In this document: positions 1 through 64,000 of the stretch, piece after piece
How positions within the stretch are numbered: the stretch's first letter is position 1
Layout of the letters: each line of letters begins with the position of its first letter
Assembly (NCBI RefSeq): GCF_017313275.1
Contig: NZ_JAFLNM010000001.1
Location: forward strand, 620,001 to 684,000
DNA length: 64,000 nucleotides
Direction of reading: 5' to 3'
Source: Flagellimonas profundi
GTDB taxonomy: Bacteria; Bacteroidota; Bacteroidia; Flavobacteriales; Flavobacteriaceae
Made by a program: the position numbers and the translations under genes
Notes under the pieces: model-generated
Told to the model about the DNA's origin: nothing
Seen by the model: only the letters and a program-made list of their open reading frames with translations
Database searches by the model: none

Positions 1-769
1 TTGAATGTGTGATAGGTACGCTTCCTTGGACACCATCGTGTATGCCAGTGTACAAATTAAGTTCTGTGGCCATTGATTTTTTCTTTGATATCGGCATATG
101 TAAGGGAGACCTTCTTCGAGCCTCATAAATGTTCAAACTGTCTTTGGATTCTGTGCAGGCCAGTATATCTTTCCAAGATAGGTTTTCTTTACTGATACTT
201 TGATAATACCAAGACTCCAAATCCGATATGCCGACCCAAGATTGGTAGCTTGCTACTTGGAATTCAGATAATAAGTAGTGACACATCGCGGTATAACCTC
301 CACCACTTAAACCAATAACATGTATGTTTTTTATATCCACATTGGAATTTTGTATTGCAAAATCGATAGCTTCATCTATTTGACCAATAACAAGATTACT
401 GCAGCAGGAGTTGGGATTGTTGTTTGGACCATTAAAGTTGGGATGAATGTAATTAAGGTTATTTTCCAGACACAACTGAGACAAAGGGTCTGGTTGCGTA
501 TGGTCACCGCCCCATGTGTGAAGACTAACAACAAGAGGTCTGGCCTCTTTGTCCTGTGTTTTATGGAAATATGCATATTGTTCGTGCTTTGTGAACCTAC
601 TCTTTATCTTAACTTCTTTAAAACCCCTGTTCCATTTATTTGGTGGGTCAACTAATCGAGTAATTATAAGCACTGCTTTCTTGGCATATTGGGCTTGATT
701 AAAGTCATAGAATACCAACAGAGATATTAAAACACTGATTACAATTATATATATTGACTTTATCTTCAA
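1..769 (-). CDS. alpha/beta hydrolase, secreted or membrane-anchored (partial, C-terminus off the left edge)
   Basis: The minus strand is open from a TTG codon at 767-769 to the left edge, about 256 codons. The N-terminus has a charged start (LKIKS) followed by a hydrophobic stretch, so it is probably a signal anchor. Further in are a VSLHTWGGDH segment typical of an oxyanion-hole loop and a nucleophile elbow, IGLSGGGYTAM, whose Ser would be catalytic. Near the edge a TGIHDG segment could carry the acidic residue. This is the fold of prolyl-oligopeptidase-like and carbohydrate-esterase-like hydrolases; the substrate cannot be told. No in-frame ATG precedes the hydrophobic stretch and a TAA lies upstream in frame, so the TTG start is a choice by elimination. 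Confidence 0.7.
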   Translation of the reverse strand, partial: MKIKSIYIIVISVLISLLVFYDFNQAQYAKKAVLIITRLVDPPNKWNRGFKEVKIKSRFTKHEQYAYFHKTQDKEARPLVVSLHTWGGDHTQPDPLSQLCLENNLNYIHPNFNGPNNNPNSCCSNLVIGQIDEAIDFAIQNSNVDIKNIHVIGLSGGGYTAMCHYLLSEFQVASYQSWVGISDLESWYYQSISKENLSWKDILACTESKDSLNIYEARRRSPLHMPISKKKSMATELNLYTGIHDGVQGSVPITHS

Positions 770-1112
770 TTTAGTTAATGAGTTTATGTATAAAGTAAAA
801 GGTTAGAAAATTATTCCGATGTCGGCAAAAATATTTAATGAATCCGCTCATTGGTTAATTTACGTTAAAAAGTAGACATAAATACTTTTGTTTAAACTTG
901 GAAATCATAATTAAGGTTATTGGGTGTCATTAAGGGAAATGTGACCGATTGCCCTTATTCCCCGAAAGTTTTTTTACCAATTATAAACACTTAATCGATT
1001 ATTTCACATCTTGACCGAATAGGTGACTGAAATCATTTTATGGGTGAAAATTACTCTTACTTTTATAATCGAGAATTTGATTCTCACCTACTTATATCAA
1101 CCCAAAACTGAA
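770..1112. other. intergenic region between divergent hydrolase and polysaccharide operon
   Basis: About 340 AT-rich bases without a convincing gene. A TACTTTTG at 883-890 fits the Bacteroidota -7 element (TAnnTTTG), but no TTG lies at the expected spacing upstream, so I do not call a promoter. The polysaccharide operon must start here. A GTG at 1023 opens an in-frame extension of the aminotransferase, but that extension looks like untranslated leader. Confidence 0.4.
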
Positions 1113-2246
1113 ATGGAAACCACAGTGTTAAAGAAAATTTGGTTGTCACCTCCTCATATGGGAGGAAATGAAGAAGCCTATGTAAAGGAGGCCTTTGAAA
1201 CCAATTGGATAGCTCCTTTGGGACCTAACGTCCAACAATTTGAAAAATCAATTGAAGATTTTGTTGGAAATAATGCCCATGCAGCTTGTTTAAGCTCAGG
1301 AACAGGGGCCATACATTTAGGACTGGAGCTTTTGGGAGTAAGTAAAGGAGATGAAGTGATCTGTCAAAGTTTTACTTTTTCAGCTTCAGCAAACCCTATC
1401 ACTTATTTGGGAGCATCTCCAATATTTGTGGACAGTGAAGAAGATACGTGGAATATCTCACCGATCCTTTTGGAAGAAGCAATTAAGGATAGAATGGCCC
1501 ATGGAAAAAAACCAAAGGCCATTGTGGCGGTACATTTATATGGAATGCCCTATAAAGTGGATGAGGTTCATGCGATAGCGAGGAATTATGATATTCCGGT
1601 AATCGAAGATAGCGCTGAAGCTTTGGGTAGCTCTTACAGAGGCTTTAATTGCGGAAGCTTTGGTGATATCGGGGTTTTATCTTTTAATGGAAACAAAATT
1701 ATAACCACTTCTGGTGGTGGAGCCTTATTATGCAAAGACCAAACGACCAAGGAAAAGGCAGTTTTTTTGGCTACTCAGGCCAGAGATAATGCTCCACATT
1801 ATCAGCATTCCCATATTGGTTACAATTATAGGATGAGCAATGTATTGGCCGGAATTGGTCGTGGTCAAATGGAAGTTCTGAAAGATAGGGTGGCGGCTAG
1901 AAGGCATAATTTTCAATATTATAAAGAGCACCTTTCAACCTTGCCTGATATCACTTTTATCAATGAGCCAGAAGGAAGTTATTCCAATAGATGGCTCACC
2001 TGTATTTTGACCCCATCTTTTGAAGTAAGGGAAAACTTAAGAACAGCCTTGGATAAAAAGAATATAGAGTCTAGACCTTTATGGAAGCCTATGCATTTGC
2101 AACCGGTATTCGAAAAAAATGTTTCGTTCGTTAATGGAATTAGTGAGGATCTATTCGAAAGAGGGTTATGCTTGCCTAGCGGTAGCAGTCTCGAAATAGA
2201 TGATTTGGATCGAATTTGTGGAATCATTAAAAACGAACTCAAATGA
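1113..2246 (+). CDS. DegT/DnrJ/EryC1-family PLP sugar aminotransferase
   Basis: A 377-residue enzyme that would transfer an amino group to a nucleotide-linked keto-sugar, as PglE/WbpE-type enzymes do in making bacillosamine-like sugars. Visible signs are an ACLSSGTGAIHLGL cofactor-binding segment, the EDSAEALGS segment that holds the pyridoxal ring, and the Schiff-base lysine in FNGNKIITTSGGG. The ATG at 1113 gives a normal family length; the reading frame extends to a GTG at 1023, but the 30 added residues are not family-like. The stop overlaps the start of the next gene (ATGA), so the two are translationally coupled. The partner is a CapD/PglF-type dehydratase, which would supply the 4-keto sugar substrate. 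Family sure, exact sugar unknown. Confidence 0.9.
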   Translation: METTVLKKIWLSPPHMGGNEEAYVKEAFETNWIAPLGPNVQQFEKSIEDFVGNNAHAACLSSGTGAIHLGLELLGVSKGDEVICQSFTFSASANPITYLGASPIFVDSEEDTWNISPILLEEAIKDRMAHGKKPKAIVAVHLYGMPYKVDEVHAIARNYDIPVIEDSAEALGSSYRGFNCGSFGDIGVLSFNGNKIITTSGGGALLCKDQTTKEKAVFLATQARDNAPHYQHSHIGYNYRMSNVLAGIGRGQMEVLKDRVAARRHNFQYYKEHLSTLPDITFINEPEGSYSNRWLTCILTPSFEVRENLRTALDKKNIESRPLWKPMHLQPVFEKNVSFVNGISEDLFERGLCLPSGSSLEIDDLDRICGIIKNELK

Positions 2247-4189
2247 TCAAGGAATTCTTTTTTAGGGGTGGTAGGCGATATGCTTCCAAATGGACGGTAC
2301 TTTTCATAGACCTTTGTATTATTTCCTTTTCGTTCATTTTGGCATACTTTATTAGGTTCAACCTAAGTTTCAATTTCGATGTACAGCGATTGTGGGCCCA
2401 GCTTCCGGTCATAGTATTACTGTTTTTGGCTGCTTTCTTGATTTCCGGGAGTTACAAGGGGGTGGTAAGGCATACGGGGATTAAAGACGTATATGCCATT
2501 TTTAATGCGGTATGTTTGGCCAGTATCGGTGCCATTGCGGTTGTTTTGGCAAATAGATATTTGGAGTTGGTAGATAGATTCACAATTCCATTGTCCATCA
2601 TTATTATTAATAGCTTATTGGCATTTTTGGCACTTGCAGCGTCCAGATTTGTTTTCAAAATAGCTTTTGAAAGTATAATGAAAAGTGGTCAGGCACCATC
2701 AAAGAACCTTATAATTTATGGGGCTGGGGAGTCGGGCATCATTACATACAATACATTGACGAATCACTCGAAAATGGGAGTGAAAGTAATTGGTTTTGTT
2801 GACAACAACTTGCAAAAAGTCGGTAAACAGATAAATGGGGTCAAAGTATATGATAAATCCATACTGACAGAAGCCTTTATCAAGTTCAATAATGTTTCAG
2901 AAGTTATTTTCTCCATTCAGACGATTAACCCAAAACGGCTGAGGACCTTGGTAAATGAAATTGTTGATTTGCCCGTAAATGTAAAAATAGTTCCACCAGT
3001 AGAGGATTGGATCAATGGAGAGTTGAAAGTATCACAGATCAAGCGAGTCCAGATTGAGGATTTATTGGATCGACCTCCAATTGAAATCAAGAATAGCAAG
3101 GTGATGAAGGATTTTGATGACAAAGTAATTATGGTTACTGGAGGAGCTGGGTCTATCGGTAGTGAATTGGTGAGACAGATTTGCAAGTACAACTACCGTT
3201 CTTTGATTATTATCGATCAGGCAGAATCTGCACTATATGACTTACAACAGGAATTAAAACAGGCTGGTTTTTTCAACTTTGTTCCCATTGTCAGCGATAT
3301 AAGGGATAAAAACAAAATGCGTGTGCTGTTTGAACAATACCAGCCCGATAGGATATTTCATGCTGCGGCATATAAACATGTCCCGCTCATGGAGCAGAAC
3401 CCTTATGAAGCGGTGAAAATCAATGTAGCGGGTACCAAAACCATTGTTGACCTTGCATCTGAATACGAAGTGGAAAAATTTGTTTTTGTTTCTACGGACA
3501 AAGCGGTGAACCCAACGAATATTATGGGAGCTACCAAACGTATTGCGGAGATGTATATTAGTTGCAGACAGCAGGAAGGCAAAACCAAATTTATAACAAC
3601 CCGATTTGGAAATGTGCTAGGTTCCAATGGGTCGGTAATACCATTGTTCAGAAAACAAATAGAAAAAGGAGGGCCATTAACAGTTACCCATAAAGATATC
3701 ACGCGGTATTTTATGACCATTCCAGAAGCATCCCAATTGGTATTGGAAGCCGGTGCCATGGGAAAAGGAGGTGAGATTTTTATCTTCGATATGGGAGAAT
3801 CCGTAAAAATCATGGATTTGGCCAAGAATATGATTAGGCTTTCAGGATTGCAATACCCCGATGATATTGATATTAAGATCACCGGTTTGAGGCCAGGGGA
3901 AAAGTTATATGAAGAGCTTTTGGCCAATGGTGAAAATACGCTTCCTACATATCATGATAAAATCATGATCAGTAAGGTAAGGGAAATCAATTACCCCAAA
4001 GTTCGTACCTTAATAGACGAGCTTTGTATATCCAATCTTTTCTTTAAGGACAATGTCGTTCAATTGATGAAAAACATTGTTCCGGAATATATTTCCAACA
4101 ATTCAGATTTTTGTAAATTGGACGAAAAGAAGTCAAATCCAGAAACCATAAAGGAATCCAAAGTAAATTTTCCCCAACTAAACAGCTAA
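2243..4189 (+). CDS. CapD/PglF/FlaA1-type membrane nucleotide-sugar 4,6-dehydratase
   Basis: A 648-residue enzyme. The first roughly 130 residues hold four hydrophobic segments, followed by a Rossmann-like CoA-binding domain (YGAGESG near residue 160). Then comes the short-chain dehydratase domain with GGAGSIGSEL near residue 299, YKHVP, STDKAVNP near 416 and MGATKR. The family uses bound NAD to turn UDP-GlcNAc or a related sugar into a 4-keto-6-deoxy sugar. This is the substrate of the PLP aminotransferase encoded just upstream and overlapping by 4 bases. Length and domain order match full-length PglF/CapD proteins. It acts at the inner face of the cytoplasmic membrane. No glycosyltransferases follow, so this module must work with glycan genes elsewhere. 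Confidence 0.93.
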   Translation: MIKEFFFRGGRRYASKWTVLFIDLCIISFSFILAYFIRFNLSFNFDVQRLWAQLPVIVLLFLAAFLISGSYKGVVRHTGIKDVYAIFNAVCLASIGAIAVVLANRYLELVDRFTIPLSIIIINSLLAFLALAASRFVFKIAFESIMKSGQAPSKNLIIYGAGESGIITYNTLTNHSKMGVKVIGFVDNNLQKVGKQINGVKVYDKSILTEAFIKFNNVSEVIFSIQTINPKRLRTLVNEIVDLPVNVKIVPPVEDWINGELKVSQIKRVQIEDLLDRPPIEIKNSKVMKDFDDKVIMVTGGAGSIGSELVRQICKYNYRSLIIIDQAESALYDLQQELKQAGFFNFVPIVSDIRDKNKMRVLFEQYQPDRIFHAAAYKHVPLMEQNPYEAVKINVAGTKTIVDLASEYEVEKFVFVSTDKAVNPTNIMGATKRIAEMYISCRQQEGKTKFITTRFGNVLGSNGSVIPLFRKQIEKGGPLTVTHKDITRYFMTIPEASQLVLEAGAMGKGGEIFIFDMGESVKIMDLAKNMIRLSGLQYPDDIDIKITGLRPGEKLYEELLANGENTLPTYHDKIMISKVREINYPKVRTLIDELCISNLFFKDNVVQLMKNIVPEYISNNSDFCKLDEKKSNPETIKESKVNFPQLNS

Positions 4190-4201
4190 ATTTTAAGTAC
4201 C

Positions 4202-4969
4202 ATGAACCTAAAATTAAAATTGGCATATGTAATATTGGTATGCCTGATGTATTCTTGTGGCTCCACGCAAGATGTAGTTTATTTTCAAGACGCTACCCAA
4301 TTTGAAACATTGGTTGATGATAATACGTTTACTTCCAAGTTTAAAGTAGATGATTTGGTCAGTATTCATGTTTCTACGTTAGATCCAGAAGCCAGTGCTC
4401 CCTTTAATTTATTTCGGGGTGCCGAAGAAGGAGGGTTGTCCATGCGTCCGGAACAAGTTAACTATTTGGTGGATGAAAATGGAGAAATTGACTTTCCTGT
4501 AATCGGAAAAATAAAGATTGAAGGTCTATCCCCAAGTGAAACTAAAGCATTATTGAGGGAAAAATTGTCAGATTATTTGAAGGATCCCATTATTAATATT
4601 AGGATTCGAAATTTTACAGTGACTATTTTGGGAGCTGTTAATCGTCCTGGGACTTACCCCATCAATGGTGAACAAATTACGATTATGGAGGCTTTGGGGT
4701 ATGCCGGAGATATCAATATTAAAGGTAGACGAGACAATGTGATGGTAATCAGGGATTTTGACGGAACCAAGGTCTATAATAGAATAAATCTCAATAGCAA
4801 GGATGCTCTAAAATCACCAGTATACTATTTAACGCAAAACGACGTGGTATACATAGAGCCCAACAAATCAGGTAAAGTACAATCTAATTTGGATCAAAGA
4901 GCAAACATAACCTTTTCTATTGCCTCATTGTTGATTACTTCAACCATAATCCTGTTAACTAGAAATTAA
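4202..4969 (+). CDS. Wza-like polysaccharide export lipoprotein
   Basis: 255 residues. The signal peptide ends in a lipobox (LMYSCGS, Cys about residue 19), so the mature protein is a lipoprotein. A Poly_export domain follows (FKVDDLVSIHVSTLDPEA, then VDENGEIDFPVIGKIKIEGLS) and then an SLBB domain (VTILGAVNRPGTYPINGEQ). A hydrophobic C-terminal segment (ITFSIASLLITSTIILLTRN) probably crosses a membrane. The family forms the periplasmic and outer-membrane export channel for capsule or exopolysaccharide. It lies 12 bases after the dehydratase and 50 before the Wzc-like kinase, which is its usual partner. Confidence 0.93.
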   Translation: MNLKLKLAYVILVCLMYSCGSTQDVVYFQDATQFETLVDDNTFTSKFKVDDLVSIHVSTLDPEASAPFNLFRGAEEGGLSMRPEQVNYLVDENGEIDFPVIGKIKIEGLSPSETKALLREKLSDYLKDPIINIRIRNFTVTILGAVNRPGTYPINGEQITIMEALGYAGDINIKGRRDNVMVIRDFDGTKVYNRINLNSKDALKSPVYYLTQNDVVYIEPNKSGKVQSNLDQRANITFSIASLLITSTIILLTRN

Positions 4970-5019
4970 TATTTCAAATACCTTATTTCAACAGGTTAAA
5001 TTAATACGCTCCAATTTAT

Positions 5020-7386
5020 ATGAACAATTCTGATTTTGATTTGAAAGCCCTTATAAATAAGTATTTGAAAAATTGGCATTGGTTTGCAATTGCAGTTGTA
5101 ATTGCCTTGGTTCTTGCTTTTCTTAAGTTAAGATATACAACACCAAAGTATCAGTTAAATGCTAAAATTCAGGTGGTTGAAGAAAATAATTCGGTTTCAG
5201 AACTCAGTGTTTTAAAAGATTTGAATGTTTTTAGTGGTAAGGGAAGTACGGAAATGTCGGATGAAATAGAACTTTTAAAATCTCGAGATAATTTTATTAA
5301 GGTTGTTCAGAAATTAAAATTAAACGTCTCTTACCAATTATTGGGCAACTTAAGGAATACAGGAATTTATCCAAATTATCCAGTTGCTATTAATTTTTTG
5401 GCCGAAGATTCTATTCAAAACAAAAGTGAATTTTCATTTTACATTAAAATATTAAATGAAAATGAATTTACATATGCGGTTGAAGAAGATGCAGCCGAGA
5501 AAAGGATACCTTTTGGGTCCAACATCAAAACGAATGTTATTGGAGACATAATAATTACACCTAATATTGAGTATTTAAACAGATTTTTAAACCAGAATAT
5601 TCTGGTAACGATCAGGCCTGTTCCTTTTGTTGCCCAAATTTACAGAACCAATGTAGAGGTGTCTACTGTTGATGAATTTTCTAGAATAATGAACATTTCT
5701 CTACAAGATGCTATTCCTCAACGTGGGATTGACGTACTTAACGCCTTGATACAGCAAAATAATGAAAATGAAATTCAGGATAAAAAAACTATTGCAGATA
5801 GAACCAGTCAATTCATAAATGATCGTATCGCGGATATTTATTCCGACCTTTCCTCTGTTGAGGAAACGGCTGAAACCTTTAAAGAAAGTAGAGGGATAGC
5901 TGATTTAGCATCGCAATCCAGTGTAAACTTTCAACAAAGTGCGGCTAGTGAAGCCGAACTGCAAAATGCAAATATTCAGTTGAATATTGCTTCTTCCATG
6001 CAAAATATGTTGAGTGAACAGGAAGGTTATGAGATTATACCAAATGCTGGCCTTACGGACCCTAGTATAGACAATATTGCTACACGTTATAATGAACTGG
6101 TTGCAAGAAGAAACCGGTTGTTGGAAAGTTCCAATGAAAGAAACCCTGTGATTGTGGAATTAGACCAACAATTGGAAAGTTTGAAACGTGGAATGCAGTC
6201 AAGTTTAAACAATGTTACCAACAACTTGAATTTGAGGGTCAATAGTTTGAGCAAACAATTGTCTCAGATCAATTCTAGAATCTACGCCACCCCAGGTGCC
6301 GAACGGGCATTGAGGAATATTTCTAGAGAACAGCAAACTACCGAGGGACTCTATATTTACTTGTTGCAAAAACGTGAAGAGGCACAAATCGCTTTTGCCT
6401 CTGCTTCACCCAAAGCAAGAATTGTTGACAATGCTTATTTGGCAAATCCATTGCCTGTGGAACCCAAACGGATGATAACCTATCTAGCGGCGCTTATTCT
6501 TGGATTGATAGTTCCATTTTCAGTAATTTATGTCAAAGACCAGTTGGACAATAAGGTCCATAACAAATTGGATTTGGAGCATATTGCCGGAGACATCCCC
6601 GTAATTGTGGAGATTCCCAAATTGGGAAAAAAGGATACAAGATTGGTCAAAAAAGAAGATAGATCTGTTTTAGCGGAATCCTTGAGAATATTACGGACCA
6701 ATTTGAACTATATTCAGAAGTCTCATAAATCCACCTTCAATAACATCATATTCATTACATCGAGTGTACCGGGAGAAGGCAAAACCTTGCTTTCTTCTAA
6801 CCTAGCTGCTATTTATGCCAATACAGGGAAAAAAGTTTTGCTTATCGGTGCCGATATCAGAAACCCTAAGCTATATGACTTCTTTACTACTGATGACATG
6901 GTTAAGACCGATAAAATGAAGCCAAGAAGAAGCACTAAGGATGGTTTGACCGAATACCTTGTCAATTCTAAATTGACCATTCATGATATAACCAATCCTG
7001 CTCAAGTCAATGAAAATTCGATTGATATTATATTTTCAGGGAAAATTCCACCCAACCCATCAGAGTTATTAATGAAGGATAGAATGGGCGACCTATTTGA
7101 AAGAGCATCCGAACTTTATGATTATGTAATCGTGGACACCGCACCATTAATGGTTGTGACTGATACACTGTTGATTAGTGAATATGCAAGTCAAATTCTT
7201 TATGTGGTCAAAGCAAACAGCACGGAGAAGAAGGTACTTGACTTCCCGGTTAAACTTAAAGCCGAAGGAAAACTTAAAGGTTTGTCTTTCGTTGTAAACA
7301 ACGTAAAGCAAAACAATTTAGGCTACGGCGGAAAATATGGTTACGGCTATGGGAAATCCACGAAAAAATGGTGGAAATTCGCTTGA
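5020..7386 (+). CDS. Wzc-like polysaccharide co-polymerase and BY tyrosine autokinase
   Basis: 788 residues. An N-terminal Wzz domain starts at the first membrane segment (about residues 17-35). A long periplasmic coiled-coil-rich part follows, then a second membrane segment near 485-505 preceded by a proline-rich LPVEPKR. The cytoplasmic kinase domain has Walker A (SSVPGEGKT, about 582-590), Walker A' (LIGADIRNPK, about 606-615) and Walker B (YVIVDTAPL, about 701-709). The C-terminus is a tyrosine-rich tail (GYGGKYGYGYGK), the usual autophosphorylation cluster. The family sets chain length and gates export through the Wza partner. Its stop codon directly abuts the stop of the opposing phosphatase gene. 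Confidence 0.95.
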   Translation: MNNSDFDLKALINKYLKNWHWFAIAVVIALVLAFLKLRYTTPKYQLNAKIQVVEENNSVSELSVLKDLNVFSGKGSTEMSDEIELLKSRDNFIKVVQKLKLNVSYQLLGNLRNTGIYPNYPVAINFLAEDSIQNKSEFSFYIKILNENEFTYAVEEDAAEKRIPFGSNIKTNVIGDIIITPNIEYLNRFLNQNILVTIRPVPFVAQIYRTNVEVSTVDEFSRIMNISLQDAIPQRGIDVLNALIQQNNENEIQDKKTIADRTSQFINDRIADIYSDLSSVEETAETFKESRGIADLASQSSVNFQQSAASEAELQNANIQLNIASSMQNMLSEQEGYEIIPNAGLTDPSIDNIATRYNELVARRNRLLESSNERNPVIVELDQQLESLKRGMQSSLNNVTNNLNLRVNSLSKQLSQINSRIYATPGAERALRNISREQQTTEGLYIYLLQKREEAQIAFASASPKARIVDNAYLANPLPVEPKRMITYLAALILGLIVPFSVIYVKDQLDNKVHNKLDLEHIAGDIPVIVEIPKLGKKDTRLVKKEDRSVLAESLRILRTNLNYIQKSHKSTFNNIIFITSSVPGEGKTLLSSNLAAIYANTGKKVLLIGADIRNPKLYDFFTTDDMVKTDKMKPRRSTKDGLTEYLVNSKLTIHDITNPAQVNENSIDIIFSGKIPPNPSELLMKDRMGDLFERASELYDYVIVDTAPLMVVTDTLLISEYASQILYVVKANSTEKKVLDFPVKLKAEGKLKGLSFVVNNVKQNNLGYGGKYGYGYGKSTKKWWKFA

Positions 7387-8130
7387 TCAATAAAAAGTTT
7401 GAATCGTATTTTCAATAATGGGAAGTAACCTATTCAATATTTTTTTGGATAGCTTGATTTCTTTTAACAAACCAAGCTGTCTCAGGTTATGGACATCGGT
7501 TCCCACAAAATCTATTAAATCGTCTTTCAATAATTTTTCGGCCATTTTATGTACTTCTAGACCATAAGATTCTGAACTTAGGGAAAGCAAATTGAGTTGG
7601 AATAAAATGCCATTTGATTTCATCGAAGGATACTTACCATATTTTCCATGATAGTACATGTACCTTTCAGGATGGGCTAAAATTGGAAAAAATCGGTGTT
7701 TGGCGATTTGTTCAACGGCGGTGTCAAAATTAAAAGAGGGTTGAAGATAGGACATTTCAATAAGTAGATACTCGTTTTTTAATGGCATGACCTTTTGATC
7801 CTCCAGAATGTTTTCAAAGTTATCATCGATCATGTGCTCCGCAGCACAATCAATCTTAAAGTCCGACAACCCCTTTCTTTTCAGTTCAAAAGTGAGTTCG
7901 TTGTATGCATCTCCAATGGTTTTGGGGGTGTTGTCATAATGATTGTGCATGATATGGGGAGTGCATATAAAATTGGTCGTACCGAACGCTGCAAACCCAT
8001 CCAGTAACGCTATGGATTCGTCTACCGTTTTTGCTCCATCGTCAATACCAGGGAGTAGATGATTGTGTATATCTACCAGACCATGTAAATAATCGGCCAA
8101 ATAAACCTTTCTTTCAAAAAAACTGAACAT
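7387..8130 (-). CDS. CpsB/YwqE-type PHP-family protein-tyrosine phosphatase
   Basis: 247 residues of the polymerase-and-histidinol-phosphatase (PHP) fold. The N-terminal metal motif is DIHNHLLPGIDDGAKT (about 21-36), with further metal ligands in CTPHIMHNHYD, AHPERY and GTDVHNLRQ. These manganese enzymes dephosphorylate bacterial tyrosine autokinases. The gene faces the Wzc-like kinase tail to tail with no spacer (TGA followed at once by TCA). The pairing suggests the phosphatase resets that kinase. It is in its own transcription unit, since no leftward gene precedes it. Confidence 0.92.
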   Translation of the reverse strand: MFSFFERKVYLADYLHGLVDIHNHLLPGIDDGAKTVDESIALLDGFAAFGTTNFICTPHIMHNHYDNTPKTIGDAYNELTFELKRKGLSDFKIDCAAEHMIDDNFENILEDQKVMPLKNEYLLIEMSYLQPSFNFDTAVEQIAKHRFFPILAHPERYMYYHGKYGKYPSMKSNGILFQLNLLSLSSESYGLEVHKMAEKLLKDDLIDFVGTDVHNLRQLGLLKEIKLSKKILNRLLPIIENTIQTFY

Positions 8131-8220
8131 GCATAAAATTTGGACTGCAAAGATAATGGATCTAGCAGGTCATTTAATATGATAAAACTCAAATAAAAAT
8201 GTTTGTTGGATATTAAAACA

Positions 8221-8245
8221 AAAAACCGGCCTTTTTTAAGGCCGG
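8221..8245 (-). terminator. strong Rho-independent terminator with no gene upstream
   Basis: A perfect 8-bp stem (CCGGCCTT / AAGGCCGG) with a 4-base loop is followed on the minus strand by a run of six U. No leftward coding sequence ends here: the only gene to the right (8409) runs the other way. It would end a short leftward transcript, perhaps a small RNA, or act as an attenuator in the leader of the phosphatase gene at 8130. Confidence 0.75.
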
Positions 8246-8319
8246 CTCGATAGAATCACTACTTAATGTATCTTATAACTAAACTCAGTAGCTAAGATAA
8301 GCCTTAATTTAATCCATTA

Positions 8320-8369
8320 GGATTAACAAAAGATCAAAAAGGTTAATGAAAGATTAATAGGATTAACCA
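8320..8369. promoter_or_regulatory. repeated GRTTAAY sites upstream of the two-component operon
   Basis: Four TTAA cores (8323, 8343, 8354, 8363), each in a GATTAAC- or GGTTAAT-like context, lie 40-90 bases before the kinase start. The last three are spaced about 9-11 bases, one helical turn, which is how OmpR-family regulators often bind. The regulator encoded at 9676 is OmpR-type, so autoregulation is a reasonable inference. The region is AT-rich, so the repeat could be partly chance. Confidence 0.4.
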
Positions 8370-8408
8370 AGGGGTAAATAGCTGGTAATTTTTTGTTTAT
8401 TTAGCGGT

Positions 8409-9683
8409 ATGCTGACGAGGAGAAACCTTTATGTCGTTGTTTTTGTGATTGCTGTAATTGGCCTTTTGGTGGTACAGTACCAATATCTAAGGGTTGGTTT
8501 GGGTTTGGCAAAGGCCCAATTTTCCGATAAGATTGATAAGGCCAGGGAAAACATCAACAGTGAATTATCGGAGGTGAATTCGTTGACCTATACTTTGGGA
8601 AACGCGATTAGAAAAGATACATCCGAAGTAAAAATTGGGTTGGACAGTCTTGAAAAGGCATCCCAATACTATTTAAACGATTACATTTCTTATCAGTTGA
8701 ATGTTTCAGGAATAGATGCACCTTTTTCCTATACGCTCTATTCACGCGATTCCATAACCTATTTGAGTTCGGTTCGCCCTCACCTCAAAGCACAGGACAA
8801 CTTAACCTATCCAATGAAAATCGAAGGGTACCTACCAGAATTGCTCCAAAAGGAAATTATCTTGGAAATCGGTTTTGAGGACTTGAACAAATATTTTTTA
8901 GGCCAATTAAGAGGATTGATCATTCCCGGGCTGTTGTTTCTATTACTGATCATTATTGTGGTAGTATGGGTGCTGAAATCATTTTACTTGCAACGGAGCA
9001 TGATTACCACTACCAATGATTTTATCAATAACCTTACCCACGAGCTCAAAACCCCTGTTTTTTCAATAGGGTTGGCAAGTAAGATTTTGGAAGAAGATGT
9101 TCCTGAAAACAAAAAGGCCGTTGTGGAACTCATACGTAAAGAGTCGGATAGGTTAAAAACACATATCGACAAGGTTTTGGAACTGGCAAGTATGGAGTCG
9201 GGCAAAAAGTTGCTGCAATTTCAAGAAATCGACTTTCGAACTGATTTAAAGAATATATGCGAGAGCTTCACTATTCTTTCTGAGCACAATGCCATTGATT
9301 TTGATTATGAATTGGAAGAAGGGCCTTATTACATCCGTGCCGAAAAGTTCCATTTGGAAAATGTAATTGGAAACCTTTTGGAAAATGCACGAAAATATTC
9401 AGATGATCCAAAGGTTAAATTAACAGCCAACAAGCATAAAGGATGGCTCGTTATAAAAATCATGGACAATGGTCCTGGGATTGCCAAGGATGACATCAAA
9501 AAAATATTCAGTAAGTATTACAGGGTAAAAAATGGTGATTTGCACAAGGTAAAAGGATATGGCCTAGGATTATATTATGTGCAAAAGATAATAAAAATGC
9601 ACCGTGGAAAAATTACAGTGGAAAGCGAACTGGGAAAAGGAACAACATTTATCTTATCCCTAAAATTGACCAAAAATGGATAA
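8409..9683 (+). CDS. two-component sensor histidine kinase
   Basis: 424 residues. One membrane segment lies at about 9-25, a sensor region of about 145 residues follows, and a second membrane segment lies at about 172-192. Then comes a HisKA domain with the phospho-accepting His211 in NNLTHELKTP, and a HATPase domain with N box (LENARKYSDDP), G1 (DNGPGIA), F region (KIFSKYYRV) and G2 (GYGLGLYYV). There is no HAMP domain. The stop overlaps the response regulator start by 8 bases. It resembles RprX-type kinases of Bacteroidota; the signal is unknown. Confidence 0.93.
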   Translation: MLTRRNLYVVVFVIAVIGLLVVQYQYLRVGLGLAKAQFSDKIDKARENINSELSEVNSLTYTLGNAIRKDTSEVKIGLDSLEKASQYYLNDYISYQLNVSGIDAPFSYTLYSRDSITYLSSVRPHLKAQDNLTYPMKIEGYLPELLQKEIILEIGFEDLNKYFLGQLRGLIIPGLLFLLLIIIVVVWVLKSFYLQRSMITTTNDFINNLTHELKTPVFSIGLASKILEEDVPENKKAVVELIRKESDRLKTHIDKVLELASMESGKKLLQFQEIDFRTDLKNICESFTILSEHNAIDFDYELEEGPYYIRAEKFHLENVIGNLLENARKYSDDPKVKLTANKHKGWLVIKIMDNGPGIAKDDIKKIFSKYYRVKNGDLHKVKGYGLGLYYVQKIIKMHRGKITVESELGKGTTFILSLKLTKNG

Positions 9684-10374
9684 AACATACAAATTGCTTT
9701 TGGTAGAAGATGATAATGCCCTGGGGTACTTGCTCTCGGAATATTTAGGAATGAAAGGATTTTCCATTACGTGGGCCAAAGACGCTTCAGAAGCCCTGGT
9801 AAAAACCAAAACAAACGTATTCGACCTGGCTATTTTGGATGTGATGCTTCCTGATATGGACGGGTTTGAGCTTTCCCAAAAAATCAAGAGCTTGAATCCA
9901 GAGCTACCCTTTATATTTTTAACGGCCCGATCGCTTAAAATTGATGTTTTAAAAGGGTTTTCCCTTGGTGCGGTGGATTATCTGAAAAAACCAATTGATG
10001 AGGAAGAACTTGTGGTGCGCATCAATGCACTCTTGTCCAGACTGGTTGCGGACCAGGAACAAGAAGCCCATGTCTCCCAATACGAAATAGGGGAGTATGT
10101 GCTGCATATGGATAATTTTGAACTTAACTTTAAAGGGCAACCCATAAAACTGACGGGTAAGGAGTTTGATCTTTTGGCCTTATTGGCCAAAAACAAAAAC
10201 CAATTGTGTACCCATAAGGAAATACTGACCACTGTTTGGGATAAGAATGATTATTTCAACAAGAAAAGTCTCAATGTATTTATCTCACATTTACGGAAAC
10301 ACCTGGGGCAGGACCCCAAACTTAGCATTGTTAATGTAAGTCGTCGTGGTTTTATGCTTCGGGAAGAAGATTAA
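9676..10374 (+). CDS. OmpR-family response regulator
   Basis: 232 residues. The receiver domain has the acidic pair EDD (11-13), the phosphorylated Asp55 in LAILDVMLPD, the conserved Thr in FLTAR and Lys in YLKKP. A C-terminal winged helix (about 135-230) has the usual LTGKEFDLLALLA and the recognition region KKSLNVFISHLRKHL. It is the cognate partner of the kinase that overlaps its start. RprY is the closest named type I know in Bacteroidota; I do not assign the symbol. Targets are unknown, though the TTAA repeats before the operon are candidates. Confidence 0.93.
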   Translation: MDKTYKLLLVEDDNALGYLLSEYLGMKGFSITWAKDASEALVKTKTNVFDLAILDVMLPDMDGFELSQKIKSLNPELPFIFLTARSLKIDVLKGFSLGAVDYLKKPIDEEELVVRINALLSRLVADQEQEAHVSQYEIGEYVLHMDNFELNFKGQPIKLTGKEFDLLALLAKNKNQLCTHKEILTTVWDKNDYFNKKSLNVFISHLRKHLGQDPKLSIVNVSRRGFMLREED

Positions 10375-10439
10375 AGAATGGGTGTTGTGGCTTGGTTTTT
10401 GCAGTATTCTTTTAAAATCAGGATACTCCATTAGTCTAT

Positions 10440-10682
10440 ATGTTCAAGTTTTTTAAAAATAGTTCTCACCGACCTTCGTTGCACGAATTAGATCATTTAT
10501 ATGGTCATACCATATGCAAATGCCCATTGCAAGAACAAATTTCATATTGTCAAAGACTTATTGAAAGAACAGAGTACCAATTGCAGCAATCCTGTCCTAA
10601 AAAAGATTCCAATCGTTTCAAGTGCTTAATAGATGCGGCACATCAAGAGCTTCAAATATTGAATGCCAAAAGAGTGTCTTAG
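10440..10682 (+). CDS. small hypothetical protein
   Basis: 80 residues, not recognised. It is hydrophilic, with helical stretches (CPLQEQISYCQRLIERTEYQLQQ, shown here only as a region near residues 28-50) and four cysteines in all, and has no signal peptide or membrane segment. It lies 66 bases downstream of the response regulator on the same strand and may share its transcript. No overlapping alternative gene of better quality is seen. I regard it as probably real but without a function. Confidence 0.5.
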   Translation: MFKFFKNSSHRPSLHELDHLYGHTICKCPLQEQISYCQRLIERTEYQLQQSCPKKDSNRFKCLIDAAHQELQILNAKRVS

Positions 10683-10774
10683 AAGTCGATTTAACTTTAA
10701 AGGTTGGAAAAAATGATTTCTACCTGAGAAAACATTCGAAAAAATAGTAAGTTTAGGATTGAAAACTCTTATAA

Positions 10775-11539
10775 ATGAAAAAGTCAATCCTCTTACTCGC
10801 TTTGTTGTCAATTTGTATCAATGCATCTGCTACGGAAACCAAACTTATGGTCCGGGCAAAGGCTAAAGATGCCAAGTTTGTAGGTAGTTCCATTGGAGGG
10901 GCACATATTATTATAAGAAACACTTTGAACGGACTTATTCTGGCAGAAGGCGAAACAACAGGTAGTACGGGAAATACCGACATCATAATGAGAAGCCCTC
11001 ACGAGCGTTATACCCAACTATCGGATGATAAAACAGCTGGTTTTCTTGCGGTTGTGGATATTGATGAGCCCACTTTTGTACAAATTGAAGTAGTATCTCC
11101 CATCAACAAAAAAAACGCACAAATACATGCAAGTACTCAACTATGGCTTATCCCCGGAAAGGACATCCTGGGCGATGGTATAGTGGTTGAAATACCCGGC
11201 TTTGTAATAGACATTCTAAAACCCAATACGCATCAATATATTCCACTGGAAACTGTACCTGATTCGGGCTTGGTTATCGAAGCCAATATTGTGATGATGT
11301 GTGGTTGTCCCATTCAAAAAGATGGCCTTTGGGACTCCAACCTTATGGAAGTAAAAGCTATTGTAAAAAAGGATGGCGCAGCATTTAAGGAAGTGACTCT
11401 GGACAATCCTGAACAAAATACTTTTAAAGGTAATTTGGAAATTGAAGAAGTCGGCTATTATCAGATTACGGTATATGCCTATAATTCCAAAACAGGAAAC
11501 ACCGGTGTCGAGAAAATCAATTATGTGATCAGGGAGTAA
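10775..11539 (+). CDS. secreted protein of unknown function
   Basis: 254 residues. A clean signal peptide (MKKSILLLALLSICINASA, cut after about residue 19) leads into a protein rich in beta strands. Near the middle a short cysteine motif, MMCGCPI, stands out. The segment YQITVYAYNSKTGNTG near the end looks like an immunoglobulin-like or fibronectin-like strand pattern. I do not recognise the family. It is followed 93 bases later by an M1 peptidase on the same strand, with no clear terminator between. Localisation is probably periplasmic. Confidence 0.75.
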   Translation: MKKSILLLALLSICINASATETKLMVRAKAKDAKFVGSSIGGAHIIIRNTLNGLILAEGETTGSTGNTDIIMRSPHERYTQLSDDKTAGFLAVVDIDEPTFVQIEVVSPINKKNAQIHASTQLWLIPGKDILGDGIVVEIPGFVIDILKPNTHQYIPLETVPDSGLVIEANIVMMCGCPIQKDGLWDSNLMEVKAIVKKDGAAFKEVTLDNPEQNTFKGNLEIEEVGYYQITVYAYNSKTGNTGVEKINYVIRE

Positions 11540-11631
11540 GTTCTTTGTCAGCATAAACATTCAATCTTTTTTTGATTGATTTGATGGGTGAAAATTGGTA
11601 CCTTTTGCATTCCAAACCCAACTAACTTGTT

Positions 11632-14187
11632 ATGAAAAAGAACATTCCGTTCTACCTGTTGTTACTGATCTTAGCCGCAGCTTGTACTTCTGGCCCCAAG
11701 GCAGATTTATTGGAAGAGGGGATACCGGCACGAATGGCGGAATTTAGGAAAGGACAGGTTTCCGATGTAGTCTATTCATTGTCTTTTGATATTCCTGCAA
11801 AAAAAGAAATGCCCATTCCGACTCAATTACAGCTTGATTTGGAAATTAAAGACCTTTCCCAACCATTATACCTTGATTTTAATGCTGATGCATCCTTACT
11901 TAAAACTATTCGGGTAAATGGTGAAGGACAGCCTATCAATCATCAAAAGGAACACATCATTATTTCAGATAACCTTCAAAAGGGCCTCAATACCATCGAA
12001 ATAACTTTTGATGCTGGGGAACTATCCTTAAACCGCAATGAAGATTATTTATACACACTTTTGGTTCCGGACAGGGCCAGCACCCTTTTTCCTTGTTTTG
12101 ATCAACCCAACATCAAAGCACGTTATAATTTGGATGTAACCGTTCCCGAAAATTGGAAGGTGTTGGGCGGAGCCCCTTTAAAAGAAAGCATAAAAAAGGA
12201 GGGGAAGGTTCAACATATATTTGATCAAAGTGATTTGATGAGCACCTATTTGTTCTCGATGGTTGCCGGTACGTTTGAATCTGTCACGGAAAATCCTGGA
12301 ATATTTGATATGACCTTGCTGTATCGTGAAACGGATTCGGCCAAAATAGATTATAGCATTCCCAATATTTTTGATTTGCACCAGCGCTCCGTTGATTTTT
12401 TGAAGGATTATACCCAATATGATTTTCCTTTTCAAAAGCTGGACTATGCGGCCATTCCAGGTTTTCAATATGGTGGAATGGAGCATGTAGGGGCCATACA
12501 ATACCGTCAATCCTCTATTTTTTTGGATGAAAGTGCTACCGAACGCCGTCGTATGGGCAGCGCTAAACTTATAGCCCATGAAACTTCCCATATGTGGTTT
12601 GGCGATATGGTGACCATGGACTGGTTCAACGATGTATGGATGAAGGAGGTATTCGCAAATTTTATGGCCGATAAAATCATAAATCCCACCTTTCCGGATA
12701 TCAACCATAGATTACAGTTTATGATTTCCCATTATGGAGGGGCTTACGGTGAGGATAGGACCAGGGGCACCAACCCTATTCGGCAAAACCTGGATAATTT
12801 GAAGAATGCAGGAAGCCTGTATGGTGGCATTATTTATAATAAAGCACCTATTATGATGCGCCAATTGGAAGCAGCCATAGGGGATAAGGCATTTCGGGAC
12901 GGGATAAGGGAATATATTGCCACGTACGCCTATGGAAATGCCACCTGGACGGATTTGGTCAATATTTTGGATAAGCGCACACCCAAGGATTTAAAAACAT
13001 GGAGCGATGTATGGGTGAACCAATCTGGAAGACCCATTTTAGAGCAAAACATTGATTATTCCGATGGAAAAATCAAAAACTTTACTATTTCCCAGTATGC
13101 TGAAGATGGAAGCGATAAACTATGGCCCCAATCTTTTGAGATAACCTTGGTATATCCGGATAGCACCCGAACTATTCCGGTAACCATTTTAGAAAAAAAT
13201 ACAAATCTTGATTTAGCTTTGGGATTACCCAAACCAGAAGCTATTATCTACAACTCCAATGCTTTTGGGTATGGTGTCTTTCCATTAAATGAATCGGACC
13301 TACAAATTATCCCAGCATTAAAAAACGAAGTAGCCAGAGGTTATGCCTATCTCAACACCTACGAGAATGTATTGACGGGCAATATTTCCCCGTCTAAAGC
13401 TCTTGACCTTTATATGGAAGGCGTTCTTCATGAGAAGAATGAATTGGTTCATGGATTGATCTGCGGGCGTGCCAGTAATATATTTTGGAGTTTCTTAAAT
13501 GAGAGCCAGCGTGAGGAAAAACATGCTTTAATAGAGAATATGATTTGGAAAGAACTTCTGGATGATGCGTACAAGCCCAATATCAAAAAAAATATATTCG
13601 GACTTTGGAAAGGATTGGCATACTCCAATTCCGCAAAAGAAAAGCTTTATCGTATTTGGAACAAAAGTCTCGAAATCCCAAACCTAAAGCTGAATCAGGA
13701 TGATTATACGAACATGGCCATGTCCTTGGCATTGTATGAACACGAGCAATCTGAAACCATATTGGAAAGAGCCAAGGAGCAATTAAAAAACCCCGATAAG
13801 GTGAAGCGTTTTGAGTTTTTAATGCCAGCCTTGTCTTCAGATGTTATAACTAGAGATGTCTTCTTCGAATCTTTCAAGGAAGCCAAAAACCGCGAAAAAG
13901 AATCTTGGGTGGTCACTGCATGTGGGTTTATGCATCATCCTTTGCGTCAAAAATCAGCAATTAGGCATGTGCCATTGGCATTGGATTTACTGGAAGAAAT
14001 ACAAAAAACAGGTGATATTTTCTTTCCAAAGCGATGGCTTTCTTCAACTGTGGGGCAATATCAGTCCAAAGAAGCTTTGGAACTTGTTGAAAAATACTTA
14101 AAGGAGCACCCCAATGTTAATTCTTCCTTAAAGGGAAAACTACTCCAATCAACAGATGATTTGTATCGCTTTGTAAATCAGGGATAA
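11632..14187 (+). CDS. M1-family zinc aminopeptidase, lipoprotein
   Basis: 851 residues. The N-terminal lipobox (LLILAAACTSG, Cys about 18) anchors it outside the cytoplasm. The M1 signatures are present: substrate-binding YGGMEHVGAIQY near 280 (GGMEH rather than the commoner GAMEN), zinc motif HETSHMWFGD near 316, and the third zinc ligand Glu in WMKEVFANF 19 residues after the second His. The C-terminal half is the ERAP-like helical region. The family removes N-terminal residues from peptides; here it would feed on peptides in the periplasm or at the surface. The full length matches the family, so it is intact. Confidence 0.93.
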   Translation: MKKNIPFYLLLLILAAACTSGPKADLLEEGIPARMAEFRKGQVSDVVYSLSFDIPAKKEMPIPTQLQLDLEIKDLSQPLYLDFNADASLLKTIRVNGEGQPINHQKEHIIISDNLQKGLNTIEITFDAGELSLNRNEDYLYTLLVPDRASTLFPCFDQPNIKARYNLDVTVPENWKVLGGAPLKESIKKEGKVQHIFDQSDLMSTYLFSMVAGTFESVTENPGIFDMTLLYRETDSAKIDYSIPNIFDLHQRSVDFLKDYTQYDFPFQKLDYAAIPGFQYGGMEHVGAIQYRQSSIFLDESATERRRMGSAKLIAHETSHMWFGDMVTMDWFNDVWMKEVFANFMADKIINPTFPDINHRLQFMISHYGGAYGEDRTRGTNPIRQNLDNLKNAGSLYGGIIYNKAPIMMRQLEAAIGDKAFRDGIREYIATYAYGNATWTDLVNILDKRTPKDLKTWSDVWVNQSGRPILEQNIDYSDGKIKNFTISQYAEDGSDKLWPQSFEITLVYPDSTRTIPVTILEKNTNLDLALGLPKPEAIIYNSNAFGYGVFPLNESDLQIIPALKNEVARGYAYLNTYENVLTGNISPSKALDLYMEGVLHEKNELVHGLICGRASNIFWSFLNESQREEKHALIENMIWKELLDDAYKPNIKKNIFGLWKGLAYSNSAKEKLYRIWNKSLEIPNLKLNQDDYTNMAMSLALYEHEQSETILERAKEQLKNPDKVKRFEFLMPALSSDVITRDVFFESFKEAKNREKESWVVTACGFMHHPLRQKSAIRHVPLALDLLEEIQKTGDIFFPKRWLSSTVGQYQSKEALELVEKYLKEHPNVNSSLKGKLLQSTDDLYRFVNQG

Positions 14188-14209
14188 AGCATTTTTCCGT
14201 TTCTCTTAT

Positions 14210-14223
14210 GTAACTTTAGTTAC
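14210..14223. promoter_or_regulatory. perfect GTAACT-TT-AGTTAC palindrome
   Basis: A 14-bp perfect inverted repeat lies 115 bases before the DUF6799-like gene at 14338 and about 20 bases after the M1 peptidase stop. It also fits the GTAAC-N4-GTTAC form bound by some CRP/FNR-family regulators. The sequence is short and no second copy was seen nearby, so operator function is a guess. Confidence 0.3.
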
Positions 14224-14337
14224 CGTAAAATCAGTATAAATAACTGTTTATCAGTTGTTTGATGACGAATGTCATTGGAATATAGAAACAGTGATTATAC
14301 CTTGGTTCCGTTTTTAATTTTAATAAATACGAGTACC

Positions 14338-15018
14338 ATGAAAAAGATTTTAATGTTGGTGTTTGTTGTTCTTGGAACAGTGACACTAATGGCACAGGAC
14401 AGGGATAGGGACAGAGTCCAAGATCCCGATCAAGATCGAGACCGTTTAATGTTGGTTGATGGCGATGTTCTTCAAATTCGCGATCGAGACCAGATTCGTT
14501 TGCAGGACCCCATTACGCTAAACGATGGAACGGTTGTTAATCCTAACGGAACATATTTTACCCGAGATCGCGACAGACTTCGATTAAAAGATGGTGAATG
14601 TTTGGATAATGATGGAGTTAAGTACCGTAATGAGTACCAGTATCGTTACAAAGTGATGCAATCTGACAAAGGACTGACTGATGCTCAGATTCAGCAGCGT
14701 AACCAAAACAGATACCAATTAATGCTTATTGACGGAGATGTCTATCAAATTAGAACACAGTCACAAAATAGATTACAACAGCGACTTGAACTTGCCAATG
14801 GAATGTCCGTCAACCCAGATGGTACATACATGAACCAAGATCGTCAGCAGTTGAGGCTTCAGGATGGAGAATGCTTGAATTTGGCCGGTGAAAAATTCAC
14901 CAATATGTACAAGCATCGTAAAATGATCATGCAAAAGAACATGAAGTCCATGAAAAACATGAAGTCCAAAAAATCCATGAACAAGGCTGCCCTCAAGAAA
15001 AAGGGAAATGTTATGTAA
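14338..15018 (+). CDS. secreted DUF6799-like tandem-repeat protein
   Basis: 226 residues from the ATG at 14338; the frame also runs up to 14269, but the signal peptide (MKKILMLVFVVLGTVTLMAQ) marks the true start. The mature protein opens with an Asp/Arg-rich stretch (DRDRDRVQDPDQDRDR). It then has two copies of a roughly 60-residue unit: LMLVDGDVLQIRDRDQIRLQ...LNDGTVVNPNGTY...LRLKDGECLD, and LMLIDGDVYQIRTQ...LANGMSVNPDGTY...LRLQDGECLN. I recall this unit as DUF6799. The C-terminus is a Met/Lys-rich tail of about 35 residues (KNMKSMKNMKSKKSMN). Function is unknown; the tail might bind metal or polyanions. Confidence 0.85.
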   Translation: MKKILMLVFVVLGTVTLMAQDRDRDRVQDPDQDRDRLMLVDGDVLQIRDRDQIRLQDPITLNDGTVVNPNGTYFTRDRDRLRLKDGECLDNDGVKYRNEYQYRYKVMQSDKGLTDAQIQQRNQNRYQLMLIDGDVYQIRTQSQNRLQQRLELANGMSVNPDGTYMNQDRQQLRLQDGECLNLAGEKFTNMYKHRKMIMQKNMKSMKNMKSKKSMNKAALKKKGNVM

Positions 15019-15029
15019 TGGTTTAGGAT

Positions 15030-15065
15030 AAAGGGCTTGACTACTATAAGCAGTCAGGCCCTTAC
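15030..15065 (+). terminator. terminator after the DUF6799-like gene
   Basis: An inverted repeat AAGGGCTTGACT ... AGTCAGGCCCTT forms an 11-12 bp stem with one mismatch and a loop of about 9 bases. It starts 12 bases after the stop codon. A modest T-rich stretch (ACCCTTTTAATT) follows. Confidence 0.6.
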
Positions 15066-15089
15066 CCTTTTAATTATAATTGAATTATC

Positions 15090-16001
15090 ATGAAACGGTA
15101 TGCACTCATAAGCGTTATTTTGTGTATAAGCGCTATAAATGTTGTATTTGCTCAAAAGACCGATAAGGAAAAGACCGATAGCGAAGATTCCTATATTTTA
15201 ATGGATGTAAGTTATATGAACGATGCGGTTTTTATGGGTAGACGAGATTCCATAACTGCTCCGTACCTATTGCCTTCCATTGGATATTATGATAAATCTG
15301 GATTGTTTGCTGATGCCACGGTATCTTATCTTACAAGTTCGGTTGAGCAACGTGTAGATCTTTTTTATTTGACCGGAGGGTATTTGTTCGATTCCAATAA
15401 TTGGAGCGGTGGTGTTTCTGGAACGGCTTATTTTTATAATGAAGAGAGTTACAATGTACAATCGGAGGTGGTCGCGGATATTACAGGATTGATCAGTTAT
15501 GATTTTAAGTTGCTGGAACTATCGGTTTATGCCAGTTCCTATTTTAATAAGAACAGTTCACCTGATATATTTTTAGGGTTTATGGCGGATCATACCTTTA
15601 GGGCATTTGATGACCAAATGTTGTTTGCCCCGAGATTTTCGGTGTATGCGGGGTCCCAATACTTTTATGAAGAATACTATACCACCAGCCGGTTGGGTAA
15701 CAGGAAAAGTAGTAGCAGTGGACAGGGTAGTGGCCCGGGAGGATCAATGGATTCAGGAACCGAGGTTACCACGGTCCAAATTGCCGAGGCATCCGAGTTT
15801 AATGTACTGAATATGGAATTGAGTTTTCCTTTCCAATATCATTTGGACCAATTTATTTTGTCTTTTACACCTACTTGGGCGTTTCCCCAGACCCCGGCAA
15901 CCCTAACTACCGACACGGGTACATTTGAAGAGGATTTGGAAAATGTATTTTACTGGTCGGTAGGTTTGAGCTACTGGTTCAAAACCAATGAGAAGAATTA
16001 A
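15090..16001 (+). CDS. putative outer-membrane beta-barrel-like protein
   Basis: 303 residues with a signal peptide ending near VVFAQ (residue 22). The mature protein alternates aromatic and polar residues in short strands (DVSYMNDAVFMGRR, PSIGYYDKSGLFADATVSYL, FYWSVGLSYWFKTN), and ends in a phenylalanine-containing strand. This is the look of a small outer-membrane barrel. A glycine/serine-rich loop (SSSGQGSGPGGSMDSG near 210-225) interrupts it. I do not recognise a named family. It ends 5 bases before the convergent acetolactate decarboxylase gene. Confidence 0.7.
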   Translation: MKRYALISVILCISAINVVFAQKTDKEKTDSEDSYILMDVSYMNDAVFMGRRDSITAPYLLPSIGYYDKSGLFADATVSYLTSSVEQRVDLFYLTGGYLFDSNNWSGGVSGTAYFYNEESYNVQSEVVADITGLISYDFKLLELSVYASSYFNKNSSPDIFLGFMADHTFRAFDDQMLFAPRFSVYAGSQYFYEEYYTTSRLGNRKSSSSGQGSGPGGSMDSGTEVTTVQIAEASEFNVLNMELSFPFQYHLDQFILSFTPTWAFPQTPATLTTDTGTFEEDLENVFYWSVGLSYWFKTNEKN

Positions 16002-16006
16002 GGGTT

Positions 16007-16717
16007 CTATTGGTTTTTGGGTAAATACAAGGTGATGGTTTTGCCCTTTGTGCTAATTTTATCCAAATGGCCCATGAACGTTTTGTCTTTCATTAAAAAA
16101 TGAACGTGTACAAAACCATCCATATGTGTAAAAACTCCTTGATGATGTTCCGAATAAAATCCAATGAATTCTCCATGGGCATTCTCAAATGAAAATTTTT
16201 GCGATTTTATACCCTCCCTGTAGCCTTCAACTTCGGGTAAACGAGGGGTTACAATATGTGCTGTAACAGCATCAAATTCACCTTTTATTTTAAATGCGAA
16301 AGGTTGGTCCAGGTTATATCCATTTTCCTTGGCTATGGTAGCTACTTTTTCCTGAATGTCATGAACATTGTTCAAATCCCCCTCAATTTCAAAAATATCC
16401 CATTTGGATATATTGGAATACACAAAAAATGGGGAGCGGATGTCCCAATCTTTTCCTACTTCAAATGCTCCATCAATAAAGGCTGAGGCAACGTATGGTT
16501 TGCCGTTTACGACTGTGATTTCACCTTTCATTTTATCATAGGGGCCCATGCCATAGAGATGGGGTTTGTTGGAGATGGTGTCCAACCAAATGTTAAGGTC
16601 ATAGGTAGTTCCCATATTTTTCATGGCTCCAATGGAATGCGTTTTTGGTAGTTGGGCACTCAATTGGATCATATATAAAAAGGCTGTAATCGTTAGAAAA
16701 AGATTCTTGTTTTTCAT
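16007..16717 (-). CDS. secreted acetolactate decarboxylase-family protein
   Basis: 236 residues. A signal peptide (ending near SAQ, residue 22) is followed by the acetolactate decarboxylase fold: HLYGMGPYDKMKGEITVVNGKPYVAS and, near the end, FVHVHFL and GHLDKI. His204, His206 and His217 keep the HxH-10-H spacing of the zinc ligands of the Brevibacillus enzyme. The known reaction is acetolactate to acetoin plus CO2. Most family members are cytoplasmic, so export is notable. It is last in a leftward group with a permease (13-base gap) and a thioredoxin-like protein; why these go together is unclear. Confidence 0.85.
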   Translation of the reverse strand: MKNKNLFLTITAFLYMIQLSAQLPKTHSIGAMKNMGTTYDLNIWLDTISNKPHLYGMGPYDKMKGEITVVNGKPYVASAFIDGAFEVGKDWDIRSPFFVYSNISKWDIFEIEGDLNNVHDIQEKVATIAKENGYNLDQPFAFKIKGEFDAVTAHIVTPRLPEVEGYREGIKSQKFSFENAHGEFIGFYSEHHQGVFTHMDGFVHVHFLMKDKTFMGHLDKISTKGKTITLYLPKNQ

Positions 16718-16730
16718 TTAATTTTCTTGG

Positions 16731-17708
16731 TTATAGAATTATGTTGAAAAGATAGCCTGAAACTATGATACAAAGCATTACTACTCCAAAGAATACCCCG
16801 ATTAATTTAATCGTCATTACCTTTTTAAGGAGCATGGCCTCTGGAAGTGATAGCCCCACAACACCCATCATAAATGCAATTGCCGTACCTAAGGGAATCC
16901 CCTTATCTACTAAAACCTGAACAATGGGCAATATCCCCGATGCATTGGAATACATGGGTACAGCTAATATGGTGGCCACGGGAACTGCAAAAAGGTTGTC
17001 CTTGGACATATATTTTTCAAAAAAACCCTCAGGAACATAACCGTGCATTAGCCCCCCGATGGCTATCCCGATTATAACGTAGGGGAGGACTCCTTTCAAT
17101 ATTTTTAAGGCTTCGGCCCAAATAATGGGCAATCGTTTTTGAAATGGTTGTTTTTCTTCTTCAAATCGTTCTTGGTCTCTTTGTGCATTGGCAAGCACTT
17201 CCTTTACCCATGGTGTAAGAAACCTTTCCAGCTTCAACTTTTGAAGTATTACACCTGATACCGTCCCCAAGAACACACCGCTCAAAACATATAAAATGGT
17301 TGTTTGTACGCCAAAAAGTCCTACAAAAAGTCCAATGGCCACTTCATTCACCAAAGGTGATGTGACTAAAAAAGCAAAAGTGACCCCCAAGGGAATTCCT
17401 CCTCTCACAAAACCAATGAACAAGGGTACGGAAGAACAGGAACAAAAAGGAGTGACCACGCCAAAAAGGCTGGCCATTAGATACTCGGCACCATATAGTT
17501 TATTTCTGGAAAGATAATTTTTTACTCGGTCTATCGGAAAATAGCTATTGATGATTCCCATTAAAAATACTACTGTAAACAGCAGCAATACTATTTTGAT
17601 ACTGTCATAGATAAAGAAGTCTATTGCTTTGGCCAAGTGATTTTTGGGGCTCATCCCAAAAACATCATATACCAACCATTGGGCCATATGTTCTAGCCAA
17701 TCAAACAT
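16731..17708 (-). CDS. YraQ/ArsP-type permease (DUF318)
   Basis: 325 residues with about eight to nine hydrophobic segments. It carries the family's cysteine motif TPFCSCSSVPL near residue 83-93 in the first repeat. A cytoplasmic charged stretch (RDQERFEEEKQPFQKR) lies in the middle. Characterised relatives include ArsP, which exports trivalent organoarsenicals. The small CPKC thioredoxin-like protein encoded 17 bases upstream is a frequent companion of these permeases. The transported species is not known here, so I leave the symbol blank. Confidence 0.88.
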   Translation of the reverse strand: MFDWLEHMAQWLVYDVFGMSPKNHLAKAIDFFIYDSIKIVLLLFTVVFLMGIINSYFPIDRVKNYLSRNKLYGAEYLMASLFGVVTPFCSCSSVPLFIGFVRGGIPLGVTFAFLVTSPLVNEVAIGLFVGLFGVQTTILYVLSGVFLGTVSGVILQKLKLERFLTPWVKEVLANAQRDQERFEEEKQPFQKRLPIIWAEALKILKGVLPYVIIGIAIGGLMHGYVPEGFFEKYMSKDNLFAVPVATILAVPMYSNASGILPIVQVLVDKGIPLGTAIAFMMGVVGLSLPEAMLLKKVMTIKLIGVFFGVVMLCIIVSGYLFNIIL

Positions 17709-17725
17709 TTAAGTTTTTTTCGAAT

Positions 17726-17971
17726 TTATTGCAAGGTGGAAAGTACCTCTTCCTTCGATGGGACACGTCCCTTTATTACCACATTTCCGTCAACAACCAA
17801 AGCAGGGGTCATCATAACATTAAATTTCATGATGTCCTCGATATCCTCGACTTTCTCTATGGAGGCATCTATTTGATTTTCTTCAACAACGTCTTCAACA
17901 ATACTGGTCAAGTTTTGACACTTGGGGCAGCCTGTACCTAAGATTTGGATGATATGTTTCATCGTTTTCAT
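17726..17971 (-). CDS. small thioredoxin-like protein (CPKC)
   Basis: 81 residues with a thioredoxin fold of the small MTH895/TM0996 kind. The active-site pair is Cys15 and Cys18 in GTGCPKCQN, and the cis-proline region is MMTPALVVDG. It has no signal peptide, so it is cytoplasmic. It is first in the leftward unit with the CSCSS permease, and such proteins probably pass thiols or metalloids to that permease. A second in-frame Met (MKHIIQ) three residues in is an equally good start. A 20-bp CRP-like palindrome lies 63 bases upstream. Confidence 0.88.
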   Translation of the reverse strand: MKTMKHIIQILGTGCPKCQNLTSIVEDVVEENQIDASIEKVEDIEDIMKFNVMMTPALVVDGNVVIKGRVPSKEEVLSTLQ

Positions 17972-18033
17972 TTTTTGGTTTGCGATATATCAATGTGGCT
18001 TAATCGCAAATTTACGATAAAGAACAGCTGCAA

Positions 18034-18053
18034 ACTGTGACAAATGTCACAGT
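18034..18053. promoter_or_regulatory. perfect 20-bp CRP-like palindrome
   Basis: Arms ACTGTGAC and GTCACAGT are separated by AAAT. The core is TGTGA-N6-TCACA, identical to the classic CRP half-site pair. It lies in the 291-base gap between the leftward thioredoxin/permease unit (start 17971) and the rightward BKACE gene (start 18263), closer to the former. Control of that unit by a CRP/FNR-family regulator is inferred. Confidence 0.6.
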
Positions 18054-18262
18054 CGCACACTTTTTAAAATAAGACAAACGCTTTTATATGCCATCTTTCA
18101 GGGTGTCAATACACTTAATTTGTTGCAGGACTTTTTAATTGTCTTTTAATCGAATTTTTTTAGAAGGGGTCTTCATAATGTCCAAATTGAAAGGATATAC
18201 GAACCATCCATTTTGCCAAATGCTATGTTTCGCATGGGGCAGGTGGTGCCAATCAGAGATTT

Positions 18263-19138
18263 ATGAGCAATGAATTTATACTGAATTTTACCCCCACAGG
18301 TATGATTCCGACTAAGGATATGACGCCTCACGTTCCTATTTCGGTTTCGGAAATTGTTGAAGATGTTCACCAGGCCTCGGAAATTGGTATAACCATGGTG
18401 CACCTGCATGCAAGAGATGAGACTACGGGTGTTCCAACATATAAAAAAGAGATTTATGCCCAAATTGTGGAAGGTATCCGTAAGTATGCTCCTGAATTGG
18501 TTATTTGTCTGTCCCTGAGCGGCAGAAACTTTAGTGAAATTGAATTCCGGAGCGATCCATTGCTATTGGAAGGTGATTTAAAACCTGATATGGGAAGCTT
18601 AACCTTGAGTTCATTGAATTTCAATAAAACAGCCAGCGTTAATTCTCCCGATACTGTTATGGCCTTGGCCAGCATTATGAAGGAAAAAGGAATTATTCCC
18701 GAGCTGGAGGCTTTCGACATAGGTATGATAAACTATGCTAAGTATCTAGAAAAGAAAAAACTGATAGAACCGCCATACTATTTTAATCTGTTGTTTGGAA
18801 ATATTGCTTGTTCCCAAGCCAACTTATTACACTCCGGTGTTATGATCAACGACCTTCCTCAAGATTCACTGTGGAGTTTGGCGGGAATCGGTAACGAACA
18901 GTTGAAAATGAATTCGTTATCCTTGGCATTTGGGGGAGGAGTACGAGTAGGGATCGAGGACAATATTTGGTATGATTCCAAGAGGACGATATTGGCAAAA
19001 AACTCAGAGTTATTAAAACGGATTCATGTCATAGCCGATGCCAATGAAAGAACATTGATGTCTCCCAAGGATTTTCGGGTCAAAATGAACCTTGCCAAGG
19101 GGTTTGGTGAATATGGTAGGGCTTTTCAAAGCAATTGA
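18263..19138 (+). CDS. BKACE (DUF849) beta-keto acid cleavage enzyme
   Basis: 291 residues. Near the N-terminus is the family's metal motif, MVHLHARDETTG, with His47 and His49. Other family segments are ICLSLSGRN, LEAFDIGM and the C-terminal GGGVRVGIEDNIWYD. BKACE enzymes condense a beta-keto acid with acetyl-CoA and release acetoacetate and a new CoA ester; the founding member, Kce, works in lysine fermentation. None of the other lysine-fermentation genes is near, so the substrate is open. A GNAT gene follows after 3 bases and is probably co-transcribed. Confidence 0.9.
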   Translation: MSNEFILNFTPTGMIPTKDMTPHVPISVSEIVEDVHQASEIGITMVHLHARDETTGVPTYKKEIYAQIVEGIRKYAPELVICLSLSGRNFSEIEFRSDPLLLEGDLKPDMGSLTLSSLNFNKTASVNSPDTVMALASIMKEKGIIPELEAFDIGMINYAKYLEKKKLIEPPYYFNLLFGNIACSQANLLHSGVMINDLPQDSLWSLAGIGNEQLKMNSLSLAFGGGVRVGIEDNIWYDSKRTILAKNSELLKRIHVIADANERTLMSPKDFRVKMNLAKGFGEYGRAFQSN

Positions 19139-19141
19139 CAT

Positions 19142-19780
19142 ATGAAGATCGAGAAAAACAAAAAAGTTTCCGGTTTTGATAGGTACTGGGGAATTGTCCG
19201 TAACGGTCTGTTTCTTTTAGGGCTTCGTAATCGGCTTGCAAAATTGGGTATTGATGTTGCTCCATATTATTGGGTTCAGGAAGAAACAGAACCTTGTGCG
19301 GAGCCTATTATTAAAGACGATGCTACTTATACAGTAAGATATTTAAACCAGGATGAGCTTAGGAAAGTTTGTCACCTGGAACCAGGTGAAGATTATGATA
19401 GAATGATGGAAGGTGTTGAAAAAGGACAATTGATCATAGGTCTCGAAACCAGTAACAAGATCGCAGCTTATACTTTTGTGGAACTTAATGATTTTGATTT
19501 CAAAGGGAGGAGGTTTGAATTGGGACCTAATGAAGCTTACCTATTGAACATGTGGACCTTCCATGAGTACCGAGGTAAAAACTTAGCCCCATATTTACGC
19601 TATCAAGCCTATCAATTACTACGTGAAAAAGGTATAGACGTGAAGTACAGTATCACAAACTATTTTAATAAATCATCGATCAAGTTTAAAAATAAATTGA
19701 ATTCCAAGCATCTCTATCTTTATTTGTGCGTCGTACTTTTTAAAAGGTACACCTGGAATTTTACACTTCGTAAATACTAA
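19142..19780 (+). CDS. GNAT-family N-acetyltransferase-like protein
   Basis: 212 residues. The middle holds a weak GNAT pattern: YTFVELNDFDF (beta strand), FELGPNEAYLLNMWTFHEYRGKNLAPYLRYQ (acceptor region with a RGKN-type loop that binds the pyrophosphate of CoA). The ends are basic. It starts 3 bases after the BKACE stop. Its substrate is unknown. Its stop lies about 50 bases before the left attachment repeat of the mobile element, so before integration it was the next gene beyond mnmE's 3' end, in opposite orientation. Confidence 0.7.
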   Translation: MKIEKNKKVSGFDRYWGIVRNGLFLLGLRNRLAKLGIDVAPYYWVQEETEPCAEPIIKDDATYTVRYLNQDELRKVCHLEPGEDYDRMMEGVEKGQLIIGLETSNKIAAYTFVELNDFDFKGRRFELGPNEAYLLNMWTFHEYRGKNLAPYLRYQAYQLLREKGIDVKYSITNYFNKSSIKFKNKLNSKHLYLYLCVVLFKRYTWNFTLRKY

Positions 19781-19832
19781 TATTTATTTTACATTAAACT
19801 CGTATTATCTGCTAATACACAGGGAAAATCGA

Positions 19833-19853
19833 ATCTACTTTCCGATGCAAAAA
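19833..19853 (-). repeat. left attachment site (duplicated mnmE 3' end)
   Basis: On the minus strand this reads TTTTGCATCGGAAAGTAGAT, against TTCTGCATCGGAAAATAGAT at the mnmE end. The two copies match at 19 of 21 positions including flanks. This copy is not part of any gene and marks the far end of the element. Confidence 0.82.
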
Positions 19854-19890
19854 GTAACAATATTTTATTTTACTGGGCTTGCAGACTTGT

Positions 19891-19899
19891 GAGACACAA
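19891..19899 (+). promoter_or_regulatory. GAGACACAA arm-type site candidate, left end
   Basis: This 9-mer lies about 40 bases inside the left attachment repeat. Two further copies (one inverted) lie about 110-145 bases inside the right one. Repeats near both ends of an element are typical arm sites for tyrosine integrases or sites for excisionase. Confidence 0.45.
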
Positions 19900-20061
19900 A
19901 TGAGAAACAAAACAAGATTTTTGCTTACTTCTATACAATTATTGAAACAATATTAATAAATTTTATATCACTTGCTTTAAATTGATAAAGAATTATGTGC
20001 TTTTTATTTCCTTAAATATTAAAATAAATTTTTGTTATATTTCCAAAAACTTTGAAGGTGT

Positions 20062-20766
20062 ATGATAAATTTTCCATTAGTGGCCGGAACGCTCGCTTCA
20101 ATGCTCCATGTAATTTCTGGGCCAGATCATTTGGCAGCAGTAACACCATTGGTAATCGAAACTAAAAGGAAAGCATGGAAAATCGGCTTATTTTGGGGAC
20201 TTGGACACTTATTCGGTATGCTTTTAATTGGTGTTTTATTTTTTTTATTTAAAGATGTTATTCCCATAGAAAGTATTTCAGAATATAGTGAGCAGTTAGT
20301 GGCCATAGTACTGATTGGTGTTGGCTTATGGGTGTTTTATCGCATTTTTAATCAGAAAAAGAAGCACCTACATCCACATGTGCATCATGGGACTGAAACC
20401 TATGTTCATATTCACGAACACGAACATATTCATTCGGATGGGCATCACCATACACACAATAAAATTGTAAAACAGGATGTGTTATCTTCTTTAGGAATTG
20501 GTTTTTTACATGGATTAGCTGGTGTAGCCCATTTTCTATTGCTTTTACCAGTATTAGGCTTTAAAGATAATTCCGAGGGTGTTCAGTATATCCTTGGGTT
20601 CGCCATTGGAACTGTATTAGCGATGTCAGCCTATGCGTTAATTCTAGGTAGATTAACGACATATTCGAAGCATCAGCACAATGATAATTTCTTTAAAGGA
20701 ATTCGTTTAGCTGGTGGGCTATTTGCTTTGGTAATAGGTTTTTACTGGCTTTACTTAAGTCTTTAA
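20062..20766 (+). CDS. UreH-type nickel permease with histidine-rich loop
   Basis: 234 residues with about six membrane segments. The first holds HVISGPDHLAAVTPL, the His/Asp metal-path signature of the UreH/NiCoT-like permeases, with one residue more between His16 and Asp22 than the strict HX4DH of NixA. A loop at about residues 101-132 contains 14 histidines. A matching motif (FLHGLAGVAHF) follows in the second half. It would import nickel for the hydrogenase. Its 3' end overlaps that of the convergent NHL gene by 12 bases. HypB of this operon lacks the usual His-rich stretch, so the loop here may do some of the metal holding. Confidence 0.85.
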   Translation: MINFPLVAGTLASMLHVISGPDHLAAVTPLVIETKRKAWKIGLFWGLGHLFGMLLIGVLFFLFKDVIPIESISEYSEQLVAIVLIGVGLWVFYRIFNQKKKHLHPHVHHGTETYVHIHEHEHIHSDGHHHTHNKIVKQDVLSSLGIGFLHGLAGVAHFLLLLPVLGFKDNSEGVQYILGFAIGTVLAMSAYALILGRLTTYSKHQHNDNFFKGIRLAGGLFALVIGFYWLYLSL

Positions 20767-21849
20767 GTTACAAATTACAAGTCTATGATTTCCAGTATCT
20801 GCAATAAATAATTGATTGTTATGTGTAGTTATTGAAAAAGGCCAATAAATAGCACTTTGCGTTCCTGTTAAGTTACCTTTATACTCACTACTTGTTTGAA
20901 AGTTAGGTCGTCCAATTAAACCATCCGCACCTTTGTTATTTTCTTCAGGAATCTTATCAAAAACTAAAATCCTACTATTGCCTGTATCATTTACTAAAAT
21001 ACCTTCTTCATAGAAACAGGTATCATAAGTCCAGTTTAAGGTATTATTTTCAGGTGAAAGCCTAAATTGATTCTGTCCAGAATTGTCAAAATTTTCCTGA
21101 CCTATAATAATATCTGACTGTTTATTAGGGGCTTCATTCTTATCCTTCCAAATTAAAATCCTATAATATTGCGTGTCCGCTATTGCTAAAACTCCCTCTT
21201 TATTTATTTTAATCGAATATGGCCAAATAGGATCTTTATTTTCATAGTCTCTTGTACTAAAGTCGGCTTTACCAATAACCTTATCTGCTTTGGAAAAATT
21301 TTCGGTGGGTATAACCTTAAAAAATAATACACGTCTATTACCTGTATCTGCAATCCAAAGACTTTTGCCATCAGAAAATACACCATAAGGCCAATTTAAA
21401 GTATCCGCTCTAGGGCTAGCTGCTTGGCCTTTAACATTGGGTTGATTATTTTCAAAATCTGGTTGCCCTAGAACTACATCAGCTGGTTGTGCATTTACTG
21501 TTGGAATGTTATGCCAAATTAAAACGCGATGATTCCAAGCATCTGCAACAATTAACATTTTGCCATCGCTCCAAACACCAGAAGGATACTGTAACGTTTT
21601 GGAAGAGACTAGGGAATCTGAATTTCTGCCTGAATCTTCAATGACTTCTTGACCTAAAATAACATCTGGTTCTTGAAACTCAGTAACAGGAATAGTATGC
21701 CAAATAAATACACGATTTTGCCCAGTATCAGAAACAAATAACATATTATTAGCTACAAAAACACCTCTTGGTGCTAAAAAAGGTTTTTGTTTTGAACCTT
21801 TAAAAACATAGGAGTTTGTGACTTTATCACCTAAAGTAGAATAATCCAT
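20755..21849 (-). CDS. NHL-repeat beta-propeller protein of the hydrogenase operon
   Basis: 364 residues without signal peptide, so probably cytoplasmic. Six repeats are visible, each with a strand of the form LFVSDTGQNRVFIWHTIP, LIVADAWNHRVLIWHNIP, LWIADTGNRRVLFFKVIP and so on, often followed by a DVVLGQPDF-like turn. The repeat number fits a six-bladed propeller. It is the last gene of the leftward hydrogenase operon, 3 bases after hypE. I recall NHL proteins in group 2a hydrogenase clusters of actinobacteria, but cannot check. A scaffold or assembly role is a guess. Confidence 0.85.
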   Translation of the reverse strand: MDYSTLGDKVTNSYVFKGSKQKPFLAPRGVFVANNMLFVSDTGQNRVFIWHTIPVTEFQEPDVILGQEVIEDSGRNSDSLVSSKTLQYPSGVWSDGKMLIVADAWNHRVLIWHNIPTVNAQPADVVLGQPDFENNQPNVKGQAASPRADTLNWPYGVFSDGKSLWIADTGNRRVLFFKVIPTENFSKADKVIGKADFSTRDYENKDPIWPYSIKINKEGVLAIADTQYYRILIWKDKNEAPNKQSDIIIGQENFDNSGQNQFRLSPENNTLNWTYDTCFYEEGILVNDTGNSRILVFDKIPEENNKGADGLIGRPNFQTSSEYKGNLTGTQSAIYWPFSITTHNNQLFIADTGNHRLVICNLKT

Positions 21850-21852
21850 AGG

Positions 21853-22914
21853 CTAACAAATTCTTGGCAACTGTTCTCCTGGAAGCATACTTACCATGCG
21901 TTTGCCACCAATGGCGCTCTCCAAAATCACTTGTTTTGGGTGTGCTTCAACAACAGTTCCTATAATTTTCGCATTGGTGCCATTTTCATCCTTTTGTAAG
22001 GTTTCTACAAATGAATTGGCTATAGAAGCATCAACAAAGCTTAAAAATAACCCTTCATTTGCGACATATAACGGATCTAACCCTAATAATTCACAGGCAC
22101 TTGCTACTTGACTATCTATTGGTAAATCTTTCTGAAAAATATCAATTCCAATATTAGAAGACAAAGCAATTTCTTTTAAAACTGTAGCCACGCCGCCACG
22201 GGTTGGATCGGTTAATAAATGAATAGCTGAACCAAACCCATCTATTAATCTTGAAATAGTATGATTCAAATTTATAGTATCGCTTTCAATGGTGGAATCA
22301 AACTCCAATCCTTCGCGAACTGACATAATAGCCATACCGTGTGTTGCTATGTTACCACTAACAATAATTTTATCTCCAATTTTGATATTCTTTTCACTGA
22401 TATGCGCTTTTGGGTGAATGTTACCAATACCGGAGGTATTGATAAATACTTTATCGCCTTTGCCTTTTTCTACTACTTTAGTATCCCCTGTAACTACTTT
22501 TACATCCGCTTTCTCGCAAGCATTCTTTATGGCAACTAAAATCTCCCAAAACTCTGTCATTTTAAGGCCTTCTTCTATGATAAAACTTAAGGATAAATAC
22601 TTTGGAGTAGCACCACACATGGCTAAATCATTCACGGTGCCGTTAACCGCTAGTTCGCCAATATTTCCACCGGGAAAGAAAATAGGAGATACTAAAAAAC
22701 TATCTGTAGAAAATGCCATTTTTCCATTCATTTCTAAAAAGGCACCATCATGTCTTTCATTAAGAATATCATTACTTAATACATCAAAAACACCACTGTC
22801 CAGTAGCTTATTGGTTAATGTGCCGCCACTACCATGCCCAAGTGTTATAACATCGAAGTCTAATTTTGGCATTGGGCATTGCAGCTGCATTCGTATTTTC
22901 TTTGAATCCGACAT
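21853..22914 (-). CDS. hypE: hydrogenase maturation protein HypE
   Basis: 353 residues of the AIR-synthase-like fold. It carries the ITLGHGSGG start of the family, the ATP-site segments HDGAFL and STDSFLVSPIFFPGGNIGELAVNGTVNDLAMCGA, and LTDPTRGGV. The C-terminus is PRIC: the last Cys receives the carbamoyl group from HypF and becomes the thiocyanate that gives the CN ligands of the active-site iron. The intact PRIC end argues for function. It lies 20 bases after hypD and 3 before the NHL gene. Confidence 0.97.
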   Translation of the reverse strand: MSDSKKIRMQLQCPMPKLDFDVITLGHGSGGTLTNKLLDSGVFDVLSNDILNERHDGAFLEMNGKMAFSTDSFLVSPIFFPGGNIGELAVNGTVNDLAMCGATPKYLSLSFIIEEGLKMTEFWEILVAIKNACEKADVKVVTGDTKVVEKGKGDKVFINTSGIGNIHPKAHISEKNIKIGDKIIVSGNIATHGMAIMSVREGLEFDSTIESDTINLNHTISRLIDGFGSAIHLLTDPTRGGVATVLKEIALSSNIGIDIFQKDLPIDSQVASACELLGLDPLYVANEGLFLSFVDASIANSFVETLQKDENGTNAKIIGTVVEAHPKQVILESAIGGKRMVSMLPGEQLPRIC

Positions 22915-22934
22915 TTATTTTTATTTAAAATGTA

Positions 22935-24029
22935 TTATGCTTCTATTAAACCGGAAAAATGATAATAGGCAGCGCAAGCACCTTCACTGCTCACCATTGG
23001 TGCGCCAAGTGGAAAAGAGGGTTTGCATTTTTTTCCAAATTGAGGGCATTCATAAGGTTTCTTTATACCTTTCATAATTTGTCCTGAAATACAATCTGGG
23101 TGTTCTGGTGCTTCTTCGATTGAGATACTAAACTTTATGTTGGCATCAAAGGCGGCATATTTTTCTTTAACGGCATAACCGCTTTCAGGAATCTCGCCAA
23201 TGCCTCGCCATAGCTGGTTTCTAATTTCAAAAACTTCAAAAATCATTTTTTGAGCTTCGGTATTGCCTTCCTCTTTCACAATTCTTGAATATTGATTCTC
23301 AACTTCAGCTTTATTTGCTTCTAACTGACGAATTACCATCAAGATACCTTGCAAGACATCCAAAGGTTCAAAACCAGTAACTACAATTGGTACATTATAA
23401 GTTGCCGAAAGTGGATGATACTCGGAATTACCCATAATGGTACATACATGCCCAGCAGCTAAAAAACCATCTATATTACTTTCATCATCATCAATTACTG
23501 CTTTTATAGCCGGTGGTACCAATACATGGGACGCTAAAATGGAATAATTAGTCAAACCTTTTCGGTGCGCATGAATAACAGATAATGCATTGGCTGGTGC
23601 CGTAGTTTCAAATCCCACAGCAAAAAATACAACTTCCTTATCTGGATTGTCTTCAGCTACTTTTACTGCTTCTAATGGCGAGTATAGAATGCGAATATCT
23701 GCACCTTTCGCTTTGGCCTCTAATAAATTAATTTTAGAACCAGGTACACGCAGCATATCGCCAAACGAACATAAAATCACATGCTCATTTAACGCCAAAT
23801 GAATGGCTTTATCAATTAAATTTAATGGTGTTACGCAAACTGGGCATCCTGGGCCATGAATCATGGTTACTTGTTCTGGTAACATTTCTATAATACCATT
23901 TTTAACCAAACTATGTGTTTGCCCACCACAAACTTCCATGATAGCCCAAGGTTGTGTTACCGTTTTTTCTATTTCTTCGAGATACTTCTTTGCTAATTCA
24001 GGATCTCGATATTCATTCATATATTTCAT
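22935..24029 (-). CDS. hypD: hydrogenase maturation protein HypD
   Basis: 364 residues. The conserved motifs are MEVCGGQTHSLVKNGI, HGPGCPVCVTPL (thiol pair), SFGDMLRVPGS, FFAVGFETTAPA and GHVCTIMG. Cysteines for the [4Fe-4S] cluster occur in the C-terminal part (HPDCISGQIMKGIKKPYECPQFGKKCKP). HypD holds the Fe(CN)2CO unit together with HypC. Its start overlaps the hypC stop by 4 bases, so the partners are translationally coupled. It is full length. Confidence 0.97.
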   Translation of the reverse strand: MKYMNEYRDPELAKKYLEEIEKTVTQPWAIMEVCGGQTHSLVKNGIIEMLPEQVTMIHGPGCPVCVTPLNLIDKAIHLALNEHVILCSFGDMLRVPGSKINLLEAKAKGADIRILYSPLEAVKVAEDNPDKEVVFFAVGFETTAPANALSVIHAHRKGLTNYSILASHVLVPPAIKAVIDDDESNIDGFLAAGHVCTIMGNSEYHPLSATYNVPIVVTGFEPLDVLQGILMVIRQLEANKAEVENQYSRIVKEEGNTEAQKMIFEVFEIRNQLWRGIGEIPESGYAVKEKYAAFDANIKFSISIEEAPEHPDCISGQIMKGIKKPYECPQFGKKCKPSFPLGAPMVSSEGACAAYYHFSGLIEA

Positions 24030-24307
24030 GACTCTTCTTTTTTAGGTAAATAGTCTTCAACATCTTCCAGCTCGCCTAACTCGCCAATTTCTTCTAAATA
24101 TTCAAACGTTTTTTTAGCTTCTTCCTCGTTAACTTTACTTATTGCCACACCCACATGCACTAAAACATAATCGTCAACATTAGCATCTGGTAGCATTTCT
24201 AAACTGGCTTCTTTCATAATGCCGCCAAAAGAAACCTTCGCCATTCTCACCAAGCCGTTATGTTGTAATTCTATACTTTTAATTTTTCCTGGAATTGCTA
24301 AACACAT
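24026..24307 (-). CDS. hypC: hydrogenase maturation chaperone HypC
   Basis: 93 residues starting MCLAIPGKI, where Cys2 is the essential iron-carrying residue exposed after removal of Met1. The rest is the small beta-barrel (VSFGGIMKEASLEMLP, DDYVLVHVGVAISKVNEEEA) followed by an acidic helical tail. It carries the Fe(CN)2CO unit to the large subunit. It lies between hypF (5-base gap) and hypD (overlap). Confidence 0.96.
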   Translation of the reverse strand: MCLAIPGKIKSIELQHNGLVRMAKVSFGGIMKEASLEMLPDANVDDYVLVHVGVAISKVNEEEAKKTFEYLEEIGELGELEDVEDYLPKKEES

Positions 24308-24312
24308 AGTAC

Positions 24313-26571
24313 TTAATTTTTTATATGTTGATGATACATCAACTGCCCGAACGATATATTTTCGTCGTTAGCAGACAATTTACGATTTAATTTTAAATTT
24401 ATTTTATCTTTTCTTGCCACCTGAGAAAGTATTGAAACTAACAGTGCATTTTGAAAAACACCACCACTACAGGCAATTGTGTTTATTTGAGTCTTTTTAG
24501 CGATTCTTATAATAGATTTTGCCAAAGTGTAGATGAAACTATAAGCTAATCGTTCTTTACAAAACCCTTCTCTGTAAGCTTTTACAAGCTTATTTAGAAT
24601 ATATTTGGATGGTATTTCGTCATAAGTTTTATCATGTAAAAAATCAATATAATAGCTTTTTGAGTATGTGTTTGCACAATCTTCGAGTCGCATTGCCGCT
24701 TCAGCTTCAAAAGTATTTATATCTACTAAACCCAAGGCCGAAGCTGCCGCATCAAACAACCTTCCTACAGAGGATGTTTTTAGGTTATTGGTTTTGATGG
24801 TTTTTGAATAGACTTTCCATTCGGTTTCAGTAAACTTATCTTTAATAAAAGGCTTCATTTCATCATCTAATAGACTGAATAATGGCAAACGAGATTCTTT
24901 AGCCATTTTGTCGTTAGCCAACCAATCGAAATATTCAAAATGTGTTAAACGCTCAATTTTATAATTTTTGTAAATAAAAAATTCGCCTCCCCAAATCTGA
25001 CTATCGTCACCCAAGCCCGTACCATCCCATATAACTCCTAATATTTTTTTATTAGTATCGAATGCATCATGCTCTCCCAAAACACTTGTAAAATGCGCCT
25101 TATGATGCTGAACTTCTTGAATAGCAGCATTGTATTTTGAAGCCAGTTCGTATCCCAAAACACTGCTTTGGTATTGTGAGTGTTTGTCAATAAGAATTGT
25201 TTTTGGTTGGGTTTCAAATAAGTTTATATACCTTTCAATAGTTGTTTCATAACGCTTTAAAACATCGTAATTATCTAAATTTCCCAAGTATTGGCTTACA
25301 TAAGTTTGCGTATTTGGGACATAAGTAATTGTACTCTTTAAATGTGCTCCCATTGCTAAAACTGGTTCTGTAGATTTTACATTAGCATCAATATAATTTG
25401 GTGCTAATCCTCTTGAACGCCTATAAATAAGCTCTATGTTACCGGCAAACTTTACTACAGAATCGTCTTGCGGAAATTGAATATCGAGATTGTGATGCAA
25501 GAAACAATCGGCAATATTTTTTAAGTGTGTATTAGCTTCTTTTTCTTCAGAAATAATAGGCGAACCATGTATATTTCCACTGGTGGCAACAATGGGCTGT
25601 TTAATTTCTTGCATTATCAATTGCAATAGTGCAGAAGACGGTAGCATCACACCTGTCTGGTTCAAATATGGTGCGATGGCGCTTACAGATATACTTGTGT
25701 TTTTAGTGTTTTGAAGAATAACTATGGGTGAAACTCTGGATCGTAAGGATTCTTCTTCGTGAGATGATAATTGAAACTCTTTTTTTACTGTTTTAACTGA
25801 AGGATACAATACTGCAAAAGGCTTATTGGGCCTTTTCTTTCTTTCTCTTAACTTTTTGATGGCTTCTGGATTTGAAGCATCACAGCACAAAAGATAACCG
25901 TTCGTGTTTTTAATAGCAATGATCTTTCCTTCGGAAACATATTGCCCAATTGTACTTATACATTCTATTTGATTTTTGGTAATAGTTTCTTCTACATTTG
26001 TTACTAATTTTAATTGTACCCCACATGAATCACAAGAATTTGTTTGTGAATGAAATCGTCTGTCGTTTGGATTGGCATATTCCGCATGGCAAGCCTCACA
26101 CATATCAAATCCTGATAACGATGTATTTGCTCTTTCAAACGGGAACTTGGTTGTAATAGCATAGCGTGGCCCACACTGCACACAGGTTGTAAATGGATAA
26201 TTATAACGCCTGTTTTTAGAGTCCGAAAGTTCGGTTTTACAGGATTCACAAACTGCAAAATCTGGTGTTAATGGCACATTGATTTGTGCCTGTGTTTTTG
26301 AAGGAATAATGGTAAAACCGTCAAATTTAGTAAATGTACTTTCAACGATTTTATAAGAAGTTATGATGGCTATTTCTGGTTTATTCTGAAGAATATCCTT
26401 TGAAAATTTATCTATATCTTCTTTTGAGGCGTTACAATAAATAATAACACCTTTTTCATTATTTGAAACTGTTCCCTCGAGTTGGTTATTTTTCGCAAGG
26501 TTAAAAATAAAGGGACGAAAACCCACGCCTTGGACTCGTCCATTTATTTGTATTTTAAACGTTTTAATCAC
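24313..26571 (-). CDS. hypF: carbamoyltransferase HypF
   Basis: 752 residues with the full family order. An acylphosphatase-like domain comes first (GRVQGVGFRPFIFNLA, about 11-25). Two pairs of CxxC zinc fingers follow (CESCKTEL, CVQCGPRY, CEACHAEY, CDSCGVQL). Then a YrdC-like domain (KRPNKPFAVLYPS) and a Kae1-like domain with VQHHKAH and WDGTGLGDD. HypF makes carbamoyl-adenylate from carbamoyl phosphate and transfers it to the HypE C-terminal Cys. Length is normal, so it is intact. It sits between hypB (12-base gap) and hypC. Confidence 0.97.
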   Translation of the reverse strand: MIKTFKIQINGRVQGVGFRPFIFNLAKNNQLEGTVSNNEKGVIIYCNASKEDIDKFSKDILQNKPEIAIITSYKIVESTFTKFDGFTIIPSKTQAQINVPLTPDFAVCESCKTELSDSKNRRYNYPFTTCVQCGPRYAITTKFPFERANTSLSGFDMCEACHAEYANPNDRRFHSQTNSCDSCGVQLKLVTNVEETITKNQIECISTIGQYVSEGKIIAIKNTNGYLLCCDASNPEAIKKLRERKKRPNKPFAVLYPSVKTVKKEFQLSSHEEESLRSRVSPIVILQNTKNTSISVSAIAPYLNQTGVMLPSSALLQLIMQEIKQPIVATSGNIHGSPIISEEKEANTHLKNIADCFLHHNLDIQFPQDDSVVKFAGNIELIYRRSRGLAPNYIDANVKSTEPVLAMGAHLKSTITYVPNTQTYVSQYLGNLDNYDVLKRYETTIERYINLFETQPKTILIDKHSQYQSSVLGYELASKYNAAIQEVQHHKAHFTSVLGEHDAFDTNKKILGVIWDGTGLGDDSQIWGGEFFIYKNYKIERLTHFEYFDWLANDKMAKESRLPLFSLLDDEMKPFIKDKFTETEWKVYSKTIKTNNLKTSSVGRLFDAAASALGLVDINTFEAEAAMRLEDCANTYSKSYYIDFLHDKTYDEIPSKYILNKLVKAYREGFCKERLAYSFIYTLAKSIIRIAKKTQINTIACSGGVFQNALLVSILSQVARKDKINLKLNRKLSANDENISFGQLMYHQHIKN

Positions 26572-26583
26572 AAAAGCTACACC

Positions 26584-27285
26584 TTAAACTTGTTGCTTCT
26601 GTTTCACTTTTTCAACGAGCCAATCACACCACTTATCAATACCTTCCTCAGTTAAAGAAGAAATTTGAATCACCTCTAATTCGTGATTCACTTCTCGTGC
26701 ATCTTTGGTGACAGCCTCTACTGAAAATGGTAAATAAGGTAGTAAATCGGATTTTGAAACCAGCATCATATCGCTTGTTAAAAACATGCGTGGATACTTT
26801 TTTGGCTTGTCATCACCTTCGGTAGTAGCCATTAAAGTGACACGATAGTCTTCACCTAAATCAAAAGAAGCAGGACACACTAAGTTTCCTACGTTTTCAA
26901 TAAAAAGCAGATCGATATTCGGTAAATCAAACTGATCTAATACTTGATGAATCATCTGAGCTTCCAAATGACAAATACCGCCAGTAACAATTTGTAGTGC
27001 TTGGATGCCTGTCTCTCTTATGCGCTCGGCATCACGCTCGGTTTCTAAATCGCCTACCATAACGGCTATATTTAGTTTGTTTTTAAGTTTTTCCGCCGTT
27101 TTTTGCATCAGTGTGGTTTTTCCGCTCCCGGCAGAGGACGTAATATTTACCAACAAGGTGTTGGTTTTTGCCATTTCCTTTTTAATAATATCTGCTACAA
27201 AGTCATTTGCCTTTAGCAAATTAATATTGGTATTCTCGCATTGTGCTGTTCCGCGAGCTGCTTTTGTGGATTTTTCTATACTCAT
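26584..27285 (-). CDS. hypB: nickel-inserting GTPase HypB
   Basis: 233 residues. The G domain shows the P loop SSAGSGKTT, GDLETERDAERI, the metal/dimer motif GGICHLEA, and SKSDLLPYL. Unlike many HypB proteins the N-terminus has no run of histidines and no CxxCGC motif, only a short basic segment. It works with HypA to put nickel into the large subunit precursor. A gap of 64 bases separates it from hypA, the widest gap between maturation genes here. Confidence 0.96.
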   Translation of the reverse strand: MSIEKSTKAARGTAQCENTNINLLKANDFVADIIKKEMAKTNTLLVNITSSAGSGKTTLMQKTAEKLKNKLNIAVMVGDLETERDAERIRETGIQALQIVTGGICHLEAQMIHQVLDQFDLPNIDLLFIENVGNLVCPASFDLGEDYRVTLMATTEGDDKPKKYPRMFLTSDMMLVSKSDLLPYLPFSVEAVTKDAREVNHELEVIQISSLTEEGIDKWCDWLVEKVKQKQQV

Positions 27286-27349
27286 AATATTTTTATTTTA
27301 TTACACCTTACAGGCCTCAGAGTCTTGCAAGTTCTGCTCAATTTTATTT

Positions 27350-27697
27350 TTAGTCGTCAAATTCTACTTTATGGATTAACATTTCTTCACCTTGAATCAC
27401 ATTTTTACTGGGCCTTTCACAATTATCACAGATGAACCGATAATTTTTAACATCTGTAATATGGTTGCACACCTCACATTGAATTTTTAGTTTGGTTGAC
27501 TCTATATGAAGCGCTACACGATGATAGCCTGGATTTGTGATATGGTAAGCGCTATAGGCATTATGTAACAATCGAGGCTCAATATTAGATAATATACCAA
27601 CCTTAAGATGAATTGCTTTCATCTTATTCAATTTTTCTTGTTCAAACTCCATTTCTAAAGTTCGCATAATGCTATTAACGATGGATGTTTCGTGCAT
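27350..27697 (-). CDS. hypA: nickel chaperone HypA
   Basis: 115 residues. It begins MHETSIV, where His2 is the nickel ligand of the family. Two CxxC pairs (CEVC and CDNC) form the structural zinc site in the C-terminal half. It passes nickel to the large subunit with HypB. It starts 3 bases after the TPR gene stop, so it is co-transcribed with the hydrogenase genes upstream. Confidence 0.96.
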   Translation of the reverse strand: MHETSIVNSIMRTLEMEFEQEKLNKMKAIHLKVGILSNIEPRLLHNAYSAYHITNPGYHRVALHIESTKLKIQCEVCNHITDVKNYRFICDNCERPSKNVIQGEEMLIHKVEFDD

Positions 27698-27699
27698 AG

Positions 27700-29181
27700 T
27701 TAATTCAGTATAGTTTTTAAATTTTTTAATGCTTCTATATGTTCATTTGCTTTTTCAATTAAAGCACTATCGGTAACCAATTGAGGTATTTCATTCGCTT
27801 TATTGAGCATCGCATTGTATTTTTTGGCTTCTTCTTCACTATTTTCATTATGCATAATCCAGTAGAGCTCTAATTGATTCACCAAAGTTAACGCACGCTC
27901 AAAAGGATATGCAACTCCTGTTCTAACACTTAAAGCATCTTCAAACATACCAAAAGCTTTATCTAAATTATTGTGCAATTTGGCTTCGGGAAAGCTCATT
28001 AAAGCGGTAGCATAATTATGACTTGCCATGGCGAATTCGTAAGGATAATCTTCTTTGGTGTAAAACTTCAATACTTCCTTAAAAGATGATGCGCAAAAGG
28101 CTGTCCAAATTGGCTTTTCTTCGGAGGATACAGGAATTTCGGAATAAATAAGTGCTAAATTATGATGTACATCTGCAAACTTTTGAGGATGCGTGTCTCG
28201 CTTAAACACCTTTAACGTATCTTGAAACGCATTTATAGCCGGTTTATAATATTGAGGGCTTCCATTCTTACTCCAAGTATATAATAAGGTAGCTTTCTGT
28301 AAACCAGCTTCGCCTAAAAATTCAGGAATATCAGCTTCCTTAAAAATTAAAATAGCTTTGTTTATTAAGTCTTTTGAAGCAATATAGTCTCCCTGGAAAT
28401 TGGCGATTTCGGAAGCGTCTACGTATAACAGCCCAGCATTTACCTTTTGGTGCTTTGCTTCATAAAATTTAATGCCTTTATGGAGCAATTCTGAAATTTC
28501 TTCTAATTCATCTTTTTTATAAGGTAATTGTAATTGTGCCATTAATGCAGAAGCTAATTGAACATTTAAGGCATTTTTTGATTCGGGCGAGATGGCTTTG
28601 TCCTGTAGCGAACGTACCAACTGTTCTGCTTCCTGATAGGTATTTACATCTAAAAGCAAGTTACTGTAATGTTTCGCGATAAACACCTTTAATTCATCAT
28701 GAATCGCCGTATCTATGGCTTCAGCATACATTTTTTTCAAGGTTTCAATAGTGAAGCGATTAGTATATTGTCCATAATGCTGGACAATACATTGGTTAAC
28801 TAAGGTGCTTATTTTAGAAAACATAGGATCAGAAATATCGTAACCAAACTGTAGATGGGTAGCCACTAAAAGATCATTGTATAGGCTATTGTCTTCTGAA
28901 ACAAATTCTAATGCTTTCTGCTGATTTCCTAGTTTATAAAAAATGATAGCCAAAAGATTATTTGCATTAAAAGCAATTTCCGGAAATATATAAGGCGGCT
29001 CTGTATCATTCCAATCCAGCGATGTTCTAACAACGTCATCTTCAACTGTGAGTAATTTAGATGTAGGATCAATTTCTTCTGGGTTACTTACAATAACAAC
29101 CAACTCGTCCAAACGATTAACTGTCAAAATTACCTCGTGTATGGATTCTTTTAAATTAGTTGCTGTTAATATCGTAATCAT
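27700..29181 (-). CDS. TPR-like protein of the hydrogenase operon
   Basis: 493 residues, almost all helical, with a series of tetratricopeptide-like units from about residue 85 onward (for example ANNLLAIIFYKLGNQQKALEF, ASHNYATALMSFPEAKL). No signal peptide or cofactor motif is visible. It starts 26 bases inside the preceding 88-residue gene and ends 3 bases before hypA, so it is firmly part of the hydrogenase operon. I recall TPR proteins in group 2a hydrogenase clusters of other phyla. A role in assembly or in holding the complex is inferred, not shown. Confidence 0.85.
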   Translation of the reverse strand: MITILTATNLKESIHEVILTVNRLDELVVIVSNPEEIDPTSKLLTVEDDVVRTSLDWNDTEPPYIFPEIAFNANNLLAIIFYKLGNQQKALEFVSEDNSLYNDLLVATHLQFGYDISDPMFSKISTLVNQCIVQHYGQYTNRFTIETLKKMYAEAIDTAIHDELKVFIAKHYSNLLLDVNTYQEAEQLVRSLQDKAISPESKNALNVQLASALMAQLQLPYKKDELEEISELLHKGIKFYEAKHQKVNAGLLYVDASEIANFQGDYIASKDLINKAILIFKEADIPEFLGEAGLQKATLLYTWSKNGSPQYYKPAINAFQDTLKVFKRDTHPQKFADVHHNLALIYSEIPVSSEEKPIWTAFCASSFKEVLKFYTKEDYPYEFAMASHNYATALMSFPEAKLHNNLDKAFGMFEDALSVRTGVAYPFERALTLVNQLELYWIMHNENSEEEAKKYNAMLNKANEIPQLVTDSALIEKANEHIEALKNLKTILN

Positions 29182-29422
29182 CCTTGTTTACTTTTTGAGT
29201 TCCTCTAATATCTTTTGCGGCTGTTTGCTGCATATTTTTAGCATACACTTCTGCCAAGCGCTTCGATCTGTAGTCACCTATTTTTTTGATTAATATATGT
29301 TTAGGATCCTTAGTGTCAATAAATATTAATGATACTTCCCAACGGCTATTTATTTCTTCAATCTTATATTGTACTTCAGCATCTAATAACCATGCATCTT
29401 TTGGATCATTACGTTTTGTCAT
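29156..29422 (-). CDS. small conserved-looking hydrogenase operon protein (88 aa)
   Basis: 88 residues, not recognised. It has no cysteine, no membrane segment and no signal. It is charged, with a beta-rich first half (WLLDAEVQYKIEEINSRWEVSLIFID) and a helical, polar second half. Both ends overlap neighbours: the start shares its first base region with the stop of the 105-residue gene, and the stop overlaps the TPR gene by 26 bases. Such packing argues it is translated. It is not an electron carrier on its residue content. Confidence 0.75.
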   Translation of the reverse strand: MTKRNDPKDAWLLDAEVQYKIEEINSRWEVSLIFIDTKDPKHILIKKIGDYRSKRLAEVYAKNMQQTAAKDIRGTQKVNKDDYDINSN

Positions 29423-29739
29423 TACATATTGACTTTTATAAGATTTGTTTTTTCCACTATTTCATACTCAAGCACTCTATCAGTCATATCTAAATCATTA
29501 TCAATTAAAATTTCTCGAATTGCAAGCGTTCTATCTCCTTTTAAATTTCTTGACTTCAATAAAAATTGGGTTGGCTCGTACATTTTAACGAACCATTGAC
29601 TGCTTACTGGTGTGATTAACAATCTACTTTGAGTTTTTACATACGTTACATAAGCATAATGAATATTTTTAAAAACAGTTTCTACCAGCTTGCTGTCTAA
29701 AAAAATGTGAGATGACTTTAGTGCTACTTTTTCGTTCAC
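29422..29739 (-). CDS. small hydrogenase operon protein (105 aa)
   Basis: 105 residues, not recognised. It lacks cysteines and membrane segments. The protein alternates strand-like and basic segments (HYAYVTYVKTQSRLLITPVSSQWFVKMYEPTQ). Its start overlaps the endopeptidase stop by 4 bases and its end meets the start of the 88-residue gene. The position between the processing peptidase and the TPR gene suggests a maturation or assembly partner specific to this hydrogenase type. Confidence 0.75.
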   Translation of the reverse strand: MNEKVALKSSHIFLDSKLVETVFKNIHYAYVTYVKTQSRLLITPVSSQWFVKMYEPTQFLLKSRNLKGDRTLAIREILIDNDLDMTDRVLEYEIVEKTNLIKVNM

Positions 29740-30215
29740 AATACTTCTAAAACTTTTAATTCGTCTAGGATATGTTCAACAACTTTATCACCTGCATCTT
29801 TTACGGCATCACTTAATTCTACTTCTAATTTTGTGTTCTCTATGGCAATTAAATACACCTGAATATCGTTTGGATACTCATCTTGTAAAATCTTTTTAGC
29901 GTAAGACAAGGCCTGATCCCATTTCATGCCATGTAGAAACACCAAAGGATCATCTTGGGGTGCTCTCAACACTTCTTCGGCAGGAACTTTAAAAAGTGTT
30001 CCAACAGGTTCATTAGTATTTAAGGCAGCATCCACTAAAATAATTTTTTGATGTCCTTTTAATCCAAAAAGTACTTCAAAAGCTGCTGTTCCCATATCGA
30101 AAATATTGATTACCTCATTATCACCAATGTGCTCCTTAAGCTTTTCAATAACATACATTCCAACACCATCATCACTACGTACTGGGTTGCCAAACCCCAT
30201 AATTGCAATTTGCAT
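29736..30215 (-). CDS. hydrogenase large-subunit processing endopeptidase
   Basis: 159 residues of the HyaD/HupD/HycI peptidase family. Near the N-terminus is IMGFGNPVRSDDGVGMYVIE, which contains the metal-sensing acidic residue, and FDMGTAAFEVLFGL and ILVDAALNTNEPVGTLF follow. A late His occurs in FLHGMKWDQAL. The enzyme checks nickel insertion and cuts off the C-terminal tail of the large subunit. The large subunit here has a 15-residue tail after DSCLVCTVH, matching this need. In cyanobacteria the dedicated partner is called HupW. Confidence 0.93.
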   Translation of the reverse strand: MQIAIMGFGNPVRSDDGVGMYVIEKLKEHIGDNEVINIFDMGTAAFEVLFGLKGHQKIILVDAALNTNEPVGTLFKVPAEEVLRAPQDDPLVFLHGMKWDQALSYAKKILQDEYPNDIQVYLIAIENTKLEVELSDAVKDAGDKVVEHILDELKVLEVL

Positions 30216-30236
30216 CTTAACTTTATTAAAATTAAA

Positions 30237-30268
30237 AAACTTTCTTAAGTGTTACCCTAAGAAAGTTT
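30237..30268 (-). terminator. intra-operon hairpin between large subunit and endopeptidase genes
   Basis: A perfect 11-bp inverted repeat, AAACTTTCTTA / TAAGAAAGTTT, has a 10-base loop. On the minus strand it is followed by UUUUUAAUUUUAAUAA. It lies 27 bases after the large subunit stop and 22 before the next start. It probably ends or protects most structural-gene transcripts while some read through to the accessory genes. Confidence 0.65.
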
Positions 30269-30294
30269 TATGTAACTATTTTATAATCTTTTTG

Positions 30295-31887
30295 TTACAG
30301 TTTGAATTTTGACAATTCAACTCCAGTTTTTTCATCATGAGCATGTACAGTACATACCAAGCATGAGTCGAAAGAACGTGCAACAATACCAACTTCTACT
30401 GGATCGGCAGGATCTTCAATCTCTATCCCCATCAATGCTTTTTCAATAGGGCCTGGATTATCATTACCATCTTGTGGCCCCACATTCCATGTGGTTGGCG
30501 CCATTACTTGATAATTCTTTATCACACCATCTTTAATTTCAATCCAATGTGCTAAAGCGCCACGTGCCGCTTCGGTTGCTCCAAAACCTTTGCCGTCTTT
30601 TTCAACAGGTTTGTTGTAGAAGACACCATCAAGATCAATTTCAGAAAGCCATTGCTCAATAAATTTATAGATTCTTGGTGCTTCATGAACACGAGCTAAA
30701 ACGCGTGTAAATACACTTGGCCCTAACTTCTTGATAATATCTCCAAATAAAGGATCACGTATTTGATGTTCTTTGTTATTTGGATTCGCATTCATAACTA
30801 CCCGTGCTAATGGCCCTGTTTCACAGGCGTGCCCATCGTATCTGGGTGACTTTGCCCAAGAGTATTGCCCATCAAAATCTGTATCATGCAGCACTTGCGA
30901 CTTTGCAGGTGTAGGTAATGGTTCATCCCATGGATGCAAGCCATCTTCTTGATTATCGTACCAAGAATGCTTCACATGCTCGCTTACTTTTAAATGATCG
31001 AATTCATGCCAATTTTCCCCATCAAAGAATCCACTTGAGCTTATAAGTGCGTCATTTCGTCCTTCAATGGTTGGGTTGTTATACATGTCTTTATGAAGAT
31101 AGGTTCCGGTTGCTAAAAATTTACCAACGCCTTGTCCAAATTTATCTAAACCAAATTCGAGTCCAGCTCTAATAAGTAATCCAAGATCACTGTTCTTGTG
31201 TGAGTCGTTTTCTTCTACCCAAGCCAGCATATCGTCCCATGATTTAATTTCCATGTAACGCTCAATGGAACAGCCTAACCACACAGGTTCCAACCAATCA
31301 TTTTTAAATTGCGCCAAAATAGCATGTGCTCTGGTGATATCCTTTAATGTTGGTGCACACATTACGCCACCAGGTACCATATAACTTGAATGTGGCCACT
31401 GACCTCCAAATAGTGCATAAATTTGAACAGGAAGCCCACTGGCTGTTAATCCTATTTGAAAAGTTTCACCAACATAAGCAGACCACCGCTTTACCACTTC
31501 TTTATAAAGTGGTTTGTTGGCATATTTTTTATTTGCCAAATCGGTAGCGAAAATCGCATAGTACCATCTCGGGATACTTTGTAGTGTTTCTGAAGCCTGC
31601 CCAATAGCTCTTAAAAGTAGTGCATTAGGTGACAATTTCGTTCCCCAGGCGGTATCTAATGCTGATGAAGCACAATATAGATGCGAACCACCACAAATAC
31701 CACAAATTCTTGGGGTTACAATAAGTCCTGATTGCGGATCTTTACCCGCCATAATTTTCTCGAAACCTCGAAACATAGCGGCTTGCGTATGGGCTCGGGT
31801 TACTTTACCATTATCAATGTACACCTTTACGTCTAAATCTCCTTCAACGCGTCCTACAGGTGATATATTTAATTCTTTTACTGACAT
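30295..31887 (-). CDS. hupL: [NiFe]-hydrogenase large subunit, group 2a type
   Basis: 530 residues. It starts MSVKELNISPVGRVEGDLDV, then L1 motif PRICGICGGSH with Cys62 and Cys65, and ends with L2 motif DSCLVCTVH with Cys509 and Cys512. These four cysteines hold the nickel-iron centre. After His515 a 15-residue tail (AHDEKTGVELSKFKL) awaits removal by the endopeptidase. Length and segments such as LQSIPRWYYAIFATDLANKKYA closely resemble cyanobacterial HupL, so I place it in group 2a (uptake hydrogenases, which include mycobacterial Huc). It starts 15 bases after the small subunit stop. Confidence 0.95.
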   Translation of the reverse strand: MSVKELNISPVGRVEGDLDVKVYIDNGKVTRAHTQAAMFRGFEKIMAGKDPQSGLIVTPRICGICGGSHLYCASSALDTAWGTKLSPNALLLRAIGQASETLQSIPRWYYAIFATDLANKKYANKPLYKEVVKRWSAYVGETFQIGLTASGLPVQIYALFGGQWPHSSYMVPGGVMCAPTLKDITRAHAILAQFKNDWLEPVWLGCSIERYMEIKSWDDMLAWVEENDSHKNSDLGLLIRAGLEFGLDKFGQGVGKFLATGTYLHKDMYNNPTIEGRNDALISSSGFFDGENWHEFDHLKVSEHVKHSWYDNQEDGLHPWDEPLPTPAKSQVLHDTDFDGQYSWAKSPRYDGHACETGPLARVVMNANPNNKEHQIRDPLFGDIIKKLGPSVFTRVLARVHEAPRIYKFIEQWLSEIDLDGVFYNKPVEKDGKGFGATEAARGALAHWIEIKDGVIKNYQVMAPTTWNVGPQDGNDNPGPIEKALMGIEIEDPADPVEVGIVARSFDSCLVCTVHAHDEKTGVELSKFKL

Positions 31888-31902
31888 CTTTAGTTGTTTT
31901 AA

Positions 31903-32862
31903 TTATTTAGAGGTTTCCATTACTCGTTTATTCGTAGGCATTACTTTTTGGAAGCCAGCTTCTAAATAGTATGCAACTTTATTTCTCCCTGTAGGAACTT
32001 CTTTAGGAAATACACCCATATATTTCATTGTATTAAACACACTTCCCTTCTTTAAATCGTGATGCGGAAAGCCAGGTTCGGTACATCCTAAACAAGGATG
32101 ATTAGATCGTGTTTTACTCGATTGTCTATTCCATAATATATTATTACAACTTGCTCTTGTCATTGGACCTCTACAACCAACTTCGTAGAATAAGCAACCA
32201 CCGCGCTTACCAAAATTACCGTCAACTTTTTGAGCAAAATTGGTAACGTTCGTACATCCATCTTGTACAAAATCGGTAAAGAATGTTTTTGGTCTATGAT
32301 AATCATCAATTACAACATCACCAATACGACCAACAGCAATTGCTACCAGTATTTGCGTAATCCAATCTGGATGAGCTGGACAACCAGGTATATTGATTAC
32401 TGGTAAACCACCTTTAGAAACATAGTTAGCACCTAAAAAACCTCCTTTATTTTTTTTGTGAAACTGCAAACCAGTAGATTCACTCGGGTTAGGTGGTACA
32501 GCTGGAATTCCTCCCCATGTAGCACAATCTCCTATGGCAACGACATAGCCAGCTACTTCAGATAATTCTTTAATCCAATCTTTCATTGGACGGTCAGCAA
32601 AATAATTCATAGATCCTGTTCCATTTGGTCCTTGAATTAATGAACCTTCATAAACAAGAATGTCCATTTGCTCTTTACCTGCAATAATATCTCTTAGTAA
32701 ATCCTGTACTTGGTCACCAATTTGCAATCCAGTTGTTGGATGCCAAAGTATATTTAGACCAAAATCAGTGATGAGCTCTACAACGGTTGGTTCTTCCGCG
32801 TTAAGAAAAGACATAGTATTGCCACTACATGCTCCCCCTTGTAACCATAAAACGTTTGCCAT
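31903..32862 (-). CDS. hupS: [NiFe]-hydrogenase small subunit, group 2a type, no Tat signal
   Basis: 319 residues. It starts directly MANVLWLQGGACSGNT with no twin-arginine signal, so the enzyme faces the cytoplasm. Iron-sulfur ligands: proximal Cys12, Cys113 (GDC) and Cys161 (GCPAHP), with Asn15 in place of the usual second Cys; distal Cys203, Cys223 and Cys230, with Gln200 where His normally sits; medial Cys239, Cys257 and Cys260. Three ligands at each site suggest three [3Fe-4S] clusters, as I recall for mycobacterial Huc. The sequence also resembles Nostoc HupS. It is the first gene of the operon. No membrane anchor or cytochrome subunit is encoded with it. Confidence 0.95.
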   Translation of the reverse strand: MANVLWLQGGACSGNTMSFLNAEEPTVVELITDFGLNILWHPTTGLQIGDQVQDLLRDIIAGKEQMDILVYEGSLIQGPNGTGSMNYFADRPMKDWIKELSEVAGYVVAIGDCATWGGIPAVPPNPSESTGLQFHKKNKGGFLGANYVSKGGLPVINIPGCPAHPDWITQILVAIAVGRIGDVVIDDYHRPKTFFTDFVQDGCTNVTNFAQKVDGNFGKRGGCLFYEVGCRGPMTRASCNNILWNRQSSKTRSNHPCLGCTEPGFPHHDLKKGSVFNTMKYMGVFPKEVPTGRNKVAYYLEAGFQKVMPTNKRVMETSK

Positions 32863-32931
32863 AGTAATTAAAGGTTAGTTAAAAAAATTTCGGATTAAAT
32901 ATAGTAATTTAAAATTAATTGATCTAACATT

Positions 32932-32950
32932 AATATTTTATTAAAATATT
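32932..32950. promoter_or_regulatory. perfect inverted repeat upstream of the hydrogenase operon
   Basis: AATATTTTA and TAAAATATT flank a single T, a 19-bp palindrome about 70-90 bases before the small subunit start. The surrounding 236-base gap is very AT-rich, so a chance origin is possible. It is the best operator candidate for the operon. Confidence 0.35.
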
Positions 32951-33098
32951 GATATGAAAATTATGAATAAATCATTTTCCCATAAAAAGTTTAGTCAGAA
33001 AAAGAAAATTGCATTTGGTAAATGATACTTCATATTTTGGCAATCAAAAATTATATAAGTAATTAAAATTAAGTTTCATCAATGAAGAAATTTTATCC

Positions 33099-33470
33099 TT
33101 AGAAAGAAATAACCTTTTCAATTTGCTTTATGCCTCTGAATTTTTCTAAGGTCATTTTAGTTTTAGAAGCATATACTAATGATAATACTGAAATAAGAAT
33201 AGCAAGAATAAAGGTTATAATCGCCCATTTAGGATAGACCCCTGCTTTTTTAAACAAAGCTTCAAATTTTTTGTATTGCCTTTCTTGTAGTTCACTTTGT
33301 CTTTTTAGTTGTTCGTTATATGCTTCTAAGATAGGTTTGATTTCAGATAAATCAATAGCGACCTTTACATCCTTGATTTGATCATTAATAACTTCCAACC
33401 TATTTACATCATCGCGGAATTCTTCCAGTTCAGAAGTTAATAGTTCCATATACTCTTTAATTCTAGTCAT
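33099..33470 (-). CDS. coiled-coil protein with one membrane segment, mobilization region
   Basis: 123 residues. The first 90 form a charged coiled coil (ELEEFRDDVNRLEVINDQIKD and following). One membrane helix lies near 79-100 (WAIITFILAILISVLSLVYA), and a short basic tail follows. It starts 14 bases after the relaxase stop, on the same strand. Small proteins of this form often follow relaxase genes in Bacteroidota mobilizable elements; its function is unknown. Confidence 0.75.
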   Translation of the reverse strand: MTRIKEYMELLTSELEEFRDDVNRLEVINDQIKDVKVAIDLSEIKPILEAYNEQLKRQSELQERQYKKFEALFKKAGVYPKWAIITFILAILISVLSLVYASKTKMTLEKFRGIKQIEKVISF

Positions 33471-33484
33471 ACTTATAATTTTTT

Positions 33485-34348
33485 TTAAATTCCAATTCCT
33501 GCATCAATAGAATGTTTCACAACTCGTTTTGCAACTTTCTTTACAATGCTTAAAGCCAATCTTGGTGCTAATGGAATAGCCTTATCCAACACTTTTACTG
33601 GAGCTATGTTTTTTATTACGCTATTTGATTGACCGTAAAGTCGCTGCCCGATATTGCCTCCAGTCATGCTACGATGTACTTCGCTACCTTTCAAATTGTA
33701 ACCATTAAATTCAAATCGGAACCCTTGAATATTGCCCGATTTATTGATGCTCGGCAACACTTTTACACCATTGTTCTGCATGGCTTTGATATAGCTCTCA
33801 AAATTCTTTGGAGTGAATTGTTTTAGGCTCAATTCATGTCTTCGCTTGATTTCCTGTCGAACCTCTTTCAATAAAAACTGCTTTTCAAATTGTACTTGTT
33901 TAACAGTAGTCAATTGTAGTTGCTCCGCCACTTTTTCAGCTGCATATTGACTTCGCTTACCAATGAAGCTATCATTGTAAGCTACACCTCGGAAATCAAT
34001 CCGATTTACATACAAATGAATATGTGCATGTTCTTTATTATTATGGACAAATGCAATAGCTTGTCTTTGTTCCAATTTCATTTCTTTTAGAAATCGCTTA
34101 CAGATCATTTCAAAATCTTTTTGTTGTAGTCGTTTTCCATCTTCTATGGTTGGGCTGATCACAAAGGACAGTGTATTCTTTTGACAATGATAGTTCTGGT
34201 CCTGGACCATTTTAAACTCCTGGGTTATCTCATTAGGACTATCCCCAACCAGCTCTTGTTTAAAGACAACTTCTGCACCTTTCTCCTGATTCCATCCATA
34301 AGCCACCGAAGCTTGGGTATGGGCAATAGCTTTTCCTTTTCCTATCAT
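33485..34348 (-). CDS. relaxase/mobilization nuclease (MobA/VirD2 family)
   Basis: 287 residues. The three-histidine metal motif is HAHIHLYVNRID near residues 108-119, and a Tyr in ASVAYGWNQEKG near residue 17 is the likely nicking residue. This is the MOBP-like arrangement of Bacteroidota elements. It would nick at an origin of transfer and pilot the strand with help from a conjugative element. The start overlaps the MobC-like gene by 4 bases. The C-terminus has a hydrophobic, basic stretch (LALSIVKKVAKRVVK). Length is on the short side but typical for this type. Confidence 0.9.
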   Translation of the reverse strand: MIGKGKAIAHTQASVAYGWNQEKGAEVVFKQELVGDSPNEITQEFKMVQDQNYHCQKNTLSFVISPTIEDGKRLQQKDFEMICKRFLKEMKLEQRQAIAFVHNNKEHAHIHLYVNRIDFRGVAYNDSFIGKRSQYAAEKVAEQLQLTTVKQVQFEKQFLLKEVRQEIKRRHELSLKQFTPKNFESYIKAMQNNGVKVLPSINKSGNIQGFRFEFNGYNLKGSEVHRSMTGGNIGQRLYGQSNSVIKNIAPVKVLDKAIPLAPRLALSIVKKVAKRVVKHSIDAGIGI

Positions 34349-34845
34349 GGCGACAATCTTTGTAAATGTGATTTTATTTCATTGGCTAATCGATACACTT
34401 CTTCAGTGAGTTTAGGATTTCGTTTACGATACATATTTCCAATGGACTTAAAGTTGTTATGAAACTTCACCAGGGTGCTGTAGATCAAAATCTCATCTTC
34501 TGTCAATCGCTCCGTGATCTTCTTTTCAAACGCTACTCTTCTGAAATATTCGCTCAATGTCAATCCAGATCTTTTCGCCCTGTTCTTCAATAGCTTTTTT
34601 TCCATAGAAGTACACCTAAATTTAATCACTTCGGTTTTCCGCTTAAACCGACTCTTTTTTTCATTGCGACCATCGGGAGTAATCGAGTTTGTGCCCACAG
34701 GCACACATCTCGAATTTGTTTCCAACAAATCTTTTTCACAAATATCTAAAAGAATAGTTTTACCATCTTTTAAATGTTCTTCAGTTAGGTGAAGTATCGT
34801 TTTATCGACTGTTTTTGAGTTGTATTTTTTCTTTCTTAAATCCAT
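34345..34845 (-). CDS. MobC-like relaxosome accessory protein
   Basis: 166 residues. A basic N-terminal half leads to a ribbon-helix-helix-like segment (TEVIKFRCTSMEKKLLKNRAKRSGLTLSEYFRRVAFEKK, residues about 70-108). The C-terminal half is helical (LVKFHNNFKSIGNMYRKRN). This is the pattern of MobC proteins that bind near oriT and assist the relaxase. It overlaps both the primase gene (10 bases) and the relaxase gene (4 bases). Confidence 0.85.
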   Translation of the reverse strand: MDLRKKKYNSKTVDKTILHLTEEHLKDGKTILLDICEKDLLETNSRCVPVGTNSITPDGRNEKKSRFKRKTEVIKFRCTSMEKKLLKNRAKRSGLTLSEYFRRVAFEKKITERLTEDEILIYSTLVKFHNNFKSIGNMYRKRNPKLTEEVYRLANEIKSHLQRLSP

Positions 34846-35687
34846 GACATTAGCTTTTCATTAGCATCTTTATATCCTTTGTAAAGCTCCCTGCAATCAT
34901 GAGATTGTGGGCATGTATCTAATAGATGACTTGTTGCCAAATCACCTGATCGGTCATTGTCTAAATAGAGTAGGACTTTTTCATAATTCATTAGTGTAGG
35001 AACAACATTATTTACAAATGCAATCGAATTGAGGACTAAGATGTCCACTTCTTTTATTTTCTCTTTTAGTATACTAACTAGGGATAACAAATCAAACATC
35101 CCTTCGGTTACCAATACATTTTTATGACCCTTATTGATATAGCTGAATGTCTTAGGTGAAGTTGATGTTTTATAGTACTTGTTTCGAAGCTCCCATCCGC
35201 CATCATAATTTTTTAATCCTAGTGCAAAAAATGTTTTGTCCTTATTTCTATACCAGACCTCTTGACAATAGTTCTTTGCTATAAATAAGGGTATTTTTCT
35301 CGAAGTGATATAATTCACCAACCCTGGGTGTTGAATTGGTTGAATATTTACAATCGATAAATCATTTTTTTTATCATTTATAAAGTGCTGCTGTTGAAAA
35401 GAGAAGAGAGTGATCTCCTTACTCAAAAAGTCAAGAGCTTCTCTAACCGAACAATTCAAAATTTCGATGATTAAGTCTATGACATTTCCTCCAATCCCTA
35501 AACCATGATCGTACCATCTATTTTTTAGTTTAGAGACTTTAAAAGAGGCTTGTGTTTCTGACCGTAAAGGACTTAGAAACCAAGCTTCTTTTTCCGATTC
35601 CTTTTTGGGAAAATGCTCGAGTTTTGCCAACACCTGGAGCAGGCAAATATTTCGAGCTTTTTTACAGTTTATTTTTTCTTTTTTCAT
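34836..35687 (-). CDS. Toprim-domain primase-like protein of the mobile element
   Basis: 283 residues. The first part resembles a reduced CHC2-type primase zinc domain (WFLSPLRSETQASFKVSKLKNRWYDHGLGIGGNVIDLI) but without the zinc cysteines. The second part is a Toprim domain: VLVTEGMFDLLSLVSIL with the acidic residue, then VLLYLDNDRSGD. It probably primes replication of the excised or transferred element. It lies between the repeat cluster at 35.7-35.9 kb and the mobilization genes. Confidence 0.88.
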   Translation of the reverse strand: MKKEKINCKKARNICLLQVLAKLEHFPKKESEKEAWFLSPLRSETQASFKVSKLKNRWYDHGLGIGGNVIDLIIEILNCSVREALDFLSKEITLFSFQQQHFINDKKNDLSIVNIQPIQHPGLVNYITSRKIPLFIAKNYCQEVWYRNKDKTFFALGLKNYDGGWELRNKYYKTSTSPKTFSYINKGHKNVLVTEGMFDLLSLVSILKEKIKEVDILVLNSIAFVNNVVPTLMNYEKVLLYLDNDRSGDLATSHLLDTCPQSHDCRELYKGYKDANEKLMSWI

Positions 35688-35721
35688 GAGCTCTTCATTT
35701 TTTAGAACATTTTTGATGATT

Positions 35722-35909
35722 TGATGACAACCCCTCTGGAAGGCTTATAAATAGTGAGTTTTCTCTGTCATCGTTTTGTCATCACGTCATCATTTTTGAG
35801 TTTTTTACATTATTTTCTGTCATCACTTTTTATTTTGATGACAGAATGATGACAAAGTGATGACGGCCTTAAGCCTCATAAACATTGGCTTCGGCTCAAT
35901 CTGTCATCA
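35722..35909. repeat. cluster of GTCATCA/TGATGAC repeats, candidate origin
   Basis: Exact copies of the 7-mer lie at 35722, 35778, 35786, 35819, 35836, 35847, 35858 and 35903, and one with a single mismatch lies at 35767. Both orientations occur: four TGATGAC (first, then a block of three 11 bases apart) and four GTCATCA. The cluster fills the gap between the primase-helicase and primase genes. Spacing of about 11 bases is iteron-like. It may be the replication or transfer origin of the element. Confidence 0.6.
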
Positions 35910-37101
35910 ATTCATCAAAATTTTGGACTAGGAAAGGCTTTTCTATGGTAAAATACCTTCCTTTTGCATCTTTTAAATCCATATCTCCATCACTCCAGAT
36001 CTGAAACTTTTGATATTTATTAGAGTTGTCTTGATTCTTTAATTTCCAGTCTTTTTTTAATAATCGTCTGAGCTGTGTTAGATCTGTTTTCACTCTAGTC
36101 TTGTTCAATGCATGTAAGGCATCAATAGGACATAGATGTACTTCTTCTAAATCAAATTTTTCCATGACACTTAAAATGATACTCGCCAACTCCTTTTCAA
36201 CGCGATTACGATTATGTTGCACCAATTTTTTTAAAGCAACTGTTTTGATTTGCTGTGCAGTAAACCACATACGTGTTAAATGATTAGTAGAAAGCTGTCT
36301 TTGTTTTAGAAAATGGAGAAAGGCAGGAATTTCAGAAATAAGCTTTTCCAGGTAATCCGTACGCTCTTTTTCTATAATAGGAACTTTAATTACCCAGAAC
36401 CGGGTTTCGTTGGCATCAATTTTAATAAAGTTATCTTCGTTATTACTACAAAGGATAAACTTTCCAAAGAATTCAACTTCACGTTTGTCTTTGCCTTTCG
36501 CTTCTAACTTATTAATATTGGTTGTGCTTAAATATTTGATCCGTTCGGTAAGCTCTTCCTTATTAAATAAAACTTCATCAATACAAATCAATAGTTTATT
36601 TGCCCAATCGGAATTGAACTGACTGCTGAAACTATCATTGGTTAAATATGTAAGGTTATTATCAAAGATTTCCTTTAACCATTTTAGAAAAGTACTTTTC
36701 CCCGTCGATCTTTCTTTAGATACTAGGCAAAGAATAGGTAATACTTGAATAGGTCTTACATATAATAATTGTAAATAGTCAAGTCCTAATTCATTTTGTT
36801 TTCCAAAAATGTGTTTTACAAAATTCAAAGTGGTATCAATTGATCCTTCCTTTGGTTTTTTACTAAGAGGGGAGTAGATATTATAAAAGTCTTTGTATTC
36901 CTGCTTAAAATCAATATGATTTGGTATACATGTAAACCCATCATACTTTGAAATTTTACTTAAATAAGACTTACCATGATCTTGCCGTATGGTTTCAATA
37001 CTCCATGATACCAGTATTTCATTAAAATGTCCTGCGATGGTAGGAGCTTGGACTTTTTTATAATAGGAGGTTCCTACCCTTATATATGGTATTGCCTTCA
37101 T
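35896..37101 (-). CDS. DUF5906-type primase-helicase (D5-like AAA+ NTPase)
   Basis: 401 residues. The NTPase core has a Walker A motif, SKERSTGKSTFLKWL, near residues 124-138 and a Walker B motif, LLICIDEVLF, near 169-178. After these comes FFGKFILCSNNEDNF, which has the sensor Asn. A helical C-terminal domain follows. The family unwinds DNA for plasmid, phage and mobile-element replication. It starts 19 bases after the HTH gene stop. The stop codon falls inside the GTCATCA repeat cluster. Confidence 0.88.
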   Translation of the reverse strand: MKAIPYIRVGTSYYKKVQAPTIAGHFNEILVSWSIETIRQDHGKSYLSKISKYDGFTCIPNHIDFKQEYKDFYNIYSPLSKKPKEGSIDTTLNFVKHIFGKQNELGLDYLQLLYVRPIQVLPILCLVSKERSTGKSTFLKWLKEIFDNNLTYLTNDSFSSQFNSDWANKLLICIDEVLFNKEELTERIKYLSTTNINKLEAKGKDKREVEFFGKFILCSNNEDNFIKIDANETRFWVIKVPIIEKERTDYLEKLISEIPAFLHFLKQRQLSTNHLTRMWFTAQQIKTVALKKLVQHNRNRVEKELASIILSVMEKFDLEEVHLCPIDALHALNKTRVKTDLTQLRRLLKKDWKLKNQDNSNKYQKFQIWSDGDMDLKDAKGRYFTIEKPFLVQNFDELMTD

Positions 37102-37120
37102 GATGATGTGATTTAGATGT

Positions 37121-37402
37121 TTATTTTTTCTTTAAAACATAGTCTAATGCCATGTCCTCTATTTCACATTTGGATTTTCGGTCATTCCGTAAAAGCCATT
37201 CATTTAGGCGATTGATATCAAAAAATATCATTTTACCATTTGGTTTACTGTGAGGAATAATACCAGCGGAAGTTAGTTTATAGAGATAGCTGCGTGATAT
37301 ACCTGTATAATCACACGCTTCTTCTAAAGTAAGTACTTGTTTAGAGCCTAATAATAAGCTCTCAATTCTATCGAGTTTTTCTTCTAGTTTAATATTGTCC
37401 AT
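37121..37402 (-). CDS. excisionase-like helix-turn-helix protein
   Basis: 93 residues. An N-terminal coiled segment is followed by a MerR-like winged helix (VLTLEEACDYTGISRSYLYKLTSAGIIPHSKPNGKMIFFDINRLNEWLL, residues about 18-66), the HTH_17 type found in excisionases and in control proteins of integrative elements. It precedes the primase-helicase in a leftward unit. A perfect 16-bp palindrome lies 27 bases upstream, suggesting that this protein or another element regulator acts there. Confidence 0.88.
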   Translation of the reverse strand: MDNIKLEEKLDRIESLLLGSKQVLTLEEACDYTGISRSYLYKLTSAGIIPHSKPNGKMIFFDINRLNEWLLRNDRKSKCEIEDMALDYVLKKK

Positions 37403-37428
37403 TTTCTTCTATTTATAGATTAATAATG

Positions 37429-37444
37429 AACAAAGCGCTTTGTT
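37429..37444. promoter_or_regulatory. 16-bp perfect palindrome upstream of the HTH gene
   Basis: AACAAAGC and GCTTTGTT abut without a spacer, 27 bases before the excisionase-like gene start. It is GC-richer than the surrounding DNA. Operator function for the replication genes is inferred from position. Confidence 0.45.
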
Positions 37445-37549
37445 TCTTTTTGTTGAATTCTTGAAATAAAAGTAAAAAGAAAGAAGGTATAAGGTTGGTT
37501 TTGTTTAATTTTTTTATTCACAAACAACTGATAAACAGTCAAATACATT

Positions 37550-37573
37550 CATTTAAGTGCAAATGAATCCAAA
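37550..37573 (+). repeat. 24-bp repeat downstream of the integrase gene (copy 1)
   Basis: CATTTAAGTGCAAATGAATC and four more bases match a second copy at 38970-38993 in 21 of 24 positions. The copies flank the integrase gene in the same orientation. Each contains a near CATTTG-N4-CAAATG palindrome. Confidence 0.5.
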
Positions 37574-37683
37574 ATTCATGAAGCTCATAAATTAAAGTTG
37601 TAAAGCGTTTGATTTGAAAGTAAATAAAATGGGCCTAAATGATGAAATATGAAGTTATTAACAGCAAAAACCTAAAAATAGTC

Positions 37684-38844
37684 TTATTCAACGTTTTCAA
37701 GTTCTAGTTTCGGCACTAAATGCGCTGCTTCTTTCATTTTTTTATCAATAATTTTGGCATAAATCTCTGTAGTTCTTATTTCTTTGTGTCCTAGTCTTTT
37801 GGAAACTGTATAAATGTCAGCTCCATTTTCTAAAAGTAGAACAGCATTTGTATGCCTGGCGGAATGAAAAGTGATATGTTTAGTGATACCTGCGAACATA
37901 CACCATCGCAATAACTTTAAATTCATATGGGCACTATAATGAAGATTGGTAAATACACGATCATTTGACTCTTTGCGTTCTCCAAGTAATTCCCTTGCCT
38001 GTTTAGAAATATATAAGTATTCCATTCCTTCCGTTTTTTTCTGCTTGAAAATGATACGAAAGATTTCATTTCCTGAACTATCTATTCCCTCATTTCTAAC
38101 TTCAGACCAGGTTAATTTATTGATATCTGACCATCTTATACCGGTAAGTGCAGAAAATAAAAAGGCAGACTTTAATACCTTTACTTCACAAGGGGTTCTC
38201 GAGAGTCTTTGCAATTCTTCAGAAGTTAAATACTCTCTTTTGGATTCTCCCATGGTAAACCCTTTAACCTTTGTTATTAGATTTTCTTTCATATAACCTT
38301 CGTCAAAAGCAGCTCGCAACGCAGCTTTAAACTTGTTAAAGTAAGTGTGTTTTGTATTTTGTGCCAGCTTCTTATTGCCTTTAGTTACTGCAACGGTATT
38401 CAAATATTTCTTGAACCCTTTTATAAAATCAATATCTACGTCATTAAAGGTAATATGCTTCGGACAATACTTTTCTAAATGCTTTTGTGCTGCTTCCCAA
38501 TTGTCATAATTCCCTTTTGTCTCATATCGTTCCTCTTTTTTTTGTTCATAAAAGTCTAATAAAGTGGTCTTACCTTTATGTTCACTTCGAATCCTGTACT
38601 TCCCTTGGTAAACTTCTGCTTTCCTGATTGCGAGAATTTGCTCAGCTAATTGGAGTTGCTCTTTATTATTCTTCTTTTCAATGGCTGATTTTGGATTAGC
38701 AACTAAATAGAGTTGTAAATACTCATAATCTCTAAGGTGTTTAATTTTTCCGCTTTCTAGCGTTTTTATGCCTTTATAATATTCAATATATAGACTTTGT
38801 TTTCCTGTCTTTAATTTTTTCTTTCTTAAATGAACTTTTATCAT
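37684..38844 (-). CDS. tyrosine recombinase/integrase of the element
   Basis: 386 residues from the ATG at 38842-38844 (MIKVHLRKKKL). The frame runs on to a GTG at 38883, but that extension covers the candidate arm sites and is not family-like. An N-terminal arm-binding domain and a SAM-like core-binding domain (about 85-190) precede the catalytic domain. The catalytic residues are Arg in LTGIRWSDINKL, HxxR in HSARHTNAVLL, His in RLGHKEIRTT and Tyr in TEIYAKII. This is the Bacteroidota conjugative-transposon type. It sits at the right end, reading away from mnmE, about 160 bases from the attachment site, as expected for the integrase that made this insertion. Confidence 0.95.
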   Translation of the reverse strand: MIKVHLRKKKLKTGKQSLYIEYYKGIKTLESGKIKHLRDYEYLQLYLVANPKSAIEKKNNKEQLQLAEQILAIRKAEVYQGKYRIRSEHKGKTTLLDFYEQKKEERYETKGNYDNWEAAQKHLEKYCPKHITFNDVDIDFIKGFKKYLNTVAVTKGNKKLAQNTKHTYFNKFKAALRAAFDEGYMKENLITKVKGFTMGESKREYLTSEELQRLSRTPCEVKVLKSAFLFSALTGIRWSDINKLTWSEVRNEGIDSSGNEIFRIIFKQKKTEGMEYLYISKQARELLGERKESNDRVFTNLHYSAHMNLKLLRWCMFAGITKHITFHSARHTNAVLLLENGADIYTVSKRLGHKEIRTTEIYAKIIDKKMKEAAHLVPKLELENVE

Positions 38845-38858
38845 AATGACACATTTTT

Positions 38859-38896
38859 TTGTGTCTCGCCAAATATGCGACACACATGAGACACAA
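38859..38896. promoter_or_regulatory. paired GAGACACAA arm-type sites, right end
   Basis: One inverted copy (38859-38867, read as TTGTGTCTC) and one direct copy (38888-38896) of the 9-mer also seen at the left end. They lie just upstream of the integrase start, so the sites may also let integrase or excisionase control the integrase promoter. Confidence 0.5.
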
Positions 38897-38969
38897 TAAA
38901 AGTATGAATATTATTAAATCAAAGGAAAGTAAGATACAAAAAATTTTTAACAATTATTTGATTTACAGT

Positions 38970-38993
38970 CATTTGAATGCAAATGAAACCAAA
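38970..38993 (+). repeat. 24-bp repeat upstream of the integrase gene (copy 2)
   Basis: CATTTGAATGCAAATGAAAC and four more bases, 21 of 24 identical to the copy at 37550. It includes a perfect CATTTG-N4-CAAATG inverted repeat and ends 10 bases from the right attachment site, a plausible accessory-protein site. Confidence 0.5.
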
Positions 38994-39003
38994 TAAAATT
39001 AAT

Positions 39004-39024
39004 ATCTATTTTCCGATGCAGAAA
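39004..39024 (-). repeat. right attachment site within the last codons of mnmE
   Basis: On the minus strand the core reads TTCTGCATCGGAAAATAG, coding for FCIGK and the stop. It matches the distal copy at 19833-19853 except at two positions. The insertion keeps the mnmE C-terminus intact. Confidence 0.85.
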
Positions 39025-40376
39025 TTGGAAAAAATATTGCCCAAAAGGTCATCGGTGGTAACACTTCCGGTAATTTCTCCTAAATGATAAAGGGCTTGCC
39101 GGATATCTATGGCCATTAAATCGCTCGAAAGTTCCATATCCAGACCTTCTTTTACTTTTTGGATTTCTTCCAATGCTTTTAACAGGGCATCATAATGTCT
39201 GCTATTGGTGACAATGGTACTGTCGCCGCTCAATGCCCCAGAATCCACAAGTGATAAAAGTTTTTCCTCAAGTTCAGAAATTCCAGTTTTGAATTTTGCA
39301 GAAAGGAAAAGCACATTGGGAATTTCTTTCTTGACTTTGTTTATTTGATCCTCGTTCAAGAGGTCCATTTTGTTACAAATGGGCAACAACTGTTTATTGG
39401 GGTAACGTTTTTTAATTTGACCTAGCTCTTCTTTGTCAAAGTTCAGACCATCGAACAAGTAAATAATAAGTCGTGCTTTGTCAATTTTTTCATAGGTGCG
39501 TTCAATACCGATTTTTTCTACAACATCTTCCGTTTCCCTAATTCCCGCGGTATCGATAAACCTAAAATTGATGCCATTTAAACTAATATGGTCTTCAACG
39601 GTATCCCGGGTAGTACCTGCAATTTCGCTTACAATGGCCCTTTCCTCGTTGAGCAGAACATTCAACAGCGTAGATTTACCTACGTTGGGCTGACCTACAA
39701 TGGCAACGGGAATCCCGTGTTTGATCACATTCCCCAGTGCAAAGGAATCTATCAACTTTTTCAGAACTTCGCTTATACGGTTTAGGAGCTCGTTGAATTG
39801 GGTTCTATCGGCAAACTCCACATCTTCTTGGGAAAAATCCAACTCCAGTTCAATCAAGGATGCGAAGTTCAAGAGTTCTTGGCGCAATTCTTGGATTTCA
39901 TTACTGAATCCTCCTCGCATTTGTTGCATGGCTATGTCGTGTGCAGCTTCACTATCGCTGGCAATAAGGTCGGCCACGGCTTCAGCTTGGCTGAGGTCCA
40001 TTTTGCCGTTTAGAAACGCCCTAAGGGTAAACTCACCTGCCGATGCTGAACGACAACCACTTCGCAACAATAACTGGATTATCTGTTGCTGAATAAAAGG
40101 TGAACCATGGCATGAGATTTCCACTACATTTTCACCTGTATAGGAATGTGGCCCTTTAAAAATGGATACTAAGGCCTCATCCAGAACCTTCTCGCCATCC
40201 ACAATATTTCCCAAATGGATGGTATGGCTTTTCTGTTGCACCAATTTTTTTGCTTTGATGGATTTAAACAGTTTATCCACTAGGGTTATGGCATCCGGTC
40301 CGGAAACTCGAATCACTGCAATGGCACCCGTTCCAGAGGGAGTCGCCAAGGCTACAATGTTATCTGTATACGACAT
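39006..40376 (-). CDS. mnmE: tRNA modification GTPase MnmE
   Basis: 456 residues. The N-terminal folate-binding domain starts DNIVALATPSGTGAIAVIRVSG. The inserted G domain has a P loop GQPNVGKSTLLN near 225, switch GTTRDT, DTAG and NKMD, and the C-terminus is the invariant FCIGK. With MnmG it modifies U34 of certain tRNAs. The final codons are the attachment site of the 19-kb element, which regenerates them, so the gene should still work. The first gene on its far side (40462) is divergent. Confidence 0.97.
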   Translation of the reverse strand: MSYTDNIVALATPSGTGAIAVIRVSGPDAITLVDKLFKSIKAKKLVQQKSHTIHLGNIVDGEKVLDEALVSIFKGPHSYTGENVVEISCHGSPFIQQQIIQLLLRSGCRSASAGEFTLRAFLNGKMDLSQAEAVADLIASDSEAAHDIAMQQMRGGFSNEIQELRQELLNFASLIELELDFSQEDVEFADRTQFNELLNRISEVLKKLIDSFALGNVIKHGIPVAIVGQPNVGKSTLLNVLLNEERAIVSEIAGTTRDTVEDHISLNGINFRFIDTAGIRETEDVVEKIGIERTYEKIDKARLIIYLFDGLNFDKEELGQIKKRYPNKQLLPICNKMDLLNEDQINKVKKEIPNVLFLSAKFKTGISELEEKLLSLVDSGALSGDSTIVTNSRHYDALLKALEEIQKVKEGLDMELSSDLMAIDIRQALYHLGEITGSVTTDDLLGNIFSNFCIGK

Positions 40377-40461
40377 GGATACAAAAGTACGAATTAGCTG
40401 TTGTTTGTAACATTTTCGGTGATTCGTATACTAATAAAGTGAATCATCAAAATCAATCAAA

Positions 40462-40824
40462 ATGGAAGTCATTAATCAAAAAGTAGTTAGAACAGACAAT
40501 ACGTTGTTGGCCGTAACACATCTGACCCAGTTGTTGGGGTATGCCATAGGCTTCGGAAGCCTTATTGTTCCTTTGATCATTTGGTTGTCATCCAAAGATA
40601 GGGTTGAAGGGATGGACGAGCATGGAAAGGCTATCATCAATTTTCAAATCAGTCTTATACTGTATATCATTATCAGTATTCCCGCCATATTGCTCTTAGG
40701 ATTGGGAATTCTGGGGTTGATCGCAACGGGAATCCTTGGGTTTATTCTACCTATCGTAAATGCTGTCAAGGCATCTAATGGTGAGTCTCCATCACATTTT
40801 ATGACGATTCGGTTTTTAAGCTAA
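40462..40824 (+). CDS. DUF4870-type membrane protein
   Basis: 120 residues with three hydrophobic segments: LLAVTHLTQLLGYAIGFGSLIVPLIIWLSS region (about 15-45), the segment IIISIPAILLLGLGILGLIATGILGFILPI (about 70-100) and a polar N-terminus. The motif GMDEHGKAIINFQISL is the family signature. Function is unknown. It is divergent from mnmE and its 3' end overlaps that of the next, opposing gene by 26 bases. Confidence 0.85.
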   Translation: MEVINQKVVRTDNTLLAVTHLTQLLGYAIGFGSLIVPLIIWLSSKDRVEGMDEHGKAIINFQISLILYIIISIPAILLLGLGILGLIATGILGFILPIVNAVKASNGESPSHFMTIRFLS

Positions 40825-41776
40825 CGTGATGAGCGTGAATATTTGTGCTACTTAAATTCAACCACCTGTTTTTAAATGTTTTCTCTGGACTGTTAAATCT
40901 TTTTTCTTTGAAAACTACGATACAATAATACTTTAACATCAAGGCCCAACTAATAGAGAAAGCCAACATCTTTTTAGCTAATTTTTTCTTTGGATAGAAG
41001 ACTTTTGTATCATAATAAAACACCGCGTTTGAAAACTTGATTTTGTAAGGTATGTTCCCCCAACCAGTATCCAATAATGTGCAATTATTCAAAAAACACC
41101 ATTCTATTTGGTTTACGAACATTAACTTACCTAAGCTGTATTTATAATAGTTTTCATTAAAGGAAGTGATTGCCGCAGTAAGTATGTTTTTATGCCGAAA
41201 GCTTAGAGAAATAGCAATAGGTAGATTATTATCATACAGAACGAACATAGCGGCATTTTTGGATAAGATCATATCGTAACAAGTTGGAACATAGAAATCC
41301 CATTTGGACAAAGCGGTATGTGTATGGGTCCTTCCTTCAAATCTTTTGAGAATATATCCTTTAAGTGTTTTGAACAAATAGGTATAGTGGTCCTTATCCA
41401 TTTCGCCATGATATACTTTTAACTGGATGTTATGATCTCTGTACAACCGTTGCCTATCCTGACGTATGCTTTTGTATGTTTTTTTACCTAAAACATCCTT
41501 TAAATAGTCTGTTGCGGAAGATGAATTTGAAAAGTCCATGGCATAACCTAAACGATAGGATTTGGAGTAATGACCATAATAACTATTTAAAGTACTTTCC
41601 CTTTTGCCGATATAAGGCATTACACAATTAACAATGTGGACATTGTTATCTTTTAAGGTGCTATTTTCAAAATACGCGTTCGGAACATCTTCAATTTCTT
41701 TATAAAAAGGAGGCACTGTGTTCTTCTCAAAGAAATCAAAAGAAAAGTTATGGGATTTTATACCTAGTAACTTCAT
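40799..41776 (-). CDS. GNAT-like (CelD/BioF2-type) acyltransferase-like protein
   Basis: 325 residues. The central part, about residues 85-260, has the strand/helix order of acetyltransferase-6 proteins: YKSIRQDRQRLYRDHNIQLKVYHG, then MFVLYDNNLPIAISLSFRHKNILTAAITSFNENYYKYSLGKLMFVNQIEW. Such proteins often act in exopolysaccharide or cell-envelope synthesis. The C-terminus is basic and hydrophobic. No neighbour gives a pathway. The 3' end overlaps the DUF4870 gene by 26 bases. Confidence 0.65.
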   Translation of the reverse strand: MKLLGIKSHNFSFDFFEKNTVPPFYKEIEDVPNAYFENSTLKDNNVHIVNCVMPYIGKRESTLNSYYGHYSKSYRLGYAMDFSNSSSATDYLKDVLGKKTYKSIRQDRQRLYRDHNIQLKVYHGEMDKDHYTYLFKTLKGYILKRFEGRTHTHTALSKWDFYVPTCYDMILSKNAAMFVLYDNNLPIAISLSFRHKNILTAAITSFNENYYKYSLGKLMFVNQIEWCFLNNCTLLDTGWGNIPYKIKFSNAVFYYDTKVFYPKKKLAKKMLAFSISWALMLKYYCIVVFKEKRFNSPEKTFKNRWLNLSSTNIHAHHVSLKTESS

Positions 41777-41818
41777 TTGTATTAAAAACTAATATGATAA
41801 AGACTAAAAAAACAAAAA

Positions 41819-41843
41819 GGGGCAAAATAATTGATTTTGCCCC
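41819..41843 (-). terminator. terminator after the thioester-like lipoprotein gene
   Basis: A perfect 10-bp stem GGGGCAAAAT / ATTTTGCCCC has a 5-base loop. On the minus strand a U-rich tail (from the A-run at 41805-41818) follows. It lies about 35 bases beyond the stop of the leftward gene at 41879. Confidence 0.85.
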
Positions 41844-41878
41844 TTATCATTAATTATTAAATAAAGGAACTTGCTGCA

Positions 41879-42964
41879 TTAGTCAAACAGAAAGTAAGTG
41901 GCCCAATTGTTTCCAGGGAAATCACAACCGTCTGCCCAAGCTGTTTCCTCGCAAGGACTGCATTCCAATGGTATTGGGATTATTAATGGCTGTACACCTT
42001 CCGAAATCAAAATAACACCAGTTACATCACCACATTCCGGAGTAAATCCTTCTCCATACTCTTGAGCTAGTTCAACCAATTCGGTTACGTGCTCTGGTGT
42101 GAAATCTCCAAGTGCACATGCTTCACAGTCTTCATCTTCAATGTCATCCAATAATTTCCAAATGGCAAATTGAAGGTCTCCGTAGGTATAAGCCTCTCCA
42201 CTGGAGGGACTTAGCTCACCAACTATGTTTTGGTTCAACAACCAATTCACCAAGTCAAAGTTCTCAGGATATTCGAAAGCATCTTCCGGTAGCTCATCAT
42301 CTAAAGAATAAACATCCGCTGTGTAACAGTTGTCCAGATTAATGGGAGAATCGTTGTCAATACACCAAGAGCCATATGAACCGGCCAGTGGCCCTTCGGC
42401 TATGGTAATGTTTAAATAAGCATCCGGTCCTTGGTCAACCGTACAAAACTCAACAGTTTCGGGAAGATTGGCCGCAATAGTCTCGGGTGAACTTGTAGCA
42501 CACTCCACCACAGCATGTGCGGCTATATAAGGTCCTTTTCCAACAGGAACTTCGTATGTTACTGTTTTTTCACAGTCAAATTCATCAGAGTATTCGAAAT
42601 CACCATTTTTAGGGTTTCCAGAATTGGTAATTGGAAACTCTTCTGGTGAGTTGACAACAGAAAGGTGGGTTTCTGTAATACACCAATCATCATTGGTTAT
42701 TTCATAGGTTATTACATAATTTCCACCTGATTCGGAAACTGTCACTTTTCCAACCTCAATGTTCTGTCCTGCATAAAGAATGGATTCGGATTTCAGACAA
42801 TCTTCAGAAAAATCAAACTCGACGGAGTTATCATTCTTTTTGGCTTTAATTTGCCCCTTACCTGCAACTGCTTCCAAGTTTTCACCTGCAGGTTCCACTT
42901 CACAGGCAAAAAAGGTAAATGCAAACAGTGCAAGTACGGCTAGTGTTAATTTTTTCATCTTCAA
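41879..42964 (-). CDS. lipoprotein with possible internal-thioester domain
   Basis: 361 residues. The lipobox FFACEVEP puts the lipid on Cys21. The protein is acidic and rich in cysteine (about 16 after the lipobox). The segment SWCIDNDS (Cys201) and the later TYGDLQFAIWKLLDD (Gln265) match the pair that forms an internal Cys-Gln thioester in surface adhesins of Gram-positive bacteria (C-I-D and Q-x-A-I-W). If real, it could bind covalently to partners. It stands alone between an acyltransferase-like gene and dnaN, with its own terminator. The C-terminus (NNWATYFLFD) is not a standard type IX secretion signal. Confidence 0.7.
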   Translation of the reverse strand: MKMKKLTLAVLALFAFTFFACEVEPAGENLEAVAGKGQIKAKKNDNSVEFDFSEDCLKSESILYAGQNIEVGKVTVSESGGNYVITYEITNDDWCITETHLSVVNSPEEFPITNSGNPKNGDFEYSDEFDCEKTVTYEVPVGKGPYIAAHAVVECATSSPETIAANLPETVEFCTVDQGPDAYLNITIAEGPLAGSYGSWCIDNDSPINLDNCYTADVYSLDDELPEDAFEYPENFDLVNWLLNQNIVGELSPSSGEAYTYGDLQFAIWKLLDDIEDEDCEACALGDFTPEHVTELVELAQEYGEGFTPECGDVTGVILISEGVQPLIIPIPLECSPCEETAWADGCDFPGNNWATYFLFD

Positions 42965-43110
42965 TAGTTTAAGGTTTAAAATCTTATTCTATTAAAATTA
43001 TGCAAAACAAGTTCACTTAAACTATTTATGCGATGAACGCTACAATTCATCGATAAATCACATTTTGAGTAATTAACCTTTGTATACCAGTAAGTTATGT
43101 GGGGTTTTGC

Positions 43111-44229
43111 TTAGTTATTCAGCATCACGGGCATCACCAGCATGGTTACATGCTCTCCTTCATCCAAACCATCAATAGGGGTAAGGATGCCCGCTCTGTT
43201 CGGCAAGCTCATTTCCAAAGAAACTTCATCGGAAGACAAATTGTTCAACATTTCCAATAGGAATCTGGAGTTGAAACCAATTTGCATATCATCTCCTTGG
43301 TAGGCACAGGATAACCTTTCTTCGGCTTTGTTACTGTAATCCACATCCTCTGCAGAAATATTCAGTTCAGCACCTGCAATCTTCAAACGGATTTGATGTG
43401 TGGTCTTATTGGAGAAAATGGAAACCCTTCTCACTGAACTCAGGAATTGGTTTCTAGCTATGGTCAGTTTGTTCGGGTTCTCTTTAGGAATCACCGCTTC
43501 GTAGTTCGGGTATTTTCCATCGATCAATCGACATACCAATTCTGTGTTGTCAAAATAGAATTTTGCGTTACTGTCGTTGTACTCAATGGTCACTTCAGAT
43601 TCTGAACCTGCCAAAATACCTTTTAACAATGTCAAAGGTTTTTTGGGCATAATGAATTCCGCCACTTCGGAAGCTGTTACATCCTGGCGCTGGTATTTTA
43701 CCAACTTGTGCGCATCGGTGGCCACAAAGGTCAAATCCTCTGGGGAGAATTGAAAAAACACACCGCTCATTACTGGGCGAAGGTCATCGTTTCCAGCGGC
43801 AAATATGGTTTTATTGATGGCTGTTGCCAAAATATCTCCGAGTAAGGTGGTGGAGCTCGGGTTGGAAACTTCCACCGCTTTTGGGAATTCCGCTCCATCG
43901 GCGTATGCCAAGGCATATTTACCGTGGTTGGAGCTGATTTCCACTGTATTGTTGTCCTCAACAACAAAAGTCAAAGGTTGCTCAGGGAATGTTTTTAAAG
44001 TATCCAAAAGCAAACGTGCGGGAACTGCAATGGTTCCTTCGGAATCGGAATCCACTTCCAAAACCGTACTCATGGTGGTTTCCAAATCGGACGCAGAGAC
44101 CGTCAGCTTACTTTCTTTAAGGTCGAACAAAAAATTGTCCAGGATGGGCAAGGTGTTGCTATTGTTGATAACTCCCCCCAAAACCTGAAGCTGTTTCAAT
44201 AAATATGTACTGGATACGATAAACTTCAT
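43111..44229 (-). CDS. dnaN: DNA polymerase III beta subunit (sliding clamp)
   Basis: 372 residues from the ATG at 44227-44229; a TTG one codon upstream also opens the frame. The three clamp domains are evident: MKFIVSSTYLLKQLQVLGGVI, LLDTLKTFPEQPLTFVVE, GVFFQFSPEDLTFVATDAHKLVKYQ and the C-terminal LLEMLNNLSSDEVSLEM with TPIDGLDEGEHVTMLVMPVMLNN. The ring holds the replicative polymerase on DNA. It is not next to dnaA, as is usual in Bacteroidota. It follows gldG on the same strand after 120 bases. Confidence 0.97.
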   Translation of the reverse strand: MKFIVSSTYLLKQLQVLGGVINNSNTLPILDNFLFDLKESKLTVSASDLETTMSTVLEVDSDSEGTIAVPARLLLDTLKTFPEQPLTFVVEDNNTVEISSNHGKYALAYADGAEFPKAVEVSNPSSTTLLGDILATAINKTIFAAGNDDLRPVMSGVFFQFSPEDLTFVATDAHKLVKYQRQDVTASEVAEFIMPKKPLTLLKGILAGSESEVTIEYNDSNAKFYFDNTELVCRLIDGKYPNYEAVIPKENPNKLTIARNQFLSSVRRVSIFSNKTTHQIRLKIAGAELNISAEDVDYSNKAEERLSCAYQGDDMQIGFNSRFLLEMLNNLSSDEVSLEMSLPNRAGILTPIDGLDEGEHVTMLVMPVMLNN

Positions 44230-44349
44230 CAACGAAATACTTTAGTATAGTTGCCTTTTTGGCAATTTAACCCACTTAAAGGGCGTTTAAAATCAATAAA
44301 AACAAATATATCCCAAATGGATTTAGCAGAGAAACAAATTTATTAACAG

Positions 44350-46014
44350 TTAAGTGGTAAATTTTCGTTTTCTGTAATAACCAAAGAACAGACCAAAAAT
44401 TAAGGTTAAAACTATTGGTAATCCAATGTTTACAAGTTGCCACTTGGTTTTTTGTTCTGCAATTTTTTTGACATCCAATAACGGTATGGCCACTTTCTTG
44501 TTTCGAATGTTAATAAGCCCCGTATTGTCCAAAAGGTAATTTGTACTGTTCACCAAAAATTCCTTGTTGCCATAGAAGTTACTGGTCCATTTATCGTACC
44601 CCAATTCCAAGGGTCTGCCGTTGCGGAGTTGGTTTTTGATGACGTCCCCATCCGAGATGACGATCATCTTATTTTCGGGACCTTCTTCCAAAGTATTTTG
44701 CAACTTTAATGGTTTTACCCTGTTCTTGAACATAGAGGTGAAATTCCCCTCGATCAACACGGCCAAAGGCAAATTGCCGTTGTTGTATGTTGCTTGATCA
44801 GGTTGTTGGTTGATCATATCCAAACTAACCACTCTCGGAATCCCGTCTGTTTTGGAAAGTGGAGAACTCTGCAATAAAATGGTCATTTGGTAATCGTTTT
44901 CCAACACCTCCATTGGACTGGTAAACTGAAACCGCACTGCTTCAATGTTTGTGTTGATGGGGTGATTGTTCTGCGAAAAAACCATGGGGTAATAAAACCA
45001 TGGCAGGGGATTGTACTGTGAATCGTTTCCTTCTCCTGTGGCCAAAACAATTTGGGTAAAATAAAGATCATTGACCAAAACAGGATTGATCCGTATTCCA
45101 TATTTAAAGAACAAATCTTTTAAATTGAGGTCTCTGGGAACAGCAATGGCCTCTCCGCCACCAGCATAAATACTATCCATTTCCATATTGACCTGGTCCA
45201 TCATCCAAATGGATTTACCCCCTTGAACCATATATTGGTCCATTACATATTTTTCTTGGTCGGTAAACGCCTCGGTGGGTTTTGCTATAAGGGCAAGGTC
45301 AAAGTTTTTTAACTGGTCCAAAACATTTTGGGGATTGGAAGCTACGGAATCCAAGGTTATAGCGCCAATGTTGTAATAATCCCGGATGGTGGTCAGATAA
45401 TCGGCAATGTAAATATCTTCCAGTTCGCCATTTCCTTTAATAACGGCGATACTCTTTTTTTCTTCAATGCTCAACTTGGTAAAAGCATCGGCAAAGGCGT
45501 ATTCCAATTGCTGTACCGAGTTGTTAATGCGCTCCTCTGCAGTTGAACCTTGTTTGTTTTTTAATAAGGGTACTCTAACGGTCTGGTCGTTGTAATTGAC
45601 CATGGCCCAAGGAAAGACCAACTCATTGGATACCTTTCCATTTTCCTCAACGGTAACATTGGCAGGCTGTAATCCCAAACTTTGTAATTGGGCAACAGTT
45701 TCTTGCGGATTTTCGCTGTCCTCCATGGGGTCCACCAAATTATATTTGATGTTACTGTTCTTGGACCCGAAGGATTCCAACAATTGAACGGTTTCCGATT
45801 TGAGTTTGGCAAACTCAGCAGGAATGTTTCCATCCAATAATACATCCACGATTACAGGTGTTTCAAATTTTTGTGCTACGGCTACGGCAGGCTCGGATAG
45901 TGTATATCTTTTATCCTCTGTAAGGTCAAAACGGGTGTACACTATACTCGCCAATAGGTTGATGGCCACCACGGCTATAATCACTTTTAATATGGATGCA
46001 AAAAACTTTCCCAT
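44350..46014 (-). CDS. gldG: gliding-motility ABC transporter component GldG
   Basis: 554 residues. One membrane segment occurs at each end (KVIIAVVAINLLASIVYTRF near residue 10-27, and LPIVLTLIFGLFFGYYRKRK at the C-terminus). Between them is the GldG/ABC-type uncharacterized transport domain (VIVDVLLDGNIPAEFAKLKSET, SIAVIKGNGELEDIYI). GldA, GldF and GldG form an ABC transporter needed for gliding in Flavobacterium. The start overlaps the gldF stop by one base. gldA is not in this window. Confidence 0.93.
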   Translation of the reverse strand: MGKFFASILKVIIAVVAINLLASIVYTRFDLTEDKRYTLSEPAVAVAQKFETPVIVDVLLDGNIPAEFAKLKSETVQLLESFGSKNSNIKYNLVDPMEDSENPQETVAQLQSLGLQPANVTVEENGKVSNELVFPWAMVNYNDQTVRVPLLKNKQGSTAEERINNSVQQLEYAFADAFTKLSIEEKKSIAVIKGNGELEDIYIADYLTTIRDYYNIGAITLDSVASNPQNVLDQLKNFDLALIAKPTEAFTDQEKYVMDQYMVQGGKSIWMMDQVNMEMDSIYAGGGEAIAVPRDLNLKDLFFKYGIRINPVLVNDLYFTQIVLATGEGNDSQYNPLPWFYYPMVFSQNNHPINTNIEAVRFQFTSPMEVLENDYQMTILLQSSPLSKTDGIPRVVSLDMINQQPDQATYNNGNLPLAVLIEGNFTSMFKNRVKPLKLQNTLEEGPENKMIVISDGDVIKNQLRNGRPLELGYDKWTSNFYGNKEFLVNSTNYLLDNTGLINIRNKKVAIPLLDVKKIAEQKTKWQLVNIGLPIVLTLIFGLFFGYYRKRKFTT

Positions 46015-46745
46015 TACCTTGGCAATTGTTTTAAACGTTGAAAGGTGAGATACAGAAACAATAGGGTCAACGAGATAAAGTAGACCAAATCCCTGGTATC
46101 TATCACACCTCTTGCAATACTATCAAAATGTGCTTTTGCACCGAGCGATTGTATGGTTTGTTGCGTATCTCCGTTAGAAAATAAAGACGATACGGCATCA
46201 AACCCGTTAAAAATCAGAAAACAGACCAAAATCCCCACTAAAAATGCTATGATTTGATTATCGGAAAGGGTAGATGCAAATATCCCGATGGAGGTATAAC
46301 AGGCTATCAAAAACAACAATCCAAAGTAAGAGCCCAATACTACCCCTAGGTCATAATTGCTCGCTACCATGCCCAATCCCGATATGGCGAAAACATAAAC
46401 GATTGTTGGAATCACTGCGATGACGCACAACAAGAATGCACCCCAAAATTTACCAAGGACCAACTTCCAAACAGAGATAGGTTTGATCAACAATAATTCG
46501 AGCGTTCCCATTTTTCGTTCTTCGGAAAAGCTTTTCATTGTGATGGCGGGCACCAAAAAGATAAAAACCCAAGGAGCCAATAAGAAGAAGTTGCTCAAAT
46601 CGGCAAAGCCGTAGTCGAAAATATTGTATTCGCCCTTGAAGACCCATAGAAAAAGTCCGTTGAGCAGTAAAAACGAACCCACGATCAAATAACCGATGGG
46701 CGATGTAAAAAAGGACCGTACCTCTCTCTTAAAAATTGCGAACAT
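46014..46745 (-). CDS. gldF: gliding-motility ABC transporter permease GldF
   Basis: 243 residues with about six membrane segments (SPIGYLIVGSFLLLNGLFLWVF, FFLLAPWVFIFLVPAITM and others). The cytoplasmic loop FSEERKMGTLELLLIKPIS is the coupling signature of ABC-2 permeases. It forms the GldAFG transporter with GldG, encoded immediately downstream. Gene order with the ABM protein and SAM hydroxide adenosyltransferase upstream is conserved in Flavobacteriaceae. Confidence 0.93.
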   Translation of the reverse strand: MFAIFKREVRSFFTSPIGYLIVGSFLLLNGLFLWVFKGEYNIFDYGFADLSNFFLLAPWVFIFLVPAITMKSFSEERKMGTLELLLIKPISVWKLVLGKFWGAFLLCVIAVIPTIVYVFAISGLGMVASNYDLGVVLGSYFGLLFLIACYTSIGIFASTLSDNQIIAFLVGILVCFLIFNGFDAVSSLFSNGDTQQTIQSLGAKAHFDSIARGVIDTRDLVYFISLTLLFLYLTFQRLKQLPR

Positions 46746-47047
46746 TAAGATGGGTTTGTTGATTGAATTTTATGAACACTCCAAGCTTCGGGCTTTCCGG
46801 CAAACAATTTTTTGGTGTTGCCCCAAACCTCTTTAAAGAAATCGGAATTCCTGTACTGGTTCAGGTGGGATTCCGTATCCCAAAAACTATAGGTAAAAAA
46901 TATGTTGGAATTATCGATATCTTGATACAATTCTACCATATTACAGCCTTCAAAAGCCAAAATACCATTTTTGCTTTCTTCAAAGATTCGCTCAAAACTA
47001 GCAATATTTTCGGGTTTAAAAGTCAGTTTTACAATGCGTATCAACAT
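46745..47047 (-). CDS. antibiotic biosynthesis monooxygenase (ABM)-domain protein
   Basis: 100 residues, one ferredoxin-like ABM fold: MLIRIVKLTFKPENIASFERIFEES, then EGCNMVELYQDIDNSNIFFTYSFWDTESHLNQYRNSDFFKEVW. Such small dimers include heme-degrading and quinone monooxygenases, but no cofactor motif decides here. It overlaps gldF by one base and begins next to the stop of the SAM hydroxide adenosyltransferase gene, so all are one operon. Confidence 0.85.
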   Translation of the reverse strand: MLIRIVKLTFKPENIASFERIFEESKNGILAFEGCNMVELYQDIDNSNIFFTYSFWDTESHLNQYRNSDFFKEVWGNTKKLFAGKPEAWSVHKIQSTNPS

Positions 47048-47878
47048 TTAAAGGAAATTTATGGTTACCGTGTCCCTGTAGTTCAGCCCAAGAAGCGAAG
47101 ATGCCCCCCCAACGGAATTGAGGTCACTTTTATAAATGGCAAGCTCTATGTAGCCTGCAGAATTAAATAGGGCCAGAGCGTCCCCAGGGCCCTTGCGCTG
47201 GTTGCGTTCCAAGTTATAGTTGATGATGCCGTTGTAGCTCTGGTGCACTTGCCTTATTTTGGTGGTCCGTGCAATAATTTCAAAATCTCGCCCGCTCCGA
47301 TAGGCTTCGAACAGGCTTTTTTGGATATTGGTGACCACGTTACCGTAATTATCTATATAAATTACATTCCCCGTAATGGTTTTCCCTTCGTTGGTTATTC
47401 GTGGTTCAAAATCACGTAGTTCCTTTAAACTTGGCAATGGTCTGCCAATTACTTCCAATTTTCCGCCGCGTGCAATATGGCAGGCCACTTGAACAAAAAT
47501 ATGGAGCACGGGAAACGCACTGGCTTCTGCATTGGGTAGATTGATTTGCACCACTTTTTCTGGTTGTACCTCAGAAGTTATCAAGGAAATTACCCCACTG
47601 TTGGCACTCACAAAATAGTGCCCATCCACCTGAACGACAATATGCTCGTTTTCGGGAGAAATTTCAGAATCCACCCCAACGATATGAACCGTTCCCTTTG
47701 GGAACGCACGGTAGGCGTTCCTTAGGATATAGGCACATTCCTGAATGTTGAAAGGACTAATGGCATGGGAAATATCAACAACGCTAATATCGGGGAGGTT
47801 GCTCAGTATTGCCCCTTTAACAGCACCCACAAAGTGGTCCTTGTATCCAAAATCGGTAGTTAAAGTTATGATTGGCAT
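47048..47878 (-). CDS. SAM hydroxide adenosyltransferase (DUF62 family)
   Basis: 276 residues. The N-terminus ITLTTDFGYKDHFVGAVKGAIL holds the conserved Asp and the SAM-site residues. DISHAISPFNIQECAYILRNAYRAFPKGTVHIVGVD follows. The C-terminal barrel has YIDNYGNVVTNI. Family members hydrolyse SAM to adenosine and methionine; the fluorinase is a rare specialised relative. The commoner hydrolase role is likely. It heads the leftward operon with ABM, gldF and gldG and is divergent from phoH. Confidence 0.92.
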   Translation of the reverse strand: MPIITLTTDFGYKDHFVGAVKGAILSNLPDISVVDISHAISPFNIQECAYILRNAYRAFPKGTVHIVGVDSEISPENEHIVVQVDGHYFVSANSGVISLITSEVQPEKVVQINLPNAEASAFPVLHIFVQVACHIARGGKLEVIGRPLPSLKELRDFEPRITNEGKTITGNVIYIDNYGNVVTNIQKSLFEAYRSGRDFEIIARTTKIRQVHQSYNGIINYNLERNQRKGPGDALALFNSAGYIELAIYKSDLNSVGGASSLLGLNYRDTVTINFL

Positions 47879-47997
47879 ACAATACTGTTGATATGTTTTT
47901 CCGCGTTCAAATTGATTTTTAATTAAGTTTGTTTGTAAAATTAGTCAAAAAAGAAAGAATAAAATTCTTCAAAAACAACTGTAACACCCCTCTATTT

Positions 47998-48957
47998 TTG
48001 AACGAACTAATAATTGAACTTACGGAAATCAGCCCCCAGGAATTTTTTGGACAGCAAAATGCCAACATTGAGTTGCTTAAGAAATACTTTCCAAAACTTA
48101 AGATTGTAGCTAGGGGCAACAAGGTCAAGGTATTTGGCGATGAAGAGCTTTTGGAAGAGTTCGATAAACGATTTGATGAGCTCACGGGTCAATTTGCCAA
48201 ATACAATAAGCTTGATGAGAATATGATCGAGCGGGTGCTTACAAGTACAAGCAAGGAGGAGTACACTTCATCATCCAGTAGCGGAGATGTCTTGGTCCAC
48301 GGTGTCAGCGGTAGGTTGATCAAAGCCCAGACGGCCAATCAAAGACGTATGGTCGATGCCTGTAAAAAAGACGATATGGTTTTTGCCATAGGTCCTGCAG
48401 GTACAGGTAAAACGTACACCGGTGTTGCTTTGGCCGTAAAAGCCTTGAAGGAAAAACAAGTGAGGCGTATTATTCTTACGCGTCCGGCTGTGGAAGCAGG
48501 GGAGAACCTGGGTTTTCTTCCGGGTGACCTAAAGGAAAAGCTTGATCCTTACATGCAACCTTTGTACGATGCCCTTCGTGATATGATTCCATCTGAAAAA
48601 TTGGAAAAATATATTGAGGACGGCACCATTCAAATTGCGCCAATGGCATTTATGCGTGGCCGTACCTTGGACAATGCCTTTGTGATTTTGGATGAGGCCC
48701 AGAACACCACGCACGCCCAAATGAAGATGTTCCTGACCCGTATGGGAAAGAACGCCAAGTTTTTACTGACGGGCGACCCGGGCCAGATTGATTTGCCACG
48801 TAGGGTAATTTCAGGTTTAAAGGAAGCTTTGCTTATTCTGAAGAATGTGGACGGCATAAGTATTATTTATTTGGATGATAAGGATGTGATCCGACACAAA
48901 TTGGTGAAAAAGGTGATTGATGCCTATCAGAACATAGAGCACCAGAATCAATTCTAG
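47998..48957 (+). CDS. phoH: PhoH-family P-loop ATPase
   Basis: 319 residues from a TTG at 47998. This gives (M)[16 protein letters not shown], the usual start of flavobacterial PhoH proteins; the frame runs upstream to 47929 but adds a non-family segment. The P loop is [21 protein letters not shown], Walker [11 protein letters not shown], and GDPGQIDLP follows. The family are RNA-associated ATPases with putative helicase activity. It is divergent from the SAM enzyme gene and 7 bases before purC. Confidence 0.93.
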
Positions 48958-48964
48958 AAAAATT

Positions 48965-49918
48965 ATGGGAATGAATACGCTGATGTCCACGGATTTTAAT
49001 TTTCCTGGACAAAAATCTGTTTATAAAGGAAAAGTAAGAGAGGTCTACACGCTGGAAAATGATGTTTTGGTAATGGTTGCAACGGACCGCCTCTCCGCTT
49101 TTGATGTGGTGATGCCCAAGGGAATCCCCTATAAAGGCCAAATCCTGAATCAAATTGCAACCAAAATGATGAAGGATACCGAAGATATTGTTCCCAATTG
49201 GTTAATGGCTACACCTGACCCAAATGTTGCCGTAGGCAAGGCCTGTGAGCCTTTTAAAGTAGAAATGGTAATCAGGGGCTATATGTCGGGCCACGCGGCA
49301 CGAGAATATAAATCCGGTAAAAGATCGCTTTGCGGAGTGCCCATGCCCGAAGGGATGAAGGAGAACGATAAATTCCCAGAACCCATTATTACGCCGGCAA
49401 CAAAAGCGGAAAAAGGAGACCACGACGAGGACATTTCCAAAGAAGATATTTTGAAGCGAGGCATCGTTTCAAAAGAAGATTACGAAGTTTTGGAAAAATA
49501 TACGCGGGCCCTTTTCCAAAGAGGAACCGAAATAGCGGCCAAGAGAGGGCTTATTTTGGTGGACACCAAATACGAATTCGGTAAAACAAAAGATGGCGAA
49601 ATTGTTTTGATCGACGAGATCCATACCCCGGACTCCTCACGGTACTTTTATGCGGAAGGGTACGAGGAGCGTCAAGAAAAAGGTGAAGCCCAAAAGCAAT
49701 TGTCCAAGGAGTTTGTGAGGCAATGGCTTATTTCCAACGGATTCCAAGGATTGGAAGGACAAACGGTTCCAGAAATGTCCGATGAATATATTGAGTCGGT
49801 TTCCAACCGTTACATTGAGCTTTATGAAAATATCACGGGAGAGCAATTCGTAAAAAGTGATATTTCCAACCTTCAGCATCGTATTTTGGAAAACGTTACA
49901 GCATATTTGGCAAAGTAA
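48965..49918 (+). CDS. purC: SAICAR synthetase (phosphoribosylaminoimidazole-succinocarboxamide synthase)
   Basis: 317 residues. The ATP-grasp-like start [33 protein letters not shown], the segment [26 protein letters not shown] and the metal site [20 protein letters not shown] are all typical. It joins aspartate to CAIR in purine synthesis. The first Met ([10 protein letters not shown]) is used; Met3 or Met7 could serve. A terminator follows. Confidence 0.96.
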
Positions 49919-49948
49919 GCCACCAATATTGTGATTTGACCAATAAAG

Positions 49949-49977
49949 TAAAGGGAATTTTAACGATTCCTTTTTTT
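49949..49977 (+). terminator. terminator after purC
   Basis: AAAGGGAAT and ATTCCTTT pair with one bulged G around a 7-base loop, followed by a run of seven T. It lies about 30 bases after the purC stop. Confidence 0.75.
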
Positions 49978-50044
49978 GTTGATTAAAGATTAATAAACAT
50001 TTAAAGCTAAATTGATATATTTATGCTAATTAAGTATATCAACC

Positions 50045-50458
50045 ATGGAAAGTTGTCCAAATTGCTCATCCACAGCGTTTACCAAAGCAGGAATAATCAA
50101 AGAGCGGCAACGTTACAAATGTAAGTCCTGTGGTTATTACTTTACGGTGCCAAAACTAGGCAAGCGGATTGACGATTACTTCGTGAACAAGGCGCTACAG
50201 CTGTATTTGGAAGGATTGACCTATCGTGAAATCGAACGTATTTTGGGAGTTTCGCACGTCTCCGTAATGAATTGGGTACGAAAATACAACATCAAACGAC
50301 CTTACAATTCCAAATACCATCCCACCTACAAAATATTGAACCATACAGAGCTTCAAAAATACTTCCAAAACCCTAAAAATCTTAAAGGGGCGGGGCAGTT
50401 GGTTACAGAATTGGGCGATAAGTTTATGCTTATTAAATGGGATAGATTCAAAGATTAA
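50045..50458 (+). CDS. IS1 InsA-like zinc-ribbon/HTH protein, probably a domesticated regulator
   Basis: 137 residues. The N-terminus is a zinc ribbon, CPNCSSTAFTKAG...RYKCKSCGYYFT (Cys4 and Cys7, then Cys27 and Cys30, by my count). It is followed by a helix-turn-helix (YLEGLTYREIERILGVSHVSVMNWVRKYNI) as in InsA of IS1. No InsB-like catalytic gene and no terminal repeats are next to it. A C-terminal extension of about 45 residues is not from InsA. It lies just before the porin/acetate-symporter block on the same strand, so a regulator of that block is a fair guess. Confidence 0.75.
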   Translation: MESCPNCSSTAFTKAGIIKERQRYKCKSCGYYFTVPKLGKRIDDYFVNKALQLYLEGLTYREIERILGVSHVSVMNWVRKYNIKRPYNSKYHPTYKILNHTELQKYFQNPKNLKGAGQLVTELGDKFMLIKWDRFKD

Positions 50459-50512
50459 CTATAATAAATTAACACATATATATACTAATTTTTATTTCAG
50501 ATTAAATTTTTA

Positions 50513-50546
50513 GGATGTTCGTAGGGCACATAACGCTCTAACATCC
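50513..50546 (+). promoter_or_regulatory. inverted repeat in the leader of the porin gene
   Basis: GGATGTT and AACATCC lie 20 bases apart in the 96-base gap before the porin start. They could form a leader hairpin or be a spaced operator. The purpose is unknown. Confidence 0.3.
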
Positions 50547-50554
50547 AAACTGAA

Positions 50555-51781
50555 ATGAAAAAGATAATACTTGGAATGGCATGTTGTCTGTTGTTCGTTC
50601 CAGAATTATTTTCACAGGGAAACACCGAGTATACAGGAGGTTTCAAGATCAATTTTAACGAAGACGGGTCAAAGTATCTTCGTATGATCGCATGGGGCCA
50701 GTTTTGGTTCCAATACAATGATAATGTTTCGGAGGATGCCAGTACTACAAACTTTAGCGTACGACGGGCAAGATTGTTGAGCTTTACCCAGTTGAACAAA
50801 AAGTTTTTGATTTTAACTCATTTTGGACTTAATAGTCTTAATGGTAATAATTTAAGTGCAGTTGGAAAAGAGGAGTCCTCTCAACTTTTTTTCCATGGTT
50901 TTTGGGGTGAATGGAGAGTTGCAGAGAATTTTTATGTAGGCACTGGACTCCATTACTGGAACGGTATATCGCGATTGAACAATAGTAGTACCCTCAATTT
51001 TATGACTTTGGACAATAACCGTCAGTCTTGGGCGGTACTCGGACTCAGTGATCAATTTGCACGCCATTTGGGAGTATATGTAAAGGGGAGGTTAGGGCGT
51101 TTGCAGTATCGAGTTTCCTTCAATGAGGCCATTACGAATACCTTGGATGCCGATAACGCACCCTTACCAGATGGTAGGGCAGTTTACCGGGGAAGAGAAT
51201 TACTGGGTTCTGCAGAAGCGGGCAAAGTGATTCAGGGCTATTTCGATTATCAGTTCTTGGACGAGGAATCCAATTTTCTTCCATACAAAGTTGGCACCTA
51301 TCTAGGAAGCAAAAGAGTATTCAATGTTGGGGCAGGTTTCCTAACACACCGTAATGGAACCGTGGCAATGGATGGAACCGGTAACTTGGAAGGTGAAAAT
51401 GTCAATATTTTTGCTGTCGATGCCTTTTATGACGCACCCCTCGGTGAGGACGGTTCCGCAATAACTGCTTATGCGGTATTTCAAAATAACGATTATGGTC
51501 GTAACTTCAACCTTGGACCTTATGGTACTGGAAGCATGGTTTATGGACACGTAGGATATCTGATTCCGGACGCTTCGGATAGGTCAAGGGTACAACCTTA
51601 CTTATCTTACCAAAATAGAACAATAGACGCAATAGATGACAACGCTACAAGATTTGGATTGGGAATCAACCTATTTATGACGGGCCATCATTCCAAATTA
51701 ACATTGGAATATGCCAATTCCAAAGTTGGAACTGGAGACCGTAATGGTATTGTTACTTTGCAAGCACAGATTTATTTATAA
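50555..51781 (+). CDS. outer-membrane porin
   Basis: 408 residues. The signal peptide ends near LFSQG (residue 22). The mature part shows the strands of a 16-stranded-type porin (LRMIAWGQFWFQYND, FSVRRARLLSFTQLN, LGVYVKGRLGRLQYRVSFNEA) and ends with a final strand, GIVTLQAQIYL. The N-terminal FSVRRARL is a common porin feature. It precedes the DUF4212 protein and the sodium:solute symporter by 19 bases, so it probably lets acetate or similar small acids into the periplasm. Confidence 0.85.
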   Translation: MKKIILGMACCLLFVPELFSQGNTEYTGGFKINFNEDGSKYLRMIAWGQFWFQYNDNVSEDASTTNFSVRRARLLSFTQLNKKFLILTHFGLNSLNGNNLSAVGKEESSQLFFHGFWGEWRVAENFYVGTGLHYWNGISRLNNSSTLNFMTLDNNRQSWAVLGLSDQFARHLGVYVKGRLGRLQYRVSFNEAITNTLDADNAPLPDGRAVYRGRELLGSAEAGKVIQGYFDYQFLDEESNFLPYKVGTYLGSKRVFNVGAGFLTHRNGTVAMDGTGNLEGENVNIFAVDAFYDAPLGEDGSAITAYAVFQNNDYGRNFNLGPYGTGSMVYGHVGYLIPDASDRSRVQPYLSYQNRTIDAIDDNATRFGLGINLFMTGHHSKLTLEYANSKVGTGDRNGIVTLQAQIYL

Positions 51782-51800
51782 CTAATCAAACCAACAAATT

Positions 51801-52064
51801 ATGTCAGAAAAGCAAAAAAAGGCCACGGCCTATTGGAAAGAGAACCTAAGATATCTGGTCATTTTATTGGCCATATGGTTTTTGGTCTCCTATGGTGCGG
51901 GCATCATCTTTAAAGATGCTTTGAACAATATTCGTATTGGCGGATTCAAATTAGGCTTTTGGTTCGCACAACAAGGATCTATCTATGTATTTGTCATTCT
52001 CATTTTTGTTTACGTACGCCTAATGAACAAATTGGACAAAAAATACGGCTACGACGAAGATTAA
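51801..52064 (+). CDS. DUF4212 small membrane subunit of the symporter
   Basis: 87 residues with two membrane helices (LRYLVILLAIWFLVSYGAGIIF and GSIYVFVILIFVYVRLM) joined by a loop with FKLGFWFAQQGS. This is the DUF4212 signature; the gene nearly always precedes a sodium:solute symporter of the VC_2705 type, as here (22-base gap). It is probably an auxiliary subunit of that transporter. Confidence 0.95.
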   Translation: MSEKQKKATAYWKENLRYLVILLAIWFLVSYGAGIIFKDALNNIRIGGFKLGFWFAQQGSIYVFVILIFVYVRLMNKLDKKYGYDED

Positions 52065-52086
52065 TTAACCAACAAACAATTGAATT

Positions 52087-53802
52087 ATGAGTGATGTACA
52101 AATTTGGACCTATGTCTTGGTGGCATTATCATTTGGTCTGTATATAGGAATTGCAATATGGTCCCGAGCGGGTTCCACCAAAGAATATTATGTTGCCGGA
52201 GGAGGGGTTTCGCCCCTTGCCAATGGTATGGCCACAGCAGCGGATTGGATGTCGGCCGCCTCTTTTATTTCCATGGCCGGAATTATATCTTTTGCAGGGT
52301 ACGATGGTGCCGTGTATTTAATGGGATGGACAGGAGGTTACGTGCTTTTGGCACTGCTTTTGGCACCTTACTTGAGGAAATTCGGGAAATTCACAGTCCC
52401 AGATTTTATAGGAGAACGATACTACTCCAAAACAGCGAGAATAGTGGCCGTTATCTGTGCTCTAATCGTTTCGTTTACGTATGTGGCAGGTCAAATGCGT
52501 GGTGTAGGTATTGTTTTTTCGAGATATTTGGAAGTCGATATCAATACCGGGGTTGTCATCGGGATGGTAATTGTGCTGTTTTATGCCGTTCTGGGAGGAA
52601 TGAAAGGAATCACCTATACTCAAGTGGCACAGTATTGTGTGTTGATTTTCGCATTTATGGTCCCTGCCATTTTTATTTCCATTCAAATGACTGGTAACCC
52701 AGTTCCACAGCTTGGTTTCGGAAGTACCTTATCGGATGGTTCCGGAACGTATCTTTTGGATAAATTGGATGGTCTTTCCACTGAATTAGGTTTTGCCGAA
52801 TATACGGATGGCTCTAAAAGTTTGGTAGATGTCTTTGCCATTACACTGGCCTTAATGGTCGGTACGGCAGGCTTGCCCCACGTGATCGTTCGCTTTTTTA
52901 CGGTAAAACGGGTACGTGATGCAAGAAAATCTGCAGGGCTGGCATTGCTGTTTATCGCGATTTTGTATACTACTGCACCGGCAGTGGCTGTGTTTGCAAG
53001 AACCAACCTGATCGAAACGGTAAGCGGTAAGGAATATGATAAAATGCCCGAATGGTTCAGTCGTTGGGAAACCACTGGATTAATTGCACACGAGGATAAA
53101 AATGGGGACGGTAAAATTCAATATGTCGCCTCTCCAGAAGTCAATGAATTGACCGTTGATAGGGACATTATGGTATTGGCCAATCCCGAGGTCGCAGATT
53201 TACCGGCGTGGGTAATTGGCTTGATAGCCGCCGGTGGGCTAGCCGCAGCTTTATCCACTGCAGCTGGGCTGTTACTGGTAATCTCATCCTCGGTTTCACA
53301 TGATTTGATTAAAAATGTACTTAAACCGGACCTTTCTGAAAAAGCAGAGCTTTGGGCTGCACGTCTTTCAGCTGCCGTAGCTGTTGTTATTGCAGGATAC
53401 TTCGGAATCAATCCGCCTGGATTTGTGGCGGCAGTGGTTGCTTTGGCCTTTGGTCTCGCTGCAGCATCATTCTTTCCGGCCATCATCCTAGGTATTTTCT
53501 ATAAAAAGATGAATAGTAAAGGTGCTATCTCAGGAATGATCGTAGGTCTCTGTTTGATGCTCTTCTATATGTTGAAATTCAAATTTGGAATTTTTGATGG
53601 AGGTAAAGAAGCGGTCGCTGGTCTTCAAGAAAGTTGGTGGTTCGGCGTTTCGCCCGAAGGCTTCGGTACCATAGCCATGATCGTCAACTTTATTGTGGCA
53701 ATAGTGGTCAATATGTTTACTCCGGAACCGCCCGAAGAAGTACAGGAAATTGTGGAGCATATAAGAATACCCAGCGGTGCGGGTGAAGCATCGTCACATT
53801 AA
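52087..53802 (+). CDS. sodium:solute symporter, ActP-like (acetate-type)
   Basis: 571 residues with about 13 membrane helices. Family signatures are GGGVSPLANGMATAADWMSAASFISMAG and GTAGLPHVIVRFFTVKRVRDARKSAG. A polar insert of about 70 residues (TNLIETVSGKEYDKMPEWFSRWE and onward) lies in the middle; it contains a run rich in Asp (DKNGDGKIQY) that looks like an EF-hand-type calcium loop. The acetyl-CoA synthetase gene nearby points to acetate or another short acid as substrate. A strong terminator follows. Confidence 0.9.
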   Translation: MSDVQIWTYVLVALSFGLYIGIAIWSRAGSTKEYYVAGGGVSPLANGMATAADWMSAASFISMAGIISFAGYDGAVYLMGWTGGYVLLALLLAPYLRKFGKFTVPDFIGERYYSKTARIVAVICALIVSFTYVAGQMRGVGIVFSRYLEVDINTGVVIGMVIVLFYAVLGGMKGITYTQVAQYCVLIFAFMVPAIFISIQMTGNPVPQLGFGSTLSDGSGTYLLDKLDGLSTELGFAEYTDGSKSLVDVFAITLALMVGTAGLPHVIVRFFTVKRVRDARKSAGLALLFIAILYTTAPAVAVFARTNLIETVSGKEYDKMPEWFSRWETTGLIAHEDKNGDGKIQYVASPEVNELTVDRDIMVLANPEVADLPAWVIGLIAAGGLAAALSTAAGLLLVISSSVSHDLIKNVLKPDLSEKAELWAARLSAAVAVVIAGYFGINPPGFVAAVVALAFGLAAASFFPAIILGIFYKKMNSKGAISGMIVGLCLMLFYMLKFKFGIFDGGKEAVAGLQESWWFGVSPEGFGTIAMIVNFIVAIVVNMFTPEPPEEVQEIVEHIRIPSGAGEASSH

Positions 53803-53821
53803 TTAGTTGGTTGTGAAAAAG

Positions 53822-53853
53822 CGGTGTGGTATGGTTTTACCGCACCGTTTTTT
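53822..53853 (+). terminator. terminator after the symporter gene
   Basis: CGGTGTGGTA pairs with TACCGCACCG (one G-T wobble) around a 6-base loop, followed by six T. It separates the porin/symporter unit from the sensor unit. It also shows that the GTG at 53824 is not a start codon. Confidence 0.85.
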
Positions 53854-53874
53854 GTAATTTTAAGTTTAGCGACC

Positions 53875-54081
53875 ATGCAAATAAAAATGAAGAAAAGGCA
53901 TCAACAGAAATTGATACTTATTTCCGTAGTTCTGTTTTTTTTATGGAATGTGCCATTCATTACCATTTTTGATGGTGATGCAGAAATTTTAGGATTCCCT
54001 GTCTTCTATGTGTTTATTTTTTCCAGTTGGTTACTCTCCATTGTTTTGACCTACATTATTTTAAAACGGTTCCATGAGTAA
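53875..54081 (+). CDS. small two-helix membrane protein
   Basis: 68 residues from the ATG at 53875; the frame also opens at a GTG in the terminator, which I reject. Two membrane helices, LILISVVLFFLWNVPFITIF and VFYVFIFSSWLLSIVLTYIIL, with FDGDAEILGFP between. It resembles the small DUF3311-like proteins found beside sodium:solute symporters. It overlaps the sensor kinase start by 8 bases, so the two are coupled. Confidence 0.8.
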   Translation: MQIKMKKRHQQKLILISVVLFFLWNVPFITIFDGDAEILGFPVFYVFIFSSWLLSIVLTYIILKRFHE

Positions 54082-56761
54082 TTTTGCTGTAGGATTGGCG
54101 ATAGTATGTTATTTGGCCGTTCTTTTTATATTGGCCTATTTTGCCGAAAAAAATCAACGCAGCAAATGGGTCAATAACCCTTATGTGTATACATTGTCCC
54201 TGGCTGTATATTGTACTGCATGGACTTATTATGGAAGTGTAGGAATCGCTTCCAGTTCTGGCATCAGTTTTTTGGCCGTTTATTTGGGTCCTGTAATCGC
54301 TTTGCCACTTTGGATTGTTGTAATGCGGAAGGTTATCCGTATCTCCAAACAACATAAAATTTCGAGTATCGCCGATTTTATCTCGATGCGATATGGGAAC
54401 AATAGGCTCCTGGGAGCATTGGTCACATTGACTTGTTTGTTCGCCATTATTCCTTACATATCCTTGCAGTTAAAGGCGGTATCAGAAACATTTTCCTTGA
54501 TTTCATCCAACGGAAGTTATGAGGCCACAGGTTTTTTTGATGATTCCACCTTCTACATAGCCTTGCTGATTGCTGTTTTTGTTGCCTTTTATGGAACATT
54601 GTCCACCGACACTTCAAAACATAAAAAAGGTATTATTGCCACAGTGGCCATGGAATCCATTTTAAAGTTGTCCTTTTTCTTGGCCATAGGAATTTACATC
54701 ACATTTTATTTGTTCGATGGAACCACGGATCTGTACAATCAGGCCAGTCTCCAAGAAAACTTTAAACAGCTGACTTCCTTTGGCGGGTTGGAAAATGGGT
54801 TCAATTGGCTTTTTACCATTTGTCTTTCCTTTTTCGCCATTTTCCTGCTGCCCAGGCAATTTCATGTTGCAGTAGTGGAAAATGATAATGAAAGTGATCT
54901 GCGCAAGGCCATTTGGTTGTTTCCGTTATACCTGTTGTTGTTCAATTTTTTTGTGATTTTTATCGCTTGGGCGGGAAATATAAGTTTGCCAGATACCGTA
55001 AACCACGATTATTACACGCTTTTGTTACCCTTACAAGCAAACAATTACGGGTTGGCACTCCTGGTTTTTATAGGTGGATTTACCACGGTGATTTCCATGA
55101 TAGTTGTATCTACCTTGGCATTGTCCACTATGGTAAGTAATAACATTGTAATTCCCTACGGATTTATCAAAACCTTGGTAGAGGGCAACCCCGAAGAGAA
55201 TACCAAGCGTATCAAAAACATAAGAAGGGCTGCGATTTTCCTCTTAATAATCATCGCTTATTTCTTTTACATTCGGTTTTCTGTCCAACTCTCATTGTAC
55301 TCCATTGGGTTGATTTCCTTTGTGATCATTGCCCAGTTGGCACCATCGTTCTTTTTGGGGCTAACTTGGCGAAGGGGAACGGCTAGAGGCGCCGAAATCG
55401 GTATTCTGGTTGGTTTGGCCGTTGTTTTTTATACATTGTTTGTGCCAATAATAAGTCAAGCGGCCTTGCCCAATGCAAATTTTGTTGAAGATGGCCTGTT
55501 CGGTTATTCATGGTTAAGTCCAACTCATCTGTTCGGGTTGGATTACCTAACACCGGAAAGCAATGCCTTTTTATGGAGCATATCTTTCAATACCCTCACT
55601 TTTGTTACGTTTTCACTCCGTACCAAAGGCAATTACCGGGAACGTAATTATGCTGAGATGTTCGTCAACCACGAAAATTATGGTAATCTTCAAGAGGGAG
55701 GGTTTATTTGGAAAGGAGAGGCCTATGTGGCCGATATCAAACGATTATTGAACAGGTTTTTGGGAGAGCAAAGGACCAACAGGGCCTTGCGTCTTTTCAA
55801 TAAAAAATATAATATCTCCGAAACCGAAGAACGAGCTGATGCCAGATTGATCAACTTTTCGGAAAAGCTACTAACTGGAAGTATCGGAAGTGCTTCTGCA
55901 AAAATATTACTGTCCTCAGTTTCCAAGGAAACACCAATAAGTTTAGTGGAGGTACTTACTATTCTAGAAGAGAGCAAGGAGACCAAAGCAAGCAATAAAT
56001 TACTTAAGGAGAAGTCCGAAGAGCTTGCTGCCATGGCCCAGCAATTAAAGGCTGCAAACGAAGAACTCCGTATTCAGGATAAGCTAAAGGATGAGTTTTT
56101 GGATACTGTGGCGCATGAGCTCAAAACTCCAATAACCTCTATAAAAGCGACTTCGGAAGTTTTAGAGGATGAAGGTATGCCGACCGAACTTAGAAATAGA
56201 TTTCTTGAAAATATTAATAGGGACAGTGATCGGTTGGACACCCTAATACACAACATCCTGGATCTGGAGAAACTATCCGGGAACAGGTCGGAATTGGACA
56301 TTGACGACCACGATATGTCCAAGACTATTCAGAAAGCCATAAAAGGAGTGGAGCAGATTGCATTAAAAAAAGAGGTGAACATTAAGTTTCCCAAAAAAGA
56401 AAAGATGTTTGCAGCCTATGATGAGGACCGAATTTTGCAAGTATTAACGAATTTGCTTTCGAATTCGCTTAAATTTACGGAACCCCATAGCGGAAAAATC
56501 AAAATTCTGTTGGAAGACCTCGATAAAGAGGTTTTGGTCACCATTAAAGATAATGGCAAGGGAATACCCGATGAGGACAAGGGTTACATCTTTGACAAAT
56601 TCTATCAATCAAAAAATCAAAATGTAAAGAAGCCGCAGGGTAGTGGACTTGGTTTGGCCATTTGTAAAAAAATAGTGGAAAGCCATAAAGGGACCATAGC
56701 TGTGGATAAAGAGTGTAAGGAAGGAACCCGTATGATATTTTCAATACCAAAACAGCAATGA
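54074..56761 (+). CDS. histidine kinase with N-terminal sodium:solute-symporter domain (CbrA-like)
   Basis: 895 residues. About 13 membrane helices make a symporter-like domain (residues about 1-500). A linker and coiled coil (KEKSEELAAMAQQLKAANEELRIQ) follow, then HisKA with His near 681 in TVAHELKTPITSIKA. The HATPase domain has NLLSNSLKFTE, DNGKGIPDEDKGYIFDKFYQSKN and GSGLGLAICKK. It probably senses the solute carried by, or related to, the symporter upstream. The stop overlaps the receiver protein start by 4 bases. Confidence 0.93.
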   Translation: MSNFAVGLAIVCYLAVLFILAYFAEKNQRSKWVNNPYVYTLSLAVYCTAWTYYGSVGIASSSGISFLAVYLGPVIALPLWIVVMRKVIRISKQHKISSIADFISMRYGNNRLLGALVTLTCLFAIIPYISLQLKAVSETFSLISSNGSYEATGFFDDSTFYIALLIAVFVAFYGTLSTDTSKHKKGIIATVAMESILKLSFFLAIGIYITFYLFDGTTDLYNQASLQENFKQLTSFGGLENGFNWLFTICLSFFAIFLLPRQFHVAVVENDNESDLRKAIWLFPLYLLLFNFFVIFIAWAGNISLPDTVNHDYYTLLLPLQANNYGLALLVFIGGFTTVISMIVVSTLALSTMVSNNIVIPYGFIKTLVEGNPEENTKRIKNIRRAAIFLLIIIAYFFYIRFSVQLSLYSIGLISFVIIAQLAPSFFLGLTWRRGTARGAEIGILVGLAVVFYTLFVPIISQAALPNANFVEDGLFGYSWLSPTHLFGLDYLTPESNAFLWSISFNTLTFVTFSLRTKGNYRERNYAEMFVNHENYGNLQEGGFIWKGEAYVADIKRLLNRFLGEQRTNRALRLFNKKYNISETEERADARLINFSEKLLTGSIGSASAKILLSSVSKETPISLVEVLTILEESKETKASNKLLKEKSEELAAMAQQLKAANEELRIQDKLKDEFLDTVAHELKTPITSIKATSEVLEDEGMPTELRNRFLENINRDSDRLDTLIHNILDLEKLSGNRSELDIDDHDMSKTIQKAIKGVEQIALKKEVNIKFPKKEKMFAAYDEDRILQVLTNLLSNSLKFTEPHSGKIKILLEDLDKEVLVTIKDNGKGIPDEDKGYIFDKFYQSKNQNVKKPQGSGLGLAICKKIVESHKGTIAVDKECKEGTRMIFSIPKQQ

Positions 56762-57126
56762 AGCAGAAAAAAATACTGATAGTGGATGATGAGCCCAACA
56801 TTGTGATGTCGTTGGAATATGCCTTTAAAAAGAAGGATTTTGAAGTATTTATTGCCCGTGATGGTACCGAGGCCCTGGAAATATCGGACAGGGAGAGACC
56901 AGACCTTATACTTTTGGATATTATGATGCCAGAAATGGATGGGTATGAAACCTTAAAACGAGTAAGGGACAATAAAGAGCTGTCACATACCAAAGTGGTG
57001 TTTCTATCTGCAAAGAGTAAGGAGAAAGATGTAAAAAAAGGATTAAAGATGGGGGCGGACAGTTACATGACCAAACCTTTCTCCATAAAAAAGGTCATTT
57101 CTGATATTGAAGATCTATTGGGCTAA
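56758..57126 (+). CDS. single-domain response regulator (receiver only)
   Basis: 122 residues, one receiver domain: acidic DDE near 10-12, Asp54 in LILLDIMMPEMDG, Thr/Ser region VFLSAKS and Lys in YMTKPFS. There is no output domain. It overlaps the symporter-kinase gene (ATGA) and lies 57 bases before acs. How the signal reaches transcription is open; the zinc-ribbon/HTH protein at 50045 or a phosphorelay are possibilities. Confidence 0.93.
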   Translation: MKQKKILIVDDEPNIVMSLEYAFKKKDFEVFIARDGTEALEISDRERPDLILLDIMMPEMDGYETLKRVRDNKELSHTKVVFLSAKSKEKDVKKGLKMGADSYMTKPFSIKKVISDIEDLLG

Positions 57127-57183
57127 GGACCCATAAAAAATGAAACTTAAAATAATTTACATATTAACTAAACGTAGCGTTAC

Positions 57184-59091
57184 ATGAGTAATTATCATAT
57201 CAAGCACTTGGAGGAGTATTTTCAGGTGTATCGAAAATCCGTTAGAAACCCCGAAGGATTTTGGGAAGAAGTTGCAGAAGAGCACTTTCACTGGCGTAAA
57301 AAATGGGATTCAGTATTGGAATGGGATTTTACCAAGCCAGAGATAAGCTGGTTCAAGGGAGCTAAACTGAACATTACCGAAAACTGTATCGACCGTCACC
57401 TTCGCATTAGAGGGGATAAAACTGCCATTCTTTTTGAACCCAACGACCCAAAGGAAGAAGCAGAACATATCACCTACAATCAACTTCATGAACGTGTTTG
57501 TAAATATGCCAATGTACTTAAGGAGAAGGGTGTGAAAAAAGGAGACAGGGTGGTGATCTACCTTCCCATGATTCCAGATCTGGCCATAGCATTATTGGCC
57601 TGTGCGCGCATTGGTGCAATCCATTCTGTTGTTTTTGCAGGTTTTTCATCAACAGCATTGGCAACGAGAATAAACGATTGTGGTGCTAAAATGGTGTTGA
57701 CCTCTGACGGTTCCTACCGAGGCACGAAGGTTATCGACCTCAAAGGAATTGTAGATGAAGCTTTGGAAAGTTGTCCAGATGTTGATACGGTATTGGTGAC
57801 CAAACGTACCGGAGGTAAGGTGACCATGAAGGAAGGCCGCGATGTTTGGATTCAACCGCTTTTGGATAAAGCCTATTCCGATTGTGTACCGGAAATCATG
57901 GATGCAGAAGATCCACTGTTTATTCTGTACACTTCGGGATCTACCGGCCGTCCAAAGGGAATGGTACATACAACGGGAGGCTATATGGTGTATACGGCAT
58001 ATACCTTTAAAAATGTATTCCAGTACCGCGAGGAAGATGTGTATTGGTGTACTGCCGATATAGGATGGATCACGGGACACTCTTACATTGTTTACGGACC
58101 ATTGGCCAATGGTGCCACAACCGTAATGTTCGAGGGAGTACCTTCTTATCCAGACTTTGGGAGGTTCTGGGAGGTGGTGCAAAAGCATAAGGTAAACCAG
58201 TTTTATACCGCTCCAACAGCCATAAGGGCGCTTGCCAAGGAAAACTTGGATTTCGTTACGAAATATGACCTTTCCAGCTTAAAAGTGTTGGGTACGGTAG
58301 GAGAACCCATCAACGAGGAGGCTTGGCATTGGTATAACGACCACGTAGGAGAAAAGAAATGCCCCATTGTGGATACTTGGTGGCAAACGGAAACAGGAGG
58401 GATACTCATTTCACCGATTCCATTTTCCACACCAACCAAACCGACCTATGCCACCTTGCCCATGCCAGGTATTCAACCGGCGCTTATGGATGAAGATGGC
58501 AAGGAAATTAAAGGAAACCAAGTGGATGGAAGATTGTGCATCAAATATCCATGGCCATCAATCGCCAGAACTATTTGGGGCAATCATCAACGTTACAAAG
58601 ACACCTATTTCTCGGCTTTTGAAGGCAAATATTTTACCGGGGATGGAGCGTTGAGGGATGAAGTTGGTTACTACCGAATTACAGGTAGGGTAGATGATGT
58701 GATCATTGTTTCCGGCCATAATTTAGGAACAGCTCCTATTGAAGATGCCATTAATGAGCATCCGGCCGTGGCCGAATCCGCAATTGTTGGTTTCCCGCAC
58801 GACATCAAAGGAAATGCCTTGTACGGATACATTATTTTGAAGGAAACAGGGGAAACCCGGAACCGCGACAATCTGAAAAAGGAAATCAACCAATTGATCA
58901 CAGAGCACATCGGACCTATCGCCAAGTTGGATAAAATCCAGTTTACCGAAGGCTTGCCAAAAACTCGAAGTGGTAAGATCATGAGGAGAATTCTTAGAAA
59001 AATTGCATCCAAAGATACCAGTAACTTAGGGGATACTTCAACTTTGTTGAACCCGGAAGTAGTGGAGAATATCATGAAGGAAAGTCTTTAA
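57184..59091 (+). CDS. acs: acetyl-CoA synthetase
   Basis: 635 residues, full length. The core motifs are YTSGSTGRPKGMVHTTGGYM (about 255-274), ADIGWITGHSYIVYGPL, DTWWQTETGG (acetate and AMP site) and TGDGALRDEVGYYRITGRVDD. The acetylatable lysine is in KTRSGKIMRRILRKI near the C-terminus. It activates acetate to acetyl-CoA through acetyl-AMP. It belongs with the symporter and its sensor in an acetate uptake and use block. Confidence 0.96.
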   Translation: MSNYHIKHLEEYFQVYRKSVRNPEGFWEEVAEEHFHWRKKWDSVLEWDFTKPEISWFKGAKLNITENCIDRHLRIRGDKTAILFEPNDPKEEAEHITYNQLHERVCKYANVLKEKGVKKGDRVVIYLPMIPDLAIALLACARIGAIHSVVFAGFSSTALATRINDCGAKMVLTSDGSYRGTKVIDLKGIVDEALESCPDVDTVLVTKRTGGKVTMKEGRDVWIQPLLDKAYSDCVPEIMDAEDPLFILYTSGSTGRPKGMVHTTGGYMVYTAYTFKNVFQYREEDVYWCTADIGWITGHSYIVYGPLANGATTVMFEGVPSYPDFGRFWEVVQKHKVNQFYTAPTAIRALAKENLDFVTKYDLSSLKVLGTVGEPINEEAWHWYNDHVGEKKCPIVDTWWQTETGGILISPIPFSTPTKPTYATLPMPGIQPALMDEDGKEIKGNQVDGRLCIKYPWPSIARTIWGNHQRYKDTYFSAFEGKYFTGDGALRDEVGYYRITGRVDDVIIVSGHNLGTAPIEDAINEHPAVAESAIVGFPHDIKGNALYGYIILKETGETRNRDNLKKEINQLITEHIGPIAKLDKIQFTEGLPKTRSGKIMRRILRKIASKDTSNLGDTSTLLNPEVVENIMKESL

Positions 59092-59114
59092 ATAGGCCAT
59101 ATTGAATACATTAT

Positions 59115-59150
59115 AAAGGGCCTCTTTATCTAAGGAGGTCCTTTATTTTT
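59115..59150 (+). terminator. terminator after acs
   Basis: AAAGGGCCTC pairs with GAGGTCCTTT (one G-T wobble) around a 10-base loop, followed by ATTTTTT. The hairpin overlaps the stop of the convergent exonuclease gene. Confidence 0.8.
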
Positions 59151-59776
59151 TCCGGTTTTAGCTTTTCAATGATCCGTAAAAAGGCAATAGCGGTGATAAA
59201 GGCATCACCTAAAGCGGTATGCCTGTCTTTTCTGGAAATACTAAATTTGTTGGCAAGGTCATCCAGCGTGTATCGGTCCTTGCGCTGCACCACAGTGGAT
59301 ATCAATAATGTTCTTATGTAAAGGGATTCGGTATCCAAGGTCTTGTTCTTCAATTTGGGTAGACCGTTTCTTTTTAGTGCGGCATTTATCATATTAATGT
59401 CGAACATAACATGATGCCCCACCAAAATATGGTTTTTGGCGTAGACCAAAAACTGTTTCAAAGCATCAAGTTCCGAGATACTTTCTTTTTTGCTTTTCTT
59501 TAAAATGCCATGTATTTCGGCACTCTCCGAATCATAATGATCCTGTTGAATGTATACCTCAAAACTATCCTTGACCACAATATTGTTGTCCAGTAGTTTC
59601 AGCGCACCGATACAAAGCATACGATCTCTGGTCAAACTAAAACCTGTAGTTTCCGTGTCCAATACCACAAAAGTGTTGTCATGGACACCCTCTGGAAGTT
59701 TTTCCTTGAAATGCTCTTCGTACTCCCACCAAAAATCGGGAAGTTCCAGCTGTTTTTTTTGGGAGAACGGCCACAT
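59126..59776 (-). CDS. DnaQ-like DEDDh 3'-5' exonuclease
   Basis: 216 residues. Exo I is VVLDTETTGFSL, Exo II is HHVMFDINMINAAL and Exo III is HTALGDAFITAIAFL, giving the DEDDh set. It resembles the polymerase III epsilon-like exonucleases. It overlaps the CBS/nucleotidyltransferase gene stop by one base, a pairing often found next to acs and the symporter in marine bacteria. Whether it acts on DNA or on a nucleotide signal is not known. Confidence 0.9.
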   Translation of the reverse strand: MWPFSQKKQLELPDFWWEYEEHFKEKLPEGVHDNTFVVLDTETTGFSLTRDRMLCIGALKLLDNNIVVKDSFEVYIQQDHYDSESAEIHGILKKSKKESISELDALKQFLVYAKNHILVGHHVMFDINMINAALKRNGLPKLKNKTLDTESLYIRTLLISTVVQRKDRYTLDDLANKFSISRKDRHTALGDAFITAIAFLRIIEKLKPEKIKDLLR

Positions 59777-61695
59777 TAGCGCAACATATTTTTTACTTGG
59801 AACCTCACCTCGATCAACGATTGGATTTCCTTAACGGTTTTAAAGGTTCTTTTCAGTTTGATTTTCTCTTCCTTGTTCAATTTGTCCAAGGCAATGTACC
59901 TGCCCGAATCGTTGTGGAGCAAACCTTGTCTGGTCCTGAATTTCAGTAATGCTTTGCTGGCGTATGAGCACGCGAGGTACAACTCTTTGTTGTTGGGTTC
60001 CAATTCGGCCAACTTTTCATAACGCTCTGCCGTGTTGTTAATGGATTTGATGGAGTGCGATAAAATCAAAACCCGTGCAGCATCAATAATGGGCATGAGT
60101 ACCCGTAGTTTCAAATCGAAAAAGTCTTTGTGCTCTCCATCCTGTTCCACCAAAAAATCTCTGAAAAAACCTGATGGGGAAGGATTTTGTAAAGCTCCGC
60201 TAGCCAAGTGCGTAAAAAATTGGGGATATTTACGGGCATGGTCAAATATGCTGTGTGATAGTTCATCGGCAAGCGATTTGTCGCCATAGGTTACGTTGTA
60301 ATCAAAAAAGATGGAGGATAGAAGTATTTCCTCAGGTCCCGGATTGTGAATCCAATGTGCAGTGACCTTTTTCCATTCCGTTAAACTATGGCACCATGAT
60401 CGGTTGGATGCCATCATATCCGCCGGACAATACTCAAATCCGATGGTATTGAGCATTTTGGAAATACGTTCCCCAAGTTTTAAAAAACAGCTTCGGGTTG
60501 CTTCCAACTTTTCCTCCTGTACATCCTCAAAAATAATGGCGTTGTCCTGATCTGTGTTCAATAATTGTTCCCCACGGCCCTGACTGCCCATGCTGAGCCA
60601 GGTAAATCTTGCTGGCGGTTCCTCTTCCATTTTGGCCAATGCAATTTGAATAACCTGTTTTGTGGATGCATCATTGAGTTCAGAAATAATTTTGGATACC
60701 AATCCCAATGGAATGTTTTGATCTAAATAGCCTTGTAGCAGATTCATGATACCATGTCGTATCGCACGTAATCTTTTGGCATCCGTAGCTCTTTTAATGG
60801 CCCTTAAAAGCACTGCAGGGTTGTTTCCTACCGCCACCATGATGTCGTGCTTGGAAAGGATTCCGACGGCTTTCGTATCCGTAGTACCATCTTTTGTGAG
60901 CACAAGATGACTGATATTACTTTTCATCATGGCCATCTGTGCTTGTGCCAGCGTAAGTTCTTTGGGATATGTAATAATAGGGGAGGACATGATTGTTTTG
61001 GCGGCCGCTGTGATGGGGAACAGTCCTGTGGCCACCTTTTTTCTCAAATCTTTGTCCGTTATGATCCCAACGGGTAAGTTATCTTTCTCCACCAAAATGC
61101 AACTTACGTTATACTGGGTCATTTTGTTGGCTATGGTTTTAATTTTGGTGCCCTCCTTGCATGTAATAAGGTCAGTGGAATACTTAATGGGCTGAAGATC
61201 CAATATTTTGTTTGTGGAGTATTGCTCCGCCTCGGTATTTACACCGTACAATTTTCCTCGGTGTTTAATGGAGTAGGGGTTACCGGTATTGGAAGCAAAG
61301 CTTTCTATCAAAAAATTTCCAATTCGTTTATTTTCCAATGCCAAGGGCTTAAAGTCTTTGATGGGAATAGCGTAAAGAATGGTCTCCTCGTAAGCTTTGG
61401 CCTCTAATTTATAACTCTCATGCGCCAACAAGGGCCTTAGGCCAAAAACATCGCCCTCATCACAGATATCCAATATTTGACTTGAGCCAGATTTGGACAA
61501 GGCTATGGCACCCTTGTTCACCACATAAAAATACTGGTGCGGATTTTCATTCTCGGAAAAAACAATGGTATTGGTCTCCTTATGGATGATCACAACCTCA
61601 AGTGACAAGTGCTCAAGCTGTTTTGCCTCCATGGAATTAAAGGGAGGGTAGTTTTTCAGGAAATCGGCAATGCGTTCTGATATGGTGTTTTTCAT
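59776..61695 (-). CDS. cNMP-binding / CBS / nucleotidyltransferase protein (DUF294)
   Basis: 639 residues from the ATG at 61695; an upstream TTG or ATG adds six residues. The order is a cyclic-nucleotide-binding domain (about 10-130; AIALSKSGSSQILDICDEGDVFGL), two CBS domains (about 165-285), a GlnE/KNTase-like nucleotidyltransferase domain (SMGSQGRGEQLLNTDQDNAIIF) and a helical C-terminal domain. I recall such proteins linked to acetate and symporter operons as metabolic sensors. The Gly-Ser and two Asp residues of the transferase site are present, so it may be active. Confidence 0.9.
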   Translation of the reverse strand: MKNTISERIADFLKNYPPFNSMEAKQLEHLSLEVVIIHKETNTIVFSENENPHQYFYVVNKGAIALSKSGSSQILDICDEGDVFGLRPLLAHESYKLEAKAYEETILYAIPIKDFKPLALENKRIGNFLIESFASNTGNPYSIKHRGKLYGVNTEAEQYSTNKILDLQPIKYSTDLITCKEGTKIKTIANKMTQYNVSCILVEKDNLPVGIITDKDLRKKVATGLFPITAAAKTIMSSPIITYPKELTLAQAQMAMMKSNISHLVLTKDGTTDTKAVGILSKHDIMVAVGNNPAVLLRAIKRATDAKRLRAIRHGIMNLLQGYLDQNIPLGLVSKIISELNDASTKQVIQIALAKMEEEPPARFTWLSMGSQGRGEQLLNTDQDNAIIFEDVQEEKLEATRSCFLKLGERISKMLNTIGFEYCPADMMASNRSWCHSLTEWKKVTAHWIHNPGPEEILLSSIFFDYNVTYGDKSLADELSHSIFDHARKYPQFFTHLASGALQNPSPSGFFRDFLVEQDGEHKDFFDLKLRVLMPIIDAARVLILSHSIKSINNTAERYEKLAELEPNNKELYLACSYASKALLKFRTRQGLLHNDSGRYIALDKLNKEEKIKLKRTFKTVKEIQSLIEVRFQVKNMLR

Positions 61696-61832
61696 GTTAC
61701 TTAAAAGTAGCACAAAATGTTGCAGAAAAAAATCTTAAAACGCTTTTATAAATGGTTTGCTGGGTCAGTGAACACGTATGAAACATTACATTGACAAGGT
61801 TAAACTTTGTGTTATCAACCGCAGGTTTAATC

Positions 61833-62759
61833 CTAATTATGTTCCATGATCCATTGGATTACATCGTCAACATAGGTATCGGGAAGCTCATGACCGGAAT
61901 CGTAAAACTTTAGTTCCTTGTCTTCCATCTTTATATTGTCGTAAAAAGCTTTGGCTTCATCCTCAGGGATAAAAAAATCGGATTTTCCCATCAACATGGC
62001 TACGGGAGCATTTTGATCGGCTACGCTATAAAGTGGGCTGATGGCCTTCAATTTATCGGATATACCTTTAGGCCAATTCAGATCAACAATTTCCGAGTAT
62101 GGCCTGGACATTGGCGGTACGCAGGCAACTACACAATGGATTCTATGATCAATATGGTTCAACAGCAATGAAATAGCACCACCCATACTATACCCTATCA
62201 AATTGAATTTTATTTTTTGGTCTTGACTACTTTGTTCCAGGTAATCCATTATTAATCGGATTTCCTTAACACTTGATGCATATAAATCGTACATGCTATC
62301 CGCGTCCTCTATATCTTTTGAACGCATAGGAGGCAAAGTACCCGGGTTTCTAAAATTTAATTCATAGGACCTTTCACCATGGAATTTAGCGTCCGGGATC
62401 ACCAGGCTAAACCCATGCAGTAAAAGAGAGTCTTTAATTGCCGTTAGGTTCTTGGTATATTGTAAATAGGGCATGGAAGGATTGACCCAATAATCTTTAT
62501 TGCCTCCCAGGCCATGTATCAATATGGCATATCTGTTTTCTGAATTCCTTTTATTTATAAAGTGATAAAAGGGGATTTTGGAATTGAAGCCGTTGAGTAC
62601 CACTTTTTCCATTTGGGTAAGAGAGTCAATGGTTTGTGTTCCAACAATTACTGCTGATGGCGTCAATTTTTCATATTCAAAATATGATTTATAATCCTGA
62701 CAGTACACTTCAGAAACTGATAGGAACAGAATATATATGAGGTATAATTTTTTCACCAT
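61833..62759 (-). CDS. secreted alpha/beta hydrolase
   Basis: 308 residues. The signal peptide ends near EVYCQ (residue 21). HGLGGNKDYW is the oxyanion loop, GYSMGGAIS is the nucleophile elbow, MGKSDFFIPEDE carries the acid and DSGHELPD the catalytic His. All triad parts are present. Substrate is unknown. It stands alone, with intergenic gaps on both sides. Confidence 0.88.
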   Translation of the reverse strand: MVKKLYLIYILFLSVSEVYCQDYKSYFEYEKLTPSAVIVGTQTIDSLTQMEKVVLNGFNSKIPFYHFINKRNSENRYAILIHGLGGNKDYWVNPSMPYLQYTKNLTAIKDSLLLHGFSLVIPDAKFHGERSYELNFRNPGTLPPMRSKDIEDADSMYDLYASSVKEIRLIMDYLEQSSQDQKIKFNLIGYSMGGAISLLLNHIDHRIHCVVACVPPMSRPYSEIVDLNWPKGISDKLKAISPLYSVADQNAPVAMLMGKSDFFIPEDEAKAFYDNIKMEDKELKFYDSGHELPDTYVDDVIQWIMEHN

Positions 62760-62898
62760 TTATAGTGTATTGATTGTTAGTGTTTTATAAATATATCAAT
62801 ATATTTTTGGATTATGTTCCCGTATATGGTTTTTACTATTTGAAAATGGGCAGGTAACCTACATGCTGCAAATTTGGAATACCGGAAAGTAATGGATA

Positions 62899-62924
62899 AC
62901 AAAAAAGACCACATAAAAGTGGCC
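62899..62924 (-). terminator. terminator after the two small membrane protein genes
   Basis: A six-pair stem (GGCCAC / GTGGTC on the minus strand, one wobble) around a short loop is followed by six U. It lies about 30 bases beyond the stop of the 36-residue gene. Confidence 0.6.
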
Positions 62925-62955
62925 TTATCTTTAATTAAATCAAGAGTTAATTCAC

Positions 62956-63066
62956 TTACTTCCCATTACTAGCCTTGTTGTATGCGCGAATCATTAATAT
63001 GGCCCATATGGCGACCATTACAATAACAACAACAGAGAACCATAAAACGATATCATTCGCTGTCAT
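62956..63066 (-). CDS. 36-residue single-helix membrane protein
   Basis: The frame reads MTANDIVLWFSVVVIVMVAIWAILMIRAYNKASNGK. Residues 7-27 form one membrane helix, with a basic C-terminus. It starts 14 bases before the stop of the 62-residue membrane protein gene and is followed by a terminator, so the pair looks like one transcript. Too small for homology by eye; function unknown. Confidence 0.6.
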   Translation of the reverse strand: MTANDIVLWFSVVVIVMVAIWAILMIRAYNKASNGK

Positions 63067-63241
63067 TGTCCACAAGTTTTAGGTAAATCATAACGCCTAA
63101 AAGTGTCGGTGCCCAAAGCCCCACAAAAAGACCGTGTTTTTGATTGCCGTTAAGAAACAGGTATTCTGCCACCATTATGATCAACGCACATAAGATCAAC
63201 ATAAGCAAATTGCCGGTTCCCAGTTTTTTAAAGTAATTCAT
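63053..63241 (-). CDS. 62-residue two-helix membrane protein
   Basis: From the ATG at 63241 (MNYFKKLGTG); the frame is open up to 63304, but that part covers a terminator hairpin. Two hydrophobic segments, NLLMLILCALIIMVAEYLFL and GLFVGLWAPTLLGVMIYLKLV, are joined by a short polar loop. The gene overlaps the 36-residue protein gene. Family not recognised. Confidence 0.7.
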   Translation of the reverse strand: MNYFKKLGTGNLLMLILCALIIMVAEYLFLNGNQKHGLFVGLWAPTLLGVMIYLKLVDNDSE

Positions 63242-63284
63242 TCGAGGTTGGTTTAAGACCTTGAAGTTAGGAAAAAAAGAATAC

Positions 63285-63331
63285 GAAGAAAAAAAGAAAG
63301 TCATTCAACTGAAAAACAGCTAAATGACTTT
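63285..63331 (-). terminator. terminator after the DoxX-family gene
   Basis: A 9-bp stem AAAGTCATT / AATGACTTT with a 17-base loop is followed on the minus strand by a U-rich tract. It separates the DoxX-family gene from the small membrane protein pair. Confidence 0.6.
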
Positions 63332-63480
63332 GATTTTTGTAGCAAGAGAGGGGATGCCGTGGATATATGGAGTCCCAAAACCTGAAATTCAACCCAATAT
63401 CGGATTCGGGTTTTGCTTCAGGAAAAATAAGTTGTTATGAGGAAACCTTTTTAAATGTGGCTTGAGGACACAAATGTCAA

Positions 63481-64000
63481 CTATAAGGTGTGTAACAGTA
63501 TGCTATTATTTTTCAAATAAAACTGAACTTTTGAAGTGTCTACTGTTATAGCTTCCGTTTTATAATGCATTGAAAAGCCATTGGCTTGACCTGTCGCATA
63601 GTTGAACGACAAGATCAGCAATACAATCGTTGAGATGGTTGCCATTCTTTTAAAAAGCTTTTGGTTGATAAAGTAGTCCAGACTGAATTTTCCGGGTTCG
63701 AAAAGTAAGATACAAAAGCACATAATCATGAAGAAGAACGAGGTTAATCCTGAGTTGCCAATTTCTCCATCATGATAAATGAAAGTCGCAGTAAAAATCA
63801 CAAAGATGTTTAAGAGAGCAGCAGGTCGGGTAAATACACCAAGCATCAATGCAATTCCGCCAAAGAATTCAGATAATACCGCTATCCAGGCAAAGAAAGT
63901 TGGAAAAGGAAAACCCATATTAGCAGTATCTTGAACGAACCAATTTTGTGGTCCCCAAATACCATTTTTTGGGAAGAACTTTTCAAAGACTGTGCAAAGT
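63481..64000 (-). CDS. DoxX-family membrane protein (partial, N-terminus off the right edge)
   Basis: The frame is open from the stop at 63481 to the right edge, about 172 residues; the Met at 63918 is internal. WIAVLSEFFGGIALMLGVFTRPAALLNIFVIFTATF is the DoxX signature, with four membrane helices in total. A C-terminal part of about 50 residues after the last helix is polar. Such proteins are often linked to thiosulfate or redox stress, but the substrate is unknown. Confidence 0.8.
   Translation of the reverse strand, partial: LCTVFEKFFPKNGIWGPQNWFVQDTANMGFPFPTFFAWIAVLSEFFGGIALMLGVFTRPAALLNIFVIFTATFIYHDGEIGNSGLTSFFFMIMCFCILLFEPGKFSLDYFINQKLFKRMATISTIVLLILSFNYATGQANGFSMHYKTEAITVDTSKVQFYLKNNSILLHTL

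Follow-up and report, generated by a model that had tools for sequence, protein, structure and literature searches.

The window (the whole 64-kb stretch of DNA analyzed here) contains, at positions 19839-39020, an inserted element that is sited at the 3' end of mnmE and measures 19,171 bp from core to core (Table 1). A first-pass annotation had placed within 19833-39024 a group 2a-type [NiFe]-hydrogenase, six Hyp proteins, a processing endopeptidase, a nickel permease, an integrase at one end, and internal relaxase and MobC-like genes. A gene and domain scan confirms that all of these genes fall within the interval, and their identities hold in all cases except the permease.

Table 1. Features of the element and its target gene (window positions)
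Feature	Position	Strand	Evidence or remark
Left attachment copy	19833..19853		core TTTCCGATGCA at 19839-19849; 19/21 vs right copy
His-rich transporter-like protein (nickel/cobalt?)	20062..20766	+	weak PRK10019 match; Pfam DsbD_2
NHL-repeat protein	20755..21849	-	Pfam PF01436
hypE	21853..22914	-	TIGR02124 above cut-off
hypD	22935..24029	-	TIGR00075 above cut-off
hypC	24026..24307	-	TIGR00074 above cut-off
hypF	24313..26571	-	TIGR00143 above cut-off
hypB	26584..27285	-	TIGR00073 above cut-off
hypA	27350..27697	-	TIGR00100 best match, E 3e-17, below cut-off
Conserved operon protein, 493 aa	27700..29181	-	no Pfam match; ordered in many other Bacteroidota operons
Conserved small operon protein, 88 aa	29156..29422	-	no Pfam/PDB match; ordered in many other operons
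Conserved small operon protein, 105 aa	29422..29739	-	no Pfam match; ordered in many other operons
Hydrogenase maturation protease	29736..30215	-	TIGR00072 above cut-off
Hydrogenase large subunit, HucL-like	30295..31887	-	best PDB match Huc 7uus/7utd
Hydrogenase small subunit, HucS-like	31903..32862	-	best PDB match Huc 7uur
DUF6730 protein adjoining relaxase	33099..33470	-	PF20503
Relaxase, MobA/VirD2 nuclease domain	33485..34348	-	PF03432, E 2e-24
MobC/NikA-like accessory mobilization protein	34345..34845	-	PF21983
CHC2/Toprim primase-like protein	34836..35687	-	PF13155, PF01807
DUF5906/VapE-like protein	35896..37101	-	PF19263, PF05272
HTH_17 protein, excisionase-like (role inferred)	37121..37402	-	PF12728
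Tyrosine integrase, mnmE-associated family	37684..38883	-	PF00589/PF13102/PF17293
Right attachment copy	39004..39024		core 39010-39020; overlaps mnmE 3' end
mnmE, target gene	39006..40376	-	protein end NFCIGK kept; codons AAA TAG vs AAG TAA in empty-site congener

The hydrogenase operon

The best PDB match of the large subunit is Huc, at 675 bits vs. 210 bits for the next kind of enzyme, and the best PDB match of the small subunit is also Huc, at 457 bits vs. 125 bits; the Huc entries matched are, we take it, those of the Mycobacterium smegmatis group 2a enzyme. Neither subunit passed any NCBIfam model at cut-off. Huc is the nearest match for both subunits across nearly their full length, which satisfies our criterion for group 2a. 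We conclude that the enzyme is a Huc-type, group 2a-like [NiFe]-hydrogenase, an assignment made from PDB matches, without a HydDB class or an all-group tree. The available part of PMC7784904 reports oxidation of H2 at atmospheric levels by other group 2a enzymes and places NHL genes among the neighbors of hucL.

HypB to HypF and the maturation protease pass their TIGR cut-offs; HypA falls below the cut-off of its best-matching model. The open reading frame taken for a nickel permease is transporter-like, but its identity as a permease is unproven and weakly supported: its match to a nickel/cobalt efflux family (NCBIfam PRK10019) has E 7e-8 and scores 32 bits, where the cut-off is 195, and its Pfam match is DsbD_2. 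Three further operon proteins have no assigned family. A TPR label had been given to the 493-aa protein by eye and has no Pfam support, the 105-aa protein had only one, unrelated match in the PDB (E 1.5), and a PADLOC scan of all three yielded nothing useful.

Only one sequence in the host genome matches the large subunit over its full length, so the subunit is present in one copy. The genome also encodes a second [NiFe]-hydrogenase, which has a hypA-F set to itself. The annotation had regarded Hyp proteins and nickel uptake as what a hydrogenase-free host would need. The element does carry its own Hyp set, but nickel uptake is unproven, and the host is not hydrogenase-free, because the second enzyme and its hyp genes are present.

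Boundaries, target site and integrase

The two ends of the element had been described as carrying the same 21-bp sequence. A repeat pair is present, but the copies are not identical: they differ at 2 positions and share an exact core of 11 bp, TTTCCGATGCA. With the right copy as a pattern and up to 3 mismatches allowed, searches of both strands of the 64 kb recovered only the right copy itself and the left copy, and searches of 100 shuffles recovered zero matches; a chance origin of the repeat is thereby ruled out. There are no tRNAs within the 64-kb window.

The boundaries were set independently twice, by a congener with an empty site (G384) and by the DNA alignment with a related copy in genome G118, which begins at 19833. 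In the congener, whose MnmE is 98% identical, the site is clean: the mnmE, GNAT and BKACE genes are adjacent, the junction is the repeat itself, and the sequence left of 19833 in the window is 96% identical to this genome. The proposed check for an empty mnmE site in relatives is thus met, and the attachment copies and empty site together bear out integration at mnmE. The congener also seems, from a 37% match, to have a hydrogenase of the second type.

The R, K, HxxR, H and Y positions of the integrase, to which we presumptively assign catalytic roles, are conserved in an alignment of homologues. Homologues occur in 73 of 397 genomes of the family, the window's own included (E<=1e-60), and mnmE lies within about 1.1 kb of the integrase at 30 of the 30 best homologous loci, again including the window, which rules out chance adjacency. 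Judged from these best 30 loci, the integrase family looks mnmE-specific. No hydrogenase was found in other islands with the same integrase family (29 fetched stretches of <=20 kb, two of them short); distal attachment cores of these islands (12/29) were chosen by pattern and by eye.

Mobilization genes

An integrative and mobilizable element (IME) is expected to be bounded by attachment repeats with a site-specific integrase, to have its own relaxase and mobilization genes, and to lack complete conjugation machinery. The repeats and integrase (PF00589) satisfy the first expectation, and the relaxase (PF03432) and MobC-like (PF21983) matches satisfy the second. The HxHxH motif and Tyr17 of the G118 relaxase homologue are invariant in 15 aligned homologues and are present in the window copy too. 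As to the third, no T4SS protein was matched among the element genes scanned (three genes have no family at all), and complete conjugation machinery is absent from the recognized genes. Because no T4SS is recognized on the element, a helper would be needed. The host genome has four TraG loci above cut-off, which are candidate helpers, vs. 0 of 14 control genomes. For the remaining IME trait, excision followed by helper-driven transfer, the evidence is indirect and consists of these TraG loci and of an element shared in identical form by two other hosts. No TraG match was found in the empty-site congener or in the two genomes, G118 and G465, that have an identical element (see below), which means that the latter are hosts without a resident helper of the TraG kind.

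Related copies in other flavobacteria

The annotation had proposed looking in other Bacteroidota for this cargo together with this integrase. The combination was found twice among other flavobacteria, in G118 and on MAG contig CAJQNO010000043.1 (L018, from G465), each time in a relative of the element that is collinear over its whole length. The window and G118 copies are 87.3% identical in DNA over window 19833-39217, and the mnmE genes are 66.6% identical across 893 alignable bases. Third codon positions are 55-81% identical in most element genes vs. 93-97% in the integrase and HTH genes. On the strength of this disparity, we infer that the two copies are mosaics and that the window copy is no very recent arrival from the G118 lineage.

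The copies in G118 and G465 have zero mismatches across ~19.1 kb of the element. At one end, there are 52 differences within the last 203 bp of mnmE; at the other end, there are three differences, in the far attachment core. The mnmE genes of these hosts are only ~69% identical where alignable (678 bases), and no alignment is obtained between their left flanks. Because the elements are mismatch-free while mnmE and the left flanks diverge to this degree, we infer recent transfer of this element between hosts with clearly different chromosomes.

A tree of six operon proteins groups the window, G118 and L018 operons (SH-aLRT 100) and puts the ten other Flagellimonas operons included in a separate 22-row clade (96). 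The tree was a quick one, with 12 of 40 forks open, and omits rows L060-L063, L068, L073 and any row in which fewer than 4 of the 6 proteins were present, so that 3 of the 13 other genomes of the genus with a Huc match are missing from it. The history of the hydrogenase, set against that of its hosts as had been suggested, is in conflict with it, both in the clades of this tree and in the identity of the G118 and G465 elements vs. their ~69% mnmE.

Other carriers of the operon

Other carriers of the operon include another mnmE island, whose backbone differs from that of the window element; a tRNA-Leu element, which has a relaxase match of its own; and transposons of the Tn3 family, where 5-bp target duplications are seen. 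A tRNA-Pro island of A. nanhaiensis, in which the putative repeat is only 14 bp, is a possible further carrier, and two contigs are the basis for inferring an SAT49 island. No fourth attachment core was found beyond the Polaribacter marinus operon in the stretch fetched, and no tRNA 3' repeats were found around the Fluviicola NORP3 and ALOHA operons. Plasmid records matching the large subunit number 95, including Runella, Hymenobacter and Sphingopyxis. The integrase and relaxase profiles for this survey were built in-house, so that other recombinases would escape detection. We consider it probable that the Bacteroidota Huc operon is a travelling cassette that switches carriers and, on some of them, crosses genera. 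If so, trace-hydrogen oxidation in marine flavobacteria would be an accessory trait, swapped much like resistance genes.

Interpretation

We are highly confident that the best explanation is an IME of ~19.2 kb with a Huc-type cargo. Its boundaries, its empty site, the association of its integrase family with mnmE and the sharing of the whole element across hosts are demonstrated at the level of sequence; its excision, helper-driven transfer, hydrogenase activity and electron route are inferred. In the proposed mechanism, the tyrosine integrase would recombine the 11-bp core of attP with the conserved codons that end mnmE, so that one junction preserves the C-terminus of the MnmE protein and the opposite junction bears a second core; the element would leave as a circle carried over by a co-resident conjugative element. 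Since the cargo comprises the Huc-type operon, HypA-F and the maturation protease, a single transfer could install trace-H2 uptake into respiration. The earlier proposal that H2 oxidation can move between flavobacteria in one step gains support from a whole element shared mismatch-free by two hosts, and H2 use seems transmissible between species in this way, with excision, conjugal transfer and H2 oxidation themselves inferred.

The element might instead be a decayed island that arrived by transfer and is now fixed, immobile and retained for its hydrogenase, as could be argued from the 13% DNA difference between the window and G118 copies and from the single large-subunit copy in the genome. 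We think this unlikely, though not negligible: the integrase, relaxase, primase-like and helicase-like reading frames are open over their full length with key positions conserved, and two hosts share identical copies of the nearest relative, indicating that the G118/G465 lineage moved recently. That this identity reflects contamination or chimeric assembly has only a slight chance of being correct. G465 is a MAG whose raw reads were not seen, and a chimera in its contig is not wholly excluded; but mnmE and the left flanks differ, with the change falling at the attachment cores on both sides, the G118 assembly consists of one 3.10-Mb contig, and the window copy and the empty site are independent of this pair.

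Least credible, to the point of near-dismissal, is that the operon is chromosomal and ancestral and that an mnmE island landed alongside it. A Huc-type large subunit is indeed present in 14 of the 71 genomes that represent the genus, the operon was not seen near mnmE in ten congeners checked (some on short contigs), and Zobellia uliginosa has the operon near mnmE without an integrase of the window's kind. Against this, the operon lies between both attachment copies and is missing from the empty-site congener, ten congener operons fall in another clade, and the whole unit is collinear in two other hosts; the empty site and the separate clade rule out an operon ancestral in the genus. The IME with a Huc-type cargo remains the preferred reading.

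Many heterotrophs are now regarded as drawing energy from the H2 present in air and seawater. The Huc-type enzyme is unevenly spread among species (15 of the family's 397 genomes), and the element offers a possible vehicle, one with defined ends, an empty site, an identical sister element in two hosts and its own maturation genes. It makes testable whether gain of one 19-kb element leads to H2 oxidation.

Comparison with known systems

IMEs, trmE/mnmE targeting (by SGI1) and plasmid-borne hydrogenases are each already known. The annotation knew of no described hydrogenase on an mnmE-targeted mobilizable element; we did not find this combination in the open-licence PMC literature either, but a mobilizable element at mnmE is a category already known from SGI1. 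The available part of PMC12016528 makes no mention of hydrogenase.

SGI1 and MGIVchHai6 likewise are mobilizable, non-conjugative IMEs with a tyrosine integrase, sited at the 3' end of trmE (mnmE), as far as the available parts of PMC5704250 and PMC8409611 describe them, and the flavobacterial mnmE-linked integration family parallels SGI1. Unlike the window element, they are gammaproteobacterial, moved by IncA/IncC plasmids, and carry resistance cargo. The window element meets the SGI1-family criterion of insertion at the 3' end of trmE/mnmE but not that of an SGI1-type mobilization module: SGI1 uses MpsA/MpsB (PMC9299015, in the part available), whereas the window element has a canonical MobA/VirD2-type relaxase and a NikA-like protein. 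On domain content, and without an SGI1 sequence comparison, we do not file the window element under the SGI1 family.

NBU1, NBU2, Tn4399 and Tn4555 differ from the window element in site and cargo. According to the available part of PMC5704250, they are Bacteroidetes IMEs of the MobP type that, as in the window element, have their own relaxase and no T4SS, and they are mobilized by Bacteroidetes ICEs.

The Huc of M. smegmatis is far above any other solved hydrogenase as a match for both subunits, and an NHL gene is nearby in each operon. The window operon differs in encoding a hypABCDEF set of its own and three proteins of no known family; for two of the three, the PDB search gave no match to a HucM chain (such a chain is presumably present among the Huc entries). 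The known mobile hydrogenases compared here are on plasmids or on an island on a plasmid: the available parts of the sources describe the group 2a hydrogenase of Sphingopyxis alaskensis as plasmid-borne (PMC10305171) and the uptake hydrogenase of Alteromonas macleodii pAM1A3 as located on mobile DNA (PMC4781885), whereas the window copy lies in an integrase-bounded element at mnmE.

A hydrogenase operon lies in a single insertion at the mnmE 3' end

Comparison with a congener (G384) defines the insertion in the 4.0-Mb host genome (G000), in which the window occupies C2:620001-684000. The MnmE protein of the congener is 98% identical to that of the host, the same GNAT and BKACE genes as in the window directly follow its mnmE, and its junction, TTTACTTTCCGATGCAGAAATTGG, agrees with the host-side letters at both window junctions, which places the crossover within TTTCCGATGCA. 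The empty site that the first-pass annotation had suggested seeking in a close relative thus exists, with a junction that fits the repeat. The annotation's identical 21-bp repeat at both ends stands only in part: repeats do flank the element, with an exact 11-bp core (att core), but the 21-mers are only 19/21 identical. Insertion altered the mnmE end from AAG TAA to AAA TAG, and the protein end, NFCIGK, is kept.

The mobility side comprises, in order, integrase, HTH, DUF5906 protein, CHC2/Toprim primase-like protein, NikA-like MobC, relaxase and DUF6730; the cargo side continues with hydrogenase small and large subunits, maturation protease, three unassigned proteins, HypA, B, F, C, D and E, NHL protein and transporter-like protein. 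G+C per kb is 0.31-0.40 in the element, 0.33-0.42 to its left and mostly 0.39-0.45 to its right (some kilobases as low as 0.34), so an island would not be proved by base composition alone. Two small conserved operon proteins of no recognisable family may serve this particular Huc as accessory or electron-transfer proteins.

Coordinates of the features discussed
Feature	Location	Loci
Insertion	window 19839-39020	
Pair of small operon proteins	window 29156-29739	
Second host hydrogenase	G000:C6:12929-22211	L167, L168
DabB/DabA-like ORFs (presumed)	G000:C6 23964-27799	
Polaribacter marinus tandem mnmE islands	G494:C22:107721-156721 (att cores 156721, 141886, 107721)	L226, L227, L232
Argonaute-like gene	L190:11838-13961	L190
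Similar Argonaute-like gene	G494:C22:119722-121797	
Zobellia uliginosa operon	G481:C20	L223
Allomuricauda sediminis element	G471:C23	L246, L074, L245
[Muricauda] okinawensis and Maribacter PR1 Tn3 carriers	G473:C1, G472:C17	L020/L248, L019/L247
13.3-kb unit without Tn3 flanks	G429:C1 about 2018189-2031496	L260/L261

The same element occurs in two other flavobacterial hosts

Among 57 named hydrogenase loci, many of them cut off by the contig end or the flank limit, L018 alone (MAG contig CAJQNO010000043.1, G465:C43) contains the whole element, and genome G118 is a second carrier; a search for the same cargo with the same integrase in other Bacteroidota, also proposed in the annotation, thus finds it whole in both. 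The window and G118 elements are 87.3% identical in DNA over 19,394 aligned columns, starting at 19833, vs. 66.6% over 893 aligned positions for mnmE. At third codon positions the integrase and HTH genes are 93-97% identical, the remaining element genes 55-81% and mnmE 36%; the higher values for integrase and HTH imply that the integrase module was either swapped or acquired later than the remainder. Between G118 and L018 there are 52 mismatches, all in 203 bp of mnmE, zero across the 18.7 kb beyond, and, at the remaining end, three further differences, all within the far att core. Their mnmE genes are 69% identical over 678 alignable bases, and their left flanks gave no alignment with each other. 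The simplest reading of these alignments is that one element arrived very recently in two different hosts.

In a six-protein tree the window, G118 and L018 group with support 100, inside a seven-row group (97) that adds Winogradskyella SP247, SAT49, Kordia and a Psychroflexus MAG; this tree places its remaining ten Flagellimonas operons elsewhere, in a separate 22-row clade (96).

The integrase family is linked to mnmE and to varied cargo

Integrase homologues at E<=1e-60 occur in 73 of 397 family genomes. All of the best 30 matches (window included) have mnmE within about 1.1 kb, and adjacency holds down to about 48-50% identity. Within the genus, 70 of 71 genomes have an mnmE match, and a same-family integrase adjoins mnmE at 10 of the 30 mnmE loci listed (window included). 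The element backbone is partly repeated in 29 further mnmE islands sampled, two of them short, with a relaxase match in 14 and a hydrogenase in none. For 54 of 119 ORFs, hand-chosen from 11 of the 29 islands, the first 25 of 74 Pfam families include sulfatases, two-component proteins, ABC transport proteins, SusD, AbiEii, HipA, Fic and a cytosine methylase. This variety indicates, on sequence evidence, that the cargo is exchangeable.

Huc operons have other carriers, at mnmE and elsewhere

The Winogradskyella sp. SP247 MAG island has mnmE, a 49%-identical integrase, a BT4734-like protein and a DUF3987 protein, followed by the Huc operon, which runs the opposite way. Winogradskyella DT_120 matches its mnmE side and far side (77-86% in longer pieces), and the hydrogenase block is missing between these matches. 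A SAT49 MAG contig matches the SP247 island at 98.8% over 18.5 kb, and the SAT49 mnmE contig matches SP247 at 80.6% over 2.4 kb. Polaribacter marinus has two tandem mnmE islands with three att cores, its Huc operon beginning just past the third. A prokaryotic Argonaute-like gene (PADLOC pAgo E 1e-281) lies in an mnmE island adjoining a Huc block, and one resembling it by eye lies in another. In Zobellia uliginosa one other gene separates the operon from the mnmE 3' end, which is <2 kb away, and there is no integrase of the window-element kind; this locus may be the fossil of an mnmE island.

In Allomuricauda sediminis, 31-bp exact repeats of a tRNA-Leu end, 18.3 kb apart, enclose an integrase, the Huc operon and a stretch that weakly matches our own relaxase profile (E 2e-8). 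In A. nanhaiensis, tRNA-Pro, integrase and operon come in that order and 14 bp of the tRNA end recur 15.8 kb on, an arrangement that is only suggestive of an island. In [Muricauda] okinawensis and Maribacter PR1 the operon is flanked by a Tn3-type TnpA (PF01526, E 3e-134, scanned in the former only) and an ORF judged by eye to be resolvase-like (195 and 193 aa), within inverted repeats starting GGGGTAGTGACC and GGCCTAGTGACC, outside which are 5-bp target duplications, TATTA and TTTGA. Their 13.3-kb operon unit recurs in genome G429 at 99.7-99.8% identity with different flanks. The ends of that copy, GGTTCC/GGAAC, resemble half-sites; it is possibly a resolvase-mediated capture.

Siting at mnmE is not a universal rule for Huc operons. 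In 46 hydrogenase genomes searched (from the 57 loci), mnmE was matched in 42, and lies on the operon's own contig, at most about 60 kb away, in four (G465, G466, G481, G494). Of 23 hydrogenase stretches (33-52 kb), 17, two of them Tn3 cases, had no match to our integrase or relaxase profiles, and three had an exact repeat of at least 17 bp across the operon, one at a tRNA. Seven of the 11 tRNAs in these stretches are no more than 0.5 kb away from an end of the operon (six stretches, some related; no statistical test).

Function, helper elements and relation to known systems

The host has a second [NiFe]-hydrogenase with its own hypA-F, a transporter-like gene and a small subunit that is Tat-like by eye; adjoining ORFs resemble, by eye, what we take to be a DabB/DabA inorganic-carbon pump. 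A similar large subunit occurs in the empty-site congener. The annotation's idea of a cassette equipping a hydrogenase-free host does not fit the present host, in which the cassette would supply a new enzyme type, not a first hydrogenase. Element transfer would require a helper: TraG loci over the cut-off number four in the host and one each in genomes G466 and G467, with none in G118, G465 or G384 (controls: 5/14 with a match, 0/14 over the cut-off).

Both hydrogenase subunits match Huc almost end to end. Huc-group enzymes of other bacteria are reported to oxidise H2 from the atmosphere (PMC7784904), and Sphingopyxis alaskensis, with such an enzyme on a plasmid, consumed H2 down to sub-atmospheric levels (PMC10305171). 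The flavobacterium Robiginitalea, with a group 1l enzyme, is reported to have shown no substantial H2 consumption (PMC10305171), so gene presence is not activity.

In open-licence PMC literature we found no report of an mnmE-targeted element that carries a hydrogenase, nor of Huc operons on several carrier kinds in Bacteroidota. Already in print are IMEs and trmE/mnmE as target (SGI1; PMC5704250) and hydrogenases on plasmids (PMC4781885, PMC10305171).
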